From positions 62,001 to 126,000 of the forward strand of contig CACXPH010000001.1 of the NCBI GenBank assembly GCA_902769535.1: 64,000 bases of DNA, written 5' to 3'. A program made the position numbers and the translations under genes. This DNA is from an uncultured Bacteroidales bacterium. Its GTDB lineage: Bacteria; Bacteroidota; Bacteroidia; Bacteroidales; Paludibacteraceae. The notes below the pieces were generated by a model. It was not told the DNA's origin and searched no databases. It saw nothing but the letters and a program-made list of their open reading frames with translations. Shown here in pieces: positions 1 through 64,000 of this stretch. Position 1 is the stretch's first letter. Every line of letters begins with the position of its first letter.

Positions 1-964
1 CGACATGAAGTACGGCGAACTGCCGAAGGGTTTGCTGCTCTTCCATAAGTACCGTGACGGTGCGCGCACACCGGCGTTGGAGCACCTCGTAGAAGGCGCA
101 CAATACTGCATAGCTCCTGCTAAAGAAGGCGAGAAGCCGACCGTTTATCTGCATTTTACCGTCAGCCATGACCACCTGCCGCTCTTCCGTCAGCACATCG
201 CAGAGAACCTACCTAAGTTCGAGGACAAATACGGCGTGAAGTATGACGTGACGTTCAGTGAGCAGCTGCCGAGTACGGATACGATAGCAGCCAATCCGGA
301 CGGTACGCCGTTCAGGACGAAGGACGGTAAGTTGCTCTTCCGTCCGGGTGGACACGGAGCGCTCATCGAGAACCTCAACCAGCAGGACGCAGATATCGTC
401 TTCATCAAGAATATTGACAACGTCGTGCCTGATCGCCTCAAGAAAGATACGATCCGTTACAAACAGATCCTCGCGGGTGTGCTCGTGACCGAGCAGAAAC
501 GCGTGTTTGAAGCGCTGAAGGATCCGAACCTGAGTGATGAAGAGCGTGCTAAACTGAACCGTCCTATCCGTGTATGCGGCGTGGTGAAGAACACGGGCGA
601 ACCCGGTGGTGGTCCGTTCCTCGTTCGTGACGAAGACGGTTCGATTAGTTGCCAGATCCTCGAGTCCACGCAAATCAGCGACCCGGAGTTGATGAAGCAG
701 AGTACGCACTTCAATCCGGTGGATCTCGTATGCGCTATTCGCGATTATGAAGGCAAGCCGTTTGACCTGCCCAAGTACGTCGATCCGAAGACCGGCTTCA
801 TCTCCAATAAGAGTAAGGACGGTAAGGAACTGTTAGCACTCGAGTTACCGGGTCTGTGGAACGGCGCGATGGCAAAATGGAACACCATCTTCGTAGAAGT
901 GCCGGTAAGCACCTTCAATCCGGTGAAGACCGTGAACGACTTGCTCCGCGAGCAGCACCAGTAA
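1..964 (+). CDS. DUF4301 family protein (C-terminal part)
   Basis: This is the last 320 or so codons of a gene that begins before the window; the frame is open through base 1, so the first ATG at base 5 is probably internal. The sequence matches what I know of the Bacteroidota DUF4301 family, including the characteristic block FRPGGHGALIENLN followed by DADIVFIKNIDNVVPD (about residues 110-145 of the visible part). Family members are about 500 residues, so roughly a third is missing. There is no signal peptide or membrane segment in the visible part. The function is unknown; the glycine-rich block resembles the nucleotide-sugar handling loops of sugar-phosphate nucleotidyltransferases, but that is inference. 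The stop codon lies inside a heptamer array and is followed by a strong hairpin terminator shared with the convergent DUF5020 gene. Confidence 0.8.
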   Translation, partial: DMKYGELPKGLLLFHKYRDGARTPALEHLVEGAQYCIAPAKEGEKPTVYLHFTVSHDHLPLFRQHIAENLPKFEDKYGVKYDVTFSEQLPSTDTIAANPDGTPFRTKDGKLLFRPGGHGALIENLNQQDADIVFIKNIDNVVPDRLKKDTIRYKQILAGVLVTEQKRVFEALKDPNLSDEERAKLNRPIRVCGVVKNTGEPGGGPFLVRDEDGSISCQILESTQISDPELMKQSTHFNPVDLVCAIRDYEGKPFDLPKYVDPKTGFISNKSKDGKELLALELPGLWNGAMAKWNTIFVEVPVSTFNPVKTVNDLLREQHQ

Positions 965-996
965 AGTTTAAAGTTGAAAGTTTAAAGTTTAAAGAA
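962..996. repeat. Heptamer array, TAAAGTT core
   Basis: Five consecutive 7-bp units (TAAAGTT, TAAAGTT, GAAAGTT, TAAAGTT, TAAAGAA). The first unit supplies the TAA stop of the DUF4301 gene. The same core recurs in frame at the start of batE and at the end of mfd. Confidence 0.85.
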
Positions 997-1023
997 ATAA
1001 GCGCCTCGAAAGGGGCGCTTATT
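996..1023. terminator. Bidirectional hairpin terminator
   Basis: Arms AATAAGCGCC and GGCGCTTATT are perfectly complementary around a short loop. The hairpin sits between convergent genes and has A/T-rich flanks on both sides, so it can serve both strands. Confidence 0.8.
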
Positions 1024-1025
1024 GT

Positions 1026-1799
1026 TTAGTCAAACGTCCATTTGATGCCCAGGCAGGGGTTACACATGAAACCGTTACCGGTGAAGTTATAACTAAACTC
1101 GATCTCGGTGCCGATATGGAGGTTCGGACATTTGAACCAACGACCCACGTTGTACCACAACTGCGGTTCGCTGATCATCACGAAGGATTGACCTTCTGCA
1201 TTACGCTGTCCCCATATATCGAGGAAACCCGAGAAACGCAGACCGGGTGCCGTACAGAAATCATCACAACCCCACACGAACGTGAACTGCAGCGGTACTT
1301 GGTTCGCGAGCTTATTGTAGTCATCTACAATATATTTGTATAGCAACTCGAGGTTGAAGATATTCTTATAATCGGGGGTATGCAGGCAATAGTTGAGACC
1401 GACGAGTGCGGCATGATTGATGCCGTATCCGCGAATATCTCCTACCGCGTCCTTATAGAGCCCTAACCCACCGTTGTACTCCACCTGAACACTCAGGTCT
1501 TTGGCCTTCGTGTTGCCCCAGAAATTAAGACAACGCGCGATCTCAAAATACCCTTGGAACGGAGTGTTCTTGGGGTCGTTGGGGTTGATGTTATAATCCA
1601 GATCGATGAACGCAAAGGTATTCCCCCAGTTATCCGGATAGAACAACTCCAAGGTGGTCGTCACGCGGTTCGTTCGCTGGTTCGCGCAGGCCGTGCCCAG
1701 AGACCCGAAATCGTAGTAGATCTGCAGGTTAGTGCCTGCCTGCGCACTGAGCGCAAGCAAGCACATTCCTACTATAAGCGTTAACCTATAACCTTTCAC
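1026..1799 (-). CDS. DUF5020 family outer-membrane protein, Tsx-like
   Basis: A 257-residue protein with a cleavable signal peptide (hydrophobic residues 7-21, ending AQAG) and alternating beta-strand sequence to a terminal Phe-Asp, as expected of a small outer-membrane barrel. It matches the Bacteroidota DUF5020 family, which I recall as related to the Tsx nucleoside-specific channels; that relationship should be confirmed. The start is a GTG only 2 nt after the stop of the upstream lipoprotein gene and lies inside a heptamer array. It is the last gene of a minus-strand operon with an S1/P1 nuclease, a TonB receptor and a lipoprotein, which suggests passage of nucleosides or nucleotides released by the nuclease. 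Alternative: a general small porin. Confidence 0.75.
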   Translation of the reverse strand: MKGYRLTLIVGMCLLALSAQAGTNLQIYYDFGSLGTACANQRTNRVTTTLELFYPDNWGNTFAFIDLDYNINPNDPKNTPFQGYFEIARCLNFWGNTKAKDLSVQVEYNGGLGLYKDAVGDIRGYGINHAALVGLNYCLHTPDYKNIFNLELLYKYIVDDYNKLANQVPLQFTFVWGCDDFCTAPGLRFSGFLDIWGQRNAEGQSFVMISEPQLWYNVGRWFKCPNLHIGTEIEFSYNFTGNGFMCNPCLGIKWTFD

Positions 1800-1804
1800 C
1801 TTTA
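1777..1804. repeat. Heptamer array at a start codon, NNNRGGT core
   Basis: Read on the minus strand, the units are TAAAGGT, GAAAGGT, TATAGGT and TAACGCT. They include the stop codon of the upstream gene and the GTG start of the DUF5020 gene. The same units occur in frame near the end of the DAHP synthase-chorismate mutase gene (8312-8353). Confidence 0.75.
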
Positions 1805-3148
1805 CTCTTCAGCCTCAGCCGTCTCCGGTTCGTTAACGAGGATATTCTTGATTTCCCAAGTCGAGCAGGTCTGATCGGGCAGACTCTTGTAACGGAAACC
1901 GATATAGATGATCTGGTCTTTCCAAGCGCTCAGGTCAAGACGACCGGTGTTGAAGAAGTTCCAACTGTTAGCGTCCGGGAAGCCGGTCTTACCGTCGAAC
2001 GTATTCCACGGCAGTTGGGTCCACGTAGCGGTACGTACATCGCCTGCATAATCGGTCGAAACCCAAACGGTAGCTTGCTCATAACGGCCGTCTTCAGGCA
2101 GCGGACCGTAGTTCATTGCCATATCGAAACTGAGGGCTGGTGCAACAGCTTTCTTCAGTTTGATCTTCGGCGTTACGACCCATCCTTCGCCATAGTGCGG
2201 ACCGCTCTTATAAGCCGTTCCCTTCATTCCATAGAGGTTGTCGAACATCCAGATATAAGTAATACCTTCCTGCAGATCGAAATCCTGGACGGTCAGTTTG
2301 CCCATGTTTCCGTCACCGGCAACAGCCTGCTGGTAGTAGGTCGAGAGGTTAGCAGCCCAGCCTTTCTTCGCGTCCAGCAGGAACGACATAGACTCCTCTA
2401 CAACGCCGGTATTCACGATCCAAGTCTCGCCGTCGAAGGTGTACTCATAGGCGATGTAGTGCTTGGCTGTCTCGTCGTACCACACCATGACTTCCACTTG
2501 GTCGATCTCGGCATACGGGAAGTTAACAAGGAGCCATTTAACGACCTGTCCGTTCGCCTCAGCGGGCAATAGATGGAATTTAGCAGGCAAATCCAGCTTG
2601 GTCCATACATAGCCGTCAGCAGACTCGTAGAAGACCTCCTTGTCGGTGTCGTAAATGACGCCGATGATCAGGCCTTCGTCCGGTTGTGGCAGTTTGGCGA
2701 TAATCTGCGACTCGTCGGTCACGTCGAGCGTCACGCGTGTAGCGGCGTTATACGGACGCAGGTACGGAGGCAGACCGTCATCCGTGAGGTAGGTCAGGTT
2801 GAAGATCGAACCCGGATCCACCTGCGGGTATTTATTATATATGAACGCGGGCGCGTACATGTCGGCGGTGGCGTTATTGTTGAAATAGCCATTCTTACCT
2901 ACGTTGACCAGCGCGTTTTGATAGCGGTTCTTCAGACCCTTGATGGAGTCCATCTCGTAAGCCTTCGCCTTGTTGGTGGAGTTATTGGCAATGGTGGCGT
3001 AATCCGCTTCGGTCAAGGTATATTCGTAGGTCTTAACGACTTTAATATACGGATCACCGTTGTCCAGATATTTGTCATCGAAATAGTTCTCGCAGGCCGT
3101 CAAACCCAGCGTCAATGCAACTATTGAAAATATATATTTCGTTTTCAT
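1802..3148 (-). CDS. Lipoprotein with C-terminal choice-of-anchor J-like domain
   Basis: A 448-residue lipoprotein: the signal peptide ends in the lipobox LTAC, so Cys19 is lipidated. The N-terminal half resembles Bacteroidota DUF5017/DUF5689-type surface proteins. The last 150 residues (GEGWVVTPKI, then the jelly-roll pattern up to WEIKNILV) look like the choice-of-anchor J / cleaved-adhesin fold. It is placed 6 nt after the TonB receptor gene and 2 nt before DUF5020. In Bacteroidota such lipoproteins sit on the cell surface with their receptor, so a ligand-capturing role for the receptor upstream is likely, though there is no SusD-type TPR fold. The exact ligand cannot be read from the sequence. 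Confidence 0.8.
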   Translation of the reverse strand: MKTKYIFSIVALTLGLTACENYFDDKYLDNGDPYIKVVKTYEYTLTEADYATIANNSTNKAKAYEMDSIKGLKNRYQNALVNVGKNGYFNNNATADMYAPAFIYNKYPQVDPGSIFNLTYLTDDGLPPYLRPYNAATRVTLDVTDESQIIAKLPQPDEGLIIGVIYDTDKEVFYESADGYVWTKLDLPAKFHLLPAEANGQVVKWLLVNFPYAEIDQVEVMVWYDETAKHYIAYEYTFDGETWIVNTGVVEESMSFLLDAKKGWAANLSTYYQQAVAGDGNMGKLTVQDFDLQEGITYIWMFDNLYGMKGTAYKSGPHYGEGWVVTPKIKLKKAVAPALSFDMAMNYGPLPEDGRYEQATVWVSTDYAGDVRTATWTQLPWNTFDGKTGFPDANSWNFFNTGRLDLSAWKDQIIYIGFRYKSLPDQTCSTWEIKNILVNEPETAEAEE

Positions 3149-3154
3149 ATGCTT

Positions 3155-5872
3155 TTAGAATTGAAGTTTAAGACGAATGTTCCATTGACGTCCCTTGTTG
3201 TAGAAGAAATAGATATTATCCTTCGTATTCTCGGAGACGGTTTGCGTAGCGGTGTTAGCCGACCATGCTTTCTCGATGTAGTACTGATTGAGCACGTTCG
3301 TCACGTTTCCGGCAATAGTAGCGCGGATCGGTCCCATCTCAAACTGGTAGCTGGCGCGGATGTCCAAAGCTCCACCGAGCGGGCAACGATATGGTTCTAC
3401 GATATTCATCACCTTACCCGGTGTCAGGTTCGAACCCGAGAAGGAGTAGTAACTGTAGTTGCGGTCGTACAGCGTGTACTCACCGCCGATACGGAAGCCC
3501 TTGAACGGTTTGAAGGTCACGCCGAAGTTAGCCGTCGTCTGTGCCTGGCCGCCTACGTGGATACCCTTCATATTGATGATAGCCCAGTAGTGGTCATCCG
3601 CACCGATCTCGGTCACCTTCGCATCCGCCGTCATGGCAAAGCCGTGCTCGTCATACGCACGACCGATGACGGAATCGCTATCCCATTTCCAGTCACCTAC
3701 AGAAACCATGGCGCTCAACTCGAGCCACTTGGTCGGACGAGCCTTTGCCTCGAACTCCAGACCCATGTGCCGCGCGTTGACACCCGTCATGTTCATGTAA
3801 AACTGCGTCTGATCCGGATCGCTGAGGTTTCCGTACTTGGTCATCGACTTATCCATCCACTCGGTGAAGTAACCGTTCACATGGATCGAAGCGTACTGGT
3901 TCTCAAAGCCGTAACCCAATTCTACGCTGGCGATCTTCTCGTTCTTCGCCTCGTTATTGATGGCGTTGGACGTGCTCACGGACATGTAGATAGCCTGGTA
4001 TTTCGGTGCACGACTGATGAAGCCGGCGTTCAAGAAGACATTGTGGTACTTGGCGAACTTATAGTTGATACCACCCTTAATCGTACCGCCTATGCGGGCA
4101 ATCGAGTCACGCGCAGTCACGTTGTCATAATAGAAGCGGTCGGTACGCCAGTTATGATTGAAGCTCACCGATCCGTTGATGAAGGCGGAGAGGTTATCCT
4201 TGCTATACTCGAGGCTACCGAACAGACCTTCCTGTACGATCGTACCGGTGTAGTCACGATAGGCGATATCGCCTACGCCGAGGTGCTCGTTGATCCATGC
4301 GTCGTCTGCTGCTTTCGGGTTGTTGGCTACCAGCACTTTCGAGCGGGTAGCATCTACATAGTAACTGCCGCCGAACAGGTCGCTTACTACTGCCTGGTGA
4401 ATACCTTGATACCAGCGGATATCCACACCGGCGGTCAGCTCGAGGCAGTCAAACCATTTCTTGTCATAGGTCGAAACGAGTCCTACCCAGTTATGATAGT
4501 TTCTGTTCTCGCAGAGCACGAGGCAGGAGCCGTATTCCGATGCAGCGTTCATCTCCTGAACGGCTGCGTAGTCGAACATACCGGTCACCTGGTCGCGGAA
4601 TTTCGTGGTGATCACACCGCCGCTTGCACCGTAGGTCAGGTCGCTATAACTACCTGCGTAGTTCAGACCATTCTCCGCCGTACCACCGAATCCACGACCG
4701 ATAGAGGTATAGACGGTCGTCGAGAGACTGCTGTTATCGTCGATCTGCCATATATGGTTGAGACTGATCTGCGGCTTGTGGTACTGGTTGTAGTTCGTAC
4801 CGGTCTGCTTACCGTCTTTACCAAGACCGTAAGACGGGTTGTACTGACGACGGTCCATACCGCTCGGCATGTACTGCGCCACTCTATTCCACTCTGCCAA
4901 AGTCAGTGCGCCATTCGATCCTGCCGGACGTGTCCAGTGCCACTGCGGTGCACCGAAGCCGGTGAGGCTCAACTGGTGGTTCTCATTGATACGCTTCGAG
5001 ATATTGGCGAAATAGCTGTAACCCTCAAAGCCTGTACCCTGAATATAACCGTTACCCCAGGTGCGGCTACCGAGCACCGTGATAGCCCAGCCATTCTTCA
5101 TCAGACCCGTCGAAACAGTGAATGCCACTTTATTATAGCCGTCATTACCCATCGAATAGCTAATAAAGCCACCTTTCTTCGCGTCGATACCACGAGTGAC
5201 GATATTGATGGTACCGCCGACCGAAGGTGAAGCGAGTTTGGACGCACCCATACCACGTTGCGTCTGCATGACGGATGTCACGTCGCTCAGACCCTGCCAG
5301 TTGGACCAATAGACCGTACCACCCTCCATGTCGTTCATCGGCACACCGTTGATCATCGTCGCTACGTTCGTGTTGTCGAAACCGCGCATCCAGATCTCCG
5401 AGTCACCCCAGCCGCCACCTTGGCCGTTGGCGTGCACACCCGGCGTGTTCTTGAGCACCTCCGGGAACTCCTGTCCGGCGAGACGCTCTTCGATCTCCAG
5501 CGCCGTCACTTGGCTCACTGCCACCGGCGTCTGCTGCGTGCGCGCCAACTGGCCGGTGATCGTGACGTCCTCTAAGGCGATAGCCTCCGGCTCCAAACGG
5601 ATGATACCCATGTCGCCTTTCTTGGCCTTCACGGTCTGCGTCTGGTAACCGACGTACGAGAGTTGCAACTTAGCACCTTCTTGAACGCTAATCGCGAAGT
5701 TACCGTCCAGATCGGTGATGATTCCGTTGGTAGTGCCTTCCTCCAAGATCGACACGCCTATCAGCGCCTCGCCGGTCTTAGCATCAATCACACTACCACT
5801 CACTTTCTGTGCTTGCGCGAACAGACTAATCGCTGCGAATAAGCACAGGCTCAAAGTAATGATCTTTCTCAT
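3155..5872 (-). CDS. TonB-dependent outer-membrane receptor
   Basis: A 905-residue TonB-dependent transporter. Signal peptide residues 1-21, then a carboxypeptidase-like regulatory beta-sandwich (GSVIDAKTGEALIGVSILEEG, about 25-105), then the plug domain (about 115-230, with NTPGVHANGQGGG and IWMRGFDNTNVATMINGVPMND), then a long beta-barrel ending in an aromatic strand (NIRLKLQF). It imports a ligand across the outer membrane using TonB energy. It is not of the SusC type: no SusD partner is present and the barrel is shorter than usual for SusC. The neighbours are a periplasmic or exported nuclease 14 nt upstream and a lipoprotein plus Tsx-like barrel downstream, so nucleic-acid fragments or nucleotides are a reasonable substrate guess. 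Confidence 0.9.
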   Translation of the reverse strand: MRKIITLSLCLFAAISLFAQAQKVSGSVIDAKTGEALIGVSILEEGTTNGIITDLDGNFAISVQEGAKLQLSYVGYQTQTVKAKKGDMGIIRLEPEAIALEDVTITGQLARTQQTPVAVSQVTALEIEERLAGQEFPEVLKNTPGVHANGQGGGWGDSEIWMRGFDNTNVATMINGVPMNDMEGGTVYWSNWQGLSDVTSVMQTQRGMGASKLASPSVGGTINIVTRGIDAKKGGFISYSMGNDGYNKVAFTVSTGLMKNGWAITVLGSRTWGNGYIQGTGFEGYSYFANISKRINENHQLSLTGFGAPQWHWTRPAGSNGALTLAEWNRVAQYMPSGMDRRQYNPSYGLGKDGKQTGTNYNQYHKPQISLNHIWQIDDNSSLSTTVYTSIGRGFGGTAENGLNYAGSYSDLTYGASGGVITTKFRDQVTGMFDYAAVQEMNAASEYGSCLVLCENRNYHNWVGLVSTYDKKWFDCLELTAGVDIRWYQGIHQAVVSDLFGGSYYVDATRSKVLVANNPKAADDAWINEHLGVGDIAYRDYTGTIVQEGLFGSLEYSKDNLSAFINGSVSFNHNWRTDRFYYDNVTARDSIARIGGTIKGGINYKFAKYHNVFLNAGFISRAPKYQAIYMSVSTSNAINNEAKNEKIASVELGYGFENQYASIHVNGYFTEWMDKSMTKYGNLSDPDQTQFYMNMTGVNARHMGLEFEAKARPTKWLELSAMVSVGDWKWDSDSVIGRAYDEHGFAMTADAKVTEIGADDHYWAIINMKGIHVGGQAQTTANFGVTFKPFKGFRIGGEYTLYDRNYSYYSFSGSNLTPGKVMNIVEPYRCPLGGALDIRASYQFEMGPIRATIAGNVTNVLNQYYIEKAWSANTATQTVSENTKDNIYFFYNKGRQWNIRLKLQF

Positions 5873-5886
5873 AAGATGATTGTTTG

Positions 5887-6690
5887 TTATTTAAATAGTC
5901 GATTGAGTACCTGGGCTAAACGAAGGCTGGCAATATACAACTGCTTCTCCATAGGTTCACGCCACGTGTAGATGTACTGATACGTGTTGCCATTCCAGAT
6001 CTCCTGATACTGGTAGATGGATTGCGTCAAGTGATAGCTCTCGACGAGCAGCTGTTCATCGGTCTTCTGCTCGATCTCACGCCGCATGTACTTGTACTCG
6101 CGTTGTATCATCGCCGCATATTCGGTATAACTATAGCCTTGCGACTCAATCAGTCTCGTGTCCCAAACATTATGCAGGTTCGTGTCCTTGCCGAACCATT
6201 TCATCTTCACCAGGTTTCCGCCTTTGTCATCCTTGTGCGCCATGTGCATCGGACAATAACGATCGGCATGCAGGTGGGTCAAGAATCGGAGTACATGCAC
6301 CGCATTGATTGTCGAAGCACGCTCAGCCGCCATCTCGAGCTCTAACGAGTCCAAAGCGCGGTACAGGTTACCGCCTTCCTTCGGATAATGCGTCAACGCG
6401 TCCGCTACCAGACTGTCACTCATACCCGGATCTAAATCCTGGAAATGCCAGCCGTCCGAGATACTCTGCGGATAGATATTGTCACTCTTGATCTCATCAC
6501 CCCAATTGGCCCAATAAATCAAACCATGGTCTCCTAACAATTTATCCACCTGTTTACGGGCTTTGCGGGTCAGATTGTCATACGCGATCTGAGCCACGAT
6601 TCGATGACCTTCTTGCCCCCAACCAAAAGCAGGGACAGCATAAACAACTGTCAAAACGGAAAGTAAAAGAATAGAGATTGTGCGTTTCAT
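5887..6690 (-). CDS. S1/P1-type zinc nuclease
   Basis: A 267-residue exported nuclease of the S1/P1 family, which cleaves single-stranded DNA and RNA and removes 3'-phosphates with three zinc ions. The signal peptide ends just before WGQEGHRIVAQ, so the mature protein would start with the Trp whose amino group binds zinc. The other family ligands are visible: the Gly-His after that Trp, Asp in WGDEIKSD, His in WHF, HLHAD, MHMAH and NLHNVWD. I start it at the ATG at 6690 (MKRTISILLL) because an earlier in-frame ATG at 6726 lies upstream of the -7 promoter box and cannot be transcribed. It leads the operon with the TonB receptor, lipoprotein and Tsx-like barrel. Confident on family; secretion compartment inferred. 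Confidence 0.9.
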   Translation of the reverse strand: MKRTISILLLSVLTVVYAVPAFGWGQEGHRIVAQIAYDNLTRKARKQVDKLLGDHGLIYWANWGDEIKSDNIYPQSISDGWHFQDLDPGMSDSLVADALTHYPKEGGNLYRALDSLELEMAAERASTINAVHVLRFLTHLHADRYCPMHMAHKDDKGGNLVKMKWFGKDTNLHNVWDTRLIESQGYSYTEYAAMIQREYKYMRREIEQKTDEQLLVESYHLTQSIYQYQEIWNGNTYQYIYTWREPMEKQLYIASLRLAQVLNRLFK

Positions 6691-6715
6691 AGAATAACTT
6701 ACGTTAAATTTGCCG

Positions 6716-6746
6716 CAAAGATACAACTTTTTTTTTATATATGCAA
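6716..6746 (-). promoter_or_regulatory. Promoter of the nuclease-receptor operon
   Basis: On the minus strand, TTG (6746-6744), a 20-nt spacer and TATCTTTG (6723-6716) match the Bacteroidota sigma-ABfr consensus exactly. A start site about 7 nt on leaves a leader of under 20 nt. Confidence 0.75.
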
Positions 6747-6781
6747 GCGCGCACGTATTTTTTCCTTCTTTTCTACCTAAT

Positions 6782-6841
6782 CGTATGTTTATCCTATGTT
6801 TAACCTATGTTTATGCTATCTTTATCCTATGATTATGCTAT
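6782..6841. repeat. 11-bp tandem array, CCTATGTTTAT
   Basis: Five to six units of 11 bp (CGTATGTTTAT, CCTATGTTTAA, CCTATGTTTAT, GCTATCTTTAT, CCTATGATTAT, then a decayed unit) lie between two divergent promoters. The array is preceded by CCTAAT. The same array with the same preceding word occurs at 21975 and 39623. Confidence 0.85.
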
Positions 6842-6866
6842 TAGACTCTAAAAAATCGACATTTTC

Positions 6867-6897
6867 TTGCGTATGTCAAAAAAAAGCAGTAATTTTG
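6867..6897 (+). promoter_or_regulatory. Promoter of the small lipoprotein gene
   Basis: TTG (6867-6869), a 20-nt spacer and TAATTTTG (6890-6897) match the Bacteroidota consensus. The words AGCAG before and GC after the -7 box recur in several promoters of this window. Confidence 0.8.
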
Positions 6898-6918
6898 CAG
6901 CGCAAAATTGTTTTGAGT

Positions 6919-7350
6919 ATGAAAAAATATCTATTTATCAGCCTGTTTGCCCTGGTGGCAATAATGTTCACCGGGTGCGAGAAGAATGATGCTGTAAGTC
7001 GTAAGATGACCATAGACTTCCGAGTACCGCAGAGTGTATGGACGTACAATGAAGACTACGGAGGGTTCTGTGCTATTTATGATGCACCGCAATTGACTGC
7101 CAACGTATATGACTACGGCACATGGACGATGAGTCACGAATACGGTGTAGATTCCAAGGATCCGTTCCTGGTACAACTGCCGGAGATCGTTTATCTGTAC
7201 GACGAGGGTACAAATACGTATTACAGCCAACGCATCGACTACGAAGTGCATATAGGGTATGTGCGCGTAGTAGTCACCAACTCCGACTACGCATATCTGG
7301 ATAACTGGAAGCCGGAGGAAATGTATTTCCACTTACAGATCGTTTATTAA
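6919..7350 (+). CDS. Small lipoprotein of unknown function
   Basis: A 143-residue protein with signal peptide and lipobox MFTGC, so Cys20 is lipidated. The rest is rich in Tyr, Val and Asp with alternating hydrophobic pattern, suggesting one all-beta domain; I do not recognise the family. The start at 6919 (MKKYLFISLF) is chosen because the promoter -7 box ends at 6897, which excludes the longer reading frame. Gene order (next is an aromatic amino-acid enzyme) gives no functional hint, and a heptamer array separates the two genes. Confidence 0.75.
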   Translation: MKKYLFISLFALVAIMFTGCEKNDAVSRKMTIDFRVPQSVWTYNEDYGGFCAIYDAPQLTANVYDYGTWTMSHEYGVDSKDPFLVQLPEIVYLYDEGTNTYYSQRIDYEVHIGYVRVVVTNSDYAYLDNWKPEEMYFHLQIVY

Positions 7351-7353
7351 AGA

Positions 7354-7388
7354 TTATCAGTTAGGGGTTATCGGTTATCAGTTATGGG
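7354..7388. repeat. Heptamer array overlapping a start codon, TTATCAG core
   Basis: Five units: TTATCAG, TTAGGGG, TTATCGG, TTATCAG, TTATGGG. The last unit contains the ATG of the next gene. The same core is found in frame twice in mfd and once in dxr. Confidence 0.85.
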
Positions 7389-8427
7389 TAACAGGAAATA
7401 CCTGGTGCTTGGTCCGTGCGCGGCGGAGAGTCGTGAACAGGTGATGGAGACCGCGTCTCTTGTTTGTGATTTGAGATTTCAAATTTCAAATTTGATTTTC
7501 CGTGCGGGCGTATGGAAACCGCGTACGCGTCCGGACACGTTCCAAGGCATAGGCGAAGAAGGCTTGGGTTGGTTGCAGGAGGTCAAGGAACGCTTCGGCA
7601 TCCCAGTTGCGACCGAAGTAGCCACGCCGGAACACGTAGAGGCGGCATTAAAGGCCGGTATCGACTACCTATGGATAGGCGCACGAAGCTCTGCAAATCC
7701 GATTGTTGTACAATCGATTTGCTCCGCTATTTTAGATTTAAGATTGAAGATTGAAGATTTTAGATTGAAGGGCGTATTGATAAAGAATCCGGTGAATGCG
7801 GACGCAGCATTATGGTTAGGGAATATAGAGAGGCTGGAAGCAACAGGAATACCTGTTGCAGCAGTACACAGAGGTTGCAATCACCAGCCGTGTTGGGCAA
7901 TGGCGCATAAGGTGCGTTTGGCACGACCGGACATACCTATGCTGCTCGATCCGAGTCATATGAGCGGAGACGCGAAGGTGGTGCCGATGTTGATGGGCAA
8001 AGTGGCTGAGTTGGGATTGGATGGCGCGATGGTAGAAGTGCACGCTCATCCGGAGCAAGCGCTTTCCGACAGAAAGCAGCAGATAAGGCCGGATGGCTTA
8101 ATGAGCGCACTGAAAGTGCTCAATGATGCGACAAAGTCGCCTAATGATGAGCCTACGGCTCCTAATGACACCGAACTCAACTGGTTACGGGCAGAGATAG
8201 ATGAGTTGGATGAGACCTTATGGGACACTATCGCCGCGCGTATGGAGGTGAGCAAGCGGATAGGCGAATGGAAGAAAGCGCATGGCGTGGCTCCGCTCCA
8301 ACCGGAACGAGTAAAGGTTATAGGTGAGAGGTTAAAGGTTATAGGAGAAAGATTGCATCTTTCTGAACAATTTATGCAGAAGATGTGGGAAATCATACAT
8401 GAACAAAGTTTGAATGAGCAATATTAA
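7384..8427 (+). CDS. DAHP synthase / chorismate mutase fusion
   Basis: A 347-residue bifunctional enzyme of the shikimate pathway. Residues 1-245 are a KDO8P-synthase-like DAHP synthase (LGPCAAES, FRAGVWKPRTRP, ATEVATPEHV, IKNPVNAD, LLDPSHMSGD, KQQIRP), condensing phosphoenolpyruvate and erythrose-4-phosphate. Residues 265-345 are an AroQ-type chorismate mutase (LRAEIDELDETLWDTIAARMEVSKRIGEWKK broken by its usual pattern). Against the Bacteroides homologue I remember, four repeat or hairpin elements add or replace residues: CDLRFQISNL, LDLRLKIEDFRLKG, the linker ALKVLNDATKSPNDEPTAPND, and RVKVIGERLKVIGER. The stretch after HRG is shortened and lacks the usual Tyr and Arg-Asn. It could still be active, but this should be tested. 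It overlaps the next gene by 14 bp. Confidence 0.92.
   Translation: MGNRKYLVLGPCAAESREQVMETASLVCDLRFQISNLIFRAGVWKPRTRPDTFQGIGEEGLGWLQEVKERFGIPVATEVATPEHVEAALKAGIDYLWIGARSSANPIVVQSICSAILDLRLKIEDFRLKGVLIKNPVNADAALWLGNIERLEATGIPVAAVHRGCNHQPCWAMAHKVRLARPDIPMLLDPSHMSGDAKVVPMLMGKVAELGLDGAMVEVHAHPEQALSDRKQQIRPDGLMSALKVLNDATKSPNDEPTAPNDTELNWLRAEIDELDETLWDTIAARMEVSKRIGEWKKAHGVAPLQPERVKVIGERLKVIGERLHLSEQFMQKMWEIIHEQSLNEQY
7468..7502. repeat. In-frame heptamer array, GATTTSA core
   Basis: Units GATTTGA, GATTTCA, AATTTCA, AATTTGA, TTTTCCG inside the DAHP synthase, encoding about LRFQISNLIF between helix 1 and FRAG. The homologue appears about 4 residues shorter here. Confidence 0.8.
7693..7722. repeat. 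In-frame long hairpin
   Basis: Arms GCAAATC-C-GATTGT and ACAATC-GATTTGC pair over 13 bp with one bulged C, within codons for the conserved SANPIVVQSIC segment. Confidence 0.65.
7733..7770. repeat. In-frame heptamer array, AAGATTG core
   Basis: Units TAGATTT, AAGATTG, AAGATTG, AAGATTT, TAGATTG. They encode about DLRLKIEDFRLK, an apparent insertion of about 9 residues before IKNPVN. The same core forms the intergenic array at 12056-12156. Confidence 0.85.
7840..7859. repeat. In-frame perfect hairpin
   Basis: GCAACAGG, loop AATA, CCTGTTGC: an 8-bp perfect stem within codons for EATGIPVA. Confidence 0.65.
8085..8168. repeat. In-frame array of about 21-nt hairpins with AATGAT spacers
   Basis: Four hairpins in a row: AAGGCC/GGCTT, AGCGCACT/AGTGCT, GCGAC/GTCGC and GAGCC/GGCTC, each with a 3-4 base loop and separated by AATG or AATGAT. 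They encode the Asn-Asp punctuated linker between the DAHP synthase and chorismate mutase domains. The stems differ but pairing is kept. The GAGCC-TAC-GGCTC unit is found again in mfd. Confidence 0.85.
8312..8353. repeat. In-frame heptamer array, NANAGGT core
   Basis: Six units: TAAAGGT, TATAGGT, GAGAGGT, TAAAGGT, TATAGGA, GAAAGAT. They encode the duplicated peptide VKVIGERLKVIGER in the last helices of chorismate mutase, with no apparent change of length against the homologue. Confidence 0.85.
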
Positions 8428-11251
8428 GAAATATTTAGTCTGTTTATTACTGTGCTTCGCCGGGATGGCGACGGCGCAGGAGGTGACGTCGATATCGGGA
8501 ATAGTAGTGGACGGCGACACGGGTGAGACCTTGCCGTTCGTGCAGATATACTTCCTCAAATCGACGACGAACAAGGGAATGATTGCCTCGGAGGTAGGTA
8601 CAACCTCGGATATAGACGGTAACTTCACGATCAGTAACAGTTCGGGATATATCACGCTTAACTTCCAGATGATCGGTTATAAGACGGAGATGTTAACGCT
8701 CCGTAAGGGTCAGAGTCGTAAGAACGTGCGTGTCAAATTGACGCCGGACGTGTACGGTCTGCAAGATATCGTGGTGACGCCGAAGAACCGCAAGCGCGAC
8801 TACAAGCGCAAGGGCAATCCGGCGGTGGAGCTGATCAAGAACGTCATCGCGCATAAGGACTCGTTCTGCGTAGGAGCCGAACCTCAATACACGGCGCAGA
8901 CCTACAGCCGTATGTCCTTCGCGCTGGACAACCTGAAGATGAACTTCAACAAGGGTTTCTGGAAAAACTTCGCGTTCGTGCAGAAATACATCGACTCGAC
9001 AGGAGTCTATCCCAACGTGACGATCTCTATCCGCGAGCACATCGGCGAAGAGTACTACCAGCGCAAGCCGCACCGCGAGAAGAAAGTGCTGCAGAAGAAA
9101 CGTGTGTTCGGCGTAGAGGATATCCTCAGTTCGCAGAACTTCAAGCAGAACGTGGACGCTATCTTCAAGGACGTTGATATCAACGAGAACAGCCTCAACC
9201 TGCTGTTTAACCGCTTTGTATCGCCGCTGTCTTCGACCATCGCCACCACTTTCTACCAGTACTACATCATGGACACGATCATGGTGGACGGCTATCCGTG
9301 TATCGACCTGGCTTTCGTGCCGGTTAACTCAGAGAGTTACGGTTTCACGGGCCACCTGTATATCGTCAATGACAGCACGTACCGACTCAAGAAATACGCG
9401 ATCAACATCCCGCCGGATATCAACATGAACTTCGTGAGCAACTATTCGGTGGAGCATAGTTACAAGCAGTTGGAGAACGGCGTTTGGGCTCCTGATCGGA
9501 CGAGCACGTACGCTAAGTTCTACGTATTCAACAACAAACGCGGCATCTTGGCGCGGCAGACGAAGATCTACACGGGTTGGGATTTAGAGACGCCTATACC
9601 GAAAGAGACCTTCTCGGGTTTTGCAGAGGACGGCATAGACGTGAACGACTCGACGGCCGTTCGTCTGGTAGGTTCGGAGTGGGACGCGTTACGTCCGGAA
9701 CCGCTGACGAAATACGAGAGTTCAGTGGTGGATTTGGTGAACGAGTTCACCTCGACACCTAAGTTCAACAGTCTGGCGCTGTTAGTCAACTCGATGACGA
9801 CGGAGTTCATCCCAACGACCCCTTCGCGTATCATGGACGAGAGCAAGTTCGATTTCGGACCGATCTATAACTTCGTGAGTTGGAACAAGCTCGAAGGCGT
9901 ACGTCTGCGTTTAGGCGGTGCGAGCACGGCGAACCTGCACCCGCAACTCTTCTTCCGCGGGTACGTGGCGTTCGGTACGTGTGACCTTCGGCCGAAATAC
10001 AACGCGACGTTCATGTACACCTTCGACAAGCATAAGTACCAACCGTACGACGGTCTGCGTCACCACCTGTTAGTCAGCGCGCAGTACGACGTGGAGGAAC
10101 CGGGTATGCGCACGGACGTGATCAGTCGCGACCATATATTGATGTCCATCCCGACGAGCACACCGACCGATCCGTTTGCACAGTACGTATTCCACGCCAA
10201 GCTCGAGTACATGAAGGAATGGAAGAACAAGTTCTCCATCAAGGCGGGCTTTGACTTCACCAATAACGAGGCGGCGGGTGCGCTAAGGTACAACAAGCAA
10301 AACTGGAGTATGAACCCCGACTCCACGTGGAGTCTGACGCAGACGAATATCGGTTCCTACCGTAACTACGAAGGATTCCTGGAGTTTCAGTACTCGCCGG
10401 GTAGCCGCATCGTGATTGACCGTCTGGGACAACCGACAGCCTTTGCAATCGAGAAAGATGCGCCGACCATCAAGCTCACGCACTACGTAGGCTACCTGGA
10501 TGACCGTCATAACGGAGGCGACGGTTTTGTCTATAACCGCACAGAGGTGCTGTTCGACAAGCGTTTCTGGTTCAGTGCGTTCGGTCACCTCGATCTGCGC
10601 GTGCAGACCGGTATGGTTTGGCAGCAAGCACCGTTCACCAAACTCTTCATCCCGGAGAGCAGTACGAGTATTCTGCTGGCACAGCGTGCGTTCAACCTCA
10701 TGAAGCCCATGGAGTTCATCACGGACGAGTACGTAGCGCTGTATGCGACGTATTTCTTCAAGGGCTGGATATTGAACCGTATTCCGGGTATCAACAAGCT
10801 CAAGCTGCGCGGCGTGGTTAGCTTCTCGGGAATCTACGGCGGTCTGAGCAAGAAGAACAACCCGTACCTGGAGACCGGCTCGGGTCTGTATGAGTTCCCG
10901 CACACTCCGTGGGAAGACGGAGATATCAGCAAGGCCTTCGACAACGACGCGTATATCAAAGATGTGTACCGTACCGCGTCACCGCTGAGCAATAAGTTAC
11001 CGTACATGGAGCTCACGGCAGGTATCGAGAATATCTTCAAGTTCATCCGCATCGATTATATCCGTCGTCTGACGTATAACGACTACGAATTGCCGTATAT
11101 GGTACCGAAGATGATTCCGAACCCGGACGGTAGTCCGGACTACGTGCAGGCCACCAATCCGGACGGCTCGCTTCAGATGGTTCCCGGTCGTCGTAAGTTA
11201 GGCGGATGGGGTCGTAATGGTGTTAAATTAACCATTCGGTTTGCTTTGTAA
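8414..11251 (+). CDS. DUF5686 / carboxypeptidase-like outer-membrane protein
   Basis: A 945-residue protein. The signal peptide ends ATAQ, followed by a carboxypeptidase-like regulatory domain (GIVVDGDTGETLPFVQI, about 25-110) and the DUF5686 core (MSFALDN, then YKLKKYAINIPPDINMNFV-type strands), and then a C-terminal barrel ending in KLTIRFAL with a terminal hydrophobic residue. DUF5686 proteins are common in Bacteroidota and are thought to be outer-membrane beta-barrels; their substrate is unknown. It overlaps the DAHP synthase gene and is followed after 1 nt by a small beta-barrel gene, so the two are probably translated together. Confidence 0.85.
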   Translation: MSNIKKYLVCLLLCFAGMATAQEVTSISGIVVDGDTGETLPFVQIYFLKSTTNKGMIASEVGTTSDIDGNFTISNSSGYITLNFQMIGYKTEMLTLRKGQSRKNVRVKLTPDVYGLQDIVVTPKNRKRDYKRKGNPAVELIKNVIAHKDSFCVGAEPQYTAQTYSRMSFALDNLKMNFNKGFWKNFAFVQKYIDSTGVYPNVTISIREHIGEEYYQRKPHREKKVLQKKRVFGVEDILSSQNFKQNVDAIFKDVDINENSLNLLFNRFVSPLSSTIATTFYQYYIMDTIMVDGYPCIDLAFVPVNSESYGFTGHLYIVNDSTYRLKKYAINIPPDINMNFVSNYSVEHSYKQLENGVWAPDRTSTYAKFYVFNNKRGILARQTKIYTGWDLETPIPKETFSGFAEDGIDVNDSTAVRLVGSEWDALRPEPLTKYESSVVDLVNEFTSTPKFNSLALLVNSMTTEFIPTTPSRIMDESKFDFGPIYNFVSWNKLEGVRLRLGGASTANLHPQLFFRGYVAFGTCDLRPKYNATFMYTFDKHKYQPYDGLRHHLLVSAQYDVEEPGMRTDVISRDHILMSIPTSTPTDPFAQYVFHAKLEYMKEWKNKFSIKAGFDFTNNEAAGALRYNKQNWSMNPDSTWSLTQTNIGSYRNYEGFLEFQYSPGSRIVIDRLGQPTAFAIEKDAPTIKLTHYVGYLDDRHNGGDGFVYNRTEVLFDKRFWFSAFGHLDLRVQTGMVWQQAPFTKLFIPESSTSILLAQRAFNLMKPMEFITDEYVALYATYFFKGWILNRIPGINKLKLRGVVSFSGIYGGLSKKNNPYLETGSGLYEFPHTPWEDGDISKAFDNDAYIKDVYRTASPLSNKLPYMELTAGIENIFKFIRIDYIRRLTYNDYELPYMVPKMIPNPDGSPDYVQATNPDGSLQMVPGRRKLGGWGRNGVKLTIRFAL

Positions 11252-11252
11252 T

Positions 11253-12044
11253 ATGAAACGATTATTGATAACAGCGTGTGCGACGGCGTTGACAATAGGC
11301 TTGGTCGCACAGACAAAAGACGAAGTGCTTCAAGAGAAGTTAGATGACGTCAAGCAAAAATTGGTGGATTTCGACACGGAGCACACCTTAGATTCCTTGG
11401 ATCAGGAGAAGTTGCCACGTTTGGTGTCCGGTGGTGTGTTCGGCGGAGCGAACATAAGTAACTTCATCATCACCCGTGACCATCACACGATGGCGTCGCA
11501 TATGCGTGTAGGAGGTGAGTTAGGCGGATTCCTGGATTTCACGCTCACCAAGCATTTTATCATCGAACCGCAGGTGATCTTCACGGCACACCAGAACTAT
11601 TTCAAGGAGCAGAACGATACAACGAACCACTTATGGTCTTTCGGCGCCGAGATACCGATTTATTTCTTAGGTCGTTTCGGCAGTCTGACGAGGGGTTATG
11701 TACAGTTCGGTGGCGGTATCTTCACCCACTTCACGTTTGCATCGAACATACAGAACAAGTTCACCAGCAAGGACGAGACTGTAGTGACGCCTGTTACTCC
11801 CACAGATCCCGGTACGATTAACCCTTCTGATTACAACCGCTTGTACACGCTGCACGACAACCATTTCGGTATCTGCCTGCTGGTAGGTTATGAATGTCCG
11901 TTCGGTATGTTCATCAATGCGCAGTACAAAGTGAGCGTATCGGATATAGCCGGTTTCTACAGCGAGATGAAAGGCAAGCCGGAAGCCGACGCCCTACTCT
12001 ACCCGCAATCCGTTAGTTTGTGTATCGGATACAGGTGGCGTTAA
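11253..12044 (+). CDS. PorT-family-like small outer-membrane beta-barrel
   Basis: A 263-residue protein with signal peptide (MKRLLITACATALTIGLVAQ), a short charged spacer (residues 22-50) and about eight amphipathic strands ending CIGYRWR. This fits the porin/PorT-like outer-membrane families of Bacteroidota. The ATG at 11253 follows the DUF5686 stop by one base. The spacer DEVLQEKLDDVKQKLVDFD could form a short coiled coil. The function is unknown; with no Por secretion genes nearby there is no reason to equate it with PorT itself. Confidence 0.75.
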   Translation: MKRLLITACATALTIGLVAQTKDEVLQEKLDDVKQKLVDFDTEHTLDSLDQEKLPRLVSGGVFGGANISNFIITRDHHTMASHMRVGGELGGFLDFTLTKHFIIEPQVIFTAHQNYFKEQNDTTNHLWSFGAEIPIYFLGRFGSLTRGYVQFGGGIFTHFTFASNIQNKFTSKDETVVTPVTPTDPGTINPSDYNRLYTLHDNHFGICLLVGYECPFGMFINAQYKVSVSDIAGFYSEMKGKPEADALLYPQSVSLCIGYRWR

Positions 12045-12055
12045 TACGACCATTT

Positions 12056-12156
12056 AAGATTTATGATTTCAGATTTATGATTTCAGATTTATGATTTCAG
12101 ATTTATGATTTCAGATTTATGATTTAAGATTTAAGATTTTAGATTTTAGATTTACA
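12056..12156. repeat. Long heptamer array, AGATTTA/TGATTTC
   Basis: About fourteen 7-bp units (alternating AGATTTA and TGATTTC, then AGATTTA variants) fill the gap between convergent genes. It is the longest heptamer array in the window. Confidence 0.9.
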
Positions 12157-12157
12157 T

Positions 12158-12189
12158 AAAAAATCCCGGGCAGATTGCTCGGGATTTTT
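12158..12189. terminator. Bidirectional hairpin terminator
   Basis: AAAAATCCCG and CGGGATTTTT arms around a small inner stem (GC/GC), with A and T tracts on either side. It serves the convergent beta-barrel gene and the giant repeat-protein gene. Confidence 0.85.
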
Positions 12190-12205
12190 CGTATCGGTAC
12201 TTGCC

Positions 12206-15200
12206 TTACTGGCAAATGATCTTACCGGACTTCAGCTTCTTGGCGGTATCACCCTTAAACATCTGGATGATGGTCTTATCGCCGTACAAGAAAGTGTAGA
12301 AGTAGAGTTGACCCGGGTTCACATCAATCACCAGTCCGGAACGGCTGTCGGTAATATCGTTCAGACGTGCACCGAGTTCGAGATCATCCACTATCCGGGC
12401 ATCGTTCGGATCAGCCGTCGGGATGAGTTCATAGACGAGGTTGCGTCCGTTCTCATCCATGAGCAGGAAGTACACATCCTTACGGATCGTACCGACGAAC
12501 AGTTGGTTCGTACCCGGCAGGCGCTTGATCACGACGTCATTGCCGGTCGGCTCGATTGACTCATTGATCGAGGAGATAGCGAAGTAAACGTAATAACGCA
12601 TTACCGAGCCGTCTGCGGCCGTACAGATGATCATACAGGTGTCACCGGCCGAAACCTCACGGATAGATACCTCTGCATTCTCCGATTCGGGGATCGCATC
12701 TACCACAGGCGTGGTTGTCGCGCCCTCGCGCAGATAATAGGTATAGAAGGTCACATTGCTGTCGAAGCCTTCGATCGTATCACCGTCCAGGGTAATGAGG
12801 CTCAGCAGGCAGTTGCTATCCTTACCGATGATCTGCATGATGATATACGTGATCTCGGTCTTACCGTCTTGCGCTACGACACGGATGAAGAGCGTTCCTT
12901 CTTCGTTCTGCGTGATGGTATAGGTAGCCAACTTATCGCTAAGCAGCACCTCTACATCGGCCGCAGTGAAGAAGTCCGTAACGTCCGAACCGTACGGATG
13001 CACGTAGGTATATTCGGTCTGTGACGGCAGGAAGCCGGCCAATTCTTCGTCCTTGAGGAGGATATTCACCAGCGTAGCATCCGTCGGCTTGAGGAAATGG
13101 AAGATGAGCGAATAGACAGCCTGGTCTTCACCGTTCGGAGCCGTAACCGTGATATCTACGCGCACATCACCGTTATCCAAGAGGTAGTACGTTGTATCGG
13201 TCTTTTGCAGCGCATCGTACTTAACGGTCTCTATGGTAGGCAGTTGCTCGCTGATCGTCATCGTAGCGGAGTACGACAGATTGATCGTATAACTGAACTC
13301 CTCCGGACGGAACGGGAACTGAGTTGCAGGCAGCACCTCTCCGTTCGCGTCGGTCAGCACAATATCACGCAGTGTGGTGATAGCGGACAAGAGACGTACG
13401 AAGGTGAGCGTATAGGTTTGATGCGAGCCATCCTCTGCGGTCACTACAATCGTCACGACGTCACTGTCAATGCTGATCTCAACAACCTGAATATCTTCTT
13501 TCTTGAGCACCGTGATAACCGGGACGGAAGCCTCCGCATCGATTTCCACCTTATAGACGAAGCGCTCTGCATCGTAGTTAGCCAGCGGCTTACCGGCCAG
13601 GTAGATCATGTTGAGCGTAGCCTCGGAAGATTTCTGAACCGGATAGTGGATCGTGTAGGTACGCGAAGCGCCGGTGGCAGCTGTGACAGTCACGATAGAC
13701 TTGTAACCCAGCGACTTGCCGGAAATCGAGTCACGTACCTGCGAAACGAGAACGGTCTGGTACTCATCACCGCTGATATACTCTACCAACGGTACTTGAC
13801 CATCGAGTTCAGCGGCATACGCAGCGGTGAGCTCGTAGTAGTACTCAAGCGTGTTGGCATTGAAGCCGGCGAGCTGTTTTTGATCCACGAAGATCATCTG
13901 GAGCGTATCAATAGCCGACTTGAGAATCGTGTACGAAACGGTGTAGAAATTCTTCTTGCCGCTCTCCGAAGTAACAACAATCTGACGGATGAGTTTATCT
14001 GCTGCGAACTCAACAGTATCCATTGTTACGGTCTGCCATTCATCGGCTTCCTCCCAACTAATGTCAGGGAAGGCCGCAGTACCTACCGGCAACGAGAGCG
14101 CGTAGTACTTATGGGTCGGTTGGTAGCCCTCCAGCGGCTTACCATCCTGGTAGATCATCGCAAGCGTATCGGCATCGGACTGCGTAAAGCGGAATACTAC
14201 TACATAGGTATTCTCACGCACACTCTTGTCTTCAGCTTGTACCTTGATCGTTGCCTGCAGTTTATTGAGGTCCATTTCGATCGGCAGGATCGTCTGAACT
14301 TCTTCGTCTTTCTGTGCCACTACTTCCGGCAGGGAGTGCGTGCCAACCGGCAGGGTTACCTGGTAGAAGTAATAGTTCGGGTCGAAGCTTGCCAACGGTT
14401 CACCGTCCAGGAAGATCATCGACAGGTTAGCGTTCTTCGACAGAGGCACTACGAAATGGAGCACGTACTGGTTAGTAGAGTTATCCATTGCGTGTACGGT
14501 GAGCAGAACAGAGTCACCGACCTGCTTGATATCCACGGTCTGACCGTCCATTTTCAGTTGTGCACTTACTTCCGGCAGAACAGTCGTTCCCGACGGCAGG
14601 TAGATCACATAGGAGTTCTGACCCGGGTCAAACGCAAGGTCCTTGTTGATAGCACGCTCGAAATCAACGAATTTCTGACCATCCAATAGGATATTCGCCA
14701 AGGTAGCGTCGTTGGACTGGTTCTCAATATAGATATCCACGATATAATCGGAGGACGAACCGTCTTCAGCCGTCACACGTAAGGTATCACTATACTGGTG
14801 ACCTGCCTTGATCACACCGATGATCTTCTGTACCGTCTGGAAACGGTCGTTGGATGTATAATCGATCTCGATACCGTCGGTCTTAAGCGAAATCGAGTAA
14901 TAGTGACGTCCCGACTCAAAGTGATCCAACGCTTCTCCGTTGACAATAATACCGGAGAGGTCGGAGCAGTGACTCTTCTCGGAGGTAATGGTCAAGTCAT
15001 AGTACTTGGTATCCGTCTTATCTTCGCTTACCACAGTGATATTCGTCGGATTGCCCAGCGTACCCGGTTCCACAGTGACGGTCTGTCCCTGATGACCGGC
15101 GATATAGGTAACGTTCGGTAATTGCGGTTCAGTACGCTTCACACCGTCAGCCGGTAACGGCAGGGTAACGGTATACGACGTAGTAGCCGGATCGAAACCG

Positions 15201-18200
15201 TCGATAAGTACGTCGTCGAGCAAGATACCTGCGAGCTGTGCACTGCTGTTCTTCGGACGCAGCACACGTACGTTGTAACTCTTCTTGGTCGTACCGTCTT
15301 CGGCTGTTACCTCAAACGTATATTCGACACCCTCTATGACACCTTCGTGAACCTCGGTCTGCGTGGTCTTAATCTGCTGCGCAGCCTCCGCACCGATGGC
15401 ATCAATGAGCAGCGTGGTATCCGAATAAATGATATACGGTTCATCGCTGTAGTTCGGATCGAAGTCGTCGTAGTTCGCACCGTCCAGGAGGATCTGTGCG
15501 AGTTTAGCGTTGTGAGACGCCTCGGTCTGGAAGGTCCACGTATAGGTCTTACCGGAACCCGGAACAGTCCAAGTCATGTTTGTCTCGGTCTGCACGAAGA
15601 TGACGGAGTCGGCATCCTGCTGACGCGTGAACAAGATAGCCTCAGCGGGCTTGCTCTCAGTCTTGGTGTAGTTGGTGTTACCGAAGCCGGTAATGACGTT
15701 ATCGCCTTGCGCGAACTCCTTGATCAGTCCGTTCGGAGTGATGGTCGGGTTAACACGAGTGATGGTGTATGTGCCGACTGTTCCGTCTTCTGCCTTAACA
15801 GTGATGACGCCGTTATTGAGCGTTACCTCCTGCAGGTCAGATTTCTTGACGAACGAGATAAGCGGCCACTGTTCAGCCTCGATCTGATAACTGTGCTGAT
15901 CCGGATTGTAGGTCAGTGCGCCATCGTCAGTCGTGATACTCGTGAGGGTTGCATCGGAGCTAACCGTCGTTTTGAACTTCACGGTATAAACAGTTGCACT
16001 ACCCTTCTCCGGCGTTACGGTGATGGTCATCGTGGAGTCGGCGAAAGAGGTAGTGATATTCTGCAAGGGAGTGGAAGCGACCGGCATGAGGTCTTTCAGA
16101 CGGTTAGCGGTAGCAGGCAGATGCACGATATAATCGGTACTGTCAGCACGGAAACCGGTGATCGTTACGCCATCCAACTGTAAGTCTTTGAGTACATTAT
16201 TCGTATCCAACGGACGTTTTACGGTCAGCGTGTAATCGGTATAATCCGTTCCGTTCTCTGCGAAGTTACGGATGGTCGCGGTGCGGGTCTCGTAGTTCGC
16301 ATCCTTGGTCGGTGCTTTCCACGTTACAGTCTGCGCCTGGTCAGCCACCTCACCGGTGAAGGAGAGAACCGGCAACTCGATACGCTCCGGATCGGTCAGC
16401 GTAGCAGAGAAAGCATTTCCGGTCATGGTTGCATTAATAGCATCTACCTTTAGACCGGTCAGCGTGTGGTTGTACGTGAAGTGTACATAATCCACCGTCA
16501 TTTCGGCAGCATTGTAATCGGTCAGCGTACCGACTGCTTCTTTAGCGAAGGAGTTGAGGATAATATTCAACTGAGTCGGAGCAGTAACCAGATTGTTTGC
16601 TTCAGAAAGGTCGAATGTATAATCTTTATAGTTCGTATTTGCATCTGTATGGAATTCCAAGGTCTTGCTTGCATTACCGGACAACTGATATATAACCCGG
16701 TTACTACCGCTGACATCTCCTGTCTTGGCACGAACCACCATCACATCTGGGCTGTTACGGAACCGGATACCACCATCAGTACCAAAGGTACTACCGGCTG
16801 CAACCTGCAGACTACCGGTAATAGTACCCAAGGTGATCCATGCAGGAAGGATACCTCCCAATGCACCACCATAAATACCGGAGTAGAAATTACCTGCACT
16901 CTTCTTCGAATTCAGCTGCACACCTTTGTTGCTTCCGCTGATGGTCACTTGAACGATTTCATCATTACTACCGAAGGTATGTGTACCGGAAGCGGGACCA
17001 TCGAACTTGTCAAAATAGTCCGCCAGACAGTTCCAACCGGTCGGTTTCGGAGCCCCGTTATTAGCCGCCGTAGTCCAACTGGTAAAGTCGGCATTAGGCA
17101 CCGCATCCTTGGTGTAGTAGAACCACAAGTCGTAAGTATTGGTAAATCCGTTCTTGCTTACCATAACCTGATAATGTTTATGGTTAACAATAGTCGGAGT
17201 AGCGACTGCGCCGTTCAAACCCTTAGGCAGCACAATCGGCGAAGCCGTGGAAGTAGCATCGGACAATACCACATATGAGAAGCGGTTCATATCAAAGCCC
17301 TCAAGCGGTTCGCCGTTAATAGTGATGCTTTCCAGTACGGCAGGGTTTTGTGTGCTGACAACCGGGGTAAGGGTATACACCTCATCCGCCACATTGCCGT
17401 TGTTGGCCTTAACGGTAATAACCGTCGGGTTATTCACACCGCCCGGTTGAACGAATACGGTCTGTTGCGGATAGGATTTCTCGTACTCAATCGTGAACGA
17501 GCGAGAACCGTAAGGCATCTGGATGGTGAAGTCTCTTTGCTCCTTGTCCTCAAATTTCAGGACGGTATCTTTCTCGACGATGCGGATCTTGGAGAGCAAG
17601 TTACGCGTCTTCAATTCCTCACGTTTGAAGAGAATCGAATAGGTCTTACTGTTTCCATTCTCCGCATAAACGATGACTTGCGTCGTTTCGCCAAGCGGAC
17701 GAGAGATGACGTCTATACGCTGTTCGGGTTCCGCTTTCTCATAGATAACCGCCGGGCAAGCAGTAGCTTCATACGGCAAGACAACCTCATAATCGAACTT
17801 ATTCGCCTTGAAGTTAAACTCGATATTATCGTCACCGAGGTAGAGGTCACCCAACATTGCATTCTTGGACTTACGTACGGGGAAGGCGATGAAGTAATCC
17901 TGAGTCGTAACACCGTCTTGTGCCACCACATGAATCTTCGTCACGCCGTTCGGGCGACAGAAATAGGTGGTGATGGTCTGATTAGCCAGCTGACCTATCG
18001 GGAACACATTCGGTACGAACTTGCTACGCCATGCGATCGTATCGGTGTACTCCGTCTTGTTCGGGTCAAAACCGGCGATACCAACGCCGTCAATAAGGAT
18101 GTTAGCTAGCAGGGCATTACTACTCAGCTTACGGTTGTAGGTCACTACGTACGTGTTGGTCGCACCACTCTCGGCATAGACGATCACTTGTTGGTGACTG

Positions 18201-21200
18201 TCGTCCGTATTATTGATGACCACGGTCTGACCTTCGCGGGTCGTTACCGTCAATTGGGGCAGCGAAGCACCCTCGTCGATAGTGAGGGCATAGTTGTACT
18301 TGGTCGGTGCAAAACCGGCGATGGTTGTACCGTCCAACTTCAGGTCAGCAAGCGTCGCGTCGTTGTATTTCTCGATTGTGAACGTTACCATGTAGGTGTC
18401 GATCGTGCCATCTTCTGCGGCCACAGTGATACCCCATTTGCCTTCGGCAAGTTGACCGAAGAAGATCACCTGCGCGTTGTCGTTGGGGATATAACTTACC
18501 TCGGGATAGGTGCTACCTGCAGGCAACGTACGAGTGTAATTCAGTTGCGTTGCAACGAACTCGGACATAGCGACACCATCAATCAGAATCGCCTTGAGCG
18601 TCTTGTTGCTCAGGTATTGGCGCGTGAAGGTAACGGTATAAACCGCCTTGTTGCCTTCTGCATCGGAGACGTGCAGCGAAGCTACCTCACCTTTCCAGAG
18701 CACCTCAACGGTCTGGCTCGGGTCAGCTACGACACCTGCTACGACAGGCAGTGAACCGGTGTAGTTAGCGGTATAAGCGAGCGTGGTCGGTGCAAAACCG
18801 TCGATAGCCACGCCGTCAATCGTGATACCTTGCAGACGAACTGAAGCCGCAGCGCCGGTAGTGAACGTGATCTCGTAGGTATTCGCCGTTCCTTGCTCAG
18901 GTTGCACTTGGATCTGTGCCGTTCCGGCTGCGTACGGCGCGGTGATGGTTACCTGTTGACCGGGAGCCTTGTCCACGGTGATCTGCGGACAGGTAGCAGT
19001 CTCGAGTTGTACGCTGTAGGTCAGATTAGTCTTCACGAAACCAGCCAACGGAACGCTGTCCAGATAGATCATATCGAGGAAGGCGTTCTCGGAAACAGTC
19101 ACGATGAAGGTGACGGTATAGGTCTGCGTTGCGCCACTCTGCGCCGTCACGGTGATGGTCTGAACCTTGCCGTCCAGTACGCTCAGTACGCGTTGCGAAG
19201 CCTCAGCCTTGTCAAAAGTGACAGCAGGGATCTTGCTCACACCTTCCGGCAGGGTAATGGTATAATTCAACTTATTGGCAGCAAAGCCCTCAAGCGCCGT
19301 GCCTCCCACATAGATCATGGCGAGGTTCACATTGCTGGAAGTAGCCACCGAAAAATGGATGACATACGTACGGCTGGCACCGCTCTGCGGACGAACGGTG
19401 ATCTTATAATCGCCTGTGAGACCGCTGATTGTACGAACCGAAGCCGTCTGGAAATTAGCGTCCACGAGTGTGTAAGTCACCTCCGGCAGTACAGTTGTTC
19501 CCTGCGGCAGGTTCACCCAATATTCGTTCGTCTCCGCATCGAAGCCATCGATGAGTTGTCCGTCGAGATAGATAGCCTGGAGCGTGTTCTCGCTGAAGGT
19601 CTGCACGGAGAATGCGATGAGGTAGATACTCGTGCTTCCGTCACCGGCAGTTACCGTAATACGGGTCTTACCGTTCAGACCGGCCGTCGTGATCGTTATC
19701 TTTTGGAACTCATCACCCGGGATGGCTACGATCTCAGGCAGTACCGTAGTACCTACCGGCAGATTGTACGAATAGTTATAAGTGTTCGGGTCGAAGCCTT
19801 CAAGCGCTACGCCACCGATCGTAATGCCGTTCAGCGACGAGTTATCGGACTTCTCCGTGGAGAACACCAGTTTATAAACTGATTGGTCACCGTTGCCGGC
19901 CGTAACCGTCACACGAACCGTTCCGTCCAGTACGCCTTCACCCAATTGGGAAACAGCCACCGTCTGGTACTCATCGCCCTTCTCATAGGTAATCGCCGGA
20001 ATAGCCGTTGTACCGAGCGGGAGGTTGATATAATAGGTGAAGTTATCGGGCTGGTAGTTCTTGATATACCCACCGGCTACCTGCAGGTTCTTCAAATAGG
20101 TGTAGGAAGAAGCCTCGAGTTTGAAATTGAGTTTATAGACCTTGGCGATCTGATTGCCCGGCGTGGTAACGCTGACGGTATATTGTCCGCCATCGATCGT
20201 GGCAGGCGGGTTATAAGCTATCGTCTGCTCTCCATCAGGGTATTTCGAGACAGCCTTAACGGTCGGCATGGTCGTTGTTCCGACCGGCAGCGACACTTTA
20301 TACACGGTCTGCGAAGGCGTGAAGCCCGGCACGGACTTGCCGTTGACGAGGATGTCCTGCAATTCGTTATCAGCCAGCAGTCCTACCTTGAATTGGAGGG
20401 TATAGGTTGCTTTGGAGCTTCCGTTGGCAGCCGTCACATTGATAGTCGCCTTGCCGTTAACAGAGCTCGGCTGTGTGATAGCAATCGTCTGCTTGTCCTC
20501 CTGACCTTCCGCGGTAACAACCGGAGCAGCGGTTGTGCCGTACGGCAGATCAACGTTGTAGTTATACTTGGTCGGACTGAAGCCGCTGAGCGGTTCGCCG
20601 TTAATGTTGATGCCTGCCAATTTGGCGTTGGAACTGGCGGCTCTCTGGAACTGGATCAGATAAACCGTAGTCGATTTGCCGTCTTCTGACTTAACGGTGA
20701 TTTTCGTCGGCTTGTCGGTCAGGTTTCCATTCTCAATAGTGATTTCACTACCGGACAGCTTACGACCGGCGAAACTGACAGTAGTACCGTGTGCGTTGGT
20801 CAACGAGCCTGCACCACGAATCGCCTCGATCTTCGACGGGATAGCCGTCGCATTCTCACCCATAGCGTAGTACTGAACCGCTGTGCTGTTCGGATCAAAG
20901 CCCTTCCACTCTACATCGTCGATATAGAGTTTCTGGATCTTCGACGAATAGATCAACTCGACGTCATCTACGTACAGCGAGTTGCCTGTGTACAGACCGT
21001 CGTTGGCACGGAAGTTCGGGTAGTTAGATGCCGAGAAGATAATATTCATCTTCTGCGGTGTACTGTTGTTCATGTAGTAGATCGGCACGCGGATATTCGT
21101 CCACTGGCCGTACTGCGCGCGCTCACGCCACATACCTTCGGCTACCTGCGTTGCTTTCTGGTTCGTTCCGCACTCGTTTCCATCGAGCGCCTGACGAACG

Positions 21201-21745
21201 TCTGACTCCTCGTCGGTAAAGGTGTCGGTCGTCGAGCAACTACCGTTCTTACCTTTGTACCTGTTGCTCTTAGCCGTTCCCGTCCAGGAATAATAGAGGA
21301 GGTAGAAATCCTCCTTGCTCCAGTTCGAACCGGTACGCTTGATCCACACCGACATAGAGTCCGGACGATAGGTCCAAGAGATACCACCGAAAGTTCCGGC
21401 AGAGGCTTGGCTGATCTGCGCGATACTCGGCAGATACACCCAGGCGTGACCGAGAGAGAAATAACCCGGCGAGGTCTCGGTGATACCCATAGCGCCGACG
21501 TCTTGGTCTTGGACCATGAGACAGTAACCTTTGTTGCCGTGTCCGGTCTCTTTGTGGGCAAAGTTAAACTTCATTCCCACCTGCTCGACGTTCGAGGCAT
21601 TCCAGCCTTTGGGCTGTGCTTCTCCGTCGAAAGTCGTACCTGACCAATCCTCGAAATCCGAGTTCGACACCTGCTGTGCCACCATGGTCATCGGAAGCAA
21701 AATCAATGCTCCGCAGACTAATACACGTTGTAAAAATTTACTCAT
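12206..21745 (-). CDS. Giant secreted cadherin-like repeat protein
   Basis: A 3179-residue exported protein. Signal peptide about residues 1-23; residues about 24-270 and 1550-1765 look like two PCMD (putative carbohydrate metabolism) domains. The remainder is about 30 repeats of 80-95 residues following the pattern LxxIxLDGxxLxGFDPxxxxYxVxLPxGTTxxPxV, then QTVxI, then ITVTAEDGSxxTYxIxF, which is the cadherin-like beta-sandwich family. The last 110 residues (from about SINESIEPTGND) differ and hold no recognisable type IX sorting tail. The start at 21745 is chosen because its signal peptide is complete and a 21796 start leaves an odd 17-residue extension. I infer a surface fibre or adhesin. 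A dedicated promoter lies 65 nt upstream. Repeats diverge enough that recent expansion is unlikely. Confidence 0.88.
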   Translation of the reverse strand: MSKFLQRVLVCGALILLPMTMVAQQVSNSDFEDWSGTTFDGEAQPKGWNASNVEQVGMKFNFAHKETGHGNKGYCLMVQDQDVGAMGITETSPGYFSLGHAWVYLPSIAQISQASAGTFGGISWTYRPDSMSVWIKRTGSNWSKEDFYLLYYSWTGTAKSNRYKGKNGSCSTTDTFTDEESDVRQALDGNECGTNQKATQVAEGMWRERAQYGQWTNIRVPIYYMNNSTPQKMNIIFSASNYPNFRANDGLYTGNSLYVDDVELIYSSKIQKLYIDDVEWKGFDPNSTAVQYYAMGENATAIPSKIEAIRGAGSLTNAHGTTVSFAGRKLSGSEITIENGNLTDKPTKITVKSEDGKSTTVYLIQFQRAASSNAKLAGININGEPLSGFSPTKYNYNVDLPYGTTAAPVVTAEGQEDKQTIAITQPSSVNGKATINVTAANGSSKATYTLQFKVGLLADNELQDILVNGKSVPGFTPSQTVYKVSLPVGTTTMPTVKAVSKYPDGEQTIAYNPPATIDGGQYTVSVTTPGNQIAKVYKLNFKLEASSYTYLKNLQVAGGYIKNYQPDNFTYYINLPLGTTAIPAITYEKGDEYQTVAVSQLGEGVLDGTVRVTVTAGNGDQSVYKLVFSTEKSDNSSLNGITIGGVALEGFDPNTYNYSYNLPVGTTVLPEIVAIPGDEFQKITITTAGLNGKTRITVTAGDGSTSIYLIAFSVQTFSENTLQAIYLDGQLIDGFDAETNEYWVNLPQGTTVLPEVTYTLVDANFQTASVRTISGLTGDYKITVRPQSGASRTYVIHFSVATSSNVNLAMIYVGGTALEGFAANKLNYTITLPEGVSKIPAVTFDKAEASQRVLSVLDGKVQTITVTAQSGATQTYTVTFIVTVSENAFLDMIYLDSVPLAGFVKTNLTYSVQLETATCPQITVDKAPGQQVTITAPYAAGTAQIQVQPEQGTANTYEITFTTGAAASVRLQGITIDGVAIDGFAPTTLAYTANYTGSLPVVAGVVADPSQTVEVLWKGEVASLHVSDAEGNKAVYTVTFTRQYLSNKTLKAILIDGVAMSEFVATQLNYTRTLPAGSTYPEVSYIPNDNAQVIFFGQLAEGKWGITVAAEDGTIDTYMVTFTIEKYNDATLADLKLDGTTIAGFAPTKYNYALTIDEGASLPQLTVTTREGQTVVINNTDDSHQQVIVYAESGATNTYVVTYNRKLSSNALLANILIDGVGIAGFDPNKTEYTDTIAWRSKFVPNVFPIGQLANQTITTYFCRPNGVTKIHVVAQDGVTTQDYFIAFPVRKSKNAMLGDLYLGDDNIEFNFKANKFDYEVVLPYEATACPAVIYEKAEPEQRIDVISRPLGETTQVIVYAENGNSKTYSILFKREELKTRNLLSKIRIVEKDTVLKFEDKEQRDFTIQMPYGSRSFTIEYEKSYPQQTVFVQPGGVNNPTVITVKANNGNVADEVYTLTPVVSTQNPAVLESITINGEPLEGFDMNRFSYVVLSDATSTASPIVLPKGLNGAVATPTIVNHKHYQVMVSKNGFTNTYDLWFYYTKDAVPNADFTSWTTAANNGAPKPTGWNCLADYFDKFDGPASGTHTFGSNDEIVQVTISGSNKGVQLNSKKSAGNFYSGIYGGALGGILPAWITLGTITGSLQVAAGSTFGTDGGIRFRNSPDVMVVRAKTGDVSGSNRVIYQLSGNASKTLEFHTDANTNYKDYTFDLSEANNLVTAPTQLNIILNSFAKEAVGTLTDYNAAEMTVDYVHFTYNHTLTGLKVDAINATMTGNAFSATLTDPERIELPVLSFTGEVADQAQTVTWKAPTKDANYETRTATIRNFAENGTDYTDYTLTVKRPLDTNNVLKDLQLDGVTITGFRADSTDYIVHLPATANRLKDLMPVASTPLQNITTSFADSTMTITVTPEKGSATVYTVKFKTTVSSDATLTSITTDDGALTYNPDQHSYQIEAEQWPLISFVKKSDLQEVTLNNGVITVKAEDGTVGTYTITRVNPTITPNGLIKEFAQGDNVITGFGNTNYTKTESKPAEAILFTRQQDADSVIFVQTETNMTWTVPGSGKTYTWTFQTEASHNAKLAQILLDGANYDDFDPNYSDEPYIIYSDTTLLIDAIGAEAAQQIKTTQTEVHEGVIEGVEYTFEVTAEDGTTKKSYNVRVLRPKNSSAQLAGILLDDVLIDGFDPATTSYTVTLPLPADGVKRTEPQLPNVTYIAGHQGQTVTVEPGTLGNPTNITVVSEDKTDTKYYDLTITSEKSHCSDLSGIIVNGEALDHFESGRHYYSISLKTDGIEIDYTSNDRFQTVQKIIGVIKAGHQYSDTLRVTAEDGSSSDYIVDIYIENQSNDATLANILLDGQKFVDFERAINKDLAFDPGQNSYVIYLPSGTTVLPEVSAQLKMDGQTVDIKQVGDSVLLTVHAMDNSTNQYVLHFVVPLSKNANLSMIFLDGEPLASFDPNYYFYQVTLPVGTHSLPEVVAQKDEEVQTILPIEMDLNKLQATIKVQAEDKSVRENTYVVVFRFTQSDADTLAMIYQDGKPLEGYQPTHKYYALSLPVGTAAFPDISWEEADEWQTVTMDTVEFAADKLIRQIVVTSESGKKNFYTVSYTILKSAIDTLQMIFVDQKQLAGFNANTLEYYYELTAAYAAELDGQVPLVEYISGDEYQTVLVSQVRDSISGKSLGYKSIVTVTAATGASRTYTIHYPVQKSSEATLNMIYLAGKPLANYDAERFVYKVEIDAEASVPVITVLKKEDIQVVEISIDSDVVTIVVTAEDGSHQTYTLTFVRLLSAITTLRDIVLTDANGEVLPATQFPFRPEEFSYTINLSYSATMTISEQLPTIETVKYDALQKTDTTYYLLDNGDVRVDITVTAPNGEDQAVYSLIFHFLKPTDATLVNILLKDEELAGFLPSQTEYTYVHPYGSDVTDFFTAADVEVLLSDKLATYTITQNEEGTLFIRVVAQDGKTEITYIIMQIIGKDSNCLLSLITLDGDTIEGFDSNVTFYTYYLREGATTTPVVDAIPESENAEVSIREVSAGDTCMIICTAADGSVMRYYVYFAISSINESIEPTGNDVVIKRLPGTNQLFVGTIRKDVYFLLMDENGRNLVYELIPTADPNDARIVDDLELGARLNDITDSRSGLVIDVNPGQLYFYTFLYGDKTIIQMFKGDTAKKLKSGKIICQ

Positions 21746-21809
21746 ATTAATTATTTTATTAAATTTATTACGTTTTTGGGCCTTAAAAAGGCGCAATTTT
21801 TATCGGGTG

Positions 21810-21840
21810 CAAAATTACTGCTTTTTTGTCAAGTACACAA
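21810..21840 (-). promoter_or_regulatory. Promoter of the giant gene
   Basis: On the minus strand, TTG (21840-21838), a 20-nt spacer and TAATTTTG (21817-21810), preceded by AAAAAAGCAG and followed by C. The -7 region is nearly identical to the promoter at 6867. Confidence 0.8.
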
Positions 21841-21877
21841 GTACATTATTTATGAAAAGATATACGATTATTAAGCC

Positions 21878-21893
21878 ACACTCTAAAGAGTGT
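21878..21893. promoter_or_regulatory. Palindrome upstream of the giant gene promoter
   Basis: ACACTC, loop TAAA, GAGTGT: perfect 6-bp arms about 38 nt upstream of the -33 element. The intergenic region 21746-22144 holds this, two divergent promoters, an 11-bp array and a partly matching AGAACACTC...GTGTGCT inverted repeat (about 21929-21954). An operator role is a guess. Confidence 0.4.
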
Positions 21894-21974
21894 TGTTAAA
21901 TAGAGTTAGCAAAATGCACTGTTTTCAAGAACACTCAGAAGACAAGTGTGCTAACGATAGGAACATGACCTAAT

Positions 21975-22007
21975 CGTATGTTTATGCTATGTATGTCCTA
22001 TGTTTGT
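21975..22007. repeat. 11-bp tandem array, second copy
   Basis: CGTATGTTTAT, GCTATGTATGT, CCTATGTTTGT, then GCTTATTCGAA, preceded by CCTAAT. Same family and leading word as 6782 and 39623, and again between divergent promoters. Confidence 0.85.
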
Positions 22008-22047
22008 GCTTATTCGAACAAAAAAATGTAACTTTTTTGTCAAAATA

Positions 22048-22079
22048 TTTGCATATTCCAAAAAAATGTTGTACCTTTG
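22048..22079 (+). promoter_or_regulatory. Promoter of the Ig-like protein gene
   Basis: TTTG (22048-22051), 20-nt spacer, TACCTTTG (22072-22079): full Bacteroidota consensus. The leader is about 58 nt. Confidence 0.8.
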
Positions 22080-22144
22080 CAACGCAAAGGTGTAGACTTC
22101 GCAAAACACAAACAACTATACTATTAACCAAAAATCGATTTCTT

Positions 22145-24364
22145 ATGAGAAAATTTACTCAATTATTAGGTTTAGCGCTTGTGGCGCTCCTTCTCTTGCC
22201 GCAGTCGATAATGGCAGAGCAACGCGTAACGATGTATTTCGTGGACGGCAGTGGTAACCGTGTTCGTCAAGTGACGGCTACTATAGGTGAAGAATTTATA
22301 GAACCGACACTGGTGGTTGAGCCTGCTAATACAGGAGGAAGAGTGGTATATGAGTCCACGGACTATAACGTAGCGAATGTAGATATGATGAGCGGCGATG
22401 TGACGTTGGGAACAACAGGAAGAGCAACTATTACCGCTACCTTCGGAGGAACGGAGGAGTATGGCGTCAATAGCGCTTCGTACCAACTCATCGTAGAGGC
22501 GGCACAAGATACGACTCCGGTCGTACCACCTACACCGACTTGTCCTGAGGCACGTTGGAACTTACCGGCAGATAACGTGCTGACGCTGCATGTAGGTGAC
22601 ATAGTAAGCGTGCCCGAATTGATGGGTGGTGCAGGCAGCCTACTGTATCTGAGCATGAAATATATTGACAATATCCGCGTAGCGGAGTTGACGGAGAGTG
22701 ATATGATTTGGGCTCGCGGCGTAGGTACAACCACTTTCACCGGTACGGTTTTACAGGGAGGTGCAGATGGTTCGGGTCAAACGCTCCAGTGCGATTACAT
22801 TTTCACTATCGTAGTAGAAGAAGCGGCTCCGCAGAAAGCAGACCCGCAGTTGTCCTTCAGCGCAACAGAAGTGAATGTAGAGCTCGGCGAGACTTTCGTA
22901 GCTCCGACGCTTCTCAACCCGCATAATATTGAGTTCACGGCTATGAACAGCAAGTGGTACACCAACTGGGATAGCAAGATTGCTTCTGTCAACGAGATGA
23001 CGGGCGCAGTAACGTTGCTTGGCGGTGTTGGTAAAGAGACGATCACCTTCGAGTTCACAGGTAACGATACGTACAAAGGCGGCATGGCAAGTTATGTGAT
23101 CAACGTGACGACTAGCGGACTGGTTGTAGGCGGTGTGCTGGTGAACAACGGCAATGCAGGCGATGTGCTAAACGATGGTTCGATTGTTTGGGATCCAATC
23201 ACCCACACGCTGACAATGACCAATGCTGCTATCAGTGGCGCGAACATCAACCTGACAGGTACAACCACGCAAGTGATCAATGCAGCTATCTATTATGCAG
23301 ACAAATATCCATTGACCGTTGTGCTCAATGGTGGCAATACAATCGCCAATACCGATGCCGGCATTTATACCGAGAATGCTCCGGTTGTGATGAGGGGTGG
23401 CAAAGATGGTGGCAGCATTCGTATCAGCGCTTCGACGGTAGGCGTCAAAGCTGAGGCATTCAAGATCTACCGCTGCTACGTGACGACTTATGGTAACGCA
23501 GCCGGTGTTGCTGTCAACGAACTGGCCGTTGCGACAGGTGGAAACCTGGTAGCACAAGGTGGCATAGCCGCCCAGGCCAACAGCCTCGTGCTGGCCGAAG
23601 ACAACGACGGTGAAGGTATTTCTATCCTGACGGCAGGAGTAGTCTTTAAGAAAGGTACCGGTTTTGTAAATGTAACAGACGGCAAGCAGGTTGCATTCGT
23701 AGAGATTGGTAAAGTAGTTGTTGTGCCGACTACAACCGAGGTGACGACCATAGACTTCACGCAGACCGATCCGGAGGGCGATGAGACAGTGATCTTCAGT
23801 ACGTCCGTCAATGATACGTACAACGAGGAGACCGGTCAGCTCGAGATCTCGACCAGTTTGACCGATGAGCAAGTAGCAACTGCTATGGAAACCCTCATTC
23901 CTGGTTCGAGCGAGTGGATAGACATGCTTCCGGGTTCGCTGGTATTCGATATCCCGGCCGGCGAAGGAACGGTTCGTATCCAGTGTATGACGCTTCCGGG
24001 CTATACGCTCCAAGTGAAGATGGAAGGCAAAGCTGCCGTTTCGCTTACCCAGGTATCGCTGGGCTGGGCTGAAGTGTCGTACAACGTGGTGGAACCGATC
24101 CACGTAGTGATCTATCTGCACGTCGCTTCCGGTTCTGCGCCTGCTCGCATCGCTGCTAATATGGAGGATACGGATCCGACCGTTGGCGCCTATATCCAGG
24201 CTGTGAAGATTGCTCCGAAGAACGCTCCGGATCCTAACCCGACAACGGCTATCGAGATCATCGAGGCTAACCAGGGCGAGAACGGCAAGATTCTGATGAA
24301 CGGACAACTGTTTATCATCCGTGAGGGCCGCGTATTTACCGCGACAGGTGCACAGGTGAAATAA
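22145..24364 (+). CDS. Secreted protein with Ig-like and beta-helix-like domains
   Basis: A 739-residue exported protein starting at MRKFTQLLG (22145); the signal peptide ends IMA. Residues 25-120 and about 235-330 are bacterial Ig-like beta-sandwich segments (NVDMMSGDVTLGTTGRATIT and SVNEMTGAVTLLGG are the same motif). Residues about 335-480 have short repeated turns (VLNGGNTIANTDAGIYTENAPV, broken here at 22 by family pattern) like a parallel beta-helix or carbohydrate-binding repeat. The end, KILMNGQLFIIREGRVFTATGAQVK divided around its G turns, is the common Bacteroidales C-terminal tail module. A ligand- or polysaccharide-binding role is possible, but I recognise no catalytic motif. It is transcribed divergently from the giant gene and ends at a hairpin terminator. 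Confidence 0.8.
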   Translation: MRKFTQLLGLALVALLLLPQSIMAEQRVTMYFVDGSGNRVRQVTATIGEEFIEPTLVVEPANTGGRVVYESTDYNVANVDMMSGDVTLGTTGRATITATFGGTEEYGVNSASYQLIVEAAQDTTPVVPPTPTCPEARWNLPADNVLTLHVGDIVSVPELMGGAGSLLYLSMKYIDNIRVAELTESDMIWARGVGTTTFTGTVLQGGADGSGQTLQCDYIFTIVVEEAAPQKADPQLSFSATEVNVELGETFVAPTLLNPHNIEFTAMNSKWYTNWDSKIASVNEMTGAVTLLGGVGKETITFEFTGNDTYKGGMASYVINVTTSGLVVGGVLVNNGNAGDVLNDGSIVWDPITHTLTMTNAAISGANINLTGTTTQVINAAIYYADKYPLTVVLNGGNTIANTDAGIYTENAPVVMRGGKDGGSIRISASTVGVKAEAFKIYRCYVTTYGNAAGVAVNELAVATGGNLVAQGGIAAQANSLVLAEDNDGEGISILTAGVVFKKGTGFVNVTDGKQVAFVEIGKVVVVPTTTEVTTIDFTQTDPEGDETVIFSTSVNDTYNEETGQLEISTSLTDEQVATAMETLIPGSSEWIDMLPGSLVFDIPAGEGTVRIQCMTLPGYTLQVKMEGKAAVSLTQVSLGWAEVSYNVVEPIHVVIYLHVASGSAPARIAANMEDTDPTVGAYIQAVKIAPKNAPDPNPTTAIEIIEANQGENGKILMNGQLFIIREGRVFTATGAQVK

Positions 24365-24390
24365 ACACGATTTCATCATCAATTAGCAAA

Positions 24391-24416
24391 AGGGACTCCG
24401 TGGGGTCTCTTTTTTT
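24391..24416 (+). terminator. Rho-independent terminator
   Basis: AGGGAC pairs with GTCTCT (one G-T pair), followed by eight T. It lies 27 nt after the Ig-like gene and just before the bat operon promoter. Confidence 0.8.
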
Positions 24417-24433
24417 CGCAAATAAGTATGTTT

Positions 24434-24449
24434 TGGCACAGTTTTTGCA
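24434..24449 (+). promoter_or_regulatory. Sigma-54-type promoter before moxR
   Basis: TGGCAC-A-GTTT-TTGCA matches the sigma-54 -24/-12 consensus TGGCACGnnnnTTGCW at all but one defined base, with GG and GC spaced correctly. The predicted start is near 24460, 26 nt before moxR. No sigma-54 activator gene is in the window, so this rests on the sequence match alone. Confidence 0.55.
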
Positions 24450-24485
24450 TACAATAAATCGGAAAATTATAATATACATTATACT

Positions 24486-25481
24486 ATGCAAAATCCAGTG
24501 GATATTCGGGAACTCCAGGAGCGGGTAGAACGCGAGAGTTCGTTTGTAGATGCCTTGACATTAGGCATGAATCAGGTCATTGTCGGCCAGAAACATTTGG
24601 TTGAGAGTTTGTTGATCGGTCTGTTGAGCGACGGACACATCTTATTGGAAGGTGTGCCGGGTTTGGCTAAGACCTTAGCTATCAAGACTTTAAGCGATTT
24701 AATCAAGGCTGATTTTAGTCGTATTCAGTTTACTCCGGACTTGCTACCGGCAGATGTTATCGGTACACAGATTTACAGCCAGAAAAGCGAAGAGTTCACG
24801 GTGAAACGTGGTCCTATCTTCGCTAATTTTGTGTTAGCCGATGAGATTAACCGTGCGCCGGCGAAGGTACAGAGTGCGTTGCTCGAGGCGATGCAGGAGC
24901 GTCAAGTGACGATCGGAGAGAAGACGTTTAAGTTGGATGATCCGTTCCTGGTACTGGCGACGCAGAACCCGATCGAGCAGGAAGGTACGTATCCGCTGCC
25001 TGAGGCACAGACCGACCGTTTTATGCTGAAGGTAGTGATCGGTTATCCGAAGAAAGAAGAGGAGCAGGCGATCATCCGTCAGAATATCGCAAGCGAGAAG
25101 AAGACCGTACTGCCGATCTTGAGTACGGCAGATATCATCAAGGCACGTAAGATCGTAGAAGAGGTGTACTTGGACGAGAAGATCGAGAAGTACATCGTAG
25201 ATATCGTGTTTGCGACGCGTAATCCGGAAGAGTACGGGCTGAAGGACCTCAAGCAGATGATTGCGTTCGGTGGAAGTCCGCGTGCAAGTATTAACCTCGC
25301 CAAGGCTGCTCGTGCGTACGCGTTCATTCATAGAAGAGGATACGTAACGCCGGAAGATGTACGTGCCGTTTGCTTCGACGTGCTGCGTCACAGAATTGGG
25401 TTGACGTACGAGGCAGAGGCTAATAACGTCACGACCGAAGATATCATCACGGAAGTGCTGAATGCGGTTCAAGTGCCTTAA
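24486..25481 (+). CDS. MoxR-family AAA+ ATPase
   Basis: A 331-residue cytoplasmic ATPase of the MoxR family, chaperone-like partners of von Willebrand factor A proteins. Walker A is GVPGLAKT (residues 56-63), Walker B is VLADEINRAPAKVQ (about 118-131), with sensor 1 ATQNPIEQEGTYPLPEAQTD split at its Gly and a C-terminal lid domain. It is the first gene of the Bat operon; in Bacteroides the homologous cluster is linked to aerotolerance and stress survival. A sigma-54-like promoter precedes it. The next gene begins 124 nt downstream, an unusually large gap for this operon. Confidence 0.92.
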   Translation: MQNPVDIRELQERVERESSFVDALTLGMNQVIVGQKHLVESLLIGLLSDGHILLEGVPGLAKTLAIKTLSDLIKADFSRIQFTPDLLPADVIGTQIYSQKSEEFTVKRGPIFANFVLADEINRAPAKVQSALLEAMQERQVTIGEKTFKLDDPFLVLATQNPIEQEGTYPLPEAQTDRFMLKVVIGYPKKEEEQAIIRQNIASEKKTVLPILSTADIIKARKIVEEVYLDEKIEKYIVDIVFATRNPEEYGLKDLKQMIAFGGSPRASINLAKAARAYAFIHRRGYVTPEDVRAVCFDVLRHRIGLTYEAEANNVTTEDIITEVLNAVQVP

Positions 25482-25605
25482 GCGCTCACTACCCTCGTAC
25501 ACGCGCCAAAACTCCGTTTTAGCGATAGGTACTCGGGTGTGCTCGCTTTCCCCATCGCAAACACTGCGTTGGTTTACGCTGGGGGCCCCAATAAATCGAT
25601 GATTT
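25482..25605. other. Hairpin-rich gap inside the bat operon
   Basis: No reading frame of note. Contains AAAAC-TCC-GTTTT (25508-25520), GCGAT (25522-25526) pairing with ATCGC (25554-25558), GCGT/ACGC (25566-25579) and GGGGGCCCC. All other junctions of the operon overlap or are 1-2 nt, so this 124-nt stretch stands out as a possible processing or attenuation element or an inserted palindrome cluster. Confidence 0.45.
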
Positions 25606-26493
25606 ATGACAAGTGAAGAGTTATTACAAAAGGTTCGGAAGATAGAGATCAAGACTCGCGGGTTGAGTCGTAATATCTTCGCAGGCGAGTACCACAGCCA
25701 GTTCAAAGGTCGTGGTATGGCGTTCAGCGAGGTGCGCGAATATCAGCCGGGCGATGATGTACGTGCGATAGACTGGAACGTCACGGCGCGCATGAATCGT
25801 CCGTACGTGAAGATCTATGAAGAGGAGCGAGAGTTGACGGTAATGTTGCTCGTCGATGTCAGCGGAAGTAGGAATTTTGGAACGGTTAGTCAGATGAAAC
25901 GTGACACGATGGCCGAAGTAGCTGCGACTCTTGCTTTCTCTACGATAGAGAACAACGACAAAGTGGGTGTGATCTTCTTCTCCGATCAGATAGAGAAATT
26001 TATCCCGCCTAAGAAAGGTAAGAGCCACGTGCTGCATATTATCCGCGAGTTGTTGAGTTTCGAACCGGAACACACGGGCACGGATATCAATGCGGCGCTG
26101 CAGTTCCTGACGAACGCACAGAAGAGAAGGTGTACGGCGTTCTTGATTAGCGATTTGATGGATCGGAAGTTAGGCGAAAGGCTAGAGGCTAGAGGCGAAG
26201 TGGCGCCGGTAGTTATTGCGAGCCGGAAGCACGACCTGAGTGCGATTCAGATTTATGATAGACGTGACGCGGAGATGCCGAACGTAGGCCTTATTAAGCT
26301 GCGCGACGCGGAGACGGGTGCACGCGTGTGGGCAGACACGAGTCTGAGTTCGGTGCGCAACGCGTACTGGAAAGCCTGGCGCGAGCAGCAAGAGGCACTC
26401 GAGACGATGTACACCAAGACGGGAATGAACCATGTAAGTATTCGTACCGACGAAGATTATGTGAAAGCTTTAATGCGATTATTTAAACAATGA
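25606..26493 (+). CDS. DUF58 protein of the Bat operon
   Basis: A 295-residue protein with the DUF58 signature (GRGMAFSEVREYQPGDDVRAIDW split at its glycines, residues about 36-58) and a von Willebrand A-like fold (LLVDVSGSRNF at about 83-93 with the DxSxS metal site). It works with the MoxR ATPase encoded upstream. A heptamer array in codons about 189-199 (LGERLEARGEVAP) lengthens a loop before IASRKHDL relative to the family as I remember it. The stop overlaps the next start by 4 nt, indicating coupled translation. Confidence 0.9.
   Translation: MTSEELLQKVRKIEIKTRGLSRNIFAGEYHSQFKGRGMAFSEVREYQPGDDVRAIDWNVTARMNRPYVKIYEEERELTVMLLVDVSGSRNFGTVSQMKRDTMAEVAATLAFSTIENNDKVGVIFFSDQIEKFIPPKKGKSHVLHIIRELLSFEPEHTGTDINAALQFLTNAQKRRCTAFLISDLMDRKLGERLEARGEVAPVVIASRKHDLSAIQIYDRRDAEMPNVGLIKLRDAETGARVWADTSLSSVRNAYWKAWREQQEALETMYTKTGMNHVSIRTDEDYVKALMRLFKQ
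26170..26203. repeat. In-frame heptamer array, NNAGGCK core
   Basis: Units TTAGGCG, AAAGGCT, AGAGGCT, AGAGGCG inside the DUF58 gene, encoding LGERLEARGE in a surface loop. Confidence 0.7.
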
Positions 26494-27398
26494 TAAACTT
26501 ATTAGTAGCGATAATAGTTTCTGCGAGCATTGACAGCACGATGTTGATGATCGGCGACCAGACGGCGATGCACTTGAGCGTGACGCAGGAAGCGAGCGAG
26601 CGGGTACAAATGCCGGTTTTTGGTGAGACGCTGCAAGACGGGATAGAGATCGTAGATCGGTCCGTTGTTGACAGCACTACCCTACCCGACGGACGGGTGC
26701 AGTTGAGTCAAGAGTTGATGTTGACGTCGTTCAAGGACTCGCTGTTTGCCATTGAACCGATAGCTTTCGTGAGTGGCGAAGACACGTTCTGGACGGAGGC
26801 GCTGGCGCTCAATGTGATTCAGCCGTTTGAGGTAGATAGCAGTCTGGCCATCACCGATATCAAGGACATCGAGAAAGCACCAATCTGGTGGTGGGGCATC
26901 ATCCGTTGGATCCTGTTGGCAGTAGGTATCTTGCTGTTGATAGATCTGGGATTCTGGCTCTGGCGCAAGTACGACAAGTACCGCAAGCAGACCGAAGAAC
27001 CGATTAATCCGGAACTGTTACGCCCGGCGGATGAGGTTGCGCTTGAGAAACTCGACGCGATCAAGGCGCAGAAGATCTGGAAGGACGGTAAGGTGAAGGA
27101 ATACCAGACGGAGTTGACGGATGTCGTGCGCGAGTATATCGGTCGTCGGTTCGAAGTGCACAGCACGGAAAAAACGAGTGACGAGACGCTGCGCGAGATG
27201 AAACCGCTCATCGATAAGGATCTGTACGGACGGTTGAGCAAGATGCTGCAACTGGCGGATCTGGTGAAGTTTGCGAAATGGCACACGACACCCGACGAGA
27301 ACGAGAGCGCCCTTACTACTGCCTATGACTTCGTTAATGAAACTAAATTATCGGAGGTATCCGAAACTATCGGAGACAATCCGAATCAATCCGAATAA
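26490..27398 (+). CDS. Bat operon membrane protein, DUF4381-like
   Basis: A 302-residue protein with an N-terminal hydrophobic leader, a beta-rich exported part (residues about 20-125), one strong membrane helix (WWWGIIRWILLAVGILLLID, about 131-150) and a charged cytoplasmic tail (KYRKQTEEPINPEL, then a helical segment KIWKDGKVKEYQTELTDVV). The tail resembles DUF4381-type proteins found in VWA/MoxR operons. It overlaps the DUF58 gene by 4 nt and precedes batA by 2 nt. The role is probably structural in a membrane-bound MoxR-VWA complex; this is inference from context. Confidence 0.75.
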   Translation: MINLLVAIIVSASIDSTMLMIGDQTAMHLSVTQEASERVQMPVFGETLQDGIEIVDRSVVDSTTLPDGRVQLSQELMLTSFKDSLFAIEPIAFVSGEDTFWTEALALNVIQPFEVDSSLAITDIKDIEKAPIWWWGIIRWILLAVGILLLIDLGFWLWRKYDKYRKQTEEPINPELLRPADEVALEKLDAIKAQKIWKDGKVKEYQTELTDVVREYIGRRFEVHSTEKTSDETLREMKPLIDKDLYGRLSKMLQLADLVKFAKWHTTPDENESALTTAYDFVNETKLSEVSETIGDNPNQSE

Positions 27399-27400
27399 TT

Positions 27401-28387
27401 ATGACTTTTGCTAATCCGGGATATTTATTTCTACTGCTCCTGCTGATTCCGATCATCGGCTGGTACCTGTACGAGTTGCGCAAATCGGACGCGAGCGTAC
27501 AGTTGAGTGACACGAGCACGATGGCGGCTCAGCCGAAGAGTGTACGTATCTGGTTGTTACACGTGCCGTTTGTGTTGCGCGTGGCGGCTGTCTCCTTATT
27601 AAGTATCGCGCTTGCGCGCCCGCAATTGACAAACCGTTGGTCGAGTGAGAGTACCGAAGGTATCGACATAATGATGGCGCTGGATATATCCGGCACGATG
27701 CTTGCGGAAGATCTGAAACCGAACCGTCTGGAGGCCGCAAAGCAGGTGGCAAGCGATTTCGTTATTGCCCGTCCGAATGACCAGATAGGCTTGGTGGTTT
27801 TTGCGGGTGAGAGTTTCACACAATGCCCATTGACGACCGACCACGCGGTGCTTGTTAACCTCTTTAAGTCCGTTGAGTACGGTATGATTGAGGACGGTAC
27901 GGCGATTGGTTTGGGTCTGGCTAACGCGGTGAACCGCATGAAAGACAGCGAGACGAAGAGTAAGGTGATCATTCTGTTGACGGATGGTAGTAATAACCGC
28001 GGAGATATTGATCCGCAGACGGCTGCCGAGATCGCCAAGACGTTTGGTATAAGGGTTTACACGGTAGGTGTCGGCAGTTACGGTCAGACACGTGTTCCGG
28101 TCAACACGCCTATGGGACGTCAGTACGTGACCATGGACTCGGAGTTTGACGAAGGTACACTTCGTCGCATCGCCGAGACGACAGGTGGTCAGTATTTCCG
28201 CGCAACGGACAACGGTAGTCTGAAGCGCATCTACGAACAGATTGACCAGTTGGAGAAGACCAAGATGCGTGTACGCGAGTACAGCAAACACACGGAGAAC
28301 TTCGCACCGTTTCTGTTCGCCGCGCTGGCGTGTCTGCTGTTGGAAGTGATAATACGGTATTTTGTAATTAGAACTATAGCGAATTAA
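27401..28387 (+). CDS. batA: BatA, membrane von Willebrand A protein
   Basis: A 328-residue inner-membrane protein. Helices at about 7-25 and 52-72 precede a von Willebrand A domain (about 88-270) with a complete metal-ion site: DISGT at 94-98, the Thr in DGTAIGLGL and Asp in LLTDGSNNRGD. A third helix (FLFAALACLLLEVIIRYFV split around Cys) is near the C-terminus. Proteins of this type are thought to work with MoxR ATPases in the Bacteroides aerotolerance operon. It is followed by the batB-batC fusion after one nucleotide. Confidence 0.9.
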   Translation: MTFANPGYLFLLLLLIPIIGWYLYELRKSDASVQLSDTSTMAAQPKSVRIWLLHVPFVLRVAAVSLLSIALARPQLTNRWSSESTEGIDIMMALDISGTMLAEDLKPNRLEAAKQVASDFVIARPNDQIGLVVFAGESFTQCPLTTDHAVLVNLFKSVEYGMIEDGTAIGLGLANAVNRMKDSETKSKVIILLTDGSNNRGDIDPQTAAEIAKTFGIRVYTVGVGSYGQTRVPVNTPMGRQYVTMDSEFDEGTLRRIAETTGGQYFRATDNGSLKRIYEQIDQLEKTKMRVREYSKHTENFAPFLFAALACLLLEVIIRYFVIRTIAN

Positions 28388-28388
28388 T

Positions 28389-30133
<1,745 letters not shown>

Positions 30134-30140
<7 letters not shown>

Positions 30141-31996
30141 TTATGAAGCGATATTTATCAATAATTTTACTTATCGGCATCGCACTCAGTGCGCTTGCCG
30201 ATGAGGTTGTTTTTAAGGCACAAGCCCCGAAACAGGTAGTGGTGGGACGTCCGTTCCAGATCACGTACACCGTTAACCAGCGCAGTAGGGATCTGCGTGC
30301 GCCGGAGTTCACGGATTTTGATGTCCTGAGCGGACCGTACACGAGTACGAGCAGTAGTACGTCTTTTGTGAACGGCAAACGGACGTCATCTTTCGAGCAG
30401 ACCTACACCTACATGCTCATGGCACAAAAGGTTGGTACGTTCACTATCGCTCCGGCGACGGTGAAGGTGGATGGCGAAAACGTGCAGTCTAACGGAGTGC
30501 GGATCGAGGTGCTACCGGAAGACCAGACAACAACTAGTCAACCTAGTAGTTCTAGTCAGCCTAGTCAGTCTAGGCAGTCAAGTTCGTCTAGTCAAGCCTC
30601 TTCGGAGAATATTTTCGTGCGGACGATAGCGAGCAAGACCAAGGTGCACGAGCAAGAGGCGTTGATGATCACGTACAAGCTTTATTTCGCGAACGTGGAT
30701 GTGACGCAGTTGACGAATAACACCAAACTGCCGGAGTTCACGGGCTTTTTGAAGCAGGACTTGGAGAATGGCGAGATACAAACGGAGTTGGAGCATTATA
30801 ACGGTCGTAATTACCAGACGGCAGTGCTCTACCGCACGATCCTTTATCCGCAGCACTCAGGTGATATCACGATTGATCCGGCGAAGTTCGAAGCGGTGCT
30901 TCGCGTGCAGACCCAACAACGGGCACGTAGTATTTTCGATGATTTCTTCGGCAGTTACACGAACGTGACGAAGATGTTAACGGCGCCGGGTGTGACGATT
31001 CATGTGAGTGCGCTGCCGAGCGGTAAACCGGCCGGTTTCTCAGGAGGTGTGGGTAAGTTCACACTTACGCCTTCTATCTCGCAGACCGAGTTGCAGACGA
31101 ATGATGCCGTGACCATTAAGTTGGACATCTCGGGTGCAGGTAATATGAAGCTGATCAAGACCCCGGCTATCGACTGGCCGGAAGGATTTGAACCCTACGA
31201 TCCGAAGGTGACCAATAATTTCAAGACGACGACAGCCGGTGTGAGTGGCACGAAGTCCATTGAATATCTGGCTATCCCGCGTAGTGCCGGTGAATACACG
31301 ATTCCGGCAGTTCAGTTCAGTTATTTCGACATCGATGAAAAGGCCTATAAGACGCTCCGCACACCGGAATACACGATCCGTGTGAAACGCGGAACGTCCT
31401 CCCGACAAACGGGAGGAGTGGCTTCCGCCGAGGAGGGCAGCGAAGCGGTCTATTACACGCAGAAAGAGGACATCAAGCAACTCGGTACGGATATCCGGTA
31501 CATCGATACGAAGCAGCCAGTCACGAGATCACGAGATCACGTGATCACGACAACTCGGTTTATCTGGCTCTGGTACGTTATTCCTCTGCTTATTGCGATC
31601 ATTCTGCTGATCGTTCTGCGCAAGCAGATCAAGGAAGCGGCAGATATCAACCGTGTACGGTATAAACGTGCGAACAAAGTGGCACAGAAACGTCTGAAAG
31701 CCGCAGCGGTCGCACTCAAGGCGAATGATCAAAACACGTTCTACGCCGCTATAGAAACGGCTGCATGGAGTTATTTGAGTGACCGTCTGTCTATTCCGAC
31801 GGCGGATCTCAATAAGGAAAATATCACTACGTTGCTGGCACAGAAAGGCGTGAGTGAGGCATTGATTAACGAGGTGAAGAACGTACTCTCAACGGCTGAG
31901 TTTGCGCGCTACGCTCCGAGTACGGACCACGCGATGGATGACCTGTACAAGGCAACTACGAATTTGATTAACAATCTGGAGGAAGAAAAGTTATGA
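30134..31996 (+). CDS. batD: BatD oxygen-tolerance membrane protein
   Basis: A 620-residue protein of the BatD family. Signal peptide residues 1-19 (ending ALA), several Ig-like beta domains (about 25-430; KAQAPKQVVVGRPFQITYTV and TISQTELQTNDAVTIKLDI type strands, each given here in part), a membrane helix (FIWLWYVIPLLIAIILLIVL, about 475-494) and a helical cytoplasmic tail. Low-complexity Ser-rich residues about 133-157 are encoded by a CTAG nonamer array; a perfect hairpin (31397-31417) and an octamer array (31522-31553) lie in the variable linker before the membrane helix. It overlaps batB-C by 7 nt and batE by 4 nt. Confidence 0.9.
30534..30596. repeat. In-frame CTAG nonamer array in batD
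   Basis: Seven 9-bp units (CTAGTCAAC, CTAGTAGTT, CTAGTCAGC, CTAGTCAGT, CTAGGCAGT, CAAGTTCGT, CTAGTCAAG) encode a Ser/Gln-rich linker. CTAG is normally rare in bacterial DNA. Confidence 0.85.
31397..31417. repeat. In-frame perfect hairpin in batD
   Basis: TCCTCCCG and CGGGAGGA form an 8-bp perfect stem around ACAAA, inside codons for SSRQTGG in a variable linker. Confidence 0.7.
31522..31553. repeat. In-frame octamer array in batD
   Basis: Units CACGAGAT, CACGAGAT, CACGTGAT, CACGACAA, encoding VTRSRDHVITT just before the membrane helix. Confidence 0.85.
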
Positions 31997-32760
31997 TGAT
32001 AAAGTTGAAAGTTGAAAGTTTAAAGTTGAAAGGGTTCTGCTTTGCGGCAGTACTGCTTTTCAGTACGCTGAGTTTTGCGCAAAGCGAGTTTGACTTGGCG
32101 AATGCGGCTTATGCAGATGGTCGGTATGAAGAGGCGGCTGCAGGGTATGAGGCTTTGCTGGCAGAAGGACCGAATGCGACGCTGTATTATAACTTAGGCA
32201 ACGCGCGCTTCAAGCAAGGCGAGTTGGCGCAAGCTATCTTGAACTACGAGCGTGCATTGCGTCTGGAGCCGAATCACAAGGACGCGAAATATAATCTGGC
32301 CTTTGCACAAAGCAAGATCACGGATAACATCGTGGAGCAGGATTTCTTCTTATTGTCCTGGGTGCGTGCGGTGCGTAACACGCTCAACGAACGCACGTGG
32401 CTCATTCTCTCTATCAGCCTGTTTATCTTTGCGCTGATGGGTTTACTGCTCTTCCTCTTAGGTCGCGAACCGTGGCTGCGTAAGACGGCTTTCCACACGG
32501 CATGGATTGCCCTACTCTTCTCGCTCATTGCGGGACTGAACGCCGGTTCGCTGCATCAAAGAGACACCCTGCGCAATGAAGCTATCATCACACAGGGTGT
32601 CGTGAATGCGAAATCATCGCCTGACCGTTCAGGCACGGACCTCTTCACTGTTCACGAAGGCACGAAAGTGACCATCCGTGAAACGCTCGGCGAATGGTCT
32701 AACGTACGCGTTGGCCAGAACGAGGGTTGGATTCGGTCTTCGTGCCTTGAGAGGATCTAG
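31993..32760 (+). CDS. batE: BatE: TPR, membrane helices and SH3-like domain
   Basis: A 255-residue protein. Residues 4-14 (KLKVESLKLKG) are encoded by a heptamer array and form an odd charged extension before the hydrophobic signal segment (FCFAAVLLFSTLSFAQ). TPR motifs follow (about 30-100, LYYNLGNARFKQGELAQAIL), then two membrane helices (about 138-155 and 166-185) and a C-terminal bacterial SH3-like domain (ITQGVVNAKSSPDRSGT and NEGWIRSSCLERI). This is the usual BatE plan and it ends the operon. Its last 62 bp overlap the convergent Ser-rich lipoprotein gene. Confidence 0.88.
   Translation: MMIKLKVESLKLKGFCFAAVLLFSTLSFAQSEFDLANAAYADGRYEEAAAGYEALLAEGPNATLYYNLGNARFKQGELAQAILNYERALRLEPNHKDAKYNLAFAQSKITDNIVEQDFFLLSWVRAVRNTLNERTWLILSISLFIFALMGLLLFLLGREPWLRKTAFHTAWIALLFSLIAGLNAGSLHQRDTLRNEAIITQGVVNAKSSPDRSGTDLFTVHEGTKVTIRETLGEWSNVRVGQNEGWIRSSCLERI
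32001..32035. repeat. In-frame heptamer array at the start of batE
   Basis: Units AAAGTTG, AAAGTTG, AAAGTTT, AAAGTTG, AAAGGGT immediately after the start codons. Same core as 962-996 and 48319-48353. Confidence 0.88.
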
Positions 32761-33952
32761 TCGAGGTTCCCGTAGAACGCGTTGAACTCGTAGAACTCGA
32801 ACGCGTGGACGTAGAGCTCTCACGCCTTACAGTCTGTGTACGACCTGACTCATCGGTGGTCTTCACCGTGGTTCGGGTCGTACCGCTTTTCTGTACACGC
32901 GTATCAACAGACGTCGAAGGTTGACGAGTTGTCGTAGTCGGCGTAGTGGTACGAGAGGAACTAGAGGATCTAGAAGTGCTAGAAGTGCTTGAACTTCTAG
33001 ACGAACCAGCGGTACCAGAACTCCTAGTTGAACTTGAGGGTGTAGCCGTACTAGTACTTGTGGTACCCGTGCTTCGGGTGCTCTTCTCTACCTCGGTACG
33101 CAGTTGAGCTGCATTACGAACGGACTTACCGGAAGCACTGGCCGCACTCGTCACGCGGCGCTCAAACGAGTTATCCGGATGTGCTACCGCATAATCGTTT
33201 CTGCGATGCGATTGCGTCATCTCCGTATAACCGCTGTAATGCGGCTGTTGCGGATAGTCACAACGATGGCAGTACGGACAATTGGTCATGTACGTACTGA
33301 CATAAGCCTGGTAGTGGTTCAAATAGATGGGAGCCGGTTTCGTGTAATACGAAGGGTAGTAACCGTAGTAATACGGCGACGACCAAACGGCATAACTCGA
33401 ATGACCGAAGATATCCCACAACGGCGGACGTTTAACGAAGACCGGACGAACGATGTAGTTATATCCGTACAAGTACGGATCACCGATCACCTCTACGAAC
33501 AACGCACTCGCCTGACGCTCTGCCACCAAGGTAGCTACGTCCTGGAACATTCCCGGAGCCAAGCAAGCCTGGATAAGGAAGGTGTGGTAATAACCACGAT
33601 GCGTCTCGATCACGCGCAGGTAGTCAACCCAACCGTCGCGGTTCAGATCGAGGTTATTGATCATGTACCGGCTGGAGTTGAGGATCTGCTCAAACTCACG
33701 TACTGAACGGCTGTCTGCGAAGGCAGCAGCCACGGCATTGAGGTCGAGGTAGAAGCACGGATCGGTGTTGTAGTTCGTTACGACGAAGGTTGTCACCGTA
33801 GTTACCTTCGGAGAAGGGGTCGTTACTTGCGTCGTATAGACCGTCTGAGCCGGAACAACCGGCTTTGTGGTTGGCACTTCGGTATAGATCCGAGCAATCC
33901 AACAACTCGTCATGCTAAAAGCTACGAGAGCTAATAAACTAAGTTTTTTCAT
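32699..33952 (-). CDS. Lipoprotein with Tyr-rich core and Ser/Thr/Arg-rich tail
   Basis: A 417-residue lipoprotein (lipobox SMTSC, Cys17). Residues about 65-160 form a conserved-looking domain with a calcium-loop-like segment LDLNRDGWVDYLRV; residues 170-240 are Tyr-rich (SSPYYYGYYPSYY); residues about 290-417 are low complexity Ser/Thr/Arg and largely encoded by 9-bp CTAG-type units. I do not recognise a named family. The tail is convergent with and overlaps the 3' end of batE by 62 bp. The gene starts 3 nt after the end of infB, but with its own ATG and no visible promoter in that gap, so it may be cotranscribed with the rimP-nusA-infB operon. Confidence 0.75.
   Translation of the reverse strand: MKKLSLLALVAFSMTSCWIARIYTEVPTTKPVVPAQTVYTTQVTTPSPKVTTVTTFVVTNYNTDPCFYLDLNAVAAAFADSRSVREFEQILNSSRYMINNLDLNRDGWVDYLRVIETHRGYYHTFLIQACLAPGMFQDVATLVAERQASALFVEVIGDPYLYGYNYIVRPVFVKRPPLWDIFGHSSYAVWSSPYYYGYYPSYYTKPAPIYLNHYQAYVSTYMTNCPYCHRCDYPQQPHYSGYTEMTQSHRRNDYAVAHPDNSFERRVTSAASASGKSVRNAAQLRTEVEKSTRSTGTTSTSTATPSSSTRSSGTAGSSRSSSTSSTSRSSSSSRTTTPTTTTRQPSTSVDTRVQKSGTTRTTVKTTDESGRTQTVRRESSTSTRSSSTSSTRSTGTSTRSSQGTKTESNPRSGQRVR
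32961..33059. repeat. CTAG nonamer array in the lipoprotein tail
   Basis: Eleven 9-bp units read on the plus strand, starting CTAGAGGAT, CTAGAAGTG, CTAGAAGTG, CTTGAACTT, CTAGACGAA. A related stretch (GTAGAACGC, GTTGAACTC, GTAGAACTC) lies at about 32770-32800. All encode Ser/Thr/Arg on the minus strand. Confidence 0.75.
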
Positions 33953-33955
33953 AAC

Positions 33956-36559
33956 TTATAATGTTTTTGCCACTTCGATTTCTTCAAATGCCTCGAGGAT
34001 ATCACCTTCTTTGAGGTCGTCGTATGCCTTGAGGCTCAAACCGCACTCGGTGTTCACACCGGCCTCCTTGATATCATCCTTGACGTGCTTGAGCGAAGCC
34101 AGTTCCGCGGTCTTGATCACGATACCGTCACGGATGACGCGTACCTTGTTACCGCGTTTGATCTTACCCTCACGCACAATACATCCGGCAATCGTACCCA
34201 CTTTGGAGATGTGGAAAGTCTGCATTACCTCGAGGGTAGCCGTCACTTCTTCCTTCACCTCCGGTGCCAACATACCGGCCATTGCGTCCTTGACCTCGTT
34301 GATCGCATCGTAGATGATTGAGTAGATACGAATATCCACTTCTTCGGTCTCTGCCATACGACGAGCCGTACCGGTAGGACGTACGTTGAAACCCACGATG
34401 ATCGCATCGGAAGCCGCAGCGAGCATCACATCCGAGTCGCTGATAGCACCGACTGCACCGTGAATGACGTTGACTTGGATATTCTCCGTCGAGAGCTTGA
34501 TGAGCGAGTCCTTGATAGCCTCTACCGAACCGTCCACATCGGCCTTGACGATGATGTTGAGTTCCTTGAAGTCACCGATAGCCAGACGACGACCGATCTC
34601 TTCGAGGCCGACGTGTTTCTTCGTGCGGATCGACTGCTCACGCTGTAACTGCTCACGTTTATTCGCAATCTCACGTGCCTCTTGTTCGGTCGGCAGTACG
34701 TTAAACTCATCACCGGCCTGCGGTGCACCGTTCAGACCTAAGATCGAACAGGGTTCACCCGGACGAACCTCGGTGATCTTTTGTCCGCGCTCGTTAAACA
34801 TGGCTTTGATACGTCCGTGGAAAGTTCCTGCGAGAACTATATCACCCATATGGAGTGTTCCGTCTTGAACGAGGAGCGTAGCTACATAGCCACGTCCTTT
34901 GTCAAGCGAAGACTCGATGACTGAACCTTTCGCACGACGTTTGGGGTTCGCCTTGAGGTCGAGCAATTCCGCCTCGAGCAGCACTTTCTCGAGCAGTTCA
35001 TAGACACCCGTTCCTTTCTTCGCGGAGATCTCCTGACACTGGTATTTACCACCCCAATCCTCTACGAGTATGTTCATGTTCGACAGTTGCTCGCGGATCT
35101 TATCGGGGTTAGCGCCCGGCTTATCGACCTTGTTGATAGCAAACACCATCGGTACGCCGGCTGCCTGAGCGTGGTTGATAGCCTCGATCGTCTGCGGCAT
35201 GACGGCATCGTCGGCAGCAATGATGATGATCGCTATATCCGTCACTTTCGCACCACGCGCACGCATAGCGGTGAACGCTGCGTGACCCGGGGTATCCAGG
35301 AACGTGATGTGTTGACCGTTCTTGAGCTTGACGTTATAGGCACCGATGTGTTGAGTGATACCACCTGCCTCTCCGGCAATCACATTCGCGTTACGGATGT
35401 GGTCGAGCAAGGATGTTTTACCGTGATCGACGTGTCCCATGACTGTGATGATCGGGCAGCGCGGCTCGATATCTTCGTCGTTAATCACCTCGTCCGCATT
35501 AATCTCATCTGCCACGTGTGCAGACACATACTCGGTCGTGAAACCGAACTCTTCGGCTACGAGGTTGATGGTCTCTGCGTCGAGACGCTGGTTGATGGAA
35601 ACGAACAAGCCGAGGGACATACAGGTTCCAATGATCTTGTTCACCGGCACGTTCATCATGACAGCCAAGTCGTTAGCGGTTACGAACTCCGTCAGTTTGA
35701 GCACTTTGGATTGCTCCTGTGCCTCCATGATCTCGAGTTCGTGCTTCTCACGCTCCTGTTCACGACGCTCGCGTTTGTATTTCGAGGTGTTCGACTGACC
35801 TTTCTTCTGCTGGAGACGACTCAGCGTCTCTTTGAGTGCGCGATCTACCTCTTCCTGCGTCGCCTCACGCGGTTTGTTATTCTTGTTCTTCTTACCGATC
35901 TGGTTACGTTTGTCGTTCGGATCTACCTTTGCCGCATTCGCTTTGATACGCTCGCGCTTGCGCTTCTCGGCTGCAGCCTGCTGTTGTGCCTGCTGCGCAG
36001 CCTGACGCTCCTCACGCTCTTTGCGTTTCTGCTCTTTGGTCTTCTTGGCAGGACGCGTGGAGGTATCAATGGAGTCGAGGTCGATCTTACCGATCACTTT
36101 CGGACCTTTGACCTCTGCCGCTTTGGTTTCAGCCGGTTTTGCTGCCGGAGCAGGAGTCTCTTTGACATCTGCTGCTTTAGCAGCCTCTTGTGCTGCTTTA
36201 GCGGCCTTAGCGGCTTTCTCTGCTTCCTCTGCCGCCTTACGTGCTGCCTCACGTTGCGCAGCTTCTTCGGCTGCTCGCCTAGCGGCCTCTTCGGCTGCAG
36301 CCTTCTTAGCCGCTTCTTCTGCAGCCTTGGCGGCTTTCTCCGCTTCGTCACGGGCTGCGCGTTCAGCTGCTTGACGGTCTGCCTCTAACTTAACGGCTAC
36401 GTCCTTGCTGAACTCTTTTGCCAAGAGCAGATAGAGATCATCCTCGATACGTACGTTCGGGTCTGAAGCGATGGGATGGCCGTTCTTCTCGCACCATGCG
36501 GTGAGCGTTGCCATTCCTATGTTTAATTCTTTACAAGCCTTAATTAACTTTATTGCCAT
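33956..36559 (-). CDS. infB: Translation initiation factor IF-2
   Basis: An 867-residue GTPase that places initiator tRNA on the ribosome. N-terminal IF2_N module (about 1-50, [17 protein letters not shown]), a long Ala/Lys/Glu-rich helical linker (about 55-270), a second IF2_N-like module, then the G domain with GHVDHGKTS (about 374-382), DTPGHAAFT and NKVDKPGA, followed by the usual C-terminal barrels ending in EVAKTL. I use the ATG at 36559, two codons after an alternative ATG, since family proteins start MAI. It follows nusA by 51 nt; the spacer holds the CTCGC/GCGAG palindrome. Confidence 0.97.
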
Positions 36560-36610
36560 ACGCATTCGGCGTTCTTTATTTCTCGCGCCGTGCGAGGGGT
36601 TTAGTTAATA

Positions 36611-37870
36611 TTAGTCATTTTCAAATTCTGCTGCCAGAATGCGGAGTACCTCATCGATAGTCTCCTCCTCGAGGTCCGTACGGCGGAGCAGGTCTTCCTT
36701 GCTGGTACCGAGCACCTCTTTGGCGGTGTCCAGACCGATTGCCTTGAAGGCATCAATAACCCACTGATCGATCTCGTCGTTGAACTCATCGAGATAGATA
36801 TCATCGAGGTCTTCCTCGTCGAGGTCACGGTAAACGTCGATCTCGTAGCCGGTCAGCATCGAAGCCAACTTCACGTTGTAACCACCCTTACCGATAGCGA
36901 GGCTCACCTCATCCGGCGACAGATATACTTTTGCTTTCTTGTTCTCCTCGTCGATCTCCATGGAGTTGATCTTCGCGGGAGCGAGAGCACGCTGGATATA
37001 GAGGTTGACGTTCGAGGTGTAGTTGATGACGTCGATGTTCTCATTGCGCAACTCACGCACGATGCCGTGGATACGCGCACCTTTCACACCGACGCAAGCG
37101 CCTACCGGATCAATGCGATCGTCGAAGGTCTCTACAGCTACTTTCGCACGCTCACCCGGGATACGGGCAATATTCTTGATAGCGATCAAGCCTTCTTTGA
37201 CTTCCGGAACCTCCTGCTCGAACATACGCTGCAGGAAGAGCGGAGCGGTACGGCTAAGGATGATCTTCGGGTTCTGGTTCTTGTTATCCACCTGAACAAC
37301 CACGGCGCGAACCATCTCACCCTTACGGTAGTAATCCGTCGGGATCTGGTTCTGCTTCGGCAAATAGAGTTCGTTGCCCTCTTCGTCGAGCAACAGCATC
37401 TCTTTCTTCCAAACCTGGTAGAGTTCGCCGGTCACGATCTGGCCGATCATCTCTTTGTATTTCTGATAAAGCACCTCCTTCTGGAGCTCCAGGATCTTCG
37501 ATGCCAAGGTCTGGCGGAGGTTGAGGATCATACGACGACCGAACGAAGCCAGTTCCACTTTATCCGTCACCTCCTCACCGATCTCCGCCTCGTCGTCGAG
37601 CAGCAAAGCGTCGCTGAGCGAGATCTGGGTATCCGGGTTCGCTACGTCGCCGTCCTCCATGATCAGACGGTTACGATAGATCTCCAGATCACCCTTGTCC
37701 GGGTTTACAATCACGGTGTAGTCTGCCGACGGGCCGTACATCTTAGCGATCACGCTCTTGAACGACTCCTCCAGCACAGTAATAAGCGTCTGTTTGTCGA
37801 TACGCTTGAAGTCTTTAAACTCCGAAAAAATGTCAATCAGATTGATTGCGTCTTGATTTTTAACTGCCAT
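36611..37870 (-). CDS. nusA: Transcription termination/antitermination factor NusA
   Basis: A 419-residue RNA-polymerase-binding factor. N-terminal domain about 1-130, S1 domain about 135-205 (GQIVTGELYQVW), KH domains about 215-345 (DPVGACVGVKGARIHGIVREL and VSLAIGKGGYNVKLAS in part) and an acidic C-terminal segment (DEEDLDDIYLDEFNDEIDQW) before a short helical repeat. Length and order match Bacteroidota NusA. It lies 7 nt after rimP and before infB, the standard operon. Confidence 0.97.
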   Translation of the reverse strand: MAVKNQDAINLIDIFSEFKDFKRIDKQTLITVLEESFKSVIAKMYGPSADYTVIVNPDKGDLEIYRNRLIMEDGDVANPDTQISLSDALLLDDEAEIGEEVTDKVELASFGRRMILNLRQTLASKILELQKEVLYQKYKEMIGQIVTGELYQVWKKEMLLLDEEGNELYLPKQNQIPTDYYRKGEMVRAVVVQVDNKNQNPKIILSRTAPLFLQRMFEQEVPEVKEGLIAIKNIARIPGERAKVAVETFDDRIDPVGACVGVKGARIHGIVRELRNENIDVINYTSNVNLYIQRALAPAKINSMEIDEENKKAKVYLSPDEVSLAIGKGGYNVKLASMLTGYEIDVYRDLDEEDLDDIYLDEFNDEIDQWVIDAFKAIGLDTAKEVLGTSKEDLLRRTDLEEETIDEVLRILAAEFEND

Positions 37871-37877
37871 TTGTATA

Positions 37878-38333
37878 TTAAAATTTTAAATCATATTTCA
37901 CATATTTGGGTTCGCTGTAGCGCCAGGTGTGGGTGACTATCTGCGTCTCTTTGCGCTTCTTGCCCTCTACCGCCACTTTCTCCTCGATGTCCACGGAGAA
38001 GGTGTCTTCGTCAACGGATACGAGTTGGCCGCGTAACTTCTTGCCTTCTACAAGCACTTCGACGTCGTGACCGAGGTTCTTCTCGTACTGCATCTTGGTC
38101 TTGAACGGATCGGTCAGGCTGACAGAACCCACTTCGAGGGAATAGTCTTCATCACCGAGTTTGTCCACGAGGAAACGGTTGAGTTCCGCGCAGAAATCGA
38201 CGTCCACTCCCGCGAGGCGATCTACCTCTATGAGGATGTCGTTCCCCGCTGAAACGTTCAGCGTGATCAGTTCATACTCGGTACCCTGAAGGTACTCGTT
38301 AATCCAGTTTTGCAGTTCTAATTTTGAAATCAT
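37878..38333 (-). CDS. rimP: Ribosome maturation factor RimP
   Basis: A 151-residue protein for 30S subunit maturation. The N-terminal alpha-beta domain (ILIEVDRLAGVDVDFCAELNR in part, SLEVGSVSLTDPFK) and C-terminal SH3-like domain (RGQLVSVDEDTFSVDIEE) are both present. The ATG is part of a heptamer array (38326-38360) and the promoter lies about 90 nt upstream. First gene of rimP-nusA-infB. Confidence 0.94.
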   Translation of the reverse strand: MISKLELQNWINEYLQGTEYELITLNVSAGNDILIEVDRLAGVDVDFCAELNRFLVDKLGDEDYSLEVGSVSLTDPFKTKMQYEKNLGHDVEVLVEGKKLRGQLVSVDEDTFSVDIEEKVAVEGKKRKETQIVTHTWRYSEPKYVKYDLKF

Positions 38334-38360
38334 AAATCTTAAATCTCAAATCACAAATAC
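38326..38360. repeat. Heptamer array over the rimP start
   Basis: Plus-strand units GAAATCA, TAAATCT, TAAATCT, CAAATCA, CAAATAC. The rimP ATG (38333-38331) spans the first two units. Same core as the array at 12056. Confidence 0.85.
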
Positions 38361-38406
38361 GGTCTCATTTTCAAAACGAAGAGGAGACCGTTTCGGTCCC
38401 CTCGTT
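38361..38406 (-). promoter_or_regulatory. Structured leader of the rimP-nusA-infB operon
   Basis: On the minus strand GGGGACCG-AAA-CGGTCTCC can fold (one mismatch), and CGGTCTC can pair instead with the later GAGACCG. Two mutually exclusive hairpins ahead of a nusA operon suggest an attenuator; inference only. Confidence 0.4.
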
Positions 38407-38418
38407 CATTTCACGGTG

Positions 38419-38450
38419 CAAAAGTACTGCTTTTTTTTGAATTGAGCAAA
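38419..38450 (-). promoter_or_regulatory. Promoter of rimP-nusA-infB
   Basis: On the minus strand TTTG (38450-38447), 20-nt spacer, TACTTTTG (38426-38419), with AAAAAAAAGCAG before and CA after the -7 box, as in the mfd promoter. Confidence 0.8.
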
Positions 38451-38501
38451 TTTTTGTGCATTTTTTTGATAAAAAAATAGCACTTGCGGTCTTTTTGAGC
38501 C

Positions 38502-39374
38502 CTACGGCATCATTTCCAAGGCCTGTTGCACCTGCCGGAACTGCCCTGCTACGTCCGGATAGTTCGTATCCATCCAGCTGACCATCTTACCCACGAGTGT
38601 CTTCGCCATCGCGATCGGGTTTCCCGCCACTTCTATCGTCGCGTCCATCACGTGCTGGTAAGCCGGTGTGGAGGTAACGCTGTTCAATAATTGCATGTCG
38701 TCCAGCGTCATGGTCTTGCTCATCAGCAACATAATCACGGTCGGGACGTTACGCTGCGCATAGGCGATGAGGTTGCTGACCATCTCCTCGGCATTCTTCA
38801 CTCCCGCCGAACGAAGCGAAGATGTGAGCATTGGTGTCATGTTGCGGAACGAAGCCATCGTCGCTTCCTCTACACGCGCTTGCTGGTAATACTGTTGAAA
38901 TGCCTGCACGTACTGCTCGGAAATGGTATCCGGTATCGGCAGGTCTTGGGGTAGTCCTTGTCCTGTAGCCATGGCCATCAGCGAGCTCTGGAACTGACGG
39001 ATGAAGGCCATATACTCTGTGCTCTGCGCCATATTGGCTATCACCGCCGCCGAACGCTTTGTGATGTCGGCAAAGCGCGGATCGGAATACATCTGCTCCA
39101 GTTGCTGCAGATCCTCTATCGACACATACTTGCGAAACGACGGCTCATAGAAGTCCGCCAAGTCCACTACCATCTGCGTGGACATGTATTCTGTCAGCGC
39201 CTTGGCACTCCGGCTGGCCGAGTCGGAGGCTATGTGAGAAGCGACGGCATTGAGCATCTCTTTCTGCTCGTTCGAATTGAACTGCAGATACTTCATCAGC
39301 GCGTCTCGATACGCGTCTGCCCATAGGGAGGTGGTTAATGCTGCCACACACACCAAAGTCAAGATTTTTTTCAT
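38502..39374 (-). CDS. Exported DUF2059-like protein
   Basis: A 290-residue exported protein; start at MKKILTLVCVAAL (39374), signal peptide ending LWA. Almost entirely helical, with a segment like the DUF2059 fold (YMSTQMVVDLADFYEPSFRKY in part, QLEQMYSDPRFADITKRS). The end QFRQVQQALEMMP is amphipathic. The function of DUF2059 proteins is unknown. Monocistronic, with its own consensus promoter. Confidence 0.7.
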   Translation of the reverse strand: MKKILTLVCVAALTTSLWADAYRDALMKYLQFNSNEQKEMLNAVASHIASDSASRSAKALTEYMSTQMVVDLADFYEPSFRKYVSIEDLQQLEQMYSDPRFADITKRSAAVIANMAQSTEYMAFIRQFQSSLMAMATGQGLPQDLPIPDTISEQYVQAFQQYYQQARVEEATMASFRNMTPMLTSSLRSAGVKNAEEMVSNLIAYAQRNVPTVIMLLMSKTMTLDDMQLLNSVTSTPAYQHVMDATIEVAGNPIAMAKTLVGKMVSWMDTNYPDVAGQFRQVQQALEMMP

Positions 39375-39395
39375 ACTCAATACGGTTTTACGCTG

Positions 39396-39427
39396 CAAAG
39401 GTACAACTTTTTTTCGATATATGCAAA
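39396..39427 (-). promoter_or_regulatory. Promoter of the DUF2059-like gene
   Basis: On the minus strand TTTG (39427-39424), 20-nt spacer, TACCTTTG (39403-39396), followed by CAGCG as in other promoters here. Confidence 0.8.
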
Positions 39428-39506
39428 TACAAAAAAATCAACAAAAACTGTATATATACTAGGTATATATACATATAAAGCGTGTTCGTGTCAAAAAACG
39501 CGATCC

Positions 39507-39550
39507 ATCTTTGGGCAATCCTTGGGTGATCTTTGGGCGATCCTTGGGCA
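39507..39550. repeat. 11-bp tandem array, ATCYTTGGGCR
   Basis: Four exact 11-bp units: ATCTTTGGGCA, ATCCTTGGGTG, ATCTTTGGGCG, ATCCTTGGGCA. A loose GATAGGT-type array follows at about 39564-39600. The rest of the gene-free stretch 39428-39751 holds the array at 39623, an AGAACA/TGTTCT inverted repeat near 39674-39702, and no gene that I can see. Confidence 0.85.
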
Positions 39551-39622
39551 AGCCTCAATGTTTGATAGGTAATTGGTAGGATTTAGGTAGGTGATAGGTA
39601 CGCTTTGGAACCGTAACCTAAG

Positions 39623-39666
39623 CGTATGTTTAAGGTATGTTTGTCCTATGTTTGTGCTATGTTTGT
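39623..39666. repeat. 11-bp tandem array, third copy of CCTATGTTTGT family
   Basis: CGTATGTTTAA, GGTATGTTTGT, CCTATGTTTGT, GCTATGTTTGT, then GCTTATCAGAA, preceded by CCTAAG. Confidence 0.85.
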
Positions 39667-39751
39667 GCTTATCAGAACACGACCATCACGGGATCATGTT
39701 CTAAGGAGAAGCTAAGGAAGATATTAGCAGAGCCAGAAATACAGACATCTA

Positions 39752-39782
39752 TAAAACGAGAAACGGGTACTAAAAGTACCCA
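39752..39782 (-). terminator. Probable terminator of the restriction gene
   Basis: GGGTAC, loop TTTTA, GTACCC on the minus strand, followed by a T-rich stretch; about 90 nt after the gene. Confidence 0.55.
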
Positions 39783-39814
39783 TAACTCTAAAATCCATAT
39801 TATTCTAGAATAAC

Positions 39815-39871
39815 CTATTTTATTTCTTGGCCGGTGAGGGTATAAACCTTATCGCCACGGAGGATGAGGAT
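39815..39871 (-). pseudogene. Leftover C-terminal tail of a secreted protein
   Basis: Eighteen codons and a TAG stop read ILILRGDKVYTLTGQEIK. This closely resembles the end of the secreted protein at 22145 (QLFIIREGRVFTATGAQVK) and is a common Bacteroidales C-terminal module. The frame is closed three codons upstream, inside the end of the restriction gene. I infer that a host gene was replaced up to its last codons when the restriction locus arrived. Confidence 0.65.
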
Positions 39872-42800
39872 TAGTATTTATCTATTTCTTTCATTAGGCG
39901 GGATGTTTCGCAGAGGACGGAAATAATTTTGCGGTAGTGCTCTACGTCATCGTAAGAGAGTGTGCGTCCTTTGCGGTCTTTGAGCCATTTCTGTGCCGGT
40001 TGGTAGCCTCCGATATACATATTCCATGCCTCGGTAGGGATACAATCAAAACATTGCTCATCGTTAATCCAGACGTTACCTGAATAACCATCGTCCTTAT
40101 TACATTCCCAGCGTAAATATTCTACAGTTCCACTGCCGGCATTCTCAAAATGCGCAGGACTTTCAGGCACGTTGCGCATCAAATGGAGTTCGCGGAGACG
40201 GTTGCCGAAAGAACGGAAATGCTCGAATTCATCGGCATTCTTCGGGTACGGAATACGAGGAAAGTCCACTTTGAGGAACTCCTTATATTTTGCGCGATAT
40301 GCGGGCGAGTGTAGCACACCGTAGATATAATCGAAGACGTCTTCAGGAGTTGTGTCGTGGCCGATAGCAGCATTTATTTGTACCCAAATGGTTTCGTCCA
40401 AATTAGGTCTGCGCTCCGTTTCAAAAGAGCCTTCTTCCGGATAGAGATAGAGAGGGAAGACATAAGTTTGATCAGAAACAGAATGTAAATCTGATATTTC
40501 ATTCGAAACTAATACATGGCGAAAACAATCGCTACTTGTATAACTTCTCGTAACTAATATCCCAATATTGCTATTCAAGAAATGGCGCATTAATTTCTGT
40601 CTCGAATCCCCGCGCACAATTATTTGGCTTATACGCTCTAATGGATAATAGGCATAGCGAATATCAAATGGTCGATAATTAACCTTTAGGATATTCTCAA
40701 TGTCTGTCTTGAATAATTGTCTTTTTTCTTGTATTGTCCAATCTGCAGTCTCATTAAAGTCGTATTTTGATGTAATATCTATAGGAAGCATAGTTTGCAT
40801 GTCTTGCAACATTGCTGCCGTTTCCTTTTGGGAGAAATGAACAAGCAAATTATCTTTTCTAAATTTAATTCCGCTTCCATTAATTGTCATCAACTCATCA
40901 ACACTAAACCCTTTGTCATATTCCTCTTGTAGCGAGAAATCTTTTGGCACAAAGAAATAAGATGGTGTTTGCGGTGTTAGTTTTTGCCATTCTACATTAG
41001 TAAAATCATGCTCATGCAAGAAAGCGTATTTGTTTTCGCGCGTACCGTATAAATCACAGTGATACACCTCAGCTGGTTGTTTGCTCGCTGTCTTTTTTTT
41101 GACGAAGATGTTGATGCTTACGCCTTGCATAATATCGAAGACATTTTCGTCTTTGTTACCGTCTGGACAAGTCTCATTCTTACGTGAGTTGCCGTGTAGA
41201 TCAAGGATATAGATCTTATCAAAGACGCGCATCAGTTCGCTACGCATTTGGCGGTGTATAAGACCATCTATGAAACTATTATTGCTGATATAGGCCATGA
41301 CACCTTCACCGTTTCGCTCCACGTAATATTGAGCTAAGCGGATGAATTTAATGTAGTCATCCGAAAGTGGTTGTATATTACGCTCGTTGAGGTTTTTCTT
41401 ATAATCGTCAAGGAGTTTGTTTATCCACTCTCCCTTGTTATTGCTGCTGACGCTATACGGCGGGTTGCCCATAACAATCATCACAGGTGCGTCGCGTTTG
41501 ATGTCAGAGGCGGCATTGGCTTCTTGGGCAAGGTAGTTACCGAACAGGGTGTGCGCGTCCTTGTTGTATTCTTCGAGTGAGTTAGTCAAATAGACACGCA
41601 GGCGTTGTTGGGCAGGAATACCGATTTCCATGTCGAGCTTGAGGTGAGCGATCGTATAAGGCGCCATCATTAACTCGAAGCCGTGCAGACGCGGTAAAAG
41701 GTGCTCTGGTACATACTGAGGCCACGCGCCCATTTGCCCTGTAAGGTCTCGTTTGATTTGTCGAACCGCTTCGGCAAGGAAAGTACCTGTACCGGTTGCA
41801 GGGTCAAGTACTTGCACGCGATGCACATGCACTTTTTCTTTACGGTGCTTTAAGTCTTGCGGTATCTCACGTTCTATTTCTACTTTACTGGTATCCGCCA
41901 AGCCCATAGGAAGATTAAACTCCTGTTTGAGAATATCATCTACTGCCCGAACAATAAAATTGACAACCGGTTGTGGAGTATAATAGACACCGCATTGCTT
42001 CTTTGCAGCAGGGTCGTATTGGAACAAGAAGTCCTCATAGAAATGGAGCATCGGGTCGGTCTGTTCGGTGTTTTTACCAAAACCCTGCATGATTTTCTCC
42101 ATGTCGGTGGCAGCAAATGCACTAACCAGATCGTCCACTATCCATGCAATACGTTCATCGAGATCGTAGCCTGCTATTTGTTGGAAAATCTTGCGCAAGA
42201 AGGGATTCGACTTAGGAATGAGGTTGGCAGCCTCCGCACGTGTAAAATCATCCGGTGTGCTATCATGCAGACGCGCGGCAAACATACCATAGGCGATAGT
42301 CTGCGCATAAATATCAGCGAACTTCTTCGGCGTAATATCATGAATAAGCACATTGCGAAAATCTTCCATGTAACTGCGTAATTCGGTAGGTGTATCGCCA
42401 TCTTGGATGAGCGCTTGTTCGATGATGTCACGCAACATACGGGCTTTTCCCGCCATTAGTTGAGCGAGTTTTGGGGCAGTGGTAATACGTTGAGCTTTAG
42501 CGGATTTTACATGCTCCATCAACGCGACAAATCGCTCTATATCGGACAGACGAATCTTATTGCCCTGAATTTCCGCCAGACGCACCGACTGCTGCCACTC
42601 GCCATGTTCGTACAGGTGGAAATCAAGGTAGTCGGTGAAGATGATAGTATCAAGAGAAGCTTTGTACCGATCGAACTGCTCTTTGTTCTTCTTGCGTCCG
42701 TCGAGGTCACCATCTTCAAGGTCTTTCGCTTCGATATAGGCAACAGGTAACTGCTTATTCAACAGCGTCAGGTCGGGAGCACCGCAGTCAATATGCGTTT

Positions 42801-42936
42801 GCTCATTAACAACGGTACAACCGGTACAATCGCGTAAAAGTTGTGCCAAAGCAGGACGGAAAGAATGCTCAGTTGTGAGCCCCGTCTGATACAGTTTGTC
42901 AATCTCCTTGACATAAGCGGAGATAAATTCCTTCAT
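39871..42936 (-). CDS. Single-chain restriction-modification enzyme (type ISP/IIG-like)
   Basis: A 1021-residue protein. An N-terminal PD-(D/E)xK nuclease motif (APD with Asp55, then IEAKD with Glu69 and Lys71) precedes an adenine N6-methylase domain: motif I DPATGTGTFL (about 376-385) and motif IV GNPPYS (about 490). The C-terminal half resembles the type ISP target-recognition region. No helicase motifs are seen and the length is far below the 1500 or so residues of helicase-bearing LlaGI-type enzymes. It should methylate its site and cut foreign DNA. The target-recognition part (40450-41100) is clearly richer in A/T than neighbours, suggesting transfer. A hairpin 2 nt upstream of the start may control translation. 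Confidence 0.85.
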   Translation of the reverse strand: MKEFISAYVKEIDKLYQTGLTTEHSFRPALAQLLRDCTGCTVVNEQTHIDCGAPDLTLLNKQLPVAYIEAKDLEDGDLDGRKKNKEQFDRYKASLDTIIFTDYLDFHLYEHGEWQQSVRLAEIQGNKIRLSDIERFVALMEHVKSAKAQRITTAPKLAQLMAGKARMLRDIIEQALIQDGDTPTELRSYMEDFRNVLIHDITPKKFADIYAQTIAYGMFAARLHDSTPDDFTRAEAANLIPKSNPFLRKIFQQIAGYDLDERIAWIVDDLVSAFAATDMEKIMQGFGKNTEQTDPMLHFYEDFLFQYDPAAKKQCGVYYTPQPVVNFIVRAVDDILKQEFNLPMGLADTSKVEIEREIPQDLKHRKEKVHVHRVQVLDPATGTGTFLAEAVRQIKRDLTGQMGAWPQYVPEHLLPRLHGFELMMAPYTIAHLKLDMEIGIPAQQRLRVYLTNSLEEYNKDAHTLFGNYLAQEANAASDIKRDAPVMIVMGNPPYSVSSNNKGEWINKLLDDYKKNLNERNIQPLSDDYIKFIRLAQYYVERNGEGVMAYISNNSFIDGLIHRQMRSELMRVFDKIYILDLHGNSRKNETCPDGNKDENVFDIMQGVSINIFVKKKTASKQPAEVYHCDLYGTRENKYAFLHEHDFTNVEWQKLTPQTPSYFFVPKDFSLQEEYDKGFSVDELMTINGSGIKFRKDNLLVHFSQKETAAMLQDMQTMLPIDITSKYDFNETADWTIQEKRQLFKTDIENILKVNYRPFDIRYAYYPLERISQIIVRGDSRQKLMRHFLNSNIGILVTRSYTSSDCFRHVLVSNEISDLHSVSDQTYVFPLYLYPEEGSFETERRPNLDETIWVQINAAIGHDTTPEDVFDYIYGVLHSPAYRAKYKEFLKVDFPRIPYPKNADEFEHFRSFGNRLRELHLMRNVPESPAHFENAGSGTVEYLRWECNKDDGYSGNVWINDEQCFDCIPTEAWNMYIGGYQPAQKWLKDRKGRTLSYDDVEHYRKIISVLCETSRLMKEIDKY

Positions 42937-42937
42937 G

Positions 42938-42960
42938 GTAGCGTACGTTATGTTCGCTAC
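42938..42960 (-). promoter_or_regulatory. Hairpin abutting the restriction gene start
   Basis: GTAGCG and CGCTAC arms (42938-42943 and 42955-42960) lie 2 nt before the ATG and could hide the ribosome binding region. Confidence 0.5.
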
Positions 42961-42965
42961 CTATC

Positions 42966-43121
42966 TCGTTATACGAGGACGACAAATACCAATAGAAAAT
43001 GGGCTTCCCTTAAGCCCTCTAGGTATTTGCCGACACCCGTATCGCATAAGTTCCGCCCACAAAGTGGACGTTCACTGAACTTATTCGTGCGATACATTCT
43101 TCAATCGGCAAATTTTAGAGG
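42966..43121. repeat. Nested inverted-repeat cluster
   Basis: Three related segments in alternating orientation: CGACAAATACC (about 42980), GGTATTTGCCG (about 43022) and CGGCAAAT (about 43106). The last two close a long stem: CCTCT/AGAGG, ATTTGCCGA/TCGGCAAAT, GTATCGCA/TGCGATAC, TAAGTTC/GAACTTA and inner CCCAC/GTGG. GGGCTT/AAGCCC forms a separate hairpin. No reading frame. A REPIN- or MITE-like element or a structured RNA is possible. Confidence 0.65.
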
Positions 43122-43215
43122 TATCTCGAATAAATAGCAAACGCTAAATAGTTTCTAATATGTCACCGCTTTTTTACGCTGTCGGAGCCAGCGGCGCGAA
43201 AACCTCGCGGCGGGG

Positions 43216-43812
43216 TTATTTCAGTTTTGCTTTTATAGTTTTTGCCCACTCGGGGATAGAATCCATATATTGCTTAACCAGTTTACCGTCAGTTGTGCGG
43301 AATAAGATTCGCGCCTCTTGATTATCTATTGAGTTATCATAAAAATATGCACGATCTGCAAATGTAGCAACTCTTGTAACGTTAGCAATCGCCTTCAGAT
43401 ACCTCGAAATGATTTTTTGGATAGGCACATCATGGCCTCCTTCCATGACACGTTTTGCGATACGCGCAGCGTTAATAGAAGGTGTCTCGGTACAAATAAA
43501 AAATATACGAATAAAATATCCTTCGGCTTTAGCGCGTTTTAGAAAATCCACCTTTGCGTCAGAAGACAACACCGTTTCAAAGATAAAATCTTTGTGGTCC
43601 TTGAGAAGTTGTTCGCGCCATTCTTCGCAATATTCCACAGCTTGGCGCACGGCGTCAGGATTATTCCAATCGCCGAACTTGGTTTGCGCTATCTCATCGG
43701 GATTGATATAGACACACTGCTCAGCCCACTCGTGCTTGATAACCAAGCGCGTAGTAGATGTCTTTCCTGAACCATTCGGACCAGCAAAAACTATTAGAAC
43801 CGGCTTTCTCAT
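43216..43812 (-). CDS. Zeta-toxin-like kinase
   Basis: A 198-residue P-loop protein of the zeta toxin / AAA kinase type. Walker A FAGPNGSGKTS (residues 9-19), INPDEIAQ (about 36-43), FETVLSS (about 79-85, where zeta toxins bind substrate) and AARIAKRVMEGGHDVP with the basic residues of the lid. Zeta toxins phosphorylate UDP-N-acetylglucosamine, blocking peptidoglycan synthesis; some family members instead act in phage defence. Its ATG overlaps the stop of a 51-residue gene upstream. Confidence 0.85.
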   Translation of the reverse strand: MRKPVLIVFAGPNGSGKTSTTRLVIKHEWAEQCVYINPDEIAQTKFGDWNNPDAVRQAVEYCEEWREQLLKDHKDFIFETVLSSDAKVDFLKRAKAEGYFIRIFFICTETPSINAARIAKRVMEGGHDVPIQKIISRYLKAIANVTRVATFADRAYFYDNSIDNQEARILFRTTDGKLVKQYMDSIPEWAKTIKAKLK

Positions 43813-43964
43813 AAGGCCATGATCATTTGGTTAAGTTGTGCGAAATAGGCTGTGCGCGCTTTGTCCCAGCGCTCTTTTGCCTCTTCTGCCACCTCACGCA
43901 TTAATTGAGATAATTGCTCGTCCGTCGGCTCTTGGTCAATGTTTGTAAAACGATAGTCATCCAT
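43809..43964 (-). CDS. Small acidic partner of the zeta-like toxin (candidate antitoxin)
   Basis: A 51-residue protein beginning MDDYRFTNIDQEPTDEQ and ending FAQLNQMIMAL, predicted to be one or two helices with an acidic N-terminus. Its TGA overlaps the toxin ATG (ATGA), and a perfect promoter lies 23 nt upstream, so the pair is one operon. Proteins of this size and position next to zeta-like toxins commonly act as antitoxins; I do not recognise the family itself. Confidence 0.7.
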   Translation of the reverse strand: MDDYRFTNIDQEPTDEQLSQLMREVAEEAKERWDKARTAYFAQLNQMIMAL

Positions 43965-43986
43965 AGCATATAAACCTTTGCGGCTG

Positions 43987-44018
43987 CAAAGGTACAGAAA
44001 ATTTTTGACATATGCAAA
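43987..44018 (-). promoter_or_regulatory. Promoter of the toxin-antitoxin pair
   Basis: On the minus strand TTTG (44018-44015), 20-nt spacer, TACCTTTG (43994-43987). Confidence 0.8.
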
Positions 44019-44035
44019 TAAAAAAGCAAAAAACG

Positions 44036-44065
44036 TAATTACCTGCTGACGTGATTACGTACTTA
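44036..44065. repeat. Inverted ACGTAAT repeat
   Basis: ACGTAATTAC and GTGATTACGT pair around CTGCTGAC. The words belong to the CGTAATTA octamer family found at 49088, 55757 and 61218. Confidence 0.6.
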
Positions 44066-44103
44066 CGAAGGGAAACTACTTTAACAAACAAAAGAGGAAA
44101 GTA

Positions 44104-44119
44104 TGGCATAGTTCTTGTA
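44104..44119 (+). promoter_or_regulatory. Second sigma-54-like promoter
   Basis: TGGCAT-A-GTTC-TTGTA has the right -24 GG and spacing, but GT instead of GC at -12. Its middle (TGGCA, A, GTT, TTG) resembles the bat promoter. The gene starts about 30 nt after the predicted start site. Confidence 0.4.
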
Positions 44120-44159
44120 GGGAAGTTAACGTAAAATCCCGCAAACGAAAGGAGGACGT

Positions 44160-44780
44160 ATGAAACGGTTTGGATTGTTAGTAGGAATGGTGATGATGGT
44201 CTGCACGGGGATGCAGGCGCAGTACGTGTACAACAGTAATTATCGGGTATGGTTCGAGGGCACAGATAACGAGATAACCACGCGCAAGACGGTATGGTGT
44301 GAAGAGGATTACCAGGATCTCTGGAACGGTTGTTACGTGCGGAATAACGGCAGTACCGTTTATGTGAAAGAGGGTAGCAGCACCGTGGTGTACGGCGATG
44401 AAATCGGTCTGCTGTATAATGGTTATTACGTCGTTCAGTTTGGCAGCACATGGTATCTATATGACCCGGACGGGGACAAGGTAGGCGGCGTGTACGGCGA
44501 GGAGATATTATATTATCCGTTTAACTATGTGGCGTGCAAGAAAGGCAGCAACTTGTGGTACGTCTATCGCTGCAACGGGGAAAAACTCAGTTTCTATTCG
44601 GATGTCAGTCCGTGGATCTGCTCCAACGAATGTTGGATCGTTCAGCAAGGCAGCAAGCAGTACGGCATCGGTCGGGACGGACATAAAGTGGGTGGTGTCT
44701 ATGGCGATGACGTAAGTATGCAGAACGGCCGGTGGAAATGCGTCAACGGCAGTAACGTACGGTACATCGACGCCGAATAA
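44160..44780 (+). CDS. Exported WG-repeat-like protein
   Basis: A 206-residue exported protein (signal peptide ending MQAQ) made of five or so imperfect 30-residue repeats with the pattern W..YV..NGS..Y......V.YGDE, similar to WG/beta-propeller-like repeats. KVGGVYGEE and KVGGVYGDD are two nearly identical copies. A strong AGGAGG site 5 nt upstream of the ATG is unusual, since most genes here lack a Shine-Dalgarno. Single-gene unit between a sigma-54-like promoter and a hairpin terminator. Function unknown. Confidence 0.75.
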   Translation: MKRFGLLVGMVMMVCTGMQAQYVYNSNYRVWFEGTDNEITTRKTVWCEEDYQDLWNGCYVRNNGSTVYVKEGSSTVVYGDEIGLLYNGYYVVQFGSTWYLYDPDGDKVGGVYGEEILYYPFNYVACKKGSNLWYVYRCNGEKLSFYSDVSPWICSNECWIVQQGSKQYGIGRDGHKVGGVYGDDVSMQNGRWKCVNGSNVRYIDAE

Positions 44781-44786
44781 ACGAAA

Positions 44787-44813
44787 AGGGTGCCTAAGGC
44801 ACTCTTTTTTTTT
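44787..44813 (+). terminator. Rho-independent terminator
   Basis: AGGGTGCC, loop TAA, GGCACTCT followed by nine T. Confidence 0.9.
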
Positions 44814-44822
44814 GCATTTTTA

Positions 44823-44854
44823 TTTGCACAATTCAAAAAAAAGCAGTACTTTTG
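44823..44854 (+). promoter_or_regulatory. mfd promoter
   Basis: TTTG (44823-44826), 20-nt spacer, TACTTTTG (44847-44854), with AAAAAAAAGCAG before the box. A TTG inside the -7 box opens a longer mfd frame but cannot be the start. Confidence 0.85.
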
Positions 44855-44884
44855 CAGACGATTTTAGTTTGCGGTAGTGTGCGC

Positions 44885-47800
44885 GTGGGCATAGAGGAGT
44901 TGGAGATACTGTTTGCACAACATCCTGAAATAGGTTTGCTTAATAAGGAGTTGCGAAAAGGAAAGGGCACGCATGTGCTCTTGAGTTGTTTGCACGCGAG
45001 CGCGAGAGCGCTGACGCTTGCGCAAGTAAAGCGGCCACAGTTTGTGATCTTTGACAATGAAGAGTCAGCGCGGTATATGTATAGCGACCTCAAGTCGCTA
45101 ATGAGCGCGGCAAAGCCGCTCAATGATGAGCCAACAGCTCCGAATGAGCGCAACAAGTTGCTCAATGATGTATTGTTCTTTCCGCACAGCCAGAAACGGC
45201 GTGCAGTGGACGAGGCAGCGCAGATACAACGGACGGAGTGCTTAACAGCACTGAGTAATCAGCAGTCAGTTGTCAGCAGTCAGATCATCGTGACGTATCC
45301 GGAGGCGGTAGCTGAACCGGTACCGGCGAAGGAGGATCTGGAGAGGCGGAGCTTGAAGCTGCGGGTGAATGATAGCGTTCAGTTGTCAGTTATCAGTGGT
45401 CAGTTGGCGGATTTAGGTTTCGAGCGCGTGGATTTTGTGTTCCAGCCAGGCCAGTACGCCATCCGCGGAGGTATCTTGGATATCTACAGCTACAGCCACG
45501 ATAATCCGTATCGTCTGGATTTCTTCGGCGACGAGATTGACTCCATTCGCGAGTTCGACATCGAAGATCAGCTATCCAAATCTCGCGTTGAGAACGCCGA
45601 GATTGTGGGGAAGCCTAACCCCGACAATGTTCTATGGACGGCCACCGGCAGTCCAATCGGGCAGAGCCCTTCACCCATAAAAGGAAGGGAGAATGTCTCC
45701 ACTATTGTGGAATATCTGTCGGATGAGACGGTGTGGGTGTCGAACGATTGGCAAATTGTGCGGTTTAAACTAGACGGTCTGGGAGTCCTAGGAAACCTAG
45801 GTAGCATAGAGGAGCGCACGACGATAGAGATTAACGAGAAGAGTTCGTTCGCAACGCATAGTAAGATTACTTTCGAGACGCAGCCTCAGCCGGTATTCCA
45901 TAAGCAGTTTGACATCTTGACGGATGATTTGAAGCGGCACGTAGAAGAGGGGTACAAGGTTTATATTCTTGCAGAGCAGCAAAAGCAGCTTGATCGCCTC
46001 GCGGCGATAATGAGCGCTACGCTCAATGATGAAATGAGCGAGCCTACGGCTCTCAATGATGGAATGTTTATCGGCATCAACGCGACACTGCATGAGGGGT
46101 TTGTGGATAAGGGTCTGAAGATCTGCTGCTACACGGACCACCAGATCTTCGAGCGGTACCACCGTGTGACGATGGCGAGCGAGAATGCGCGGCGCGGCAA
46201 GGCGATCATCACACTGCGCGAGATCAACCAGTTGCAGATAGGCGATTACGTCGTACACAGCGATCACGGTATAGCTAAGTTCGGTGGGTTGGTGACCACG
46301 CCGGTGAACGGCAAGCCGCAGGAGATGATCAAGCTCAACTACCGCGACGGCGCGAATGTGTTTGTGAGCATTCACAACCTGCATAGGATCAGTAAGTATA
46401 AGGGTCGTGAGGGCTCCGAGCCGACCATCGCACGGCTTGGCAGCGGACAGTGGGAACGACTCAAGGAGCGAACGAAGGACAAGGTGAAGGATATCGCACG
46501 CGATCTGATTCGATTGTATGCGACGCGCAAGCAGCAGAAAGGTTTTGCCTACTCTCCGGACGGATACATGCAGCACGAGTTGGAAGCGTCGTTCTTGTAC
46601 GAAGACACACCCGACCAAGCCAAGGCAACGGCGGACGTGAAGCGTGACCTGGAGAGTCCGATGCCGATGGATCGACTGGTGTGCGGTGATGTAGGTTTCG
46701 GTAAGACGGAAGTGGCAATGCGTGCGGCGTTCAAGGTGGCCACCGATGGCAAGCAGGTAGCGGTGTTAGTTCCGACAACCGTACTGGCGCTGCAACACTA
46801 CAACACCTTCCGCGAGCGAATGGCAAATATGCCGGTTCGGATTGAGTACTTGAGTCGTTTGAAGAGCGCCAAAGAGACGAAGGAGATATTGGAGGATCTG
46901 GCAGCAGGCAAGATAGATATCTTGATCGGCACGCATAAGTTAGTCGGCAAGAGTGTCAAATGGCACGACTTGGGACTGCTGATCATCGACGAGGAACAGA
47001 AATTCGGTGTGGCGGTGAAGGAAAAGTTGAAGAGTCTTCGCGCGAACGTGGATGTACTGACGCTGACGGCAACACCGATACCAAGAACGTTACAGTTCAG
47101 CCTGTTAGGTGCACGAGACTTGAGCATCATGACCACTCCGCCGCCGAATAGGTATCCGGTACAGACGGAATTGATCACGTCGGACGACGAGGACATCATC
47201 AAAGAGGCGATTGAACTGGAGATGGGTCGAAACGGCCAGGTGTTCATCGTCAATAACCGCATCGAGATGCTGCCGCGTATCGAGCATAAGATCCATAAGT
47301 TGGTTCCGGAGGCACGAATCATCATCGCGCACGGACAACTGCCGGCAGGCGAGATGGAAGAGCGACTGGAGGCGTTTATCAATTACGATTACGACATCCT
47401 GCTGTCAACGACGATCATTGAAAGCGGTGTAGATATACCGAACGTGAACACGATACTCATCTTCGGCGCGAACCACTACGGCCTGGCAGACTTGCATCAA
47501 TTACGCGGACGCGTGGGACGGTCGAATCGGAAAGCGTACTGCTACCTGATTGCGCCGGAGAAGGAGTTATTGACAGACGATGCGAGAAGACGATTAGAGG
47601 CTTTGAGTACGTTTGCTGAGTTAGGTGCAGGATTTAATCTTGCGATGCAAGATCTGGATATCCGCGGCGCCGGCAACCTGTTAGGTAGCGAACAGAGCGG
47701 TTTTATTGCCGACTTGGGTTACGAGACGTATCAGCGGATACTGAACGAGGCAGTGGAGGAGTTACGCGAGGAAATGGGAGCCTACCCCAACCCCTCCCTG

Positions 47801-48349
47801 GAAGGAGGGGCTCAAGACACATCCTTCCCTTTAGGGGAGGAACGAGGAGAGGCTCACCTCTGGTGCCAGGACGCACAGTTAGAGACGGATATCGCGGTGT
47901 GCTTCCCGACGGATTATATCGAGAATATATCCGAGCGGATCACGCTGTACCGGGAACTGGACACGCTGCGCAGCGAAGAGCAGTTGCTGGACTTCCGCAA
48001 GAAACTCATCGACCGTTTCGGTGTGTTGCCGGAACCGGCAGAGGAGTTGTTAGACGTTGTACGGTTGCGGTGGATCTGCTGCCGTTTGGGTGTGGAGAAG
48101 ATACTGCTCAAAGGCGAGCGAATGACGATGTATTTCGTGCAACACAAAGATGCGTACTGGCAATCGGAGATGTTCGGAAACTTGGTTCAATACGCCGTGA
48201 CACGACCCGAGCGTTGCTCGTTGCACGAAGAGCGAGACAAGAAAGGCATACCGACCGGAAGGCGGTATATCACGATAACGAATGTGCGTTCGATAGGAGG
48301 AGCTATCACACTCCTGTCGAAAGTTGAGAGTGGAAAGTTTATAGTTTAG
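44885..48349 (+). CDS. mfd: Transcription-repair coupling factor Mfd
   Basis: A 1154-residue ATP-dependent translocase that removes stalled RNA polymerase and recruits UvrA. Order: UvrB-like module (about 1-330), RNA-polymerase-interacting domain (about 430-500, INQLQIGDYVVHSDHGIAKF), helicase with GDVGFGKTE (about 600) and DEEQ (about 702), ADLHQLRGRVGRS, and the TRCF C-terminal domain. I choose GTG 44885: MGIEELEILFAQHP aligns with the Bacteroides start MNIQELQNLYALHP, and earlier codons fall within or before the transcription start. Eight repeat or hairpin elements are in frame; all avoid helicase motifs. KdsB follows 5 nt after the stop. Confidence 0.95.
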   Translation: MGIEELEILFAQHPEIGLLNKELRKGKGTHVLLSCLHASARALTLAQVKRPQFVIFDNEESARYMYSDLKSLMSAAKPLNDEPTAPNERNKLLNDVLFFPHSQKRRAVDEAAQIQRTECLTALSNQQSVVSSQIIVTYPEAVAEPVPAKEDLERRSLKLRVNDSVQLSVISGQLADLGFERVDFVFQPGQYAIRGGILDIYSYSHDNPYRLDFFGDEIDSIREFDIEDQLSKSRVENAEIVGKPNPDNVLWTATGSPIGQSPSPIKGRENVSTIVEYLSDETVWVSNDWQIVRFKLDGLGVLGNLGSIEERTTIEINEKSSFATHSKITFETQPQPVFHKQFDILTDDLKRHVEEGYKVYILAEQQKQLDRLAAIMSATLNDEMSEPTALNDGMFIGINATLHEGFVDKGLKICCYTDHQIFERYHRVTMASENARRGKAIITLREINQLQIGDYVVHSDHGIAKFGGLVTTPVNGKPQEMIKLNYRDGANVFVSIHNLHRISKYKGREGSEPTIARLGSGQWERLKERTKDKVKDIARDLIRLYATRKQQKGFAYSPDGYMQHELEASFLYEDTPDQAKATADVKRDLESPMPMDRLVCGDVGFGKTEVAMRAAFKVATDGKQVAVLVPTTVLALQHYNTFRERMANMPVRIEYLSRLKSAKETKEILEDLAAGKIDILIGTHKLVGKSVKWHDLGLLIIDEEQKFGVAVKEKLKSLRANVDVLTLTATPIPRTLQFSLLGARDLSIMTTPPPNRYPVQTELITSDDEDIIKEAIELEMGRNGQVFIVNNRIEMLPRIEHKIHKLVPEARIIIAHGQLPAGEMEERLEAFINYDYDILLSTTIIESGVDIPNVNTILIFGANHYGLADLHQLRGRVGRSNRKAYCYLIAPEKELLTDDARRRLEALSTFAELGAGFNLAMQDLDIRGAGNLLGSEQSGFIADLGYETYQRILNEAVEELREEMGAYPNPSLEGGAQDTSFPLGEERGEAHLWCQDAQLETDIAVCFPTDYIENISERITLYRELDTLRSEEQLLDFRKKLIDRFGVLPEPAEELLDVVRLRWICCRLGVEKILLKGERMTMYFVQHKDAYWQSEMFGNLVQYAVTRPERCSLHEERDKKGIPTGRRYITITNVRSIGGAITLLSKVESGKFIV
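45083..45170. repeat. In-frame hairpin array 1 in mfd
   Basis: Four hairpins: AGCGAC/GTCGCT, GCGGC/GCCGC, GAGC/GCTC and GCAAC/GTTGC, with AATG or AATGAT between them. It encodes the insert SLMSAAKPLNDEPTAPNERN and a few more residues, which is about 20 residues longer than the Bacteroides protein here. Confidence 0.88.
45256..45290. repeat. In-frame heptamer array 1 in mfd, NNNTCAG core
   Basis: Units TAATCAG, CAGTCAG, TTGTCAG, CAGTCAG, ATCATCG, encoding NQQSVVSSQII just before the conserved VTYPEA; preceded by a GTGCT/AGCAC hairpin at about 45238-45252. Confidence 0.85.
45376..45410. repeat. In-frame heptamer array 2 in mfd, NNNTCAG core
   Basis: Units CGTTCAG, TTGTCAG, TTATCAG, TGGTCAG, TTGGCGG, encoding VQLSVISGQLAD. 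The Bacteroides protein has the same number of residues here, so this is replacement, not insertion. Confidence 0.85.
45667..45689. repeat. In-frame hairpin in mfd
   Basis: CCCTTC and GAAGGG arms around an 11-base loop, encoding PSPIKGRE. Confidence 0.6.
45770..45805. repeat. In-frame CTAG nonamer array in mfd
   Basis: Units CTAGACGGT, CTGGGAGTC, CTAGGAAAC, CTAGGTAGC, encoding LDGLGVLGNLGS. Confidence 0.8.
46007..46062. repeat. In-frame hairpin array 2 in mfd
   Basis: GAGCG-CTA-CGCTC and GAGCC-TAC-GGCTC with AATGATG spacers, encoding SATLNDEMSEPTALND. The second hairpin and its spacers match the one at 8149-8161 in the DAHP synthase gene. Confidence 0.88.
47791..47842. repeat. In-frame G/C-rich double hairpin in mfd
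   Basis: CCCCTCC/GGAGGGG (47791-47810) and an imperfect CCTTCCC/GGGGAGG (about 47822-47840), encoding NPSLEGGAQDTSFPLGEE. REP-like sequences of this type are familiar between genes of Bacteroidota. Confidence 0.75.
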
Positions 48350-48353
48350 AGAA
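48319..48353. repeat. Heptamer array at the end of mfd
   Basis: Units GAAAGTT, GAGAGTG, GAAAGTT, TATAGTT, TAGAGAA. They encode the last eight or so residues of Mfd and its TAG stop, and run to the kdsB start. Confidence 0.88.
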
Positions 48354-48354
48354 T

Positions 48355-49092
48355 ATGAAATTTATTGGAATCATACCGGCGCGGTACGCGTCCACCCGTT
48401 TCCCGGGCAAACCGCTCGCGGAGATAGGCGGCAAGACCGTCATTCGTCGAGTGTATGAGCAGGCGAACAAAGCCTTAGACACCATTGTGGTGGCTACCGA
48501 CGACGAGCGTATCTACGATGACGTGGAGTCCTTTAGCGGTAAGGTGGTCATGACGCGTCCGGATCATAAGTGCGGTACGGACCGTTGTCTGGAGGCCTAC
48601 GAGGCCATCACCACACCGTACTGGCGCGAGCAGAACGATACCGACACGGTGATCATCAATATCCAAGGCGACGAACCGTTCATCCAGCCTGAGCAGATAG
48701 AAGCGCTCATGAAATGCTTTGACAACGAGCAGACACAGATCGCTACGCTTGTTCGGCCGTTCACCCCGGAGGAGGATATTGAGAATCCCAACAGTCCGAA
48801 AGTGAATTGGGACACCGTGACCGGAGAGGCGAAGCTCTTCTCCCGCAAGGCGATTAAGGCATCGGACGGTAAGTACTACCATCACATCGGCATCTATGCG
48901 TATCGCGCAGACGTGCTGGCACAGATCACGAAGTTACCGCAGTCGCCGCTGGAGATCAAAGAGCGGCTCGAGCAGTTGAGGTGGTTAGAGAACGGTTATC
49001 GGATCTTCGTAGGCTTGACAGATACCCAGACGATCGGTATCGACACGCCGGAGGACCTGGAGAAAGCTATTGAGTGGTACAAGCACTCGTAA
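48355..49092 (+). CDS. kdsB: CMP-KDO synthetase
   Basis: A 245-residue cytidylyltransferase activating KDO for lipopolysaccharide inner core. Signature IIPARYASTRFPGKPL (5-20), VATDDERIYD, TRPDHKCGTDR, NIQGDEPFI and HHIGIYAYR are all present. Five nt after mfd, so probably cotranscribed. The last codon and stop lie at the edge of an octamer array. Confident. Confidence 0.96.
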   Translation: MKFIGIIPARYASTRFPGKPLAEIGGKTVIRRVYEQANKALDTIVVATDDERIYDDVESFSGKVVMTRPDHKCGTDRCLEAYEAITTPYWREQNDTDTVIINIQGDEPFIQPEQIEALMKCFDNEQTQIATLVRPFTPEEDIENPNSPKVNWDTVTGEAKLFSRKAIKASDGKYYHHIGIYAYRADVLAQITKLPQSPLEIKERLEQLRWLENGYRIFVGLTDTQTIGIDTPEDLEKAIEWYKHS

Positions 49093-49111
49093 TAACGAAA
49101 TAACGAAAAAA
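49088..49111. repeat. Octamer array at the kdsB stop
   Basis: CGTAATAA, CGAAATAA, CGAAAAAA; the first unit supplies the stop codon. Confidence 0.7.
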
Positions 49112-49145
49112 AAAATAATAATAACCTTTTAAAAACACAAACATT

Positions 49146-49865
49146 ATGGCAAAAGAGAATTGTCCGACTCCGCACATTGGTGCGCAGTATGGAGAGATTG
49201 CAAAGACGATGATTATGGCAGGTGACCCGCTGCGTGCCAAACTAATGGCAGAGCGTTTCCTGGAGAACCCGAAACAGGTGAACAACGTACGCGGTATGTT
49301 GGCATTCACAGGTACCTATAAAGGCAAAGAAGTGACGGTAATGGGTCACGGTATGGGTATCCCGTCGATCGGTATCTACACCTACGAGTTGTTTAATTTC
49401 TACGATGTAGAGACAATCATTCGCGTAGGTTCGTGCGGTGCACGTCAGATGTACGTGAACCTCGGTGACCTCGTAATCGCACAGGGTAGTTGCACCGATA
49501 GCAACTGGGATGCGCAATACAACCTGCCGGGTCGTTACTGCCCGATAGCTGACTTCGATCTCTGCCGCAAGGCTGTTGAGGCTGCAGAGAAACGCGGTTA
49601 CAAGTACCACGTAGGTAATGTCTTCTCGGCGGACATCTTCTACTGCGAGGACGAGCGCAAGGCTAACTGGACGAAGATGGGTGTGCTGGCAGACGAGATG
49701 GAAGCTCCGTCGCTGTACATGAATGCCGCTCGTGCAGGAAAGAAAGCACTGGTGATCTGCACCGTTAGCGATCACATCCTGACCGGTGAGGCTACGACAG
49801 CTGAACAACGTCAGAACTCGTTCACGAACATGATGGACGTTGCTTTTGACATCATCAGCGAATGA
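49146..49865 (+). CDS. deoD: Purine-nucleoside phosphorylase DeoD
   Basis: A 239-residue hexameric-type phosphorylase for purine salvage: TPHIGAQYGEIAKTMIMAGDP start, VMGHGMGIPSIGIY phosphate/ribose site, IRVGSCGA, and DHILTGEATTAEQRQ with the catalytic Asp. The substrate-binding segment reads LADEMEAPSLY, where most DeoD proteins have VEMEA followed by small residues; the central EMEA is kept. No close functional neighbour, though nucleosides from the nuclease operon would feed this enzyme. Confidence 0.95.
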   Translation: MAKENCPTPHIGAQYGEIAKTMIMAGDPLRAKLMAERFLENPKQVNNVRGMLAFTGTYKGKEVTVMGHGMGIPSIGIYTYELFNFYDVETIIRVGSCGARQMYVNLGDLVIAQGSCTDSNWDAQYNLPGRYCPIADFDLCRKAVEAAEKRGYKYHVGNVFSADIFYCEDERKANWTKMGVLADEMEAPSLYMNAARAGKKALVICTVSDHILTGEATTAEQRQNSFTNMMDVAFDIISE

Positions 49866-49891
49866 GCATAGAAACAAATTAAAAACAATAA

Positions 49892-51751
49892 ATGGATAAA
49901 AACACTTGGATCGGCTTCATTTTGATAGCCGCAATTTTCGTTGGGTTCATGTTTATCCAGCGTCCGTCGAAAGCGGAACTGGCAGAACGCCAACGTGTAC
50001 AGGACTCGATTGCTCTCGTTCAGGCAGCACAGGCCGAGGCACAACGCGTCTCGGATTCGATTAGTGCTGCGCTGGCGACTGAAGAGGCAGAGATTGCTAC
50101 GGTTGAGGAGTCTAAACCCGAAGAGCAATGGATTACCCTGCAAAACGAGAAAGTACGTCTGACGCTCTCTACCTATGGAGGAACTATCCAGCGCGCAGAG
50201 TTGCTTGAGTACCACGCATCGGGAGACAGCGTGAATCCACTCTGCCTGTTCCGTGCCGATGAGGCATCGTTCGGTCTGACGCTCATCACGATCAACAACC
50301 GTATTCTGCAGACGTCTAACCTCATTTTCGAACCGGTAACGTGTGACGAGCCTAACAAGGCCATCCTGCGTCTGCCGTCACAGACAGAAGATGCATGGTT
50401 GGATTTCGTGTACGAGTTGTCGGACGATTACATGGTACATCTGACACTTGTGCCGCATAACCTGCAGAACGTACTGGCGCAGAATATCAACTCGCTCGAA
50501 CTCCAATGGCGTCAACTCATCCCGCAACAGGAACAGGGACGTAAGTTCGAAGAGCGCTACGCGCAGTTGCAATATATGCTCGTAGGCGGCGAGATGGAGA
50601 AGCTCAGCGAGAGCAAGGACGACAGTCAGAAAGAGAACACGCGTGTCAAATGGATCGGTTACAAAGACCAGTTCTTCTCAACCGTGCTGATCGCGGACGA
50701 TGCGTTCTCCGGTTCGCAGTTCAGTTCCACCGTACAAAGCAAACACTCGGGGTATATCAAAGAGTACAGCACCCATACATCGGTGCCGTTTGACTTGACG
50801 GGTAAGACCGAGACGGGTTTCCGTTTCTATTTCGGTCCGAACCATTACCACACGCTTAAGGCGTACGACGAGGGAGTGGACAAAGAAGACCGTCTGCATC
50901 TGAACAAACTCGTGCCGCTGGGATGGAAGATCGTGAGCTGGATCAACGTGATATTGGTTATTCCGATGTTCGACCTGTTCTCCAGTTGGGGACTGCACAT
51001 CGGTATCGTGATCTTGCTCATGACGCTGGTCATCAAACTTATCATCCTGCCGTTCGTCTTCGTATCGTATAAATCGAGCGCGAAGATGAAAGCACTCAAG
51101 CCGCAGATCGATGAGATCAATGCGAAATTCCCGGCAGAAAAGATGCAGGAACGTCAGCAGGCGACCATGCAACTGTACCAGCAGGCGGGTGTCAATCCGA
51201 TGAGCGGTTGCTTACCGATGTTGTTCCAGTTCCCGGTATTGATGGCTATGTTCTGGTTCTTGCCGACAGCTATTGAGTTACGTGGCAAATCGCTGCTTTG
51301 GGCACCGGACTTATCGACCTACGATGCGATCTTCCATTGGGGCTTTAATATTCCGCTGTTAGGCGACCACCTGTCCTTGTTCTGCTTGCTGATGACGATA
51401 GCTAACTTCGGTTACACCTACGTCACGATGCAGTCGCAAGCGACGGATCCGAACATGAAGTTCATGAAGTACATGATGTACGCGATGCCGTTGATGTTCC
51501 TCTTTATCTTCAACGACTACGCAGCCGGTCTGAGTTATTACTACCTCCTGTCACTGTTCATCACCATTCTCCAGACGATGATTTTCCGTTGGACGCTGGA
51601 TGAGAAGAAACTGCTGGCAGAGATGGAAGCCAATAAAAAGAAAAAAGCCGGCAAACCTAAGTCCGGCTTCATGCAACGCTTGGAAAATATGCAGCGTGAG
51701 CAGCAACGCTTAGCTCGCGAGCAAGCCAAAGCGGCTAACAAGCGACGCTAA
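49892..51751 (+). CDS. yidC: Membrane protein insertase YidC
   Basis: A 619-residue inner-membrane insertase. N-terminal helix (6-24), a Gln/Ala-rich coiled stretch, a periplasmic beta domain (about 75-330), then the conserved core: helix at about 355-390, LIILPFVFVSYKSSAKMKALKP in part, NPMSGCLPMLFQFPVLMAMFWF in part, the following helices, and a Lys/Arg-rich tail for ribosome binding. Typical of Bacteroidota YidC. The final 42 bp overlap a convergent hypothetical gene. Confidence 0.96.
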   Translation: MDKNTWIGFILIAAIFVGFMFIQRPSKAELAERQRVQDSIALVQAAQAEAQRVSDSISAALATEEAEIATVEESKPEEQWITLQNEKVRLTLSTYGGTIQRAELLEYHASGDSVNPLCLFRADEASFGLTLITINNRILQTSNLIFEPVTCDEPNKAILRLPSQTEDAWLDFVYELSDDYMVHLTLVPHNLQNVLAQNINSLELQWRQLIPQQEQGRKFEERYAQLQYMLVGGEMEKLSESKDDSQKENTRVKWIGYKDQFFSTVLIADDAFSGSQFSSTVQSKHSGYIKEYSTHTSVPFDLTGKTETGFRFYFGPNHYHTLKAYDEGVDKEDRLHLNKLVPLGWKIVSWINVILVIPMFDLFSSWGLHIGIVILLMTLVIKLIILPFVFVSYKSSAKMKALKPQIDEINAKFPAEKMQERQQATMQLYQQAGVNPMSGCLPMLFQFPVLMAMFWFLPTAIELRGKSLLWAPDLSTYDAIFHWGFNIPLLGDHLSLFCLLMTIANFGYTYVTMQSQATDPNMKFMKYMMYAMPLMFLFIFNDYAAGLSYYYLLSLFITILQTMIFRWTLDEKKLLAEMEANKKKKAGKPKSGFMQRLENMQREQQRLAREQAKAANKRR

Positions 51752-52207
51752 CTCGTTATCCACCAGCGCTTGTCCCTCTTCGGACAGCGTCACGCCGTTT
51801 TGCTCGAGGAGTTGCTCGAAATGAGCACACTCGAGCATCGGCGAGGTGATATCGATAATATGCACACATTGCGTGGCAGCAAGGCGGAAGAGTGCCAAGT
51901 TATACACGGCGTGCATATTACGCAGACGCGCCACATTGCCGCCTAACCAGTACAGGATGTTCTTTCGTTCCTGCATGGACATACCTCGCGTGATAAAGGC
52001 GAAATAGCGGTTTTCGTCTATGATAGGCAAGCTAACCAACACGGGTTCTTGTCCTTGCGCGCGTACCTGCGCGATCTTATTTATATATTGCGCCTTATAG
52101 GCAACTAAATCCATTTTGGGTTCGTGGTGATCAGCAGGATTAGAAGCAATCGCCTTCCAATCGAACTGTAAACCGCTCTCGGGTTGAATGATAATCGTCT
52201 TGTCCAT
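51710..52207 (-). CDS. Hypothetical protein
   Basis: A 165-residue soluble protein that I do not recognise. Residues about 80-125 (ERKNILYWLGGNVARLRNMH, then VYNLALFRLAATQCVHIIDI) look like a conserved helical core. The codon use and clean start (MDKTIIIQPESG) argue for a real gene even though its 3' end overlaps yidC. A heptamer array lies just upstream. Confidence 0.6.
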   Translation of the reverse strand: MDKTIIIQPESGLQFDWKAIASNPADHHEPKMDLVAYKAQYINKIAQVRAQGQEPVLVSLPIIDENRYFAFITRGMSMQERKNILYWLGGNVARLRNMHAVYNLALFRLAATQCVHIIDITSPMLECAHFEQLLEQNGVTLSEEGQALVDNELASLVSRFGLLAS

Positions 52208-52213
52208 AATAAG

Positions 52214-52248
52214 TAATGTTTAATGTTTAACGTTTAGTGTTTGGGATT
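52214..52248. repeat. Heptamer array, TAATGTT core
   Basis: TAATGTT, TAATGTT, TAACGTT, TAGTGTT, TGGGATT between the hypothetical gene and the 31-aa gene. Confidence 0.85.
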
Positions 52249-52342
52249 ATAGATGCATTACCATATAAGCTATAATAGCCGGTAATTGTAAGCAATACAG
52301 TGCGACCAACAGGTCAAATCCGATTCGTTTAACAGTTTTCAT
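52247..52342 (-). CDS. 31-residue predicted membrane peptide
   Basis: The frame starts MKTVKRIGFDLLVALYCLQL and ends YMVMHL before a TAA in the heptamer array. A basic start and one hydrophobic helix fit a small membrane protein. Two overlapping promoters stand about 60 nt upstream on the same strand, which supports transcription. The frame could be fortuitous, in which case the promoters serve the hypothetical gene beyond it. Confidence 0.5.
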   Translation of the reverse strand: MKTVKRIGFDLLVALYCLQLPAIIAYMVMHL

Positions 52343-52405
52343 ATGCGTTTGAATGAATAGGTTTTACAATGTTGTTTTATAATTCTTAAGAAAAATTCTT
52401 AACCA

Positions 52406-52464
52406 CAAGGGTACGACTTTTTCAAAATCGATGCAAAATTACTGCTTTTAGAGAAGGTGCGCAA
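52406..52464 (-). promoter_or_regulatory. Two overlapping promoters sharing an element
   Basis: Minus strand: TTG (52464-52462), 20 nt, TAATTTTG (52441-52434), 20 nt, TACCCTTG (52413-52406). The TTTG of the distal -7 box is also the -33 element of the proximal one. The proximal -7 box has one mismatch. Confidence 0.65.
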
Positions 52465-52479
52465 CTAATTGTGATAAGG

Positions 52480-52520
52480 GACTAAAATTATTGACTAAAT
52501 CAGTCGTTTTGACGACTAAA
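52480..52520 (+). promoter_or_regulatory. GACTAAA triple repeat before the LytTR gene
   Basis: GACTAAA at 52480, 52493 and 52514, with an AGTCGT/ACGACT hairpin between the last two. The 13-bp spacing of the first pair suits a LytTR-type regulator, so autoregulation is possible. Confidence 0.4.
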
Positions 52521-52541
52521 ATGCAAATATAGGGATAAAAT

Positions 52542-53342
52542 ATGAATAATTCTAATTTCGTCACACGCTCGTTGGTGTCAATAACGGCACTGCTTTTGCA
52601 TGTTTTCGCGATGCCTGTGTTCTTCCTGGGCTTTATATTGATATACAGCAGTCAATGGATGGCTCAGTTCCTGAACGCCGGTTTAGGAACGATCTTCAAC
52701 CTGCTTATGCTCACGAGTATATTGATCGGCGTTATGGGCATCTCACGAATCGTGATGACCGTTGTCGGTAGGGCAGTAAGGCTTAGTTGGTGGCAATACG
52801 CCTTGTGGAGTTTTGGAGAGGTATTTAGTTTCTCCTGCTTTGCAGCCCTGTACATGGCACTTGTGTATGGCGATTTCGGTTATTTCCCTGCGTTAGGCGA
52901 ATGTCTGTGTCTATCTTTCGCTACACTCAGTTATCCTTATATCCTCTTTGCGCTCCTGTTGGCCCTCATTCGTCCGGACGAAGCCGAAGCGAGCGAAGAG
53001 GACTTGGTTCGCTTTACCGACACAACCGGTCGTTTGAAGTTAGTGATTGCACACGATGTGATCCTCTATATCGAAGCACAAGAGAACTACGTCTCCATCC
53101 ACTATATGGAAGGAGAGAAGCTCAAAGAATACTCCTTACGGCAATCGATGCGCGGTATCGAAGAGTTAATGGACAAGCACGGTATCATCCGCTGTCAGCG
53201 CTCGTATTTCGTCAATCCGAGACACGTGACGGTGCTGCGCCGTGATAAAGAAGGGTTTATTCAAGCCGAGCTCGATGTACATAACAGCAAGCCCGTTCCC
53301 GTTTCACCGAAATATTACGAGCACCTGAGTCAATTGCTATAA
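52542..53342 (+). CDS. Membrane-anchored LytTR transcription regulator
   Basis: A 266-residue protein with four predicted membrane helices (about 12-35, 45-70, 85-105, 120-142) and a C-terminal LytTR DNA-binding domain (about 165-266; VILYIEAQENYVSIHY, IRCQRSYFVNPRHV). There is no receiver domain, so the membrane part probably senses the signal. The stop overlaps the rlmN start (TAATG). Repeats upstream may be its own sites. Confidence 0.85.
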   Translation: MNNSNFVTRSLVSITALLLHVFAMPVFFLGFILIYSSQWMAQFLNAGLGTIFNLLMLTSILIGVMGISRIVMTVVGRAVRLSWWQYALWSFGEVFSFSCFAALYMALVYGDFGYFPALGECLCLSFATLSYPYILFALLLALIRPDEAEASEEDLVRFTDTTGRLKLVIAHDVILYIEAQENYVSIHYMEGEKLKEYSLRQSMRGIEELMDKHGIIRCQRSYFVNPRHVTVLRRDKEGFIQAELDVHNSKPVPVSPKYYEHLSQLL

Positions 53343-54358
53343 TGGACGTATTATTAGGAAAGACATTGGAGGAACTGCAAGCAGTGGCCCTTTCGGTTGG
53401 TTTGCAGAAATTCGCTGGTAAGCAACTGGCGGAATGGCTCTATGTACGTCGGGTGACTTCGTTTGACGAGATGACGAATATCTCCTTGAAAGGTCGTGAA
53501 GCGCTCAAGGCGGCTTACACTATCGGTCGGCACGATCCGGTACGCGAAGCAGTCAGTGTGGACGGTACCCGTAAATACCTGTTTGCAATAGGAGATCAGT
53601 TCATCGAATCGGTCTATATCCCGGAAGACGACCGTGCGACGCTATGCGTATCTACACAGATGGGATGTAAGATGGGTTGTCGGTTCTGCATGACCGGCAC
53701 CTTAGGTTTTCACGGCCAGTTACCGGCAGCAGAGATACTGAACCAGATCTTCTATTTCGACGACCTGAGTAATATCGTTTATATGGGAGAAGGCGAACCG
53801 ATGGATAACCTGGATAACGTTCTTCGTTCCTTAGAGATCATGACAGCTCCTTACGGATGCGCATGGTCGCCTAAACGCATTACGGTCTCGACGGTAGGTA
53901 TCCCTGCCATGAAACGATTCCTGGACGAGAGCGAATGTCACTTGGCCGTCTCGATGCACAACCCCTTTGCGGTAGAGCGAGCCGCTATCATGCCGGCAGA
54001 GAAGATGCTGTCTATCACCGAAGTGGTACAACTGATCAAACAGTACGACTGGAGTCACCAGCGCCGCGTGAGTTTCGAATATATCTGCTGGGGCGGGTCG
54101 AATGACTCACCGCGCCACGCCAAGGAGTTGCTGCGTCTGCTCAAAGGTCTGAACTGCCGTATCAACTTAATCCGTTTCCACGAAGGTGTCGATCGTCAGT
54201 TCCCGGCATCTAACGAAAAACAAATGGAGTGGTTCCGCGATTATCTTACCGATAACGGCATCACCACTACCATTCGTCGTTCTCGAGGAGAAGATATCCT
54301 TGCTGCCTGCGGAATGCTTGTCAACGCACTATCTCAATGTGCGGATAAGCAAACGTAA
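53342..54358 (+). CDS. rlmN: 23S rRNA/tRNA adenine C2-methyltransferase RlmN
   Basis: A 338-residue radical-SAM enzyme methylating A2503 of 23S rRNA and A37 of some tRNAs. The cluster motif is CKMGCRFC (Cys109, 113, 116); catalytic cysteines are Cys102 (TLCVSTQ) and the one in DILAACGM near the C-terminus. YMGEGEPMDN and AVSMHNP are typical. Coupled to the LytTR gene; its end overlaps mscS by 38 bp. Confidence 0.96.
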   Translation: MDVLLGKTLEELQAVALSVGLQKFAGKQLAEWLYVRRVTSFDEMTNISLKGREALKAAYTIGRHDPVREAVSVDGTRKYLFAIGDQFIESVYIPEDDRATLCVSTQMGCKMGCRFCMTGTLGFHGQLPAAEILNQIFYFDDLSNIVYMGEGEPMDNLDNVLRSLEIMTAPYGCAWSPKRITVSTVGIPAMKRFLDESECHLAVSMHNPFAVERAAIMPAEKMLSITEVVQLIKQYDWSHQRRVSFEYICWGGSNDSPRHAKELLRLLKGLNCRINLIRFHEGVDRQFPASNEKQMEWFRDYLTDNGITTTIRRSRGEDILAACGMLVNALSQCADKQT

Positions 54359-55289
54359 AGCCTTGCGGCGGCAGTTCGGTATAGAAACGTTCCTGGAGTG
54401 CGAAGAACACATCCCAATAATCATCCGCACGCACCCAAGCCCGCACGACGAACGTTATATCACTCGCGTTAAGTTTCTGAAGCGCTACGAACGGTGCCGG
54501 TATAGCATCCATACGGTAGTTAACCGTGGAGAGTTGGAAGGACGATATATTGAGTTCTTTATAGAGTTTCTCCATATCCGTATCGGCCTGCAGGATACGT
54601 TCGTCGCTGTTGAGAATCGCTAAGATGGCTTGTTTACATTTCGCTGCATCCACACCGTAGGAGACACTCACCAGCCACTCCACGCGGCGCAACGGACGAC
54701 CGTTGTAATTATTGATTACGCCGTTCGAGAGTGCGCCGTTCGGCAGGATCACTACCCTATTGTCAAGCGTCAGGATCTTCGTTGACGTAATATGCACTTC
54801 CACCACCTTTCCTGTAACGCCTTGCGCTTCAATCAGATCTCCGGCTTTGAACGGTTTGAACGCCAGCAGCATCAATCCACCGGCGAAGTTCTGCACCGTT
54901 CCGGACAGCGCCATACCGATGGCCAAACCACCGGCAGCAAGTAAAGCCGCCAAAGAGGTTGTATCCACTCCGAGCGTGCTGACAGAGACGACCACTAAAA
55001 GGACAGTCATTGAGATGGAGGTGAACGAGGTCACGAACGAAGCAATCGTCGGTTCGGTATTACGACGGTCAAACATCCGCTTGAGCAGATGCTTCACCCA
55101 CCGAATTAGGAAAATACCGATGATGAAGATAAGCAATGCCGCCAGCACTTTGAGTCCGAACTGCGTCACTTTGTCCACGAAGATCTGCCAAAAGCCTTCC
55201 GGATCTTCCTTGGCCAATTCAATCATTTGTTTTGCTCCTTGTCGAACGGAGTCGGCAGGAATAATGGGAATTTCTTGAAGTAAAATCAT
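54321..55289 (-). CDS. MscS-family mechanosensitive channel
   Basis: A 322-residue channel protecting against hypo-osmotic shock. Helices at about 40-64 and 82-104, and the pore helix AAGGLAIGMALSGTVQNFAGG (about 119-139 in part) with the Gly/Ala packing of MscS, then the beta domain (GKVVEVHITSTKILTLDNR in part, LPNGALSN) and C-terminal alpha-beta domain. It has an extra N-terminal segment of about 35 residues. Convergent with rlmN; DUF4293 lies 2 nt upstream. Confidence 0.92.
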   Translation of the reverse strand: MILLQEIPIIPADSVRQGAKQMIELAKEDPEGFWQIFVDKVTQFGLKVLAALLIFIIGIFLIRWVKHLLKRMFDRRNTEPTIASFVTSFTSISMTVLLVVVSVSTLGVDTTSLAALLAAGGLAIGMALSGTVQNFAGGLMLLAFKPFKAGDLIEAQGVTGKVVEVHITSTKILTLDNRVVILPNGALSNGVINNYNGRPLRRVEWLVSVSYGVDAAKCKQAILAILNSDERILQADTDMEKLYKELNISSFQLSTVNYRMDAIPAPFVALQKLNASDITFVVRAWVRADDYWDVFFALQERFYTELPPQGFTFAYPHIEIVR

Positions 55290-55291
55290 AG

Positions 55292-55741
55292 TTATCGAAT
55301 TCTATCCGCCGCGCGAACGAGTGCCTCATCCTTGAGGATGCGCCGCGTAGCCATCATGGTTAATACTAAACAAAGGAGCGGGAATGAAGCCCACGGCAGG
55401 ATGTGCCATTCCACACCCATACTCATCTTAGCCAGCCAAATATAAATAGCCAGCACGCCGTAATAACCGAGGCAGAGCATGACCGTGAAGATATTAAGCC
55501 GCGCCTGCACCAGACGTTTCTTATAGAGGAAGATGTCGATGAGTGCCAGCAGCGGAATAAGTGCGGTTGTTACCGTCAAGCCCCAAAGGCCTTGCAGCGG
55601 TGCACCACCGAGTGCACTCAGTTCCCATACTTGCAGCGCCTCGGTCTCCGGTGTGACCAGTTGTACGACGGGTAACCAGATGAGCGCTATTCCCAAGGCC
55701 ACTACGGCCAATAAATACAATGTTTGAATACGTTGAATCAT
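55292..55741 (-). CDS. DUF4293 membrane protein
   Basis: A 149-residue protein with four membrane helices starting MIQRIQTLYLL, the hallmark of the Bacteroidota DUF4293 family. Function unknown. Same operon direction as mscS, which starts 2 nt later. Confidence 0.85.
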   Translation of the reverse strand: MIQRIQTLYLLAVVALGIALIWLPVVQLVTPETEALQVWELSALGGAPLQGLWGLTVTTALIPLLALIDIFLYKKRLVQARLNIFTVMLCLGYYGVLAIYIWLAKMSMGVEWHILPWASFPLLCLVLTMMATRRILKDEALVRAADRIR

Positions 55742-55756
55742 GTTTACTTCATTTTT

Positions 55757-55788
55757 AGTAATTTCGTAATTACGTAATTACGTAATTT
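55757..55788. repeat. Octamer array, CGTAATTA
   Basis: AGTAATTT, CGTAATTA, CGTAATTA, CGTAATTT between the acetyltransferase and DUF4293 genes. The last base belongs to the stop codon of the acetyltransferase. Confidence 0.85.
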
Positions 55789-56306
55789 TAATTTTTCATC
55801 GCTTCTTCGAGCGAAGCTACTTTATCGCCGTGGGCATTGACCCATCCTATCTGACGAGCCGGGTTGCCGACCATGAGGGCATAAGCCGGTACATCTTTCG
55901 TGACCACCGAACCGGCACCGATCAGACAGTACTCTCCTAACTCATGCCCGCACACGATGGTGGCATTCGCACCGACCGACACACCACGGTGCAGGATTGT
56001 CGGACGGTATTCATCTTTACGGCTAACCGCTGCGCGGGGGTTAATGACGTTGGTAAAGACCATAGACGGACCCAGGAACACATCGTCCTCACAGCGCACT
56101 CCCGTATAGACCGAGACGTTATTCTGGATCTTACAGTTCCGACCGAGCACTACGTCCGGCGAGATAACCACGTTCTGGCCGATATTACAATCTTCGCCAA
56201 TCGTGCAGCCACTCATTATATGGCTAAAATGCCAAATCTTAGTGCCTTTGCCTATCCGGCAACCCTCGTCCACATAGGACGACTCATGTACAAAATAATC
56301 TGCCAT
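55788..56306 (-). CDS. Sugar N-acetyltransferase, WbpD/WlbB-like
   Basis: A 172-residue left-handed beta-helix transferase. Hexapeptide repeats run from [20 protein letters not shown] to [20 protein letters not shown]. The segment [22 protein letters not shown] (in part) is typical of the enzymes that acetylate the 3-amino group of UDP-2-acetamido-3-amino-glucuronate for O-antigen or exopolysaccharide. No other such pathway genes are in view, so the exact substrate is inferred. Confidence 0.85.
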
Positions 56307-56314
56307 ATTACGTA

Positions 56315-57355
56315 TTATTGCGTTACTGTTTTAACATTATATTTTACGATCTTGTAGCGTGAGCAGGCGGCAAAAATGCCGTATCCGTTCGCAACATTCG
56401 AATAGATCTGAACATCTTCTTCCTGACCGAATATGTCGCTCATTTCCGCTCCGAGATCAAAATCGCTGTCATTATAGTCGTTACGCGCCTTATACATCGA
56501 ACGACGGTAGAGATACGAAGCGTCGCTGTGCGCATTGAAACTGACGGTCATCGAATCAATCGTCACATCTAAGATTTCCACATTCGGCAGATATGACATA
56601 TTCGAGTACGGAATCTCGAGGTTCAAGAAATAGGCGTTTGAATAACCGGGATGGAAGAACAACTCGTACCGTGAACCGATACTGGTTTGACCGGCAGTTG
56701 TATTGTCCGAATTGGCAATGAGTTGGTCATACGAACGAATGTACGTTACCGTTTCACGTTGATGGTCCATACGTGACCCGCTTTTATACCTGATATCCAG
56801 CGCGCAGGAGACACTCACTCCCAGAATCGCATCCTCATAAGGATAGTTCTGCAGGAGAAGGGACAGTTCCACATAACTCAGGTTCTTAACTCGAAATAAG
56901 GTATTCGCCTGTCCGTTGAAATCCCATACCTGACACCAAGGTTTATGCACGATCGTCTGCTCGGCTGTAATCGTATCATAGTTCTGGTGCGAAGCCCGAA
57001 TACGAATGGTCTCACCGGCACGCAAAGCAGAGTCTAAACTAATAGTGAAGTACTGATCTACCTGGCGCCCTTTATTCATTATTGTACGCGTGTGCATCTT
57101 TTGCCATGCTTGCCCACCACGTTGTATCTCCACTGTGGCAGAAGGCATTCTGTAGTCTGTAAACGTGAAATACGAACTGTCGTTAAGGAAGAACCGCGAG
57201 CGCGAGACATAGGCCTTGACGATCGTATCGCCTTCACTCACTTCAGCCTGCAGTACCAATTTAGGCTCCGTTATCTCGCCTTCATACTCAATTGGCCGCT
57301 CGCAAGAGGAAAGGACGAAAAGCAGGGTTAGTATGTATAAAAACGCTCGTTTCAT
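56315..57355 (-). CDS. DUF4249 lipoprotein
   Basis: A 346-residue lipoprotein (lipobox LSSC) of the DUF4249 family ([20 protein letters not shown] in part, then beta-rich sequence). DUF4249 genes in Bacteroidota almost always follow a TonB receptor, as here, where the start overlaps the receptor stop by one base (TGATG). Probably the surface partner of that receptor. The stop codon lies in CGTAATTA-like octamers. Confidence 0.88.
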
Positions 57356-59769
57356 CAGAACTTAAAGGTATAGCTCACGCTGGGTATAATCGGGAACAGG
57401 CTTAGTTTGTATAAGTTATGTCCACTTACATAGACCAGGAAGGGGTTAAAATTACAATAGGCATTATAGACGGACATATTCACCACGTGCTCAAACTCCG
57501 GGTGTTTTTTGCCATGCAAGTGACAGGTTGCGCCCAAGTCCAAACGGTGATAGTCCGGCATCTTGTAGTTGTTACGTTCCTCAATGATAGGCACTTCCGT
57601 ACCATTTACCTGATCATTAAACAAATAATCCGTTGTGCGTTGCAAGGCAAGCGTTCCGCGCGTGCCCGTACCGTAAATAAAGGTAGCGGCAATCTCCCAC
57701 TTTTTGTTGATCTGATACTGGAGCGTGACGCTCAGGTCATGCTCTCGGTCGTACTTGGCATGGAAGGGTTTGCCGAAGTTGATCTCTTGTCCCTCGCGGT
57801 TGAACTGCCTCATCGTGCGCGACCAGGTGTAACCGATCCATCCGGTTACCGGTCCCACTTTGCGCTGGAGCAGCATTTCCACACCATAACTCCATCCGTC
57901 ACCTACGCTGACCAGTTCTTCCCAGTTACGCGCAGACAGGTACGACGCGCCGTCTTTATATTCAATGAGGTTAACCATTCGCTTATAGTAGCCTTCGACG
58001 GACAGTTCCACTTGGTTGCAGATATTATACGTAATACCTACGGCAGCCTGCATGGCACGCATCGGCGGTATGTTTTTCGTCACCGGCACCCAGAGGTCTG
58101 TAGGCAGCGAAACCGAACTGTTCGACAGCATATGCACGTACTGCGACATATAAGCGTACGACAGTTTGAGTGCCAGATCCTTGTAGGGCAAGAACCGCAT
58201 TCCCACACGCGGTTCAAGCGACGGATAGGTCTTGCCGTTAATATGATACAGACCGGCATGCAGGCCATAGTTGAGACGATACCATTTACAGGGCGTATAG
58301 GTGTGCTCGAAATAGATATTGGCTTCGTGCGCACGCAGCATTTGTCCGGCCACTAAAGTCGTGTCGTATGAGAGAGCATCCATATTAGCCGACAGCGACT
58401 GTACCTGCGGACGGAACATATGATAGGTATAGTTCGCACCGAAATGAATCTCATGCTTGTTCGTCGGTCGCCATTCGAAATTGGTCTGCGCCAAGAGATC
58501 CATGATATACGAGTTATAACGCATCGTCATCTCACTTTCGGTCGTTTTACTTTCTGCGGTCTCGCTCTCATTCATTCCCACAGACAAGTTGTATTTATAA
58601 CGAGTAAAACTCACCTGCGTGGTGTTGTAGATACGGCCGTTGAAGCGGTGTTCGTAGTTGACGGCGCCAAAGAGGTTTCCCCAGTTATAGCGCATCTTCA
58701 TACGTGCCGAGTAGCCATTTCCTAAGTCATTTTCCCGTATTCGGGCATAGACTACGTCATCCCCCCAGTACAGTGAACCGCTTAACTTATCGTTCTCCGA
58801 GAAGATATGCGTCAGTTTGGCATTCAGGTCATAGAAATAATAACCTCCTGTCGTTGTTTCTTGTCCATTCGATTCGGAGGCTGTTACCGCCGCCGCGATA
58901 GGTGCCATAAAGAGGTCATAGAGCGTCCGGCGCGCAGAGATATTAAAGGTTGTCTGGCCCTTGATGCCTTCGTTGTTCTTATAGCTCTGCCAATCTTTTT
59001 TATTCCAGTATATCGGGCCTTCCACACTCAGTTTGGTAGAGATTAGACCTACGGTCAGGTTGCCATGGTAACCATACGCATCACCGTCTTTCTGCCTTAC
59101 ATCAATGATAGACGAGAGACGTCCGCCATACCTCGCAGGGAAATTACCCTTGTATAAGGTCACGTTCTTCACTGCGTCCGCATTAAAGACCGAGAAGAAG
59201 CCTAACATATGGTTCACCGAATAGAGGGGCACGCCGTCTAACATGATCAGGTTCTCGTCCGGTCCACCACCTCGTACGTACATTCCCGCCGAACCTTCGG
59301 TTCCGGACTGCACGCCAGGCAGTAACTGTATTGCCTTGAGGATATCCACCTCGCCGCCAATGGCCGGGATACCTTTGATGGTGTTTATTGGCACTTCGAC
59401 CGCGGACATCTGCACAGCATGCACACCGCTTACGGCAGAATGCGCCTCGACAGTCACTTCCTGCAGTTCCGTATTGGTCGTCAGTACCGCCTGTATGACC
59501 GTATCCTGATTGAGCAGAAACGGCTCGAGGCGTAGGGGCTCATAGCCCACATAACTGATAAACAGTTGCACGGAGTCTTCCTTGATCGTGAGCGAATAGA
59601 AACCACTGTTATTCGTCGTTGTTCCTTGTTGAGTAGGCATCGCAATGACGGCTGCGCCGATTAGACGCTCGCCGGTCTGCTTGTCCGTCACATAACCGTT
59701 AATCGTATAGTTCTTCGCGAGAAGAACCAAGGGCAGACTAAGTAATATACCTACTAAACAACGCTTCAA
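57355..59769 (-). CDS. TonB-dependent receptor of the DUF4249 pair
   Basis: An 804-residue outer-membrane transporter. Signal peptide 1-18, carboxypeptidase-like domain (GYVTDKQTGERLIGAAVIAM, 25-100), plug (GVQSGTEGSAGMYVRGGGPDE in part, MLDGVPLYSVNH) and a barrel ending PSVSYTFKF. Pairs with the DUF4249 lipoprotein. The substrate is unknown, but this class is often linked to peptides or metal complexes. It ends the operon started by fumarase-M23-dxr-rseP (gap to rseP 4 nt). Confidence 0.9.
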   Translation of the reverse strand: MKRCLVGILLSLPLVLLAKNYTINGYVTDKQTGERLIGAAVIAMPTQQGTTTNNSGFYSLTIKEDSVQLFISYVGYEPLRLEPFLLNQDTVIQAVLTTNTELQEVTVEAHSAVSGVHAVQMSAVEVPINTIKGIPAIGGEVDILKAIQLLPGVQSGTEGSAGMYVRGGGPDENLIMLDGVPLYSVNHMLGFFSVFNADAVKNVTLYKGNFPARYGGRLSSIIDVRQKDGDAYGYHGNLTVGLISTKLSVEGPIYWNKKDWQSYKNNEGIKGQTTFNISARRTLYDLFMAPIAAAVTASESNGQETTTGGYYFYDLNAKLTHIFSENDKLSGSLYWGDDVVYARIRENDLGNGYSARMKMRYNWGNLFGAVNYEHRFNGRIYNTTQVSFTRYKYNLSVGMNESETAESKTTESEMTMRYNSYIMDLLAQTNFEWRPTNKHEIHFGANYTYHMFRPQVQSLSANMDALSYDTTLVAGQMLRAHEANIYFEHTYTPCKWYRLNYGLHAGLYHINGKTYPSLEPRVGMRFLPYKDLALKLSYAYMSQYVHMLSNSSVSLPTDLWVPVTKNIPPMRAMQAAVGITYNICNQVELSVEGYYKRMVNLIEYKDGASYLSARNWEELVSVGDGWSYGVEMLLQRKVGPVTGWIGYTWSRTMRQFNREGQEINFGKPFHAKYDREHDLSVTLQYQINKKWEIAATFIYGTGTRGTLALQRTTDYLFNDQVNGTEVPIIEERNNYKMPDYHRLDLGATCHLHGKKHPEFEHVVNMSVYNAYCNFNPFLVYVSGHNLYKLSLFPIIPSVSYTFKF

Positions 59770-59773
59770 GTGC

Positions 59774-61207
59774 TTAGAAGAACAGTTTTAGTATATCATT
59801 TCCGTTCGCCAGGATGAGCAAGGCGATGAGGATCCAGAAACCGATGGTATTGGCTTTCTCGAGGAACTTATCGCTGGGTTTACGACGCGTGATCATCTCC
59901 ACGAGCAGGAAGAGGATATATCCGCCGTCCAATGCCGGGATCGGCAGGAAGTTCATGAAGGCTAAGATGATACTCAAGAAGCCGGTCATGTGCCAGAAGG
60001 CGTACCAACTCCAGTAAGCCGGGAACATCGAACCAATCGCACCGAAGCCGCCGAGCGACTGCGCTCCTTCTTTGGTGAAGACGAGGCGGAACTGCTTGAC
60101 GTACATCGCCAGGATATCCCATCCGTATTTGATTCCGGCCGGAATCGATTGGAAGAAGTTATAATCGGTGTGTTCGAACTCGAAGATATTCCATCGGATC
60201 GAGACACCCATTAGGGCTTGGTCTCCGATGAACATATGCGCAGTCTGCAGTTCACCTGCACGGTAGTAGTCGACCGTCACGGAATCGCACGCATGGCGCT
60301 GTAACTCTTCGGTCATGAGGACGTTACACGGCGTGGGCACACCGCCTACGGCTACGATGCTATCACCTTTCTGCAGGCCGGCATAGTAGGCAGCATTATC
60401 CGGGAAGACCGAATCAATGACGCAGGGGATCCATTCGGATACAAGCACAAAACGTTTCTTCTTGTAGGTCTTATCTGCCCTACCCTTCTCGCGCTCGGCC
60501 TTGTCAAAGGCGTTCTGCTGCGCCAGATAGCGCGTACCGAGGTCTTCGGACATCACTAACTGCACGGTGTCGTTTCCGCGCAGCACCGTCACGTTGCGCT
60601 TGCCCTCGATGATGATGGACTGAACGGCGTCACTTAAGGTCTCAGGTTCCTGCCCGTCGATGAACAGGATCTTATCTTGCTGCGCAAAACCTTCGTCCAC
60701 CATGATCTGCGAGTAGTACAGACCGGTGTTCACGTTACGCAGCGGCAGGGTGTCCTGACCCCAGTGCCAGAGGAGCATCATGAAGATGATGAGGGCACCG
60801 ATGAAGTTGACGAGGATACCACCGAGGATGATGAGCATGCGTTGCCAAGCGGGCTTGGAGCGGAACTCCCAGGCTTGCGGTTCGGACGCCAAGTCATCGG
60901 TCGAATGCGTCTCATCGACCATACCGGCAATCGCACAGTAACCGCCGAGCGGCAACCATCCGAGACCCCAAGTTGTGGACTCCGGGTGCTTGGACCATTC
61001 GTCATCCTCTTCGTCGTTCTTACAGAAGAACTTAAAATGCCATTTGCCGTCGAATTTCTTCATCTGCGCGAGGCTGAACCAAGGGTTGAAGAACAAGTAG
61101 AACTTCTCCACACGCACATGGAAAATCTTGGCGAACGTGAAATGTCCGAGCTCGTGAATGAACACGAGGAAGGACAATGCTAATATCAATTGTATTGCTT
61201 GAATCAT
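59774..61207 (-). CDS. rseP: Site-2 protease RseP
   Basis: A 477-residue intramembrane zinc protease. HELGH at residues 18-22 gives two zinc ligands and the catalytic Glu; the third lies in NFLPIPALDGG (Asp about 427). Two PDZ-like regions lie between the membrane parts (FVLVSEWIPCVIDSVFPDNAAYYAG in part). It cleaves anti-sigma factors and signal-peptide remnants. Follows dxr, the common Bacteroidota order. Confidence 0.95.
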   Translation of the reverse strand: MIQAIQLILALSFLVFIHELGHFTFAKIFHVRVEKFYLFFNPWFSLAQMKKFDGKWHFKFFCKNDEEDDEWSKHPESTTWGLGWLPLGGYCAIAGMVDETHSTDDLASEPQAWEFRSKPAWQRMLIILGGILVNFIGALIIFMMLLWHWGQDTLPLRNVNTGLYYSQIMVDEGFAQQDKILFIDGQEPETLSDAVQSIIIEGKRNVTVLRGNDTVQLVMSEDLGTRYLAQQNAFDKAEREKGRADKTYKKKRFVLVSEWIPCVIDSVFPDNAAYYAGLQKGDSIVAVGGVPTPCNVLMTEELQRHACDSVTVDYYRAGELQTAHMFIGDQALMGVSIRWNIFEFEHTDYNFFQSIPAGIKYGWDILAMYVKQFRLVFTKEGAQSLGGFGAIGSMFPAYWSWYAFWHMTGFLSIILAFMNFLPIPALDGGYILFLLVEMITRRKPSDKFLEKANTIGFWILIALLILANGNDILKLFF

Positions 61208-61217
61208 AAATCTTTTT

Positions 61218-61249
61218 CGTTATTACGTAATTACGTTATTACGACAGTT
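61218..61249. repeat. Octamer array at the dxr stop
   Basis: CGTTATTA, CGTAATTA, CGTTATTA, CGACAGTT (plus strand). The TAA stop of dxr is in the third unit. Confidence 0.85.
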
Positions 61250-62423
61250 GTTGTTCCGCGAGGCGGCGAGCCGCAGTATCCGTCGCCACGTAATCTTCGT
61301 AGGTCGGTTTGGCGATGAAGGCGGCTTTGACCATCGTCTGAGCGATGACGTCACTCATCTGCAGGAAGCCGCAGCGTCCTTCGCGGAAGGCGAGGTTCAC
61401 CACTTCATTCGCCGCATTGAGTACACACGGTATATTGCCTCCGCGCCGCATCGCTTCGTAGGCCAGGCCTAAGTTCGGGAAGCGGTTGAGGTCCGGTTGC
61501 TCGAAGGTCAGGTCCTTGAGTGCGAACAGATCCGCACGCGGGAAATCGGATGCCAGACGTTCCGGGAAAGAGAGGGCGTATTGGATAGGCAGCCGCATGT
61601 CCGGTGCACCGAGTTGGGCCTTGATAGCGCCGTCCGTGAACTGCACGGCCGAATGGACGATCGACTGCGGGTGCACCAGCACCTGTATCTTCTCCACGGG
61701 CACGCCGAAGAGCCACTTGGCTTCGATCACCTCGAAGCCTTTGTTCATCATCGAGGCGGAGTCAATCGTGATCTTCGCCCCCATCTCCCAGTTCGGGTGC
61801 TTGAGGGCATCTGCGGCGGTGACAGTTTTCATCTGCTCGAGGCTGAAGGTGCGGAACGGTCCTCCGCTGGCGGTCAGCAATATCTTCTCTATCTCGCTGC
61901 GGTCTTCGCCTACGAGGGATTGGAAGATCGCACTGTGCTCGCTGTCCACCGGCAGTATCGGCGCATGGTGCTGCAGCGCTAGGTCACAGATGATCTCACC
62001 CGCTACGACCAGCGTCTCTTTGTTCGCGAGCGCGATAGTCTTACCGGCTTTGATAGCTTCGATAGTCGGTCGCAGTCCGGCGTAGCCCACCATAGCGGCC
62101 ACCACCACATCGACAGACGGCATCGTCACCACTTCGGCTATCGAATCCGCACCGGCCCATACTTTTCCCTGATAACTGATAGCTGACAACTGATCACTCA
62201 ATGCCCCATACAGGCTCTCGTCGGCGATGCAGACCACCTCAGGTTTGAACTCCTTCGCCTGTTCCACCAGTTTGTCGATGCTCCTGTGCGCGCACAGCGC
62301 ATATACACTATATCTATCCGGGTACGCACGCACAATATCGAGCGTCTGCGTACCTATCGAACCGGTGCTCCCTAAGATCGCTAACTCTTTCACTCGTTCA
62401 TTCGTTAACTCGTTACTTACCAT
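61239..62423 (-). CDS. dxr: 1-deoxy-D-xylulose-5-phosphate reductoisomerase
   Basis: A 394-residue enzyme of the MEP isoprenoid pathway: NADPH site LAILGSTGSIGTQTLDI, LANKETLVVAGE, PVDSEHSAIFQ, ASGGPFRT, HPNWEMGAKITID, SMMNKGFEVIEA, HPQSIVHS. I start it at 62423 since the longer frame has 14 unrelated residues before MVSNELTN. Residues 2-13 come from an octamer array and residues about 76-87 (SDQLSAISYQG) from a heptamer array; the latter replaces rather than lengthens the Bacteroides sequence. Overlaps the M23 gene by 7 bp. Confidence 0.95.
   Translation of the reverse strand: MVSNELTNERVKELAILGSTGSIGTQTLDIVRAYPDRYSVYALCAHRSIDKLVEQAKEFKPEVVCIADESLYGALSDQLSAISYQGKVWAGADSIAEVVTMPSVDVVVAAMVGYAGLRPTIEAIKAGKTIALANKETLVVAGEIICDLALQHHAPILPVDSEHSAIFQSLVGEDRSEIEKILLTASGGPFRTFSLEQMKTVTAADALKHPNWEMGAKITIDSASMMNKGFEVIEAKWLFGVPVEKIQVLVHPQSIVHSAVQFTDGAIKAQLGAPDMRLPIQYALSFPERLASDFPRADLFALKDLTFEQPDLNRFPNLGLAYEAMRRGGNIPCVLNAANEVVNLAFREGRCGFLQMSDVIAQTMVKAAFIAKPTYEDYVATDTAARRLAEQQLS
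62169..62203. repeat. In-frame heptamer array in dxr, NNNTCAG core
   Basis: Minus-strand units TGATCAG, TTGTCAG, CTATCAG, TTATCAG, encoding DQLSAISYQ. Same family as the two arrays in mfd and the one before the DAHP synthase. Confidence 0.88.
62384..62415. repeat. In-frame octamer array at the start of dxr
   Basis: Minus-strand units TAACGAGT, TAACGAAT, GAACGAGT, GAAAGAGT encode NELTNERVKEL, immediately after the ATG. Confidence 0.8.
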
Positions 62424-63226
62424 GCCATCACCTCTTCGAAATTCATGAACTGTCCGGATTCCCATAACTCGAATACCAAGTCATGCTCGCCGTCCATCAT
62501 CGCGATGGATTCTCCGGCTTCTACGAGAGCACCTTGTGCCTTAAGCGGTTTCGTTACGTGACGGTAGATAGCCGTCAGCGTACCGGCCTGCAGGACGATG
62601 CAGAACGTGTTATCTTCCAATCGCTCTGAACTCACGAGCGTTCCGCGTGCGACAGCCAGTACGTTCTCGTTCTTGGCGGTACGGATGGTCGTTCCATACA
62701 CACGCAGATCGGGCCGAGCGGCACTCATCACGGCACCGCGTACCGGTCGGCATAGTTGCCGTACCGAACGTGTGGATGCGTTATCGAAGAGCAACAAACG
62801 GTCGCGTTCCCGCTGCTCGTATTGGGACATGAAGGTCTCGGTAGCTTCGCTGGGTTCTGCCACGAGTTGCGCTTGCGTCACACGCTGCAGGCTATCCAGA
62901 TTCTGCACGCTGTCCAGATCAATCGTTCCGGCTGTGACTTGCTTGATCACGTCCAGGTACTGACGTTGGAGTATCAGGCTGGTCTGCAGTGAATCGACAC
63001 GCGCAGACTCCTGAATGAGTTGCTGGCGCAGACTGGCGCTGTAACCCGGTAGGATATTACGAATAGGCGTATAGACGATGAGCACGGACAGCAAGACGAT
63101 GAGTGCCACGATGGTGATCGTGATCACGCTAATCGCGCCCAACAGACTCACGCGGAAATGAAACACCTCGCGCAGCGTCAGGTCGTCCAGCATCGCCAAA
63201 CGATATTTATGTCTTTTTTCTGCCAT
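62417..63226 (-). CDS. Degenerate M23 (LytM-like) membrane protein
   Basis: A 269-residue protein with one N-terminal membrane helix (about 28-52), a coiled-coil spacer (about 60-135) and an M23-like domain (about 160-269, PVRGAVMSAARPD to DLVFELWESGQFMNFEE). The zinc ligands of LytM enzymes are missing: the HxxxD motif is replaced by residues around VYGTTI and the HxH by DLVFEL. It therefore cannot be a normal endopeptidase and may activate amidases or act structurally, like other degenerate LytM factors. Confidence 0.8.
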   Translation of the reverse strand: MAEKRHKYRLAMLDDLTLREVFHFRVSLLGAISVITITIVALIVLLSVLIVYTPIRNILPGYSASLRQQLIQESARVDSLQTSLILQRQYLDVIKQVTAGTIDLDSVQNLDSLQRVTQAQLVAEPSEATETFMSQYEQRERDRLLLFDNASTRSVRQLCRPVRGAVMSAARPDLRVYGTTIRTAKNENVLAVARGTLVSSERLEDNTFCIVLQAGTLTAIYRHVTKPLKAQGALVEAGESIAMMDGEHDLVFELWESGQFMNFEEVMAW

Positions 63227-63236
63227 TTTCTTTCTT

Positions 63237-63268
63237 TTCGAGATCGCGTGGTCACGAGATCACGATAG
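63237..63268. repeat. Octamer array at the fumarase stop
   Basis: TTCGAGAT, CGCGTGGT, CACGAGAT, CACGATAG; the TGA of the fumarase gene spans the last two units. Same core as the in-frame arrays in batB-C and batD. Confidence 0.8.
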
Positions 63269-64000
63269 TATCGTGCACCCCTCGCAGGGTTTGAGTTGTT
63301 TAAAGAAATCGTTACCCTTGTCGTCCACGAGGATGAAGGCCGGGAAGTTCTCTACTTCGATCTTCCAGATAGCCTCCATGCCCAGTTCCGGATACTCGAC
63401 GCACTCGATGGACTTGATATTGTTCTGCGCCAGGATAGCTGCCGGACCACCAATCGAACCGAGGTAGAAACCACCGTGTTTCTGGCAGGCGTTGGTGACG
63501 TCGATCGAGCGGTTACCCTTGGCGAGCATGATCATCGAACCGCCGTGATCCTGGAACTCATCTACGTACGGATCCATGCGGCCGGCCGTCGTCGGACCCA
63601 TCGAACCGCACGCCATGCCTGCCGGGGTCTTCGCCGGACCGGCATAGTAGATCGGATGGTTCTTGAGGTACTCCGGCATGGCCTCGCCCGCATCCAGGCG
63701 AGCCTTAATCTTCGCGTGCGCGATATCACGGCCGACGATGATCGTGCCGTTGAGAGACAGACGGGTACCGATCGGATACTTGGTTAGGATCGCACATACG
63801 TCCTTCATCGGTTGGTTGAGGTCGATACGTACGGCATCGCCTTCGCCTGCCTGACGGAGCTCTTCCGGAATGAGGGAAGCAGGGTTATTATCGAGTTTCT
63901 CAATCCATATACCGTCCTTGTTGATCTTACACTTGATGTTACGATCCGCAGAGCAGCTCACGCCGAGACCGATAGGACAACTTGCACCGTGACGCGGCAG
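63260..64000 (-). CDS. Class I fumarate hydratase (C-terminal part)
   Basis: The visible 246 residues are the C-terminal half of the iron-sulfur class I fumarase: [19 protein letters not shown] with a cluster Cys, [35 protein letters not shown] in part, GRMDPYVD and [10 protein letters not shown]. It converts fumarate and malate. The gene continues past base 64000; the GTG at 63961 is internal. The last residues CEGCTILS end in an octamer array. Confidence 0.93.

What the first reader, a model, noticed from the sequence alone, without database searches (positions are those of the whole stretch)
962..63268. Several families of short tandem arrays (7-, 8-, 9- and 11-bp units) spread through both intergenic and coding DNA
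I count over 20 arrays of about 3-6 units (one longer, 12056-12156). Each family has a fixed core: NNNTCAG, TAAAGTT, NAAGGT, GATTTA (7 bp); CACGWGAT, CGTAATTA (8 bp); CTAGNNNNN (9 bp); CCTATGTTTRT, ATCYTTGGGCR (11 bp). The same families appear between genes and in frame inside mfd, dxr, the DAHP synthase fusion, DUF58, batB-C, batD and batE. Heptamer repeats are known between genes of cyanobacteria (STRR), and Rickettsia has palindromes inserted in proteins (RPE), but I know of no description of this multi-period set within conserved Bacteroidales enzymes. An active array-generating process is my inference.
Basis: partly seen in the sequence, partly recalled or inferred. Interest (0 to 1): 0.92.

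Follow-up and report, generated by a model that had tools for sequence, protein, structure and literature searches.

The report
Short repeat arrays that swap families
A genus of gut bacteria of ruminants carries hundreds of tiny tandem-repeat arrays in the gaps between genes and in loose loops of enzymes; related species often carry a different array at the same spot, so these repeats appear to be made, spread and replaced unusually fast.

Summary
Confirmed and extended. Of 38 arrays scored in the window (periods 5-12), 30 have period 7, 8, 9 or 11; shuffles give almost none at the stricter score. A 1.55-Mb sample of 37 related genomes holds 534 arrays: 246 of period 7, 56 of 8, 41 of 9, 47 of 11, but 7 of 10 and 3 of 12. 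Units of periods 7, 8 and 11 are more alike than chance. At window array sites 73 of 236 comparisons with relatives also show an array (control windows 45 of 4736; array-free junctions 7 of 91), and 64 of the 73 have another unit or period. In a 97%-identical pair two arrays were exchanged between well-conserved flanks, and a Mfd linker holds heptamers in one genome, 9-mers in the other. Unlinked arrays are alike more often within than between genomes. Best reading, inferred: array families that slip and copy between sites, kept at operon junctions and protein linkers. Intergenic heptamer arrays, mixed heptamers and site-to-site variation were known; family switching, coexisting periods and in-frame slots in conserved enzymes look new.

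The parts
962..994 (.). heptamer array TAAAGTT x4.7, starting at the end of the ORF that stops at 964
6780..6841 (.). 11-mer array ATCCTATGTTT x5.6
7463..7493 (.). heptamer array inside ORF 7384-8427
7729..7766 (.). heptamer array ATTTAAG/ATTGAAG inside ORF 7384-8427
8312..8345 (.). heptamer array TAAAGGT inside ORF 7384-8427
12052..12154 (.). longest heptamer array, 14.7 units of ATTTNAG type, between convergent ORFs
21977..22010 (.). 11-mer array TATGTTTATGC between divergent ORFs, overlapping the start of ORF 21989-24364
26172..26196 (.). heptamer array AGGCTAG in ORF 25606-26493; the one relative compared (G021) has GAAAGTC heptamers there
31521..31549 (.). octamer array TCACGAGA in ORF 30134-31996; the one relative compared (G021) scores as a period-7 array there
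32001..32032 (.). heptamer array AAAGTTG at the start of ORF 31993-32760; the one relative compared (G021) has an 8-mer array nearby
38327..38358 (.). heptamer array AAATCTC at a junction; 4 of 4 relatives compared have none
39507..39555 (.). 11-mer array ATCYTTGGGCR
39624..39669 (.). 11-mer array CTATGTTTGTG
45379..45404 (.). heptamer array TCAGTTG in mfd; 2 of 22 relatives have an array here
45600..45712 (+). Mfd linker slot; here an ~84-bp dispersed element, in other species heptamer or 9-mer arrays, other inserts or no array, all in frame
48316..48351 (.). weak heptamer array at the mfd/next-gene junction; 12 of 35 relatives have an array, 2 with the same unit
49088..49111 (.). octamer array CGAAATAA at a junction; 18 of 34 relatives have an array: 13 of another period, 4 the same unit, 1 another octamer
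52214..52242 (.). heptamer array TAATGTT just upstream of the minus-strand ORF 51710-52207; 6 of 28 relatives have an array
55754..55787 (.). octamer array TTACGTAA filling an operon junction; 15 of 26 relatives have an array, all of another period (the 8 printed are heptamers)
61215..61243 (.). octamer array TTACGTTA between dxr (61239-62465) and ORF 59774-61207; 6 of 23 relatives have an array
62169..62193 (.). heptamer array CTGATAA (holds TAACTGA) inside dxr; 2 of 21 relatives carry a heptamer array at the site
62384..62415 (.). octamer array ACTCGTTA at the N-terminal end of the dxr ORF (counted as a junction); 1 of 20 relatives has an array
63239..63265 (.). weak octamer array CGAGATCA at a junction; 8 relatives have arrays of period 7, 8 or 10

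Best explanation
These are families of short tandem arrays that persist as copy lineages. Units are multiplied and trimmed by replication slippage, and now and then an array at one site is overwritten or seeded from another array in the same genome by short-homology template switching (ectopic gene conversion) during replication or repair. Selection then removes most insertions from coding DNA, leaving arrays at operon junctions, often starting at the upstream stop codon, and in tolerant protein linkers, where the length must keep frame. Shown: non-random arrays, discrete periods and unit classes, concentration at junctions, reuse of the same sites by different families, and an excess of near-identical units among unlinked arrays of one genome. 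Inferred: the template-switch step, that periods are inherited lineages and not a polymerase rule, and the order of events.
For: Discrete periods: 7 (246), 8 (56), 9 (41), 11 (47) against 10 (7) and 12 (3), of 534 arrays in 1.55 Mb. Unit classes exceed GC-matched random intergenic words: 4.83 vs at most 4.08 bits for 7-mers, 5.58 vs 4.49 for 8-mers, 6.25 vs 4.92 for 11-mers; 100 distinct heptamers among 246 arrays, random expectation 191. Slots: 73 of 236 comparisons occupied, against 45 of 4736 at 200 random array-free windows and 7 of 91 at five array-free junction intervals; of the 73, 46 have another period, 18 another unit, 9 the same unit. Close pairs: 30 of 50 divergent segments touch an array in either genome; with one genome's arrays only, 19 of 50 against a shift null of mean 2.9, maximum 10 in 500. 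Two swaps with 95% or more identity in both 100-bp flanks in the 97% pair (G175 53709 TTACCAA vs CTTTCAA; 39657 AAATCCTAAATTTG vs AGTTTAA). Share of unlinked array pairs above 0.8 similarity, within vs between genomes: 5.7% vs 2.6% (7-mers), 11.0% vs 1.7% (8-mers), 6.4% vs 0.7% (11-mers), permutation p 0.0005 each. (AATGGTT)x3 has 40 of its 65 positions in one genome of 178. In G131 the unit that replaced the other at 53709 is listed on 9 contigs. 48 of 145 gaps hold an array; 198 vs 15 arrays per 100 kb intergenic vs coding.
Against: No source array and copied tract were shown for any swap. Of the 12 divergent segments with arrays in both members of a close pair, I count clear unit changes at three (39657, 53709, and the Mfd linker of G176/G029); the rest are length changes or related units, and several arrays are unchanged between pair members. 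The mean within-genome similarity of 7-mers is not significant (0.572 vs 0.565, p 0.15; 0.567 vs 0.56); only the high-similarity tail is, and it weakens without the two most homogeneous genomes (p 0.006). Sequence-biased slippage could also give recurring units. Most relatives have no array at a given window site (163 of 236).
Confidence: 0.45

Rival explanations
1. Purely local slippage: a replication enzyme of this lineage tends to duplicate 7-, 8-, 9- or 11-bp stretches of a preferred base pattern; arrays arise at each site on their own and decay fast, so neutral spacers are constantly refilled.
For: Heptamers are reported as the commonest long simple repeats in many bacteria, with a polymerase-slippage cause proposed (Mrazek 2007, seen only as told in PMC4679880, and PMC4692102). 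Unit-number changes occur (G175/G131 at 47848) and are the commoner change in close pairs with arrays in both members. Some identical units recur thinly across the genus ((ATTTGTG)x3 in 54 of 178 genomes).
Against: Period 10 is depleted between 9 and 11, which slippage alone does not predict. Swaps of unit or period within a 97% pair need deletion plus new growth at the same spot. In coding DNA single 7-bp steps break frame; coding heptamer arrays are enriched for four units (58 of 100 vs 57 of 146, p 0.004), which hints at 21-bp steps. One unit can be concentrated in one genome.
Confidence: 0.32
2. Selected regulatory or translational elements: arrays at junctions are kept because they work, for example as termination/reinitiation spacers or as protein-binding sites; the 11-mers may be operator-like.
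For: In co-directional gaps 64% of 198 arrays begin within -20..+10 bp of the upstream stop codon; 7-mers lie G-rich on the sense strand 79:37 (p 0.0001), 11-mers 20:7 (p 0.02), 8-mers 18:9 (p 0.12). 11-mers avoid coding DNA (4 of 54) and 18 of 54 lie between divergent genes, against 8 of 282 heptamer arrays. A translational role was proposed for TAACTGA (PMC4679880).
Against: Arrays are absent, or of another family, at the same junction in sister species. 125 heptamer arrays (100 by a stricter ORF rule) lie inside ORFs with no strand preference (57:62). Junctions are short, so closeness to the stop codon is partly forced.
Confidence: 0.12
3. Allele import: different arrays at one site are old alleles brought in by homologous recombination from other species of the genus.
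For: An ~84-bp insert in Mfd is 94% identical over 100 bp in G035, whose other aligned DNA is about 77% identical. At G175 39657 the adjoining C-terminal codons changed together with the array.
Against: At 53709 the flanks keep about the pair's own identity (0.96 and 0.95 over 100 bp, 0.94 and 0.98 over 300 bp), leaving little room for an imported tract; it also does not explain how the families arose.
Confidence: 0.07
4. RNA-templated repeat addition by a telomerase-like reverse transcriptase, as in DRT10.
For: DRT10 makes tandem 9-nt repeat DNA from a non-coding RNA (PMC12632851); one unit can dominate one genome.
Against: RVT_1 is found in 23 of 81 genus genomes; no match in the window's own draft genome (84.85% complete), nor in the array-dense genomes G074, G043, G033 and G067; some array-dense ones (G131, G029) do have one. 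Many different units per genome would need many templates.
Confidence: 0.03
5. Chance or assembly artefact.
For: The genus genomes compared are draft assemblies of many contigs.
Against: Shuffles give almost no arrays; arrays recur in dozens of assemblies with intact flanking genes, and in frame in the Mfd linker.
Confidence: 0.01

Closest known systems
TAACTGA heptamer direct repeats (MacGregor 2015, PMC4679880)
   Same: Heptamer unit, mostly few copies, mostly at gene junctions, often overlapping the upstream stop codon, some in ORFs; found in Beggiatoaceae, cyanobacteria and five Bacteroidetes including Paludibacter; other heptamers are mixed in Microcystis, Gramella, Aequorivita and Elizabethkingia; relatives may lack the repeats at the same junction or differ by 7-nt steps; mobility is considered. 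TAACTGA occurs in the window's dxr array.
   Different: In the Beggiatoa genome studied, related heptamers are rarely repeated; the parts I read report no octamer or 11-mer families and no exchange of one family for another between near-identical genomes; in-ORF cases lie mainly at protein ends.
GGGAATC heptamer repeats of Xanthomonas and GGGGAYT repeats of Nostoc (PMC4692102, passages)
   Same: Degenerate heptamer class, often four units, intergenic, mostly between the same genes in two related species, with variation of length and sequence.
   Different: A single G-rich, quadruplex-prone family per organism; the passages I saw report neither exchange for another family nor other periods.
Species-specific prokaryote satellites (PMC6749651, passages)
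   Same: Tandem repeat families scattered through one genome; transposition is inferred there too (e.g. Chloroflexus aurantiacus).
   Different: The passages I saw concern other taxa and do not describe interchange at shared slots.
Cyanobacterial STRR and long simple sequence repeats of 5-11 nt (Mrazek 2007)
   Same: Heptamer bias, as told by later papers.
   Different: Primary papers not read; one search showed the 2007 paper is not held.
Rickettsia palindromic elements (RPE; recalled)
   Same: In-frame insertion in tolerant parts of conserved proteins; the ~84-bp Mfd insert behaves like one.
   Different: The tandem arrays are not single palindromic elements.
DRT10 reverse transcriptase repeat synthesis (PMC12632851, abstract and passages)
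   Same: Makes short-unit tandem DNA.
   Different: A protein-primed antiviral cDNA; no reverse-transcriptase match in several array-rich genomes.

Membership tests
TAACTGA-type heptamer repeats | tandem heptamers of unit TAACTGA or close variants | tested here: met
   Met for the mfd and dxr arrays only (TCAGTTA at 45386, TAACTGA at 62173); most other heptamer arrays have other units.
TAACTGA-type heptamer repeats | placement at the stop codon or junction, forward orientation | tested here: met
   Tested on the whole array set, not on this unit: 64% of 198 co-directional arrays begin near the upstream stop codon; sense bias 79:37 for 7-mers.
TAACTGA-type heptamer repeats | a single dominant unit (as in the Beggiatoa genome studied) | tested here: not met
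   100 distinct heptamers among 246 arrays, plus octamers and 11-mers.
Long simple sequence repeats of 5-11 nt (bacterial SSR) | tandem arrays longer than chance with units of 5-11 nt | tested here: met
   Shuffle test on the window.
Long simple sequence repeats of 5-11 nt (bacterial SSR) | variation by unit number at a fixed unit (slippage) | tested here: inconclusive
   Unit-number changes exist and are common in close pairs; between species 64 of 73 occupied slots differ in unit or period.
Xanthomonas/Nostoc G-rich heptamers | runs of three or more G, quadruplex-prone | tested here: not met
   The class consensus AWWKKTK has no fixed G-run; some units do, e.g. AACCCGT, 11 of 246. Quadruplex potential was not computed.
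Rickettsia palindromic elements | dispersed palindromic insert translated in frame | tested here: inconclusive
   The arrays are tandem. The Mfd insert is dispersed (16 of 61 genomes) and in frame, but its folding was not tested.
Telomerase-like / DRT10 synthesis | reverse transcriptase present | tested here: not met
   0 RVT_1 matches in the own draft genome, 23 of 81 in the genus; 3 of 14 control genomes ring.
Transposable element | target-site duplication or conserved ends around the array | tested here: inconclusive
   Flanks of eight AATGGTT arrays in G067 share nothing constant by eye, except a short GGACATAGTCC piece at two of them; no duplication test was run.

The most novel reading that the evidence does not exclude
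Short tandem arrays in these bacteria form a population of tiny mobile repeat cassettes: discrete families with their own period and unit rule that copy themselves into a shared set of permissive slots (operon junctions and enzyme linkers), displace one another within a few percent of sequence divergence, and sweep through single genomes, using a dedicated but unknown trans-acting activity.
Probability: 0.2. Interest if true: 0.88.

Novelty: new variant of a known kind. Interest (0 to 1): 0.66.

Why it matters
The origin of bacterial heptamer repeats is unsettled in the papers I saw; slippage at each site is the usual proposal. A genus with 178 held genomes, many arrays per genome, discrete periods and visible exchanges between near-identical genomes makes the origin testable. 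If arrays copy in trans, they are a minimal kind of selfish DNA; if not, the unit and period rules point to a specific polymerase property. The process also alters conserved enzymes such as Mfd and Dxr in frame, a route to new protein sequence.

Tried and rejected
Reverse-transcriptase templating: tested with RVT_1 and not supported. The reversed-pattern control for AWWKKTK was dropped, because the class is nearly its own mirror; those counts serve only as rough densities, and overlapping positions in one array are counted several times. The same fault applies to CTTTCAA; for AATYACC the reversed pattern matches G067's own AATGGTT family. The sample held only two other genomes of the same order. 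Period 9 was dropped as a clear DNA family. The mean-similarity tests for 7-mers were negative. The 4736 control comparisons come from random windows, mostly coding; the fairer control, five array-free junction intervals, gives 7 of 91, and one of these intervals (51752-51760) lies in an overlapping ORF. An early orientation count (TMAHC sense vs antisense: own 7:15, near relatives 6:11, others 8:8) was replaced. Gene calls are crude (ATG ORFs of 80 or more codons, greedy choice), so the coding class includes some false ORFs; with ORFs longer than 600 bp, 100 of 246 heptamer arrays remain inside. Three of the 37 genomes are named close relatives whose genus was not checked. Ruminant labels were given by me from record titles and are confounded with taxonomy. 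In one search segments over 1200 bp were skipped. One search stopped on an error after 12 of 13 sites and was rerun. The GTDB genus name RF16 is recalled and unchecked. Strain-level variation within one species was not tested; the genome set holds one genome per species.
Full report
Observation. The window comes from a 1.89-Mb draft genome (39 contigs, 84.85% complete). Its nearest named relatives are mostly ruminant-gut assemblies labelled Paludibacteraceae or Bacteroidales. Tandem Repeats Finder gives 66 rows at score 30. A separate scan of periods 5-12 gives 38 arrays, 30 with period 7, 8, 9 or 11. At a stricter score the counts for these periods are 9, 5, 6 and 3, against 0 to 0.05 in 20 dinucleotide shuffles. 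Two of the six 9-bp items are not arrays in any special sense: 51454-51487 is conserved yidC coding sequence and 36192-36232 is an Ala-rich stretch of IF-2.

Genus-wide picture. I sampled 1,548,971 bp from 37 genomes: 34 of the genus by handle, the own genome included with 437,821 bp, and three named close relatives. They hold 534 arrays: period 7, 246; 8, 56; 9, 41; 11, 47; 14, 36; 21, 26; but 10 only 7, 12 only 3 and 6 only 9. No shuffle test was run on this sample. Units of periods 7, 8 and 11 are more uniform than GC-matched random intergenic words: roughly AWWKKTK for 7-mers and CGWRATNA for 8-mers. 246 heptamer arrays use 100 distinct units where 191 are expected. Period 9 also exceeds its null, but 32 of 41 are coding and 12 of 41 are the yidC segment. 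11-mers behave differently: 4 of 54 coding and 18 of 54 between divergent genes, against 8 of 282 heptamer arrays between divergent genes, so they may have a promoter-related role.

Where they sit. In the own-genome sample arrays occur at 198 per 100 kb in intergenic and 15 per 100 kb in coding DNA, and 48 of 145 gaps of 25-400 bp carry one (crude ORF calls). In co-directional gaps 64% of 198 arrays start near the upstream stop codon, and heptamers lie G-rich on the sense strand 79 to 37 (p 0.0001). Inside ORFs there is no strand preference (57:62).

Turnover between species. For 13 window array sites I extracted the orthologous interval from the syntenic relatives at hand (first pass). Of 236 comparisons 73 had an array: 67 of 191 at junctions and 6 of 45 inside coding DNA. 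Controls: 45 of 4736 at 200 random array-free windows, and 7 of 91 at five array-free junction intervals. Of the 73, 46 had another period, 18 the same period with another unit, 9 the same unit. At 55754 the window has octamers; 15 of 26 relatives have arrays of another period, with units such as ATTCAGT, TTTCAAT and TTTACAC, and 11 have none.

Close pairs. Six pairs of genomes, 90.7-97% identical in the compared stretch, were aligned from unique 14-mers. Of 50 strongly divergent segments, 30 touch an array in one or both genomes; using one genome's arrays only, 19 of 50 against a shift null of mean 2.9 and maximum 10 in 500. The other 20 segments have no array, so arrays are not the only hotspot. 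In the 97% pair G175/G131 two arrays are exchanged between 100-bp flanks of 95% identity or more: TTACCAA for CTTTCAA at 53709, and AAATCCTAAATTTG for AGTTTAA at 39657, where neighbouring C-terminal codons changed too. Of the 12 segments with arrays in both members I count one more clear change, heptamer against 9-bp repeat in the Mfd linker of G176/G029; the others are length changes or related units, such as G133/G127 at 11873 and the octamers of G092/RUG372. Several arrays are identical in both members. In G176/G029 a heptamer array also faces an octamer array at the junction that is 49088 in the window.

The Mfd linker. Between the motifs EIVG and IVDYL species carry different in-frame pieces: heptamer arrays (GGTTACG, ATTGGAC, AGTCAAA, ACAATGT, GAGCCAA), 9-mer arrays (AATGATGCA), other inserts, or no array. 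The 97% pair has ATTGGAC heptamers in one genome and 9-mers in the other. The window's own insert, about 84 bp, is a dispersed element found in 16 of 61 genus genomes, with up to 10 matches per genome.

Spread within genomes. On 15 genomes, unlinked arrays (over 3 kb apart) share nearly the same unit more often within a genome than between genomes: 5.7% vs 2.6% for 7-mers, 11.0% vs 1.7% for 8-mers, 6.4% vs 0.7% for 11-mers, p 0.0005 each; without the two most homogeneous genomes the p values are 0.006, 0.005 and 0.0005. The mean similarity of 7-mers does not differ significantly. (AATGGTT)x3 occurs at 40 positions in G067 and at 25 positions in 11 other genomes of 178. (ATTTGTG)x3 is spread thinly over 54 of 178. 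AATYACC ranges from 0 to 82 positions per genome in 33 genomes. CTTTCAA is listed on 9 contigs of G131; for G175 the 12 positions were not listed and may be few arrays. Such unequal dosage resembles a dispersed element, but positions in one long array are counted several times.

Mechanism. Slippage must act, because unit number varies. It does not by itself explain the gap at period 10, exchange of unit or period within a 97% pair, or a unit concentrated in one genome. In coding DNA arrays must change in steps of 21 bp to keep frame, and coding heptamer arrays are enriched for four units (58 of 100 vs 57 of 146), which fits a multi-unit event. I therefore favour copying between arrays by short-homology template switching on top of slippage, with selection leaving arrays at junctions and linkers. 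No donor tract was demonstrated. Reverse transcription is disfavoured.

Breadth. In samples of 296 genomes of the phylum and 197 of the order the own genome has the highest density of the three-unit class pattern by my reading of the tables (92 positions in 1.89 Mb). Within the genus it is not exceptional: 78 of 81 genomes have matches, 0 to 314 positions each. Among named Bacteroidales loci L039-L104 without L103, those I labelled ruminant (30) have 66 heptamer arrays in 566 kb and the others (35) 12 in 632 kb, confounded with taxonomy.

Known and new. Papers seen: PMC4679880 (abstract, sections 3, 10, 15), PMC4692102, PMC4060949 and PMC6749651 (passages), PMC12632851 (abstract, passages), PMC2996958 (abstract). 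Known: intergenic heptamer arrays, mixed heptamers, placement at stop codons, cases in ORFs, presence/absence and length variation between relatives, and inferred transposition of satellites. In the searches (listings) I found no description of interchangeable families of several periods at shared sites, nor of such arrays in Paludibacteraceae beyond TAACTGA in Paludibacter; subscription papers are not in that library. Hence a new variant of a known kind.

Noticed in passing
window 45611-45695: An ~84-bp in-frame insert in mfd is a dispersed element: 16 of 61 genus genomes have matches, up to 10 each, and G035 has a 94% identical copy in the same mfd slot.
   Followed up: partly
L007, L008, L029 (mfd linker): Another dispersed-looking insert (TGTAGGACCG / GCTAACGCTG type) occupies the same Mfd slot in three species; similar pieces appear at a divergent segment of a close pair.
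   Followed up: no
L208 8465-9961 (G067): A short palindromic piece GGACATAGTCC lies next to AATGGTT arrays at two places.
   Followed up: no
window 6780, 21977, 39507, 39624: 11-mer arrays are rarely coding in the genus and often lie between divergent genes, unlike heptamers; they may be operator-like sites.
   Followed up: partly
window 12206-21796 (-): A single ORF of 3196 codons with no NCBIfam hit, next to the longest heptamer array.
   Followed up: no
L039-L104: Heptamer arrays are common in Bacteroidales loci that I labelled ruminant and rare in the others (11.7 vs 1.9 per 100 kb).
   Followed up: partly
window 32771-33001: A long 9-bp periodic, low-complexity stretch lies past the ORF end at 32760, within the minus-strand ORF 32699-33952; G021 has a similar stretch.
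   Followed up: no
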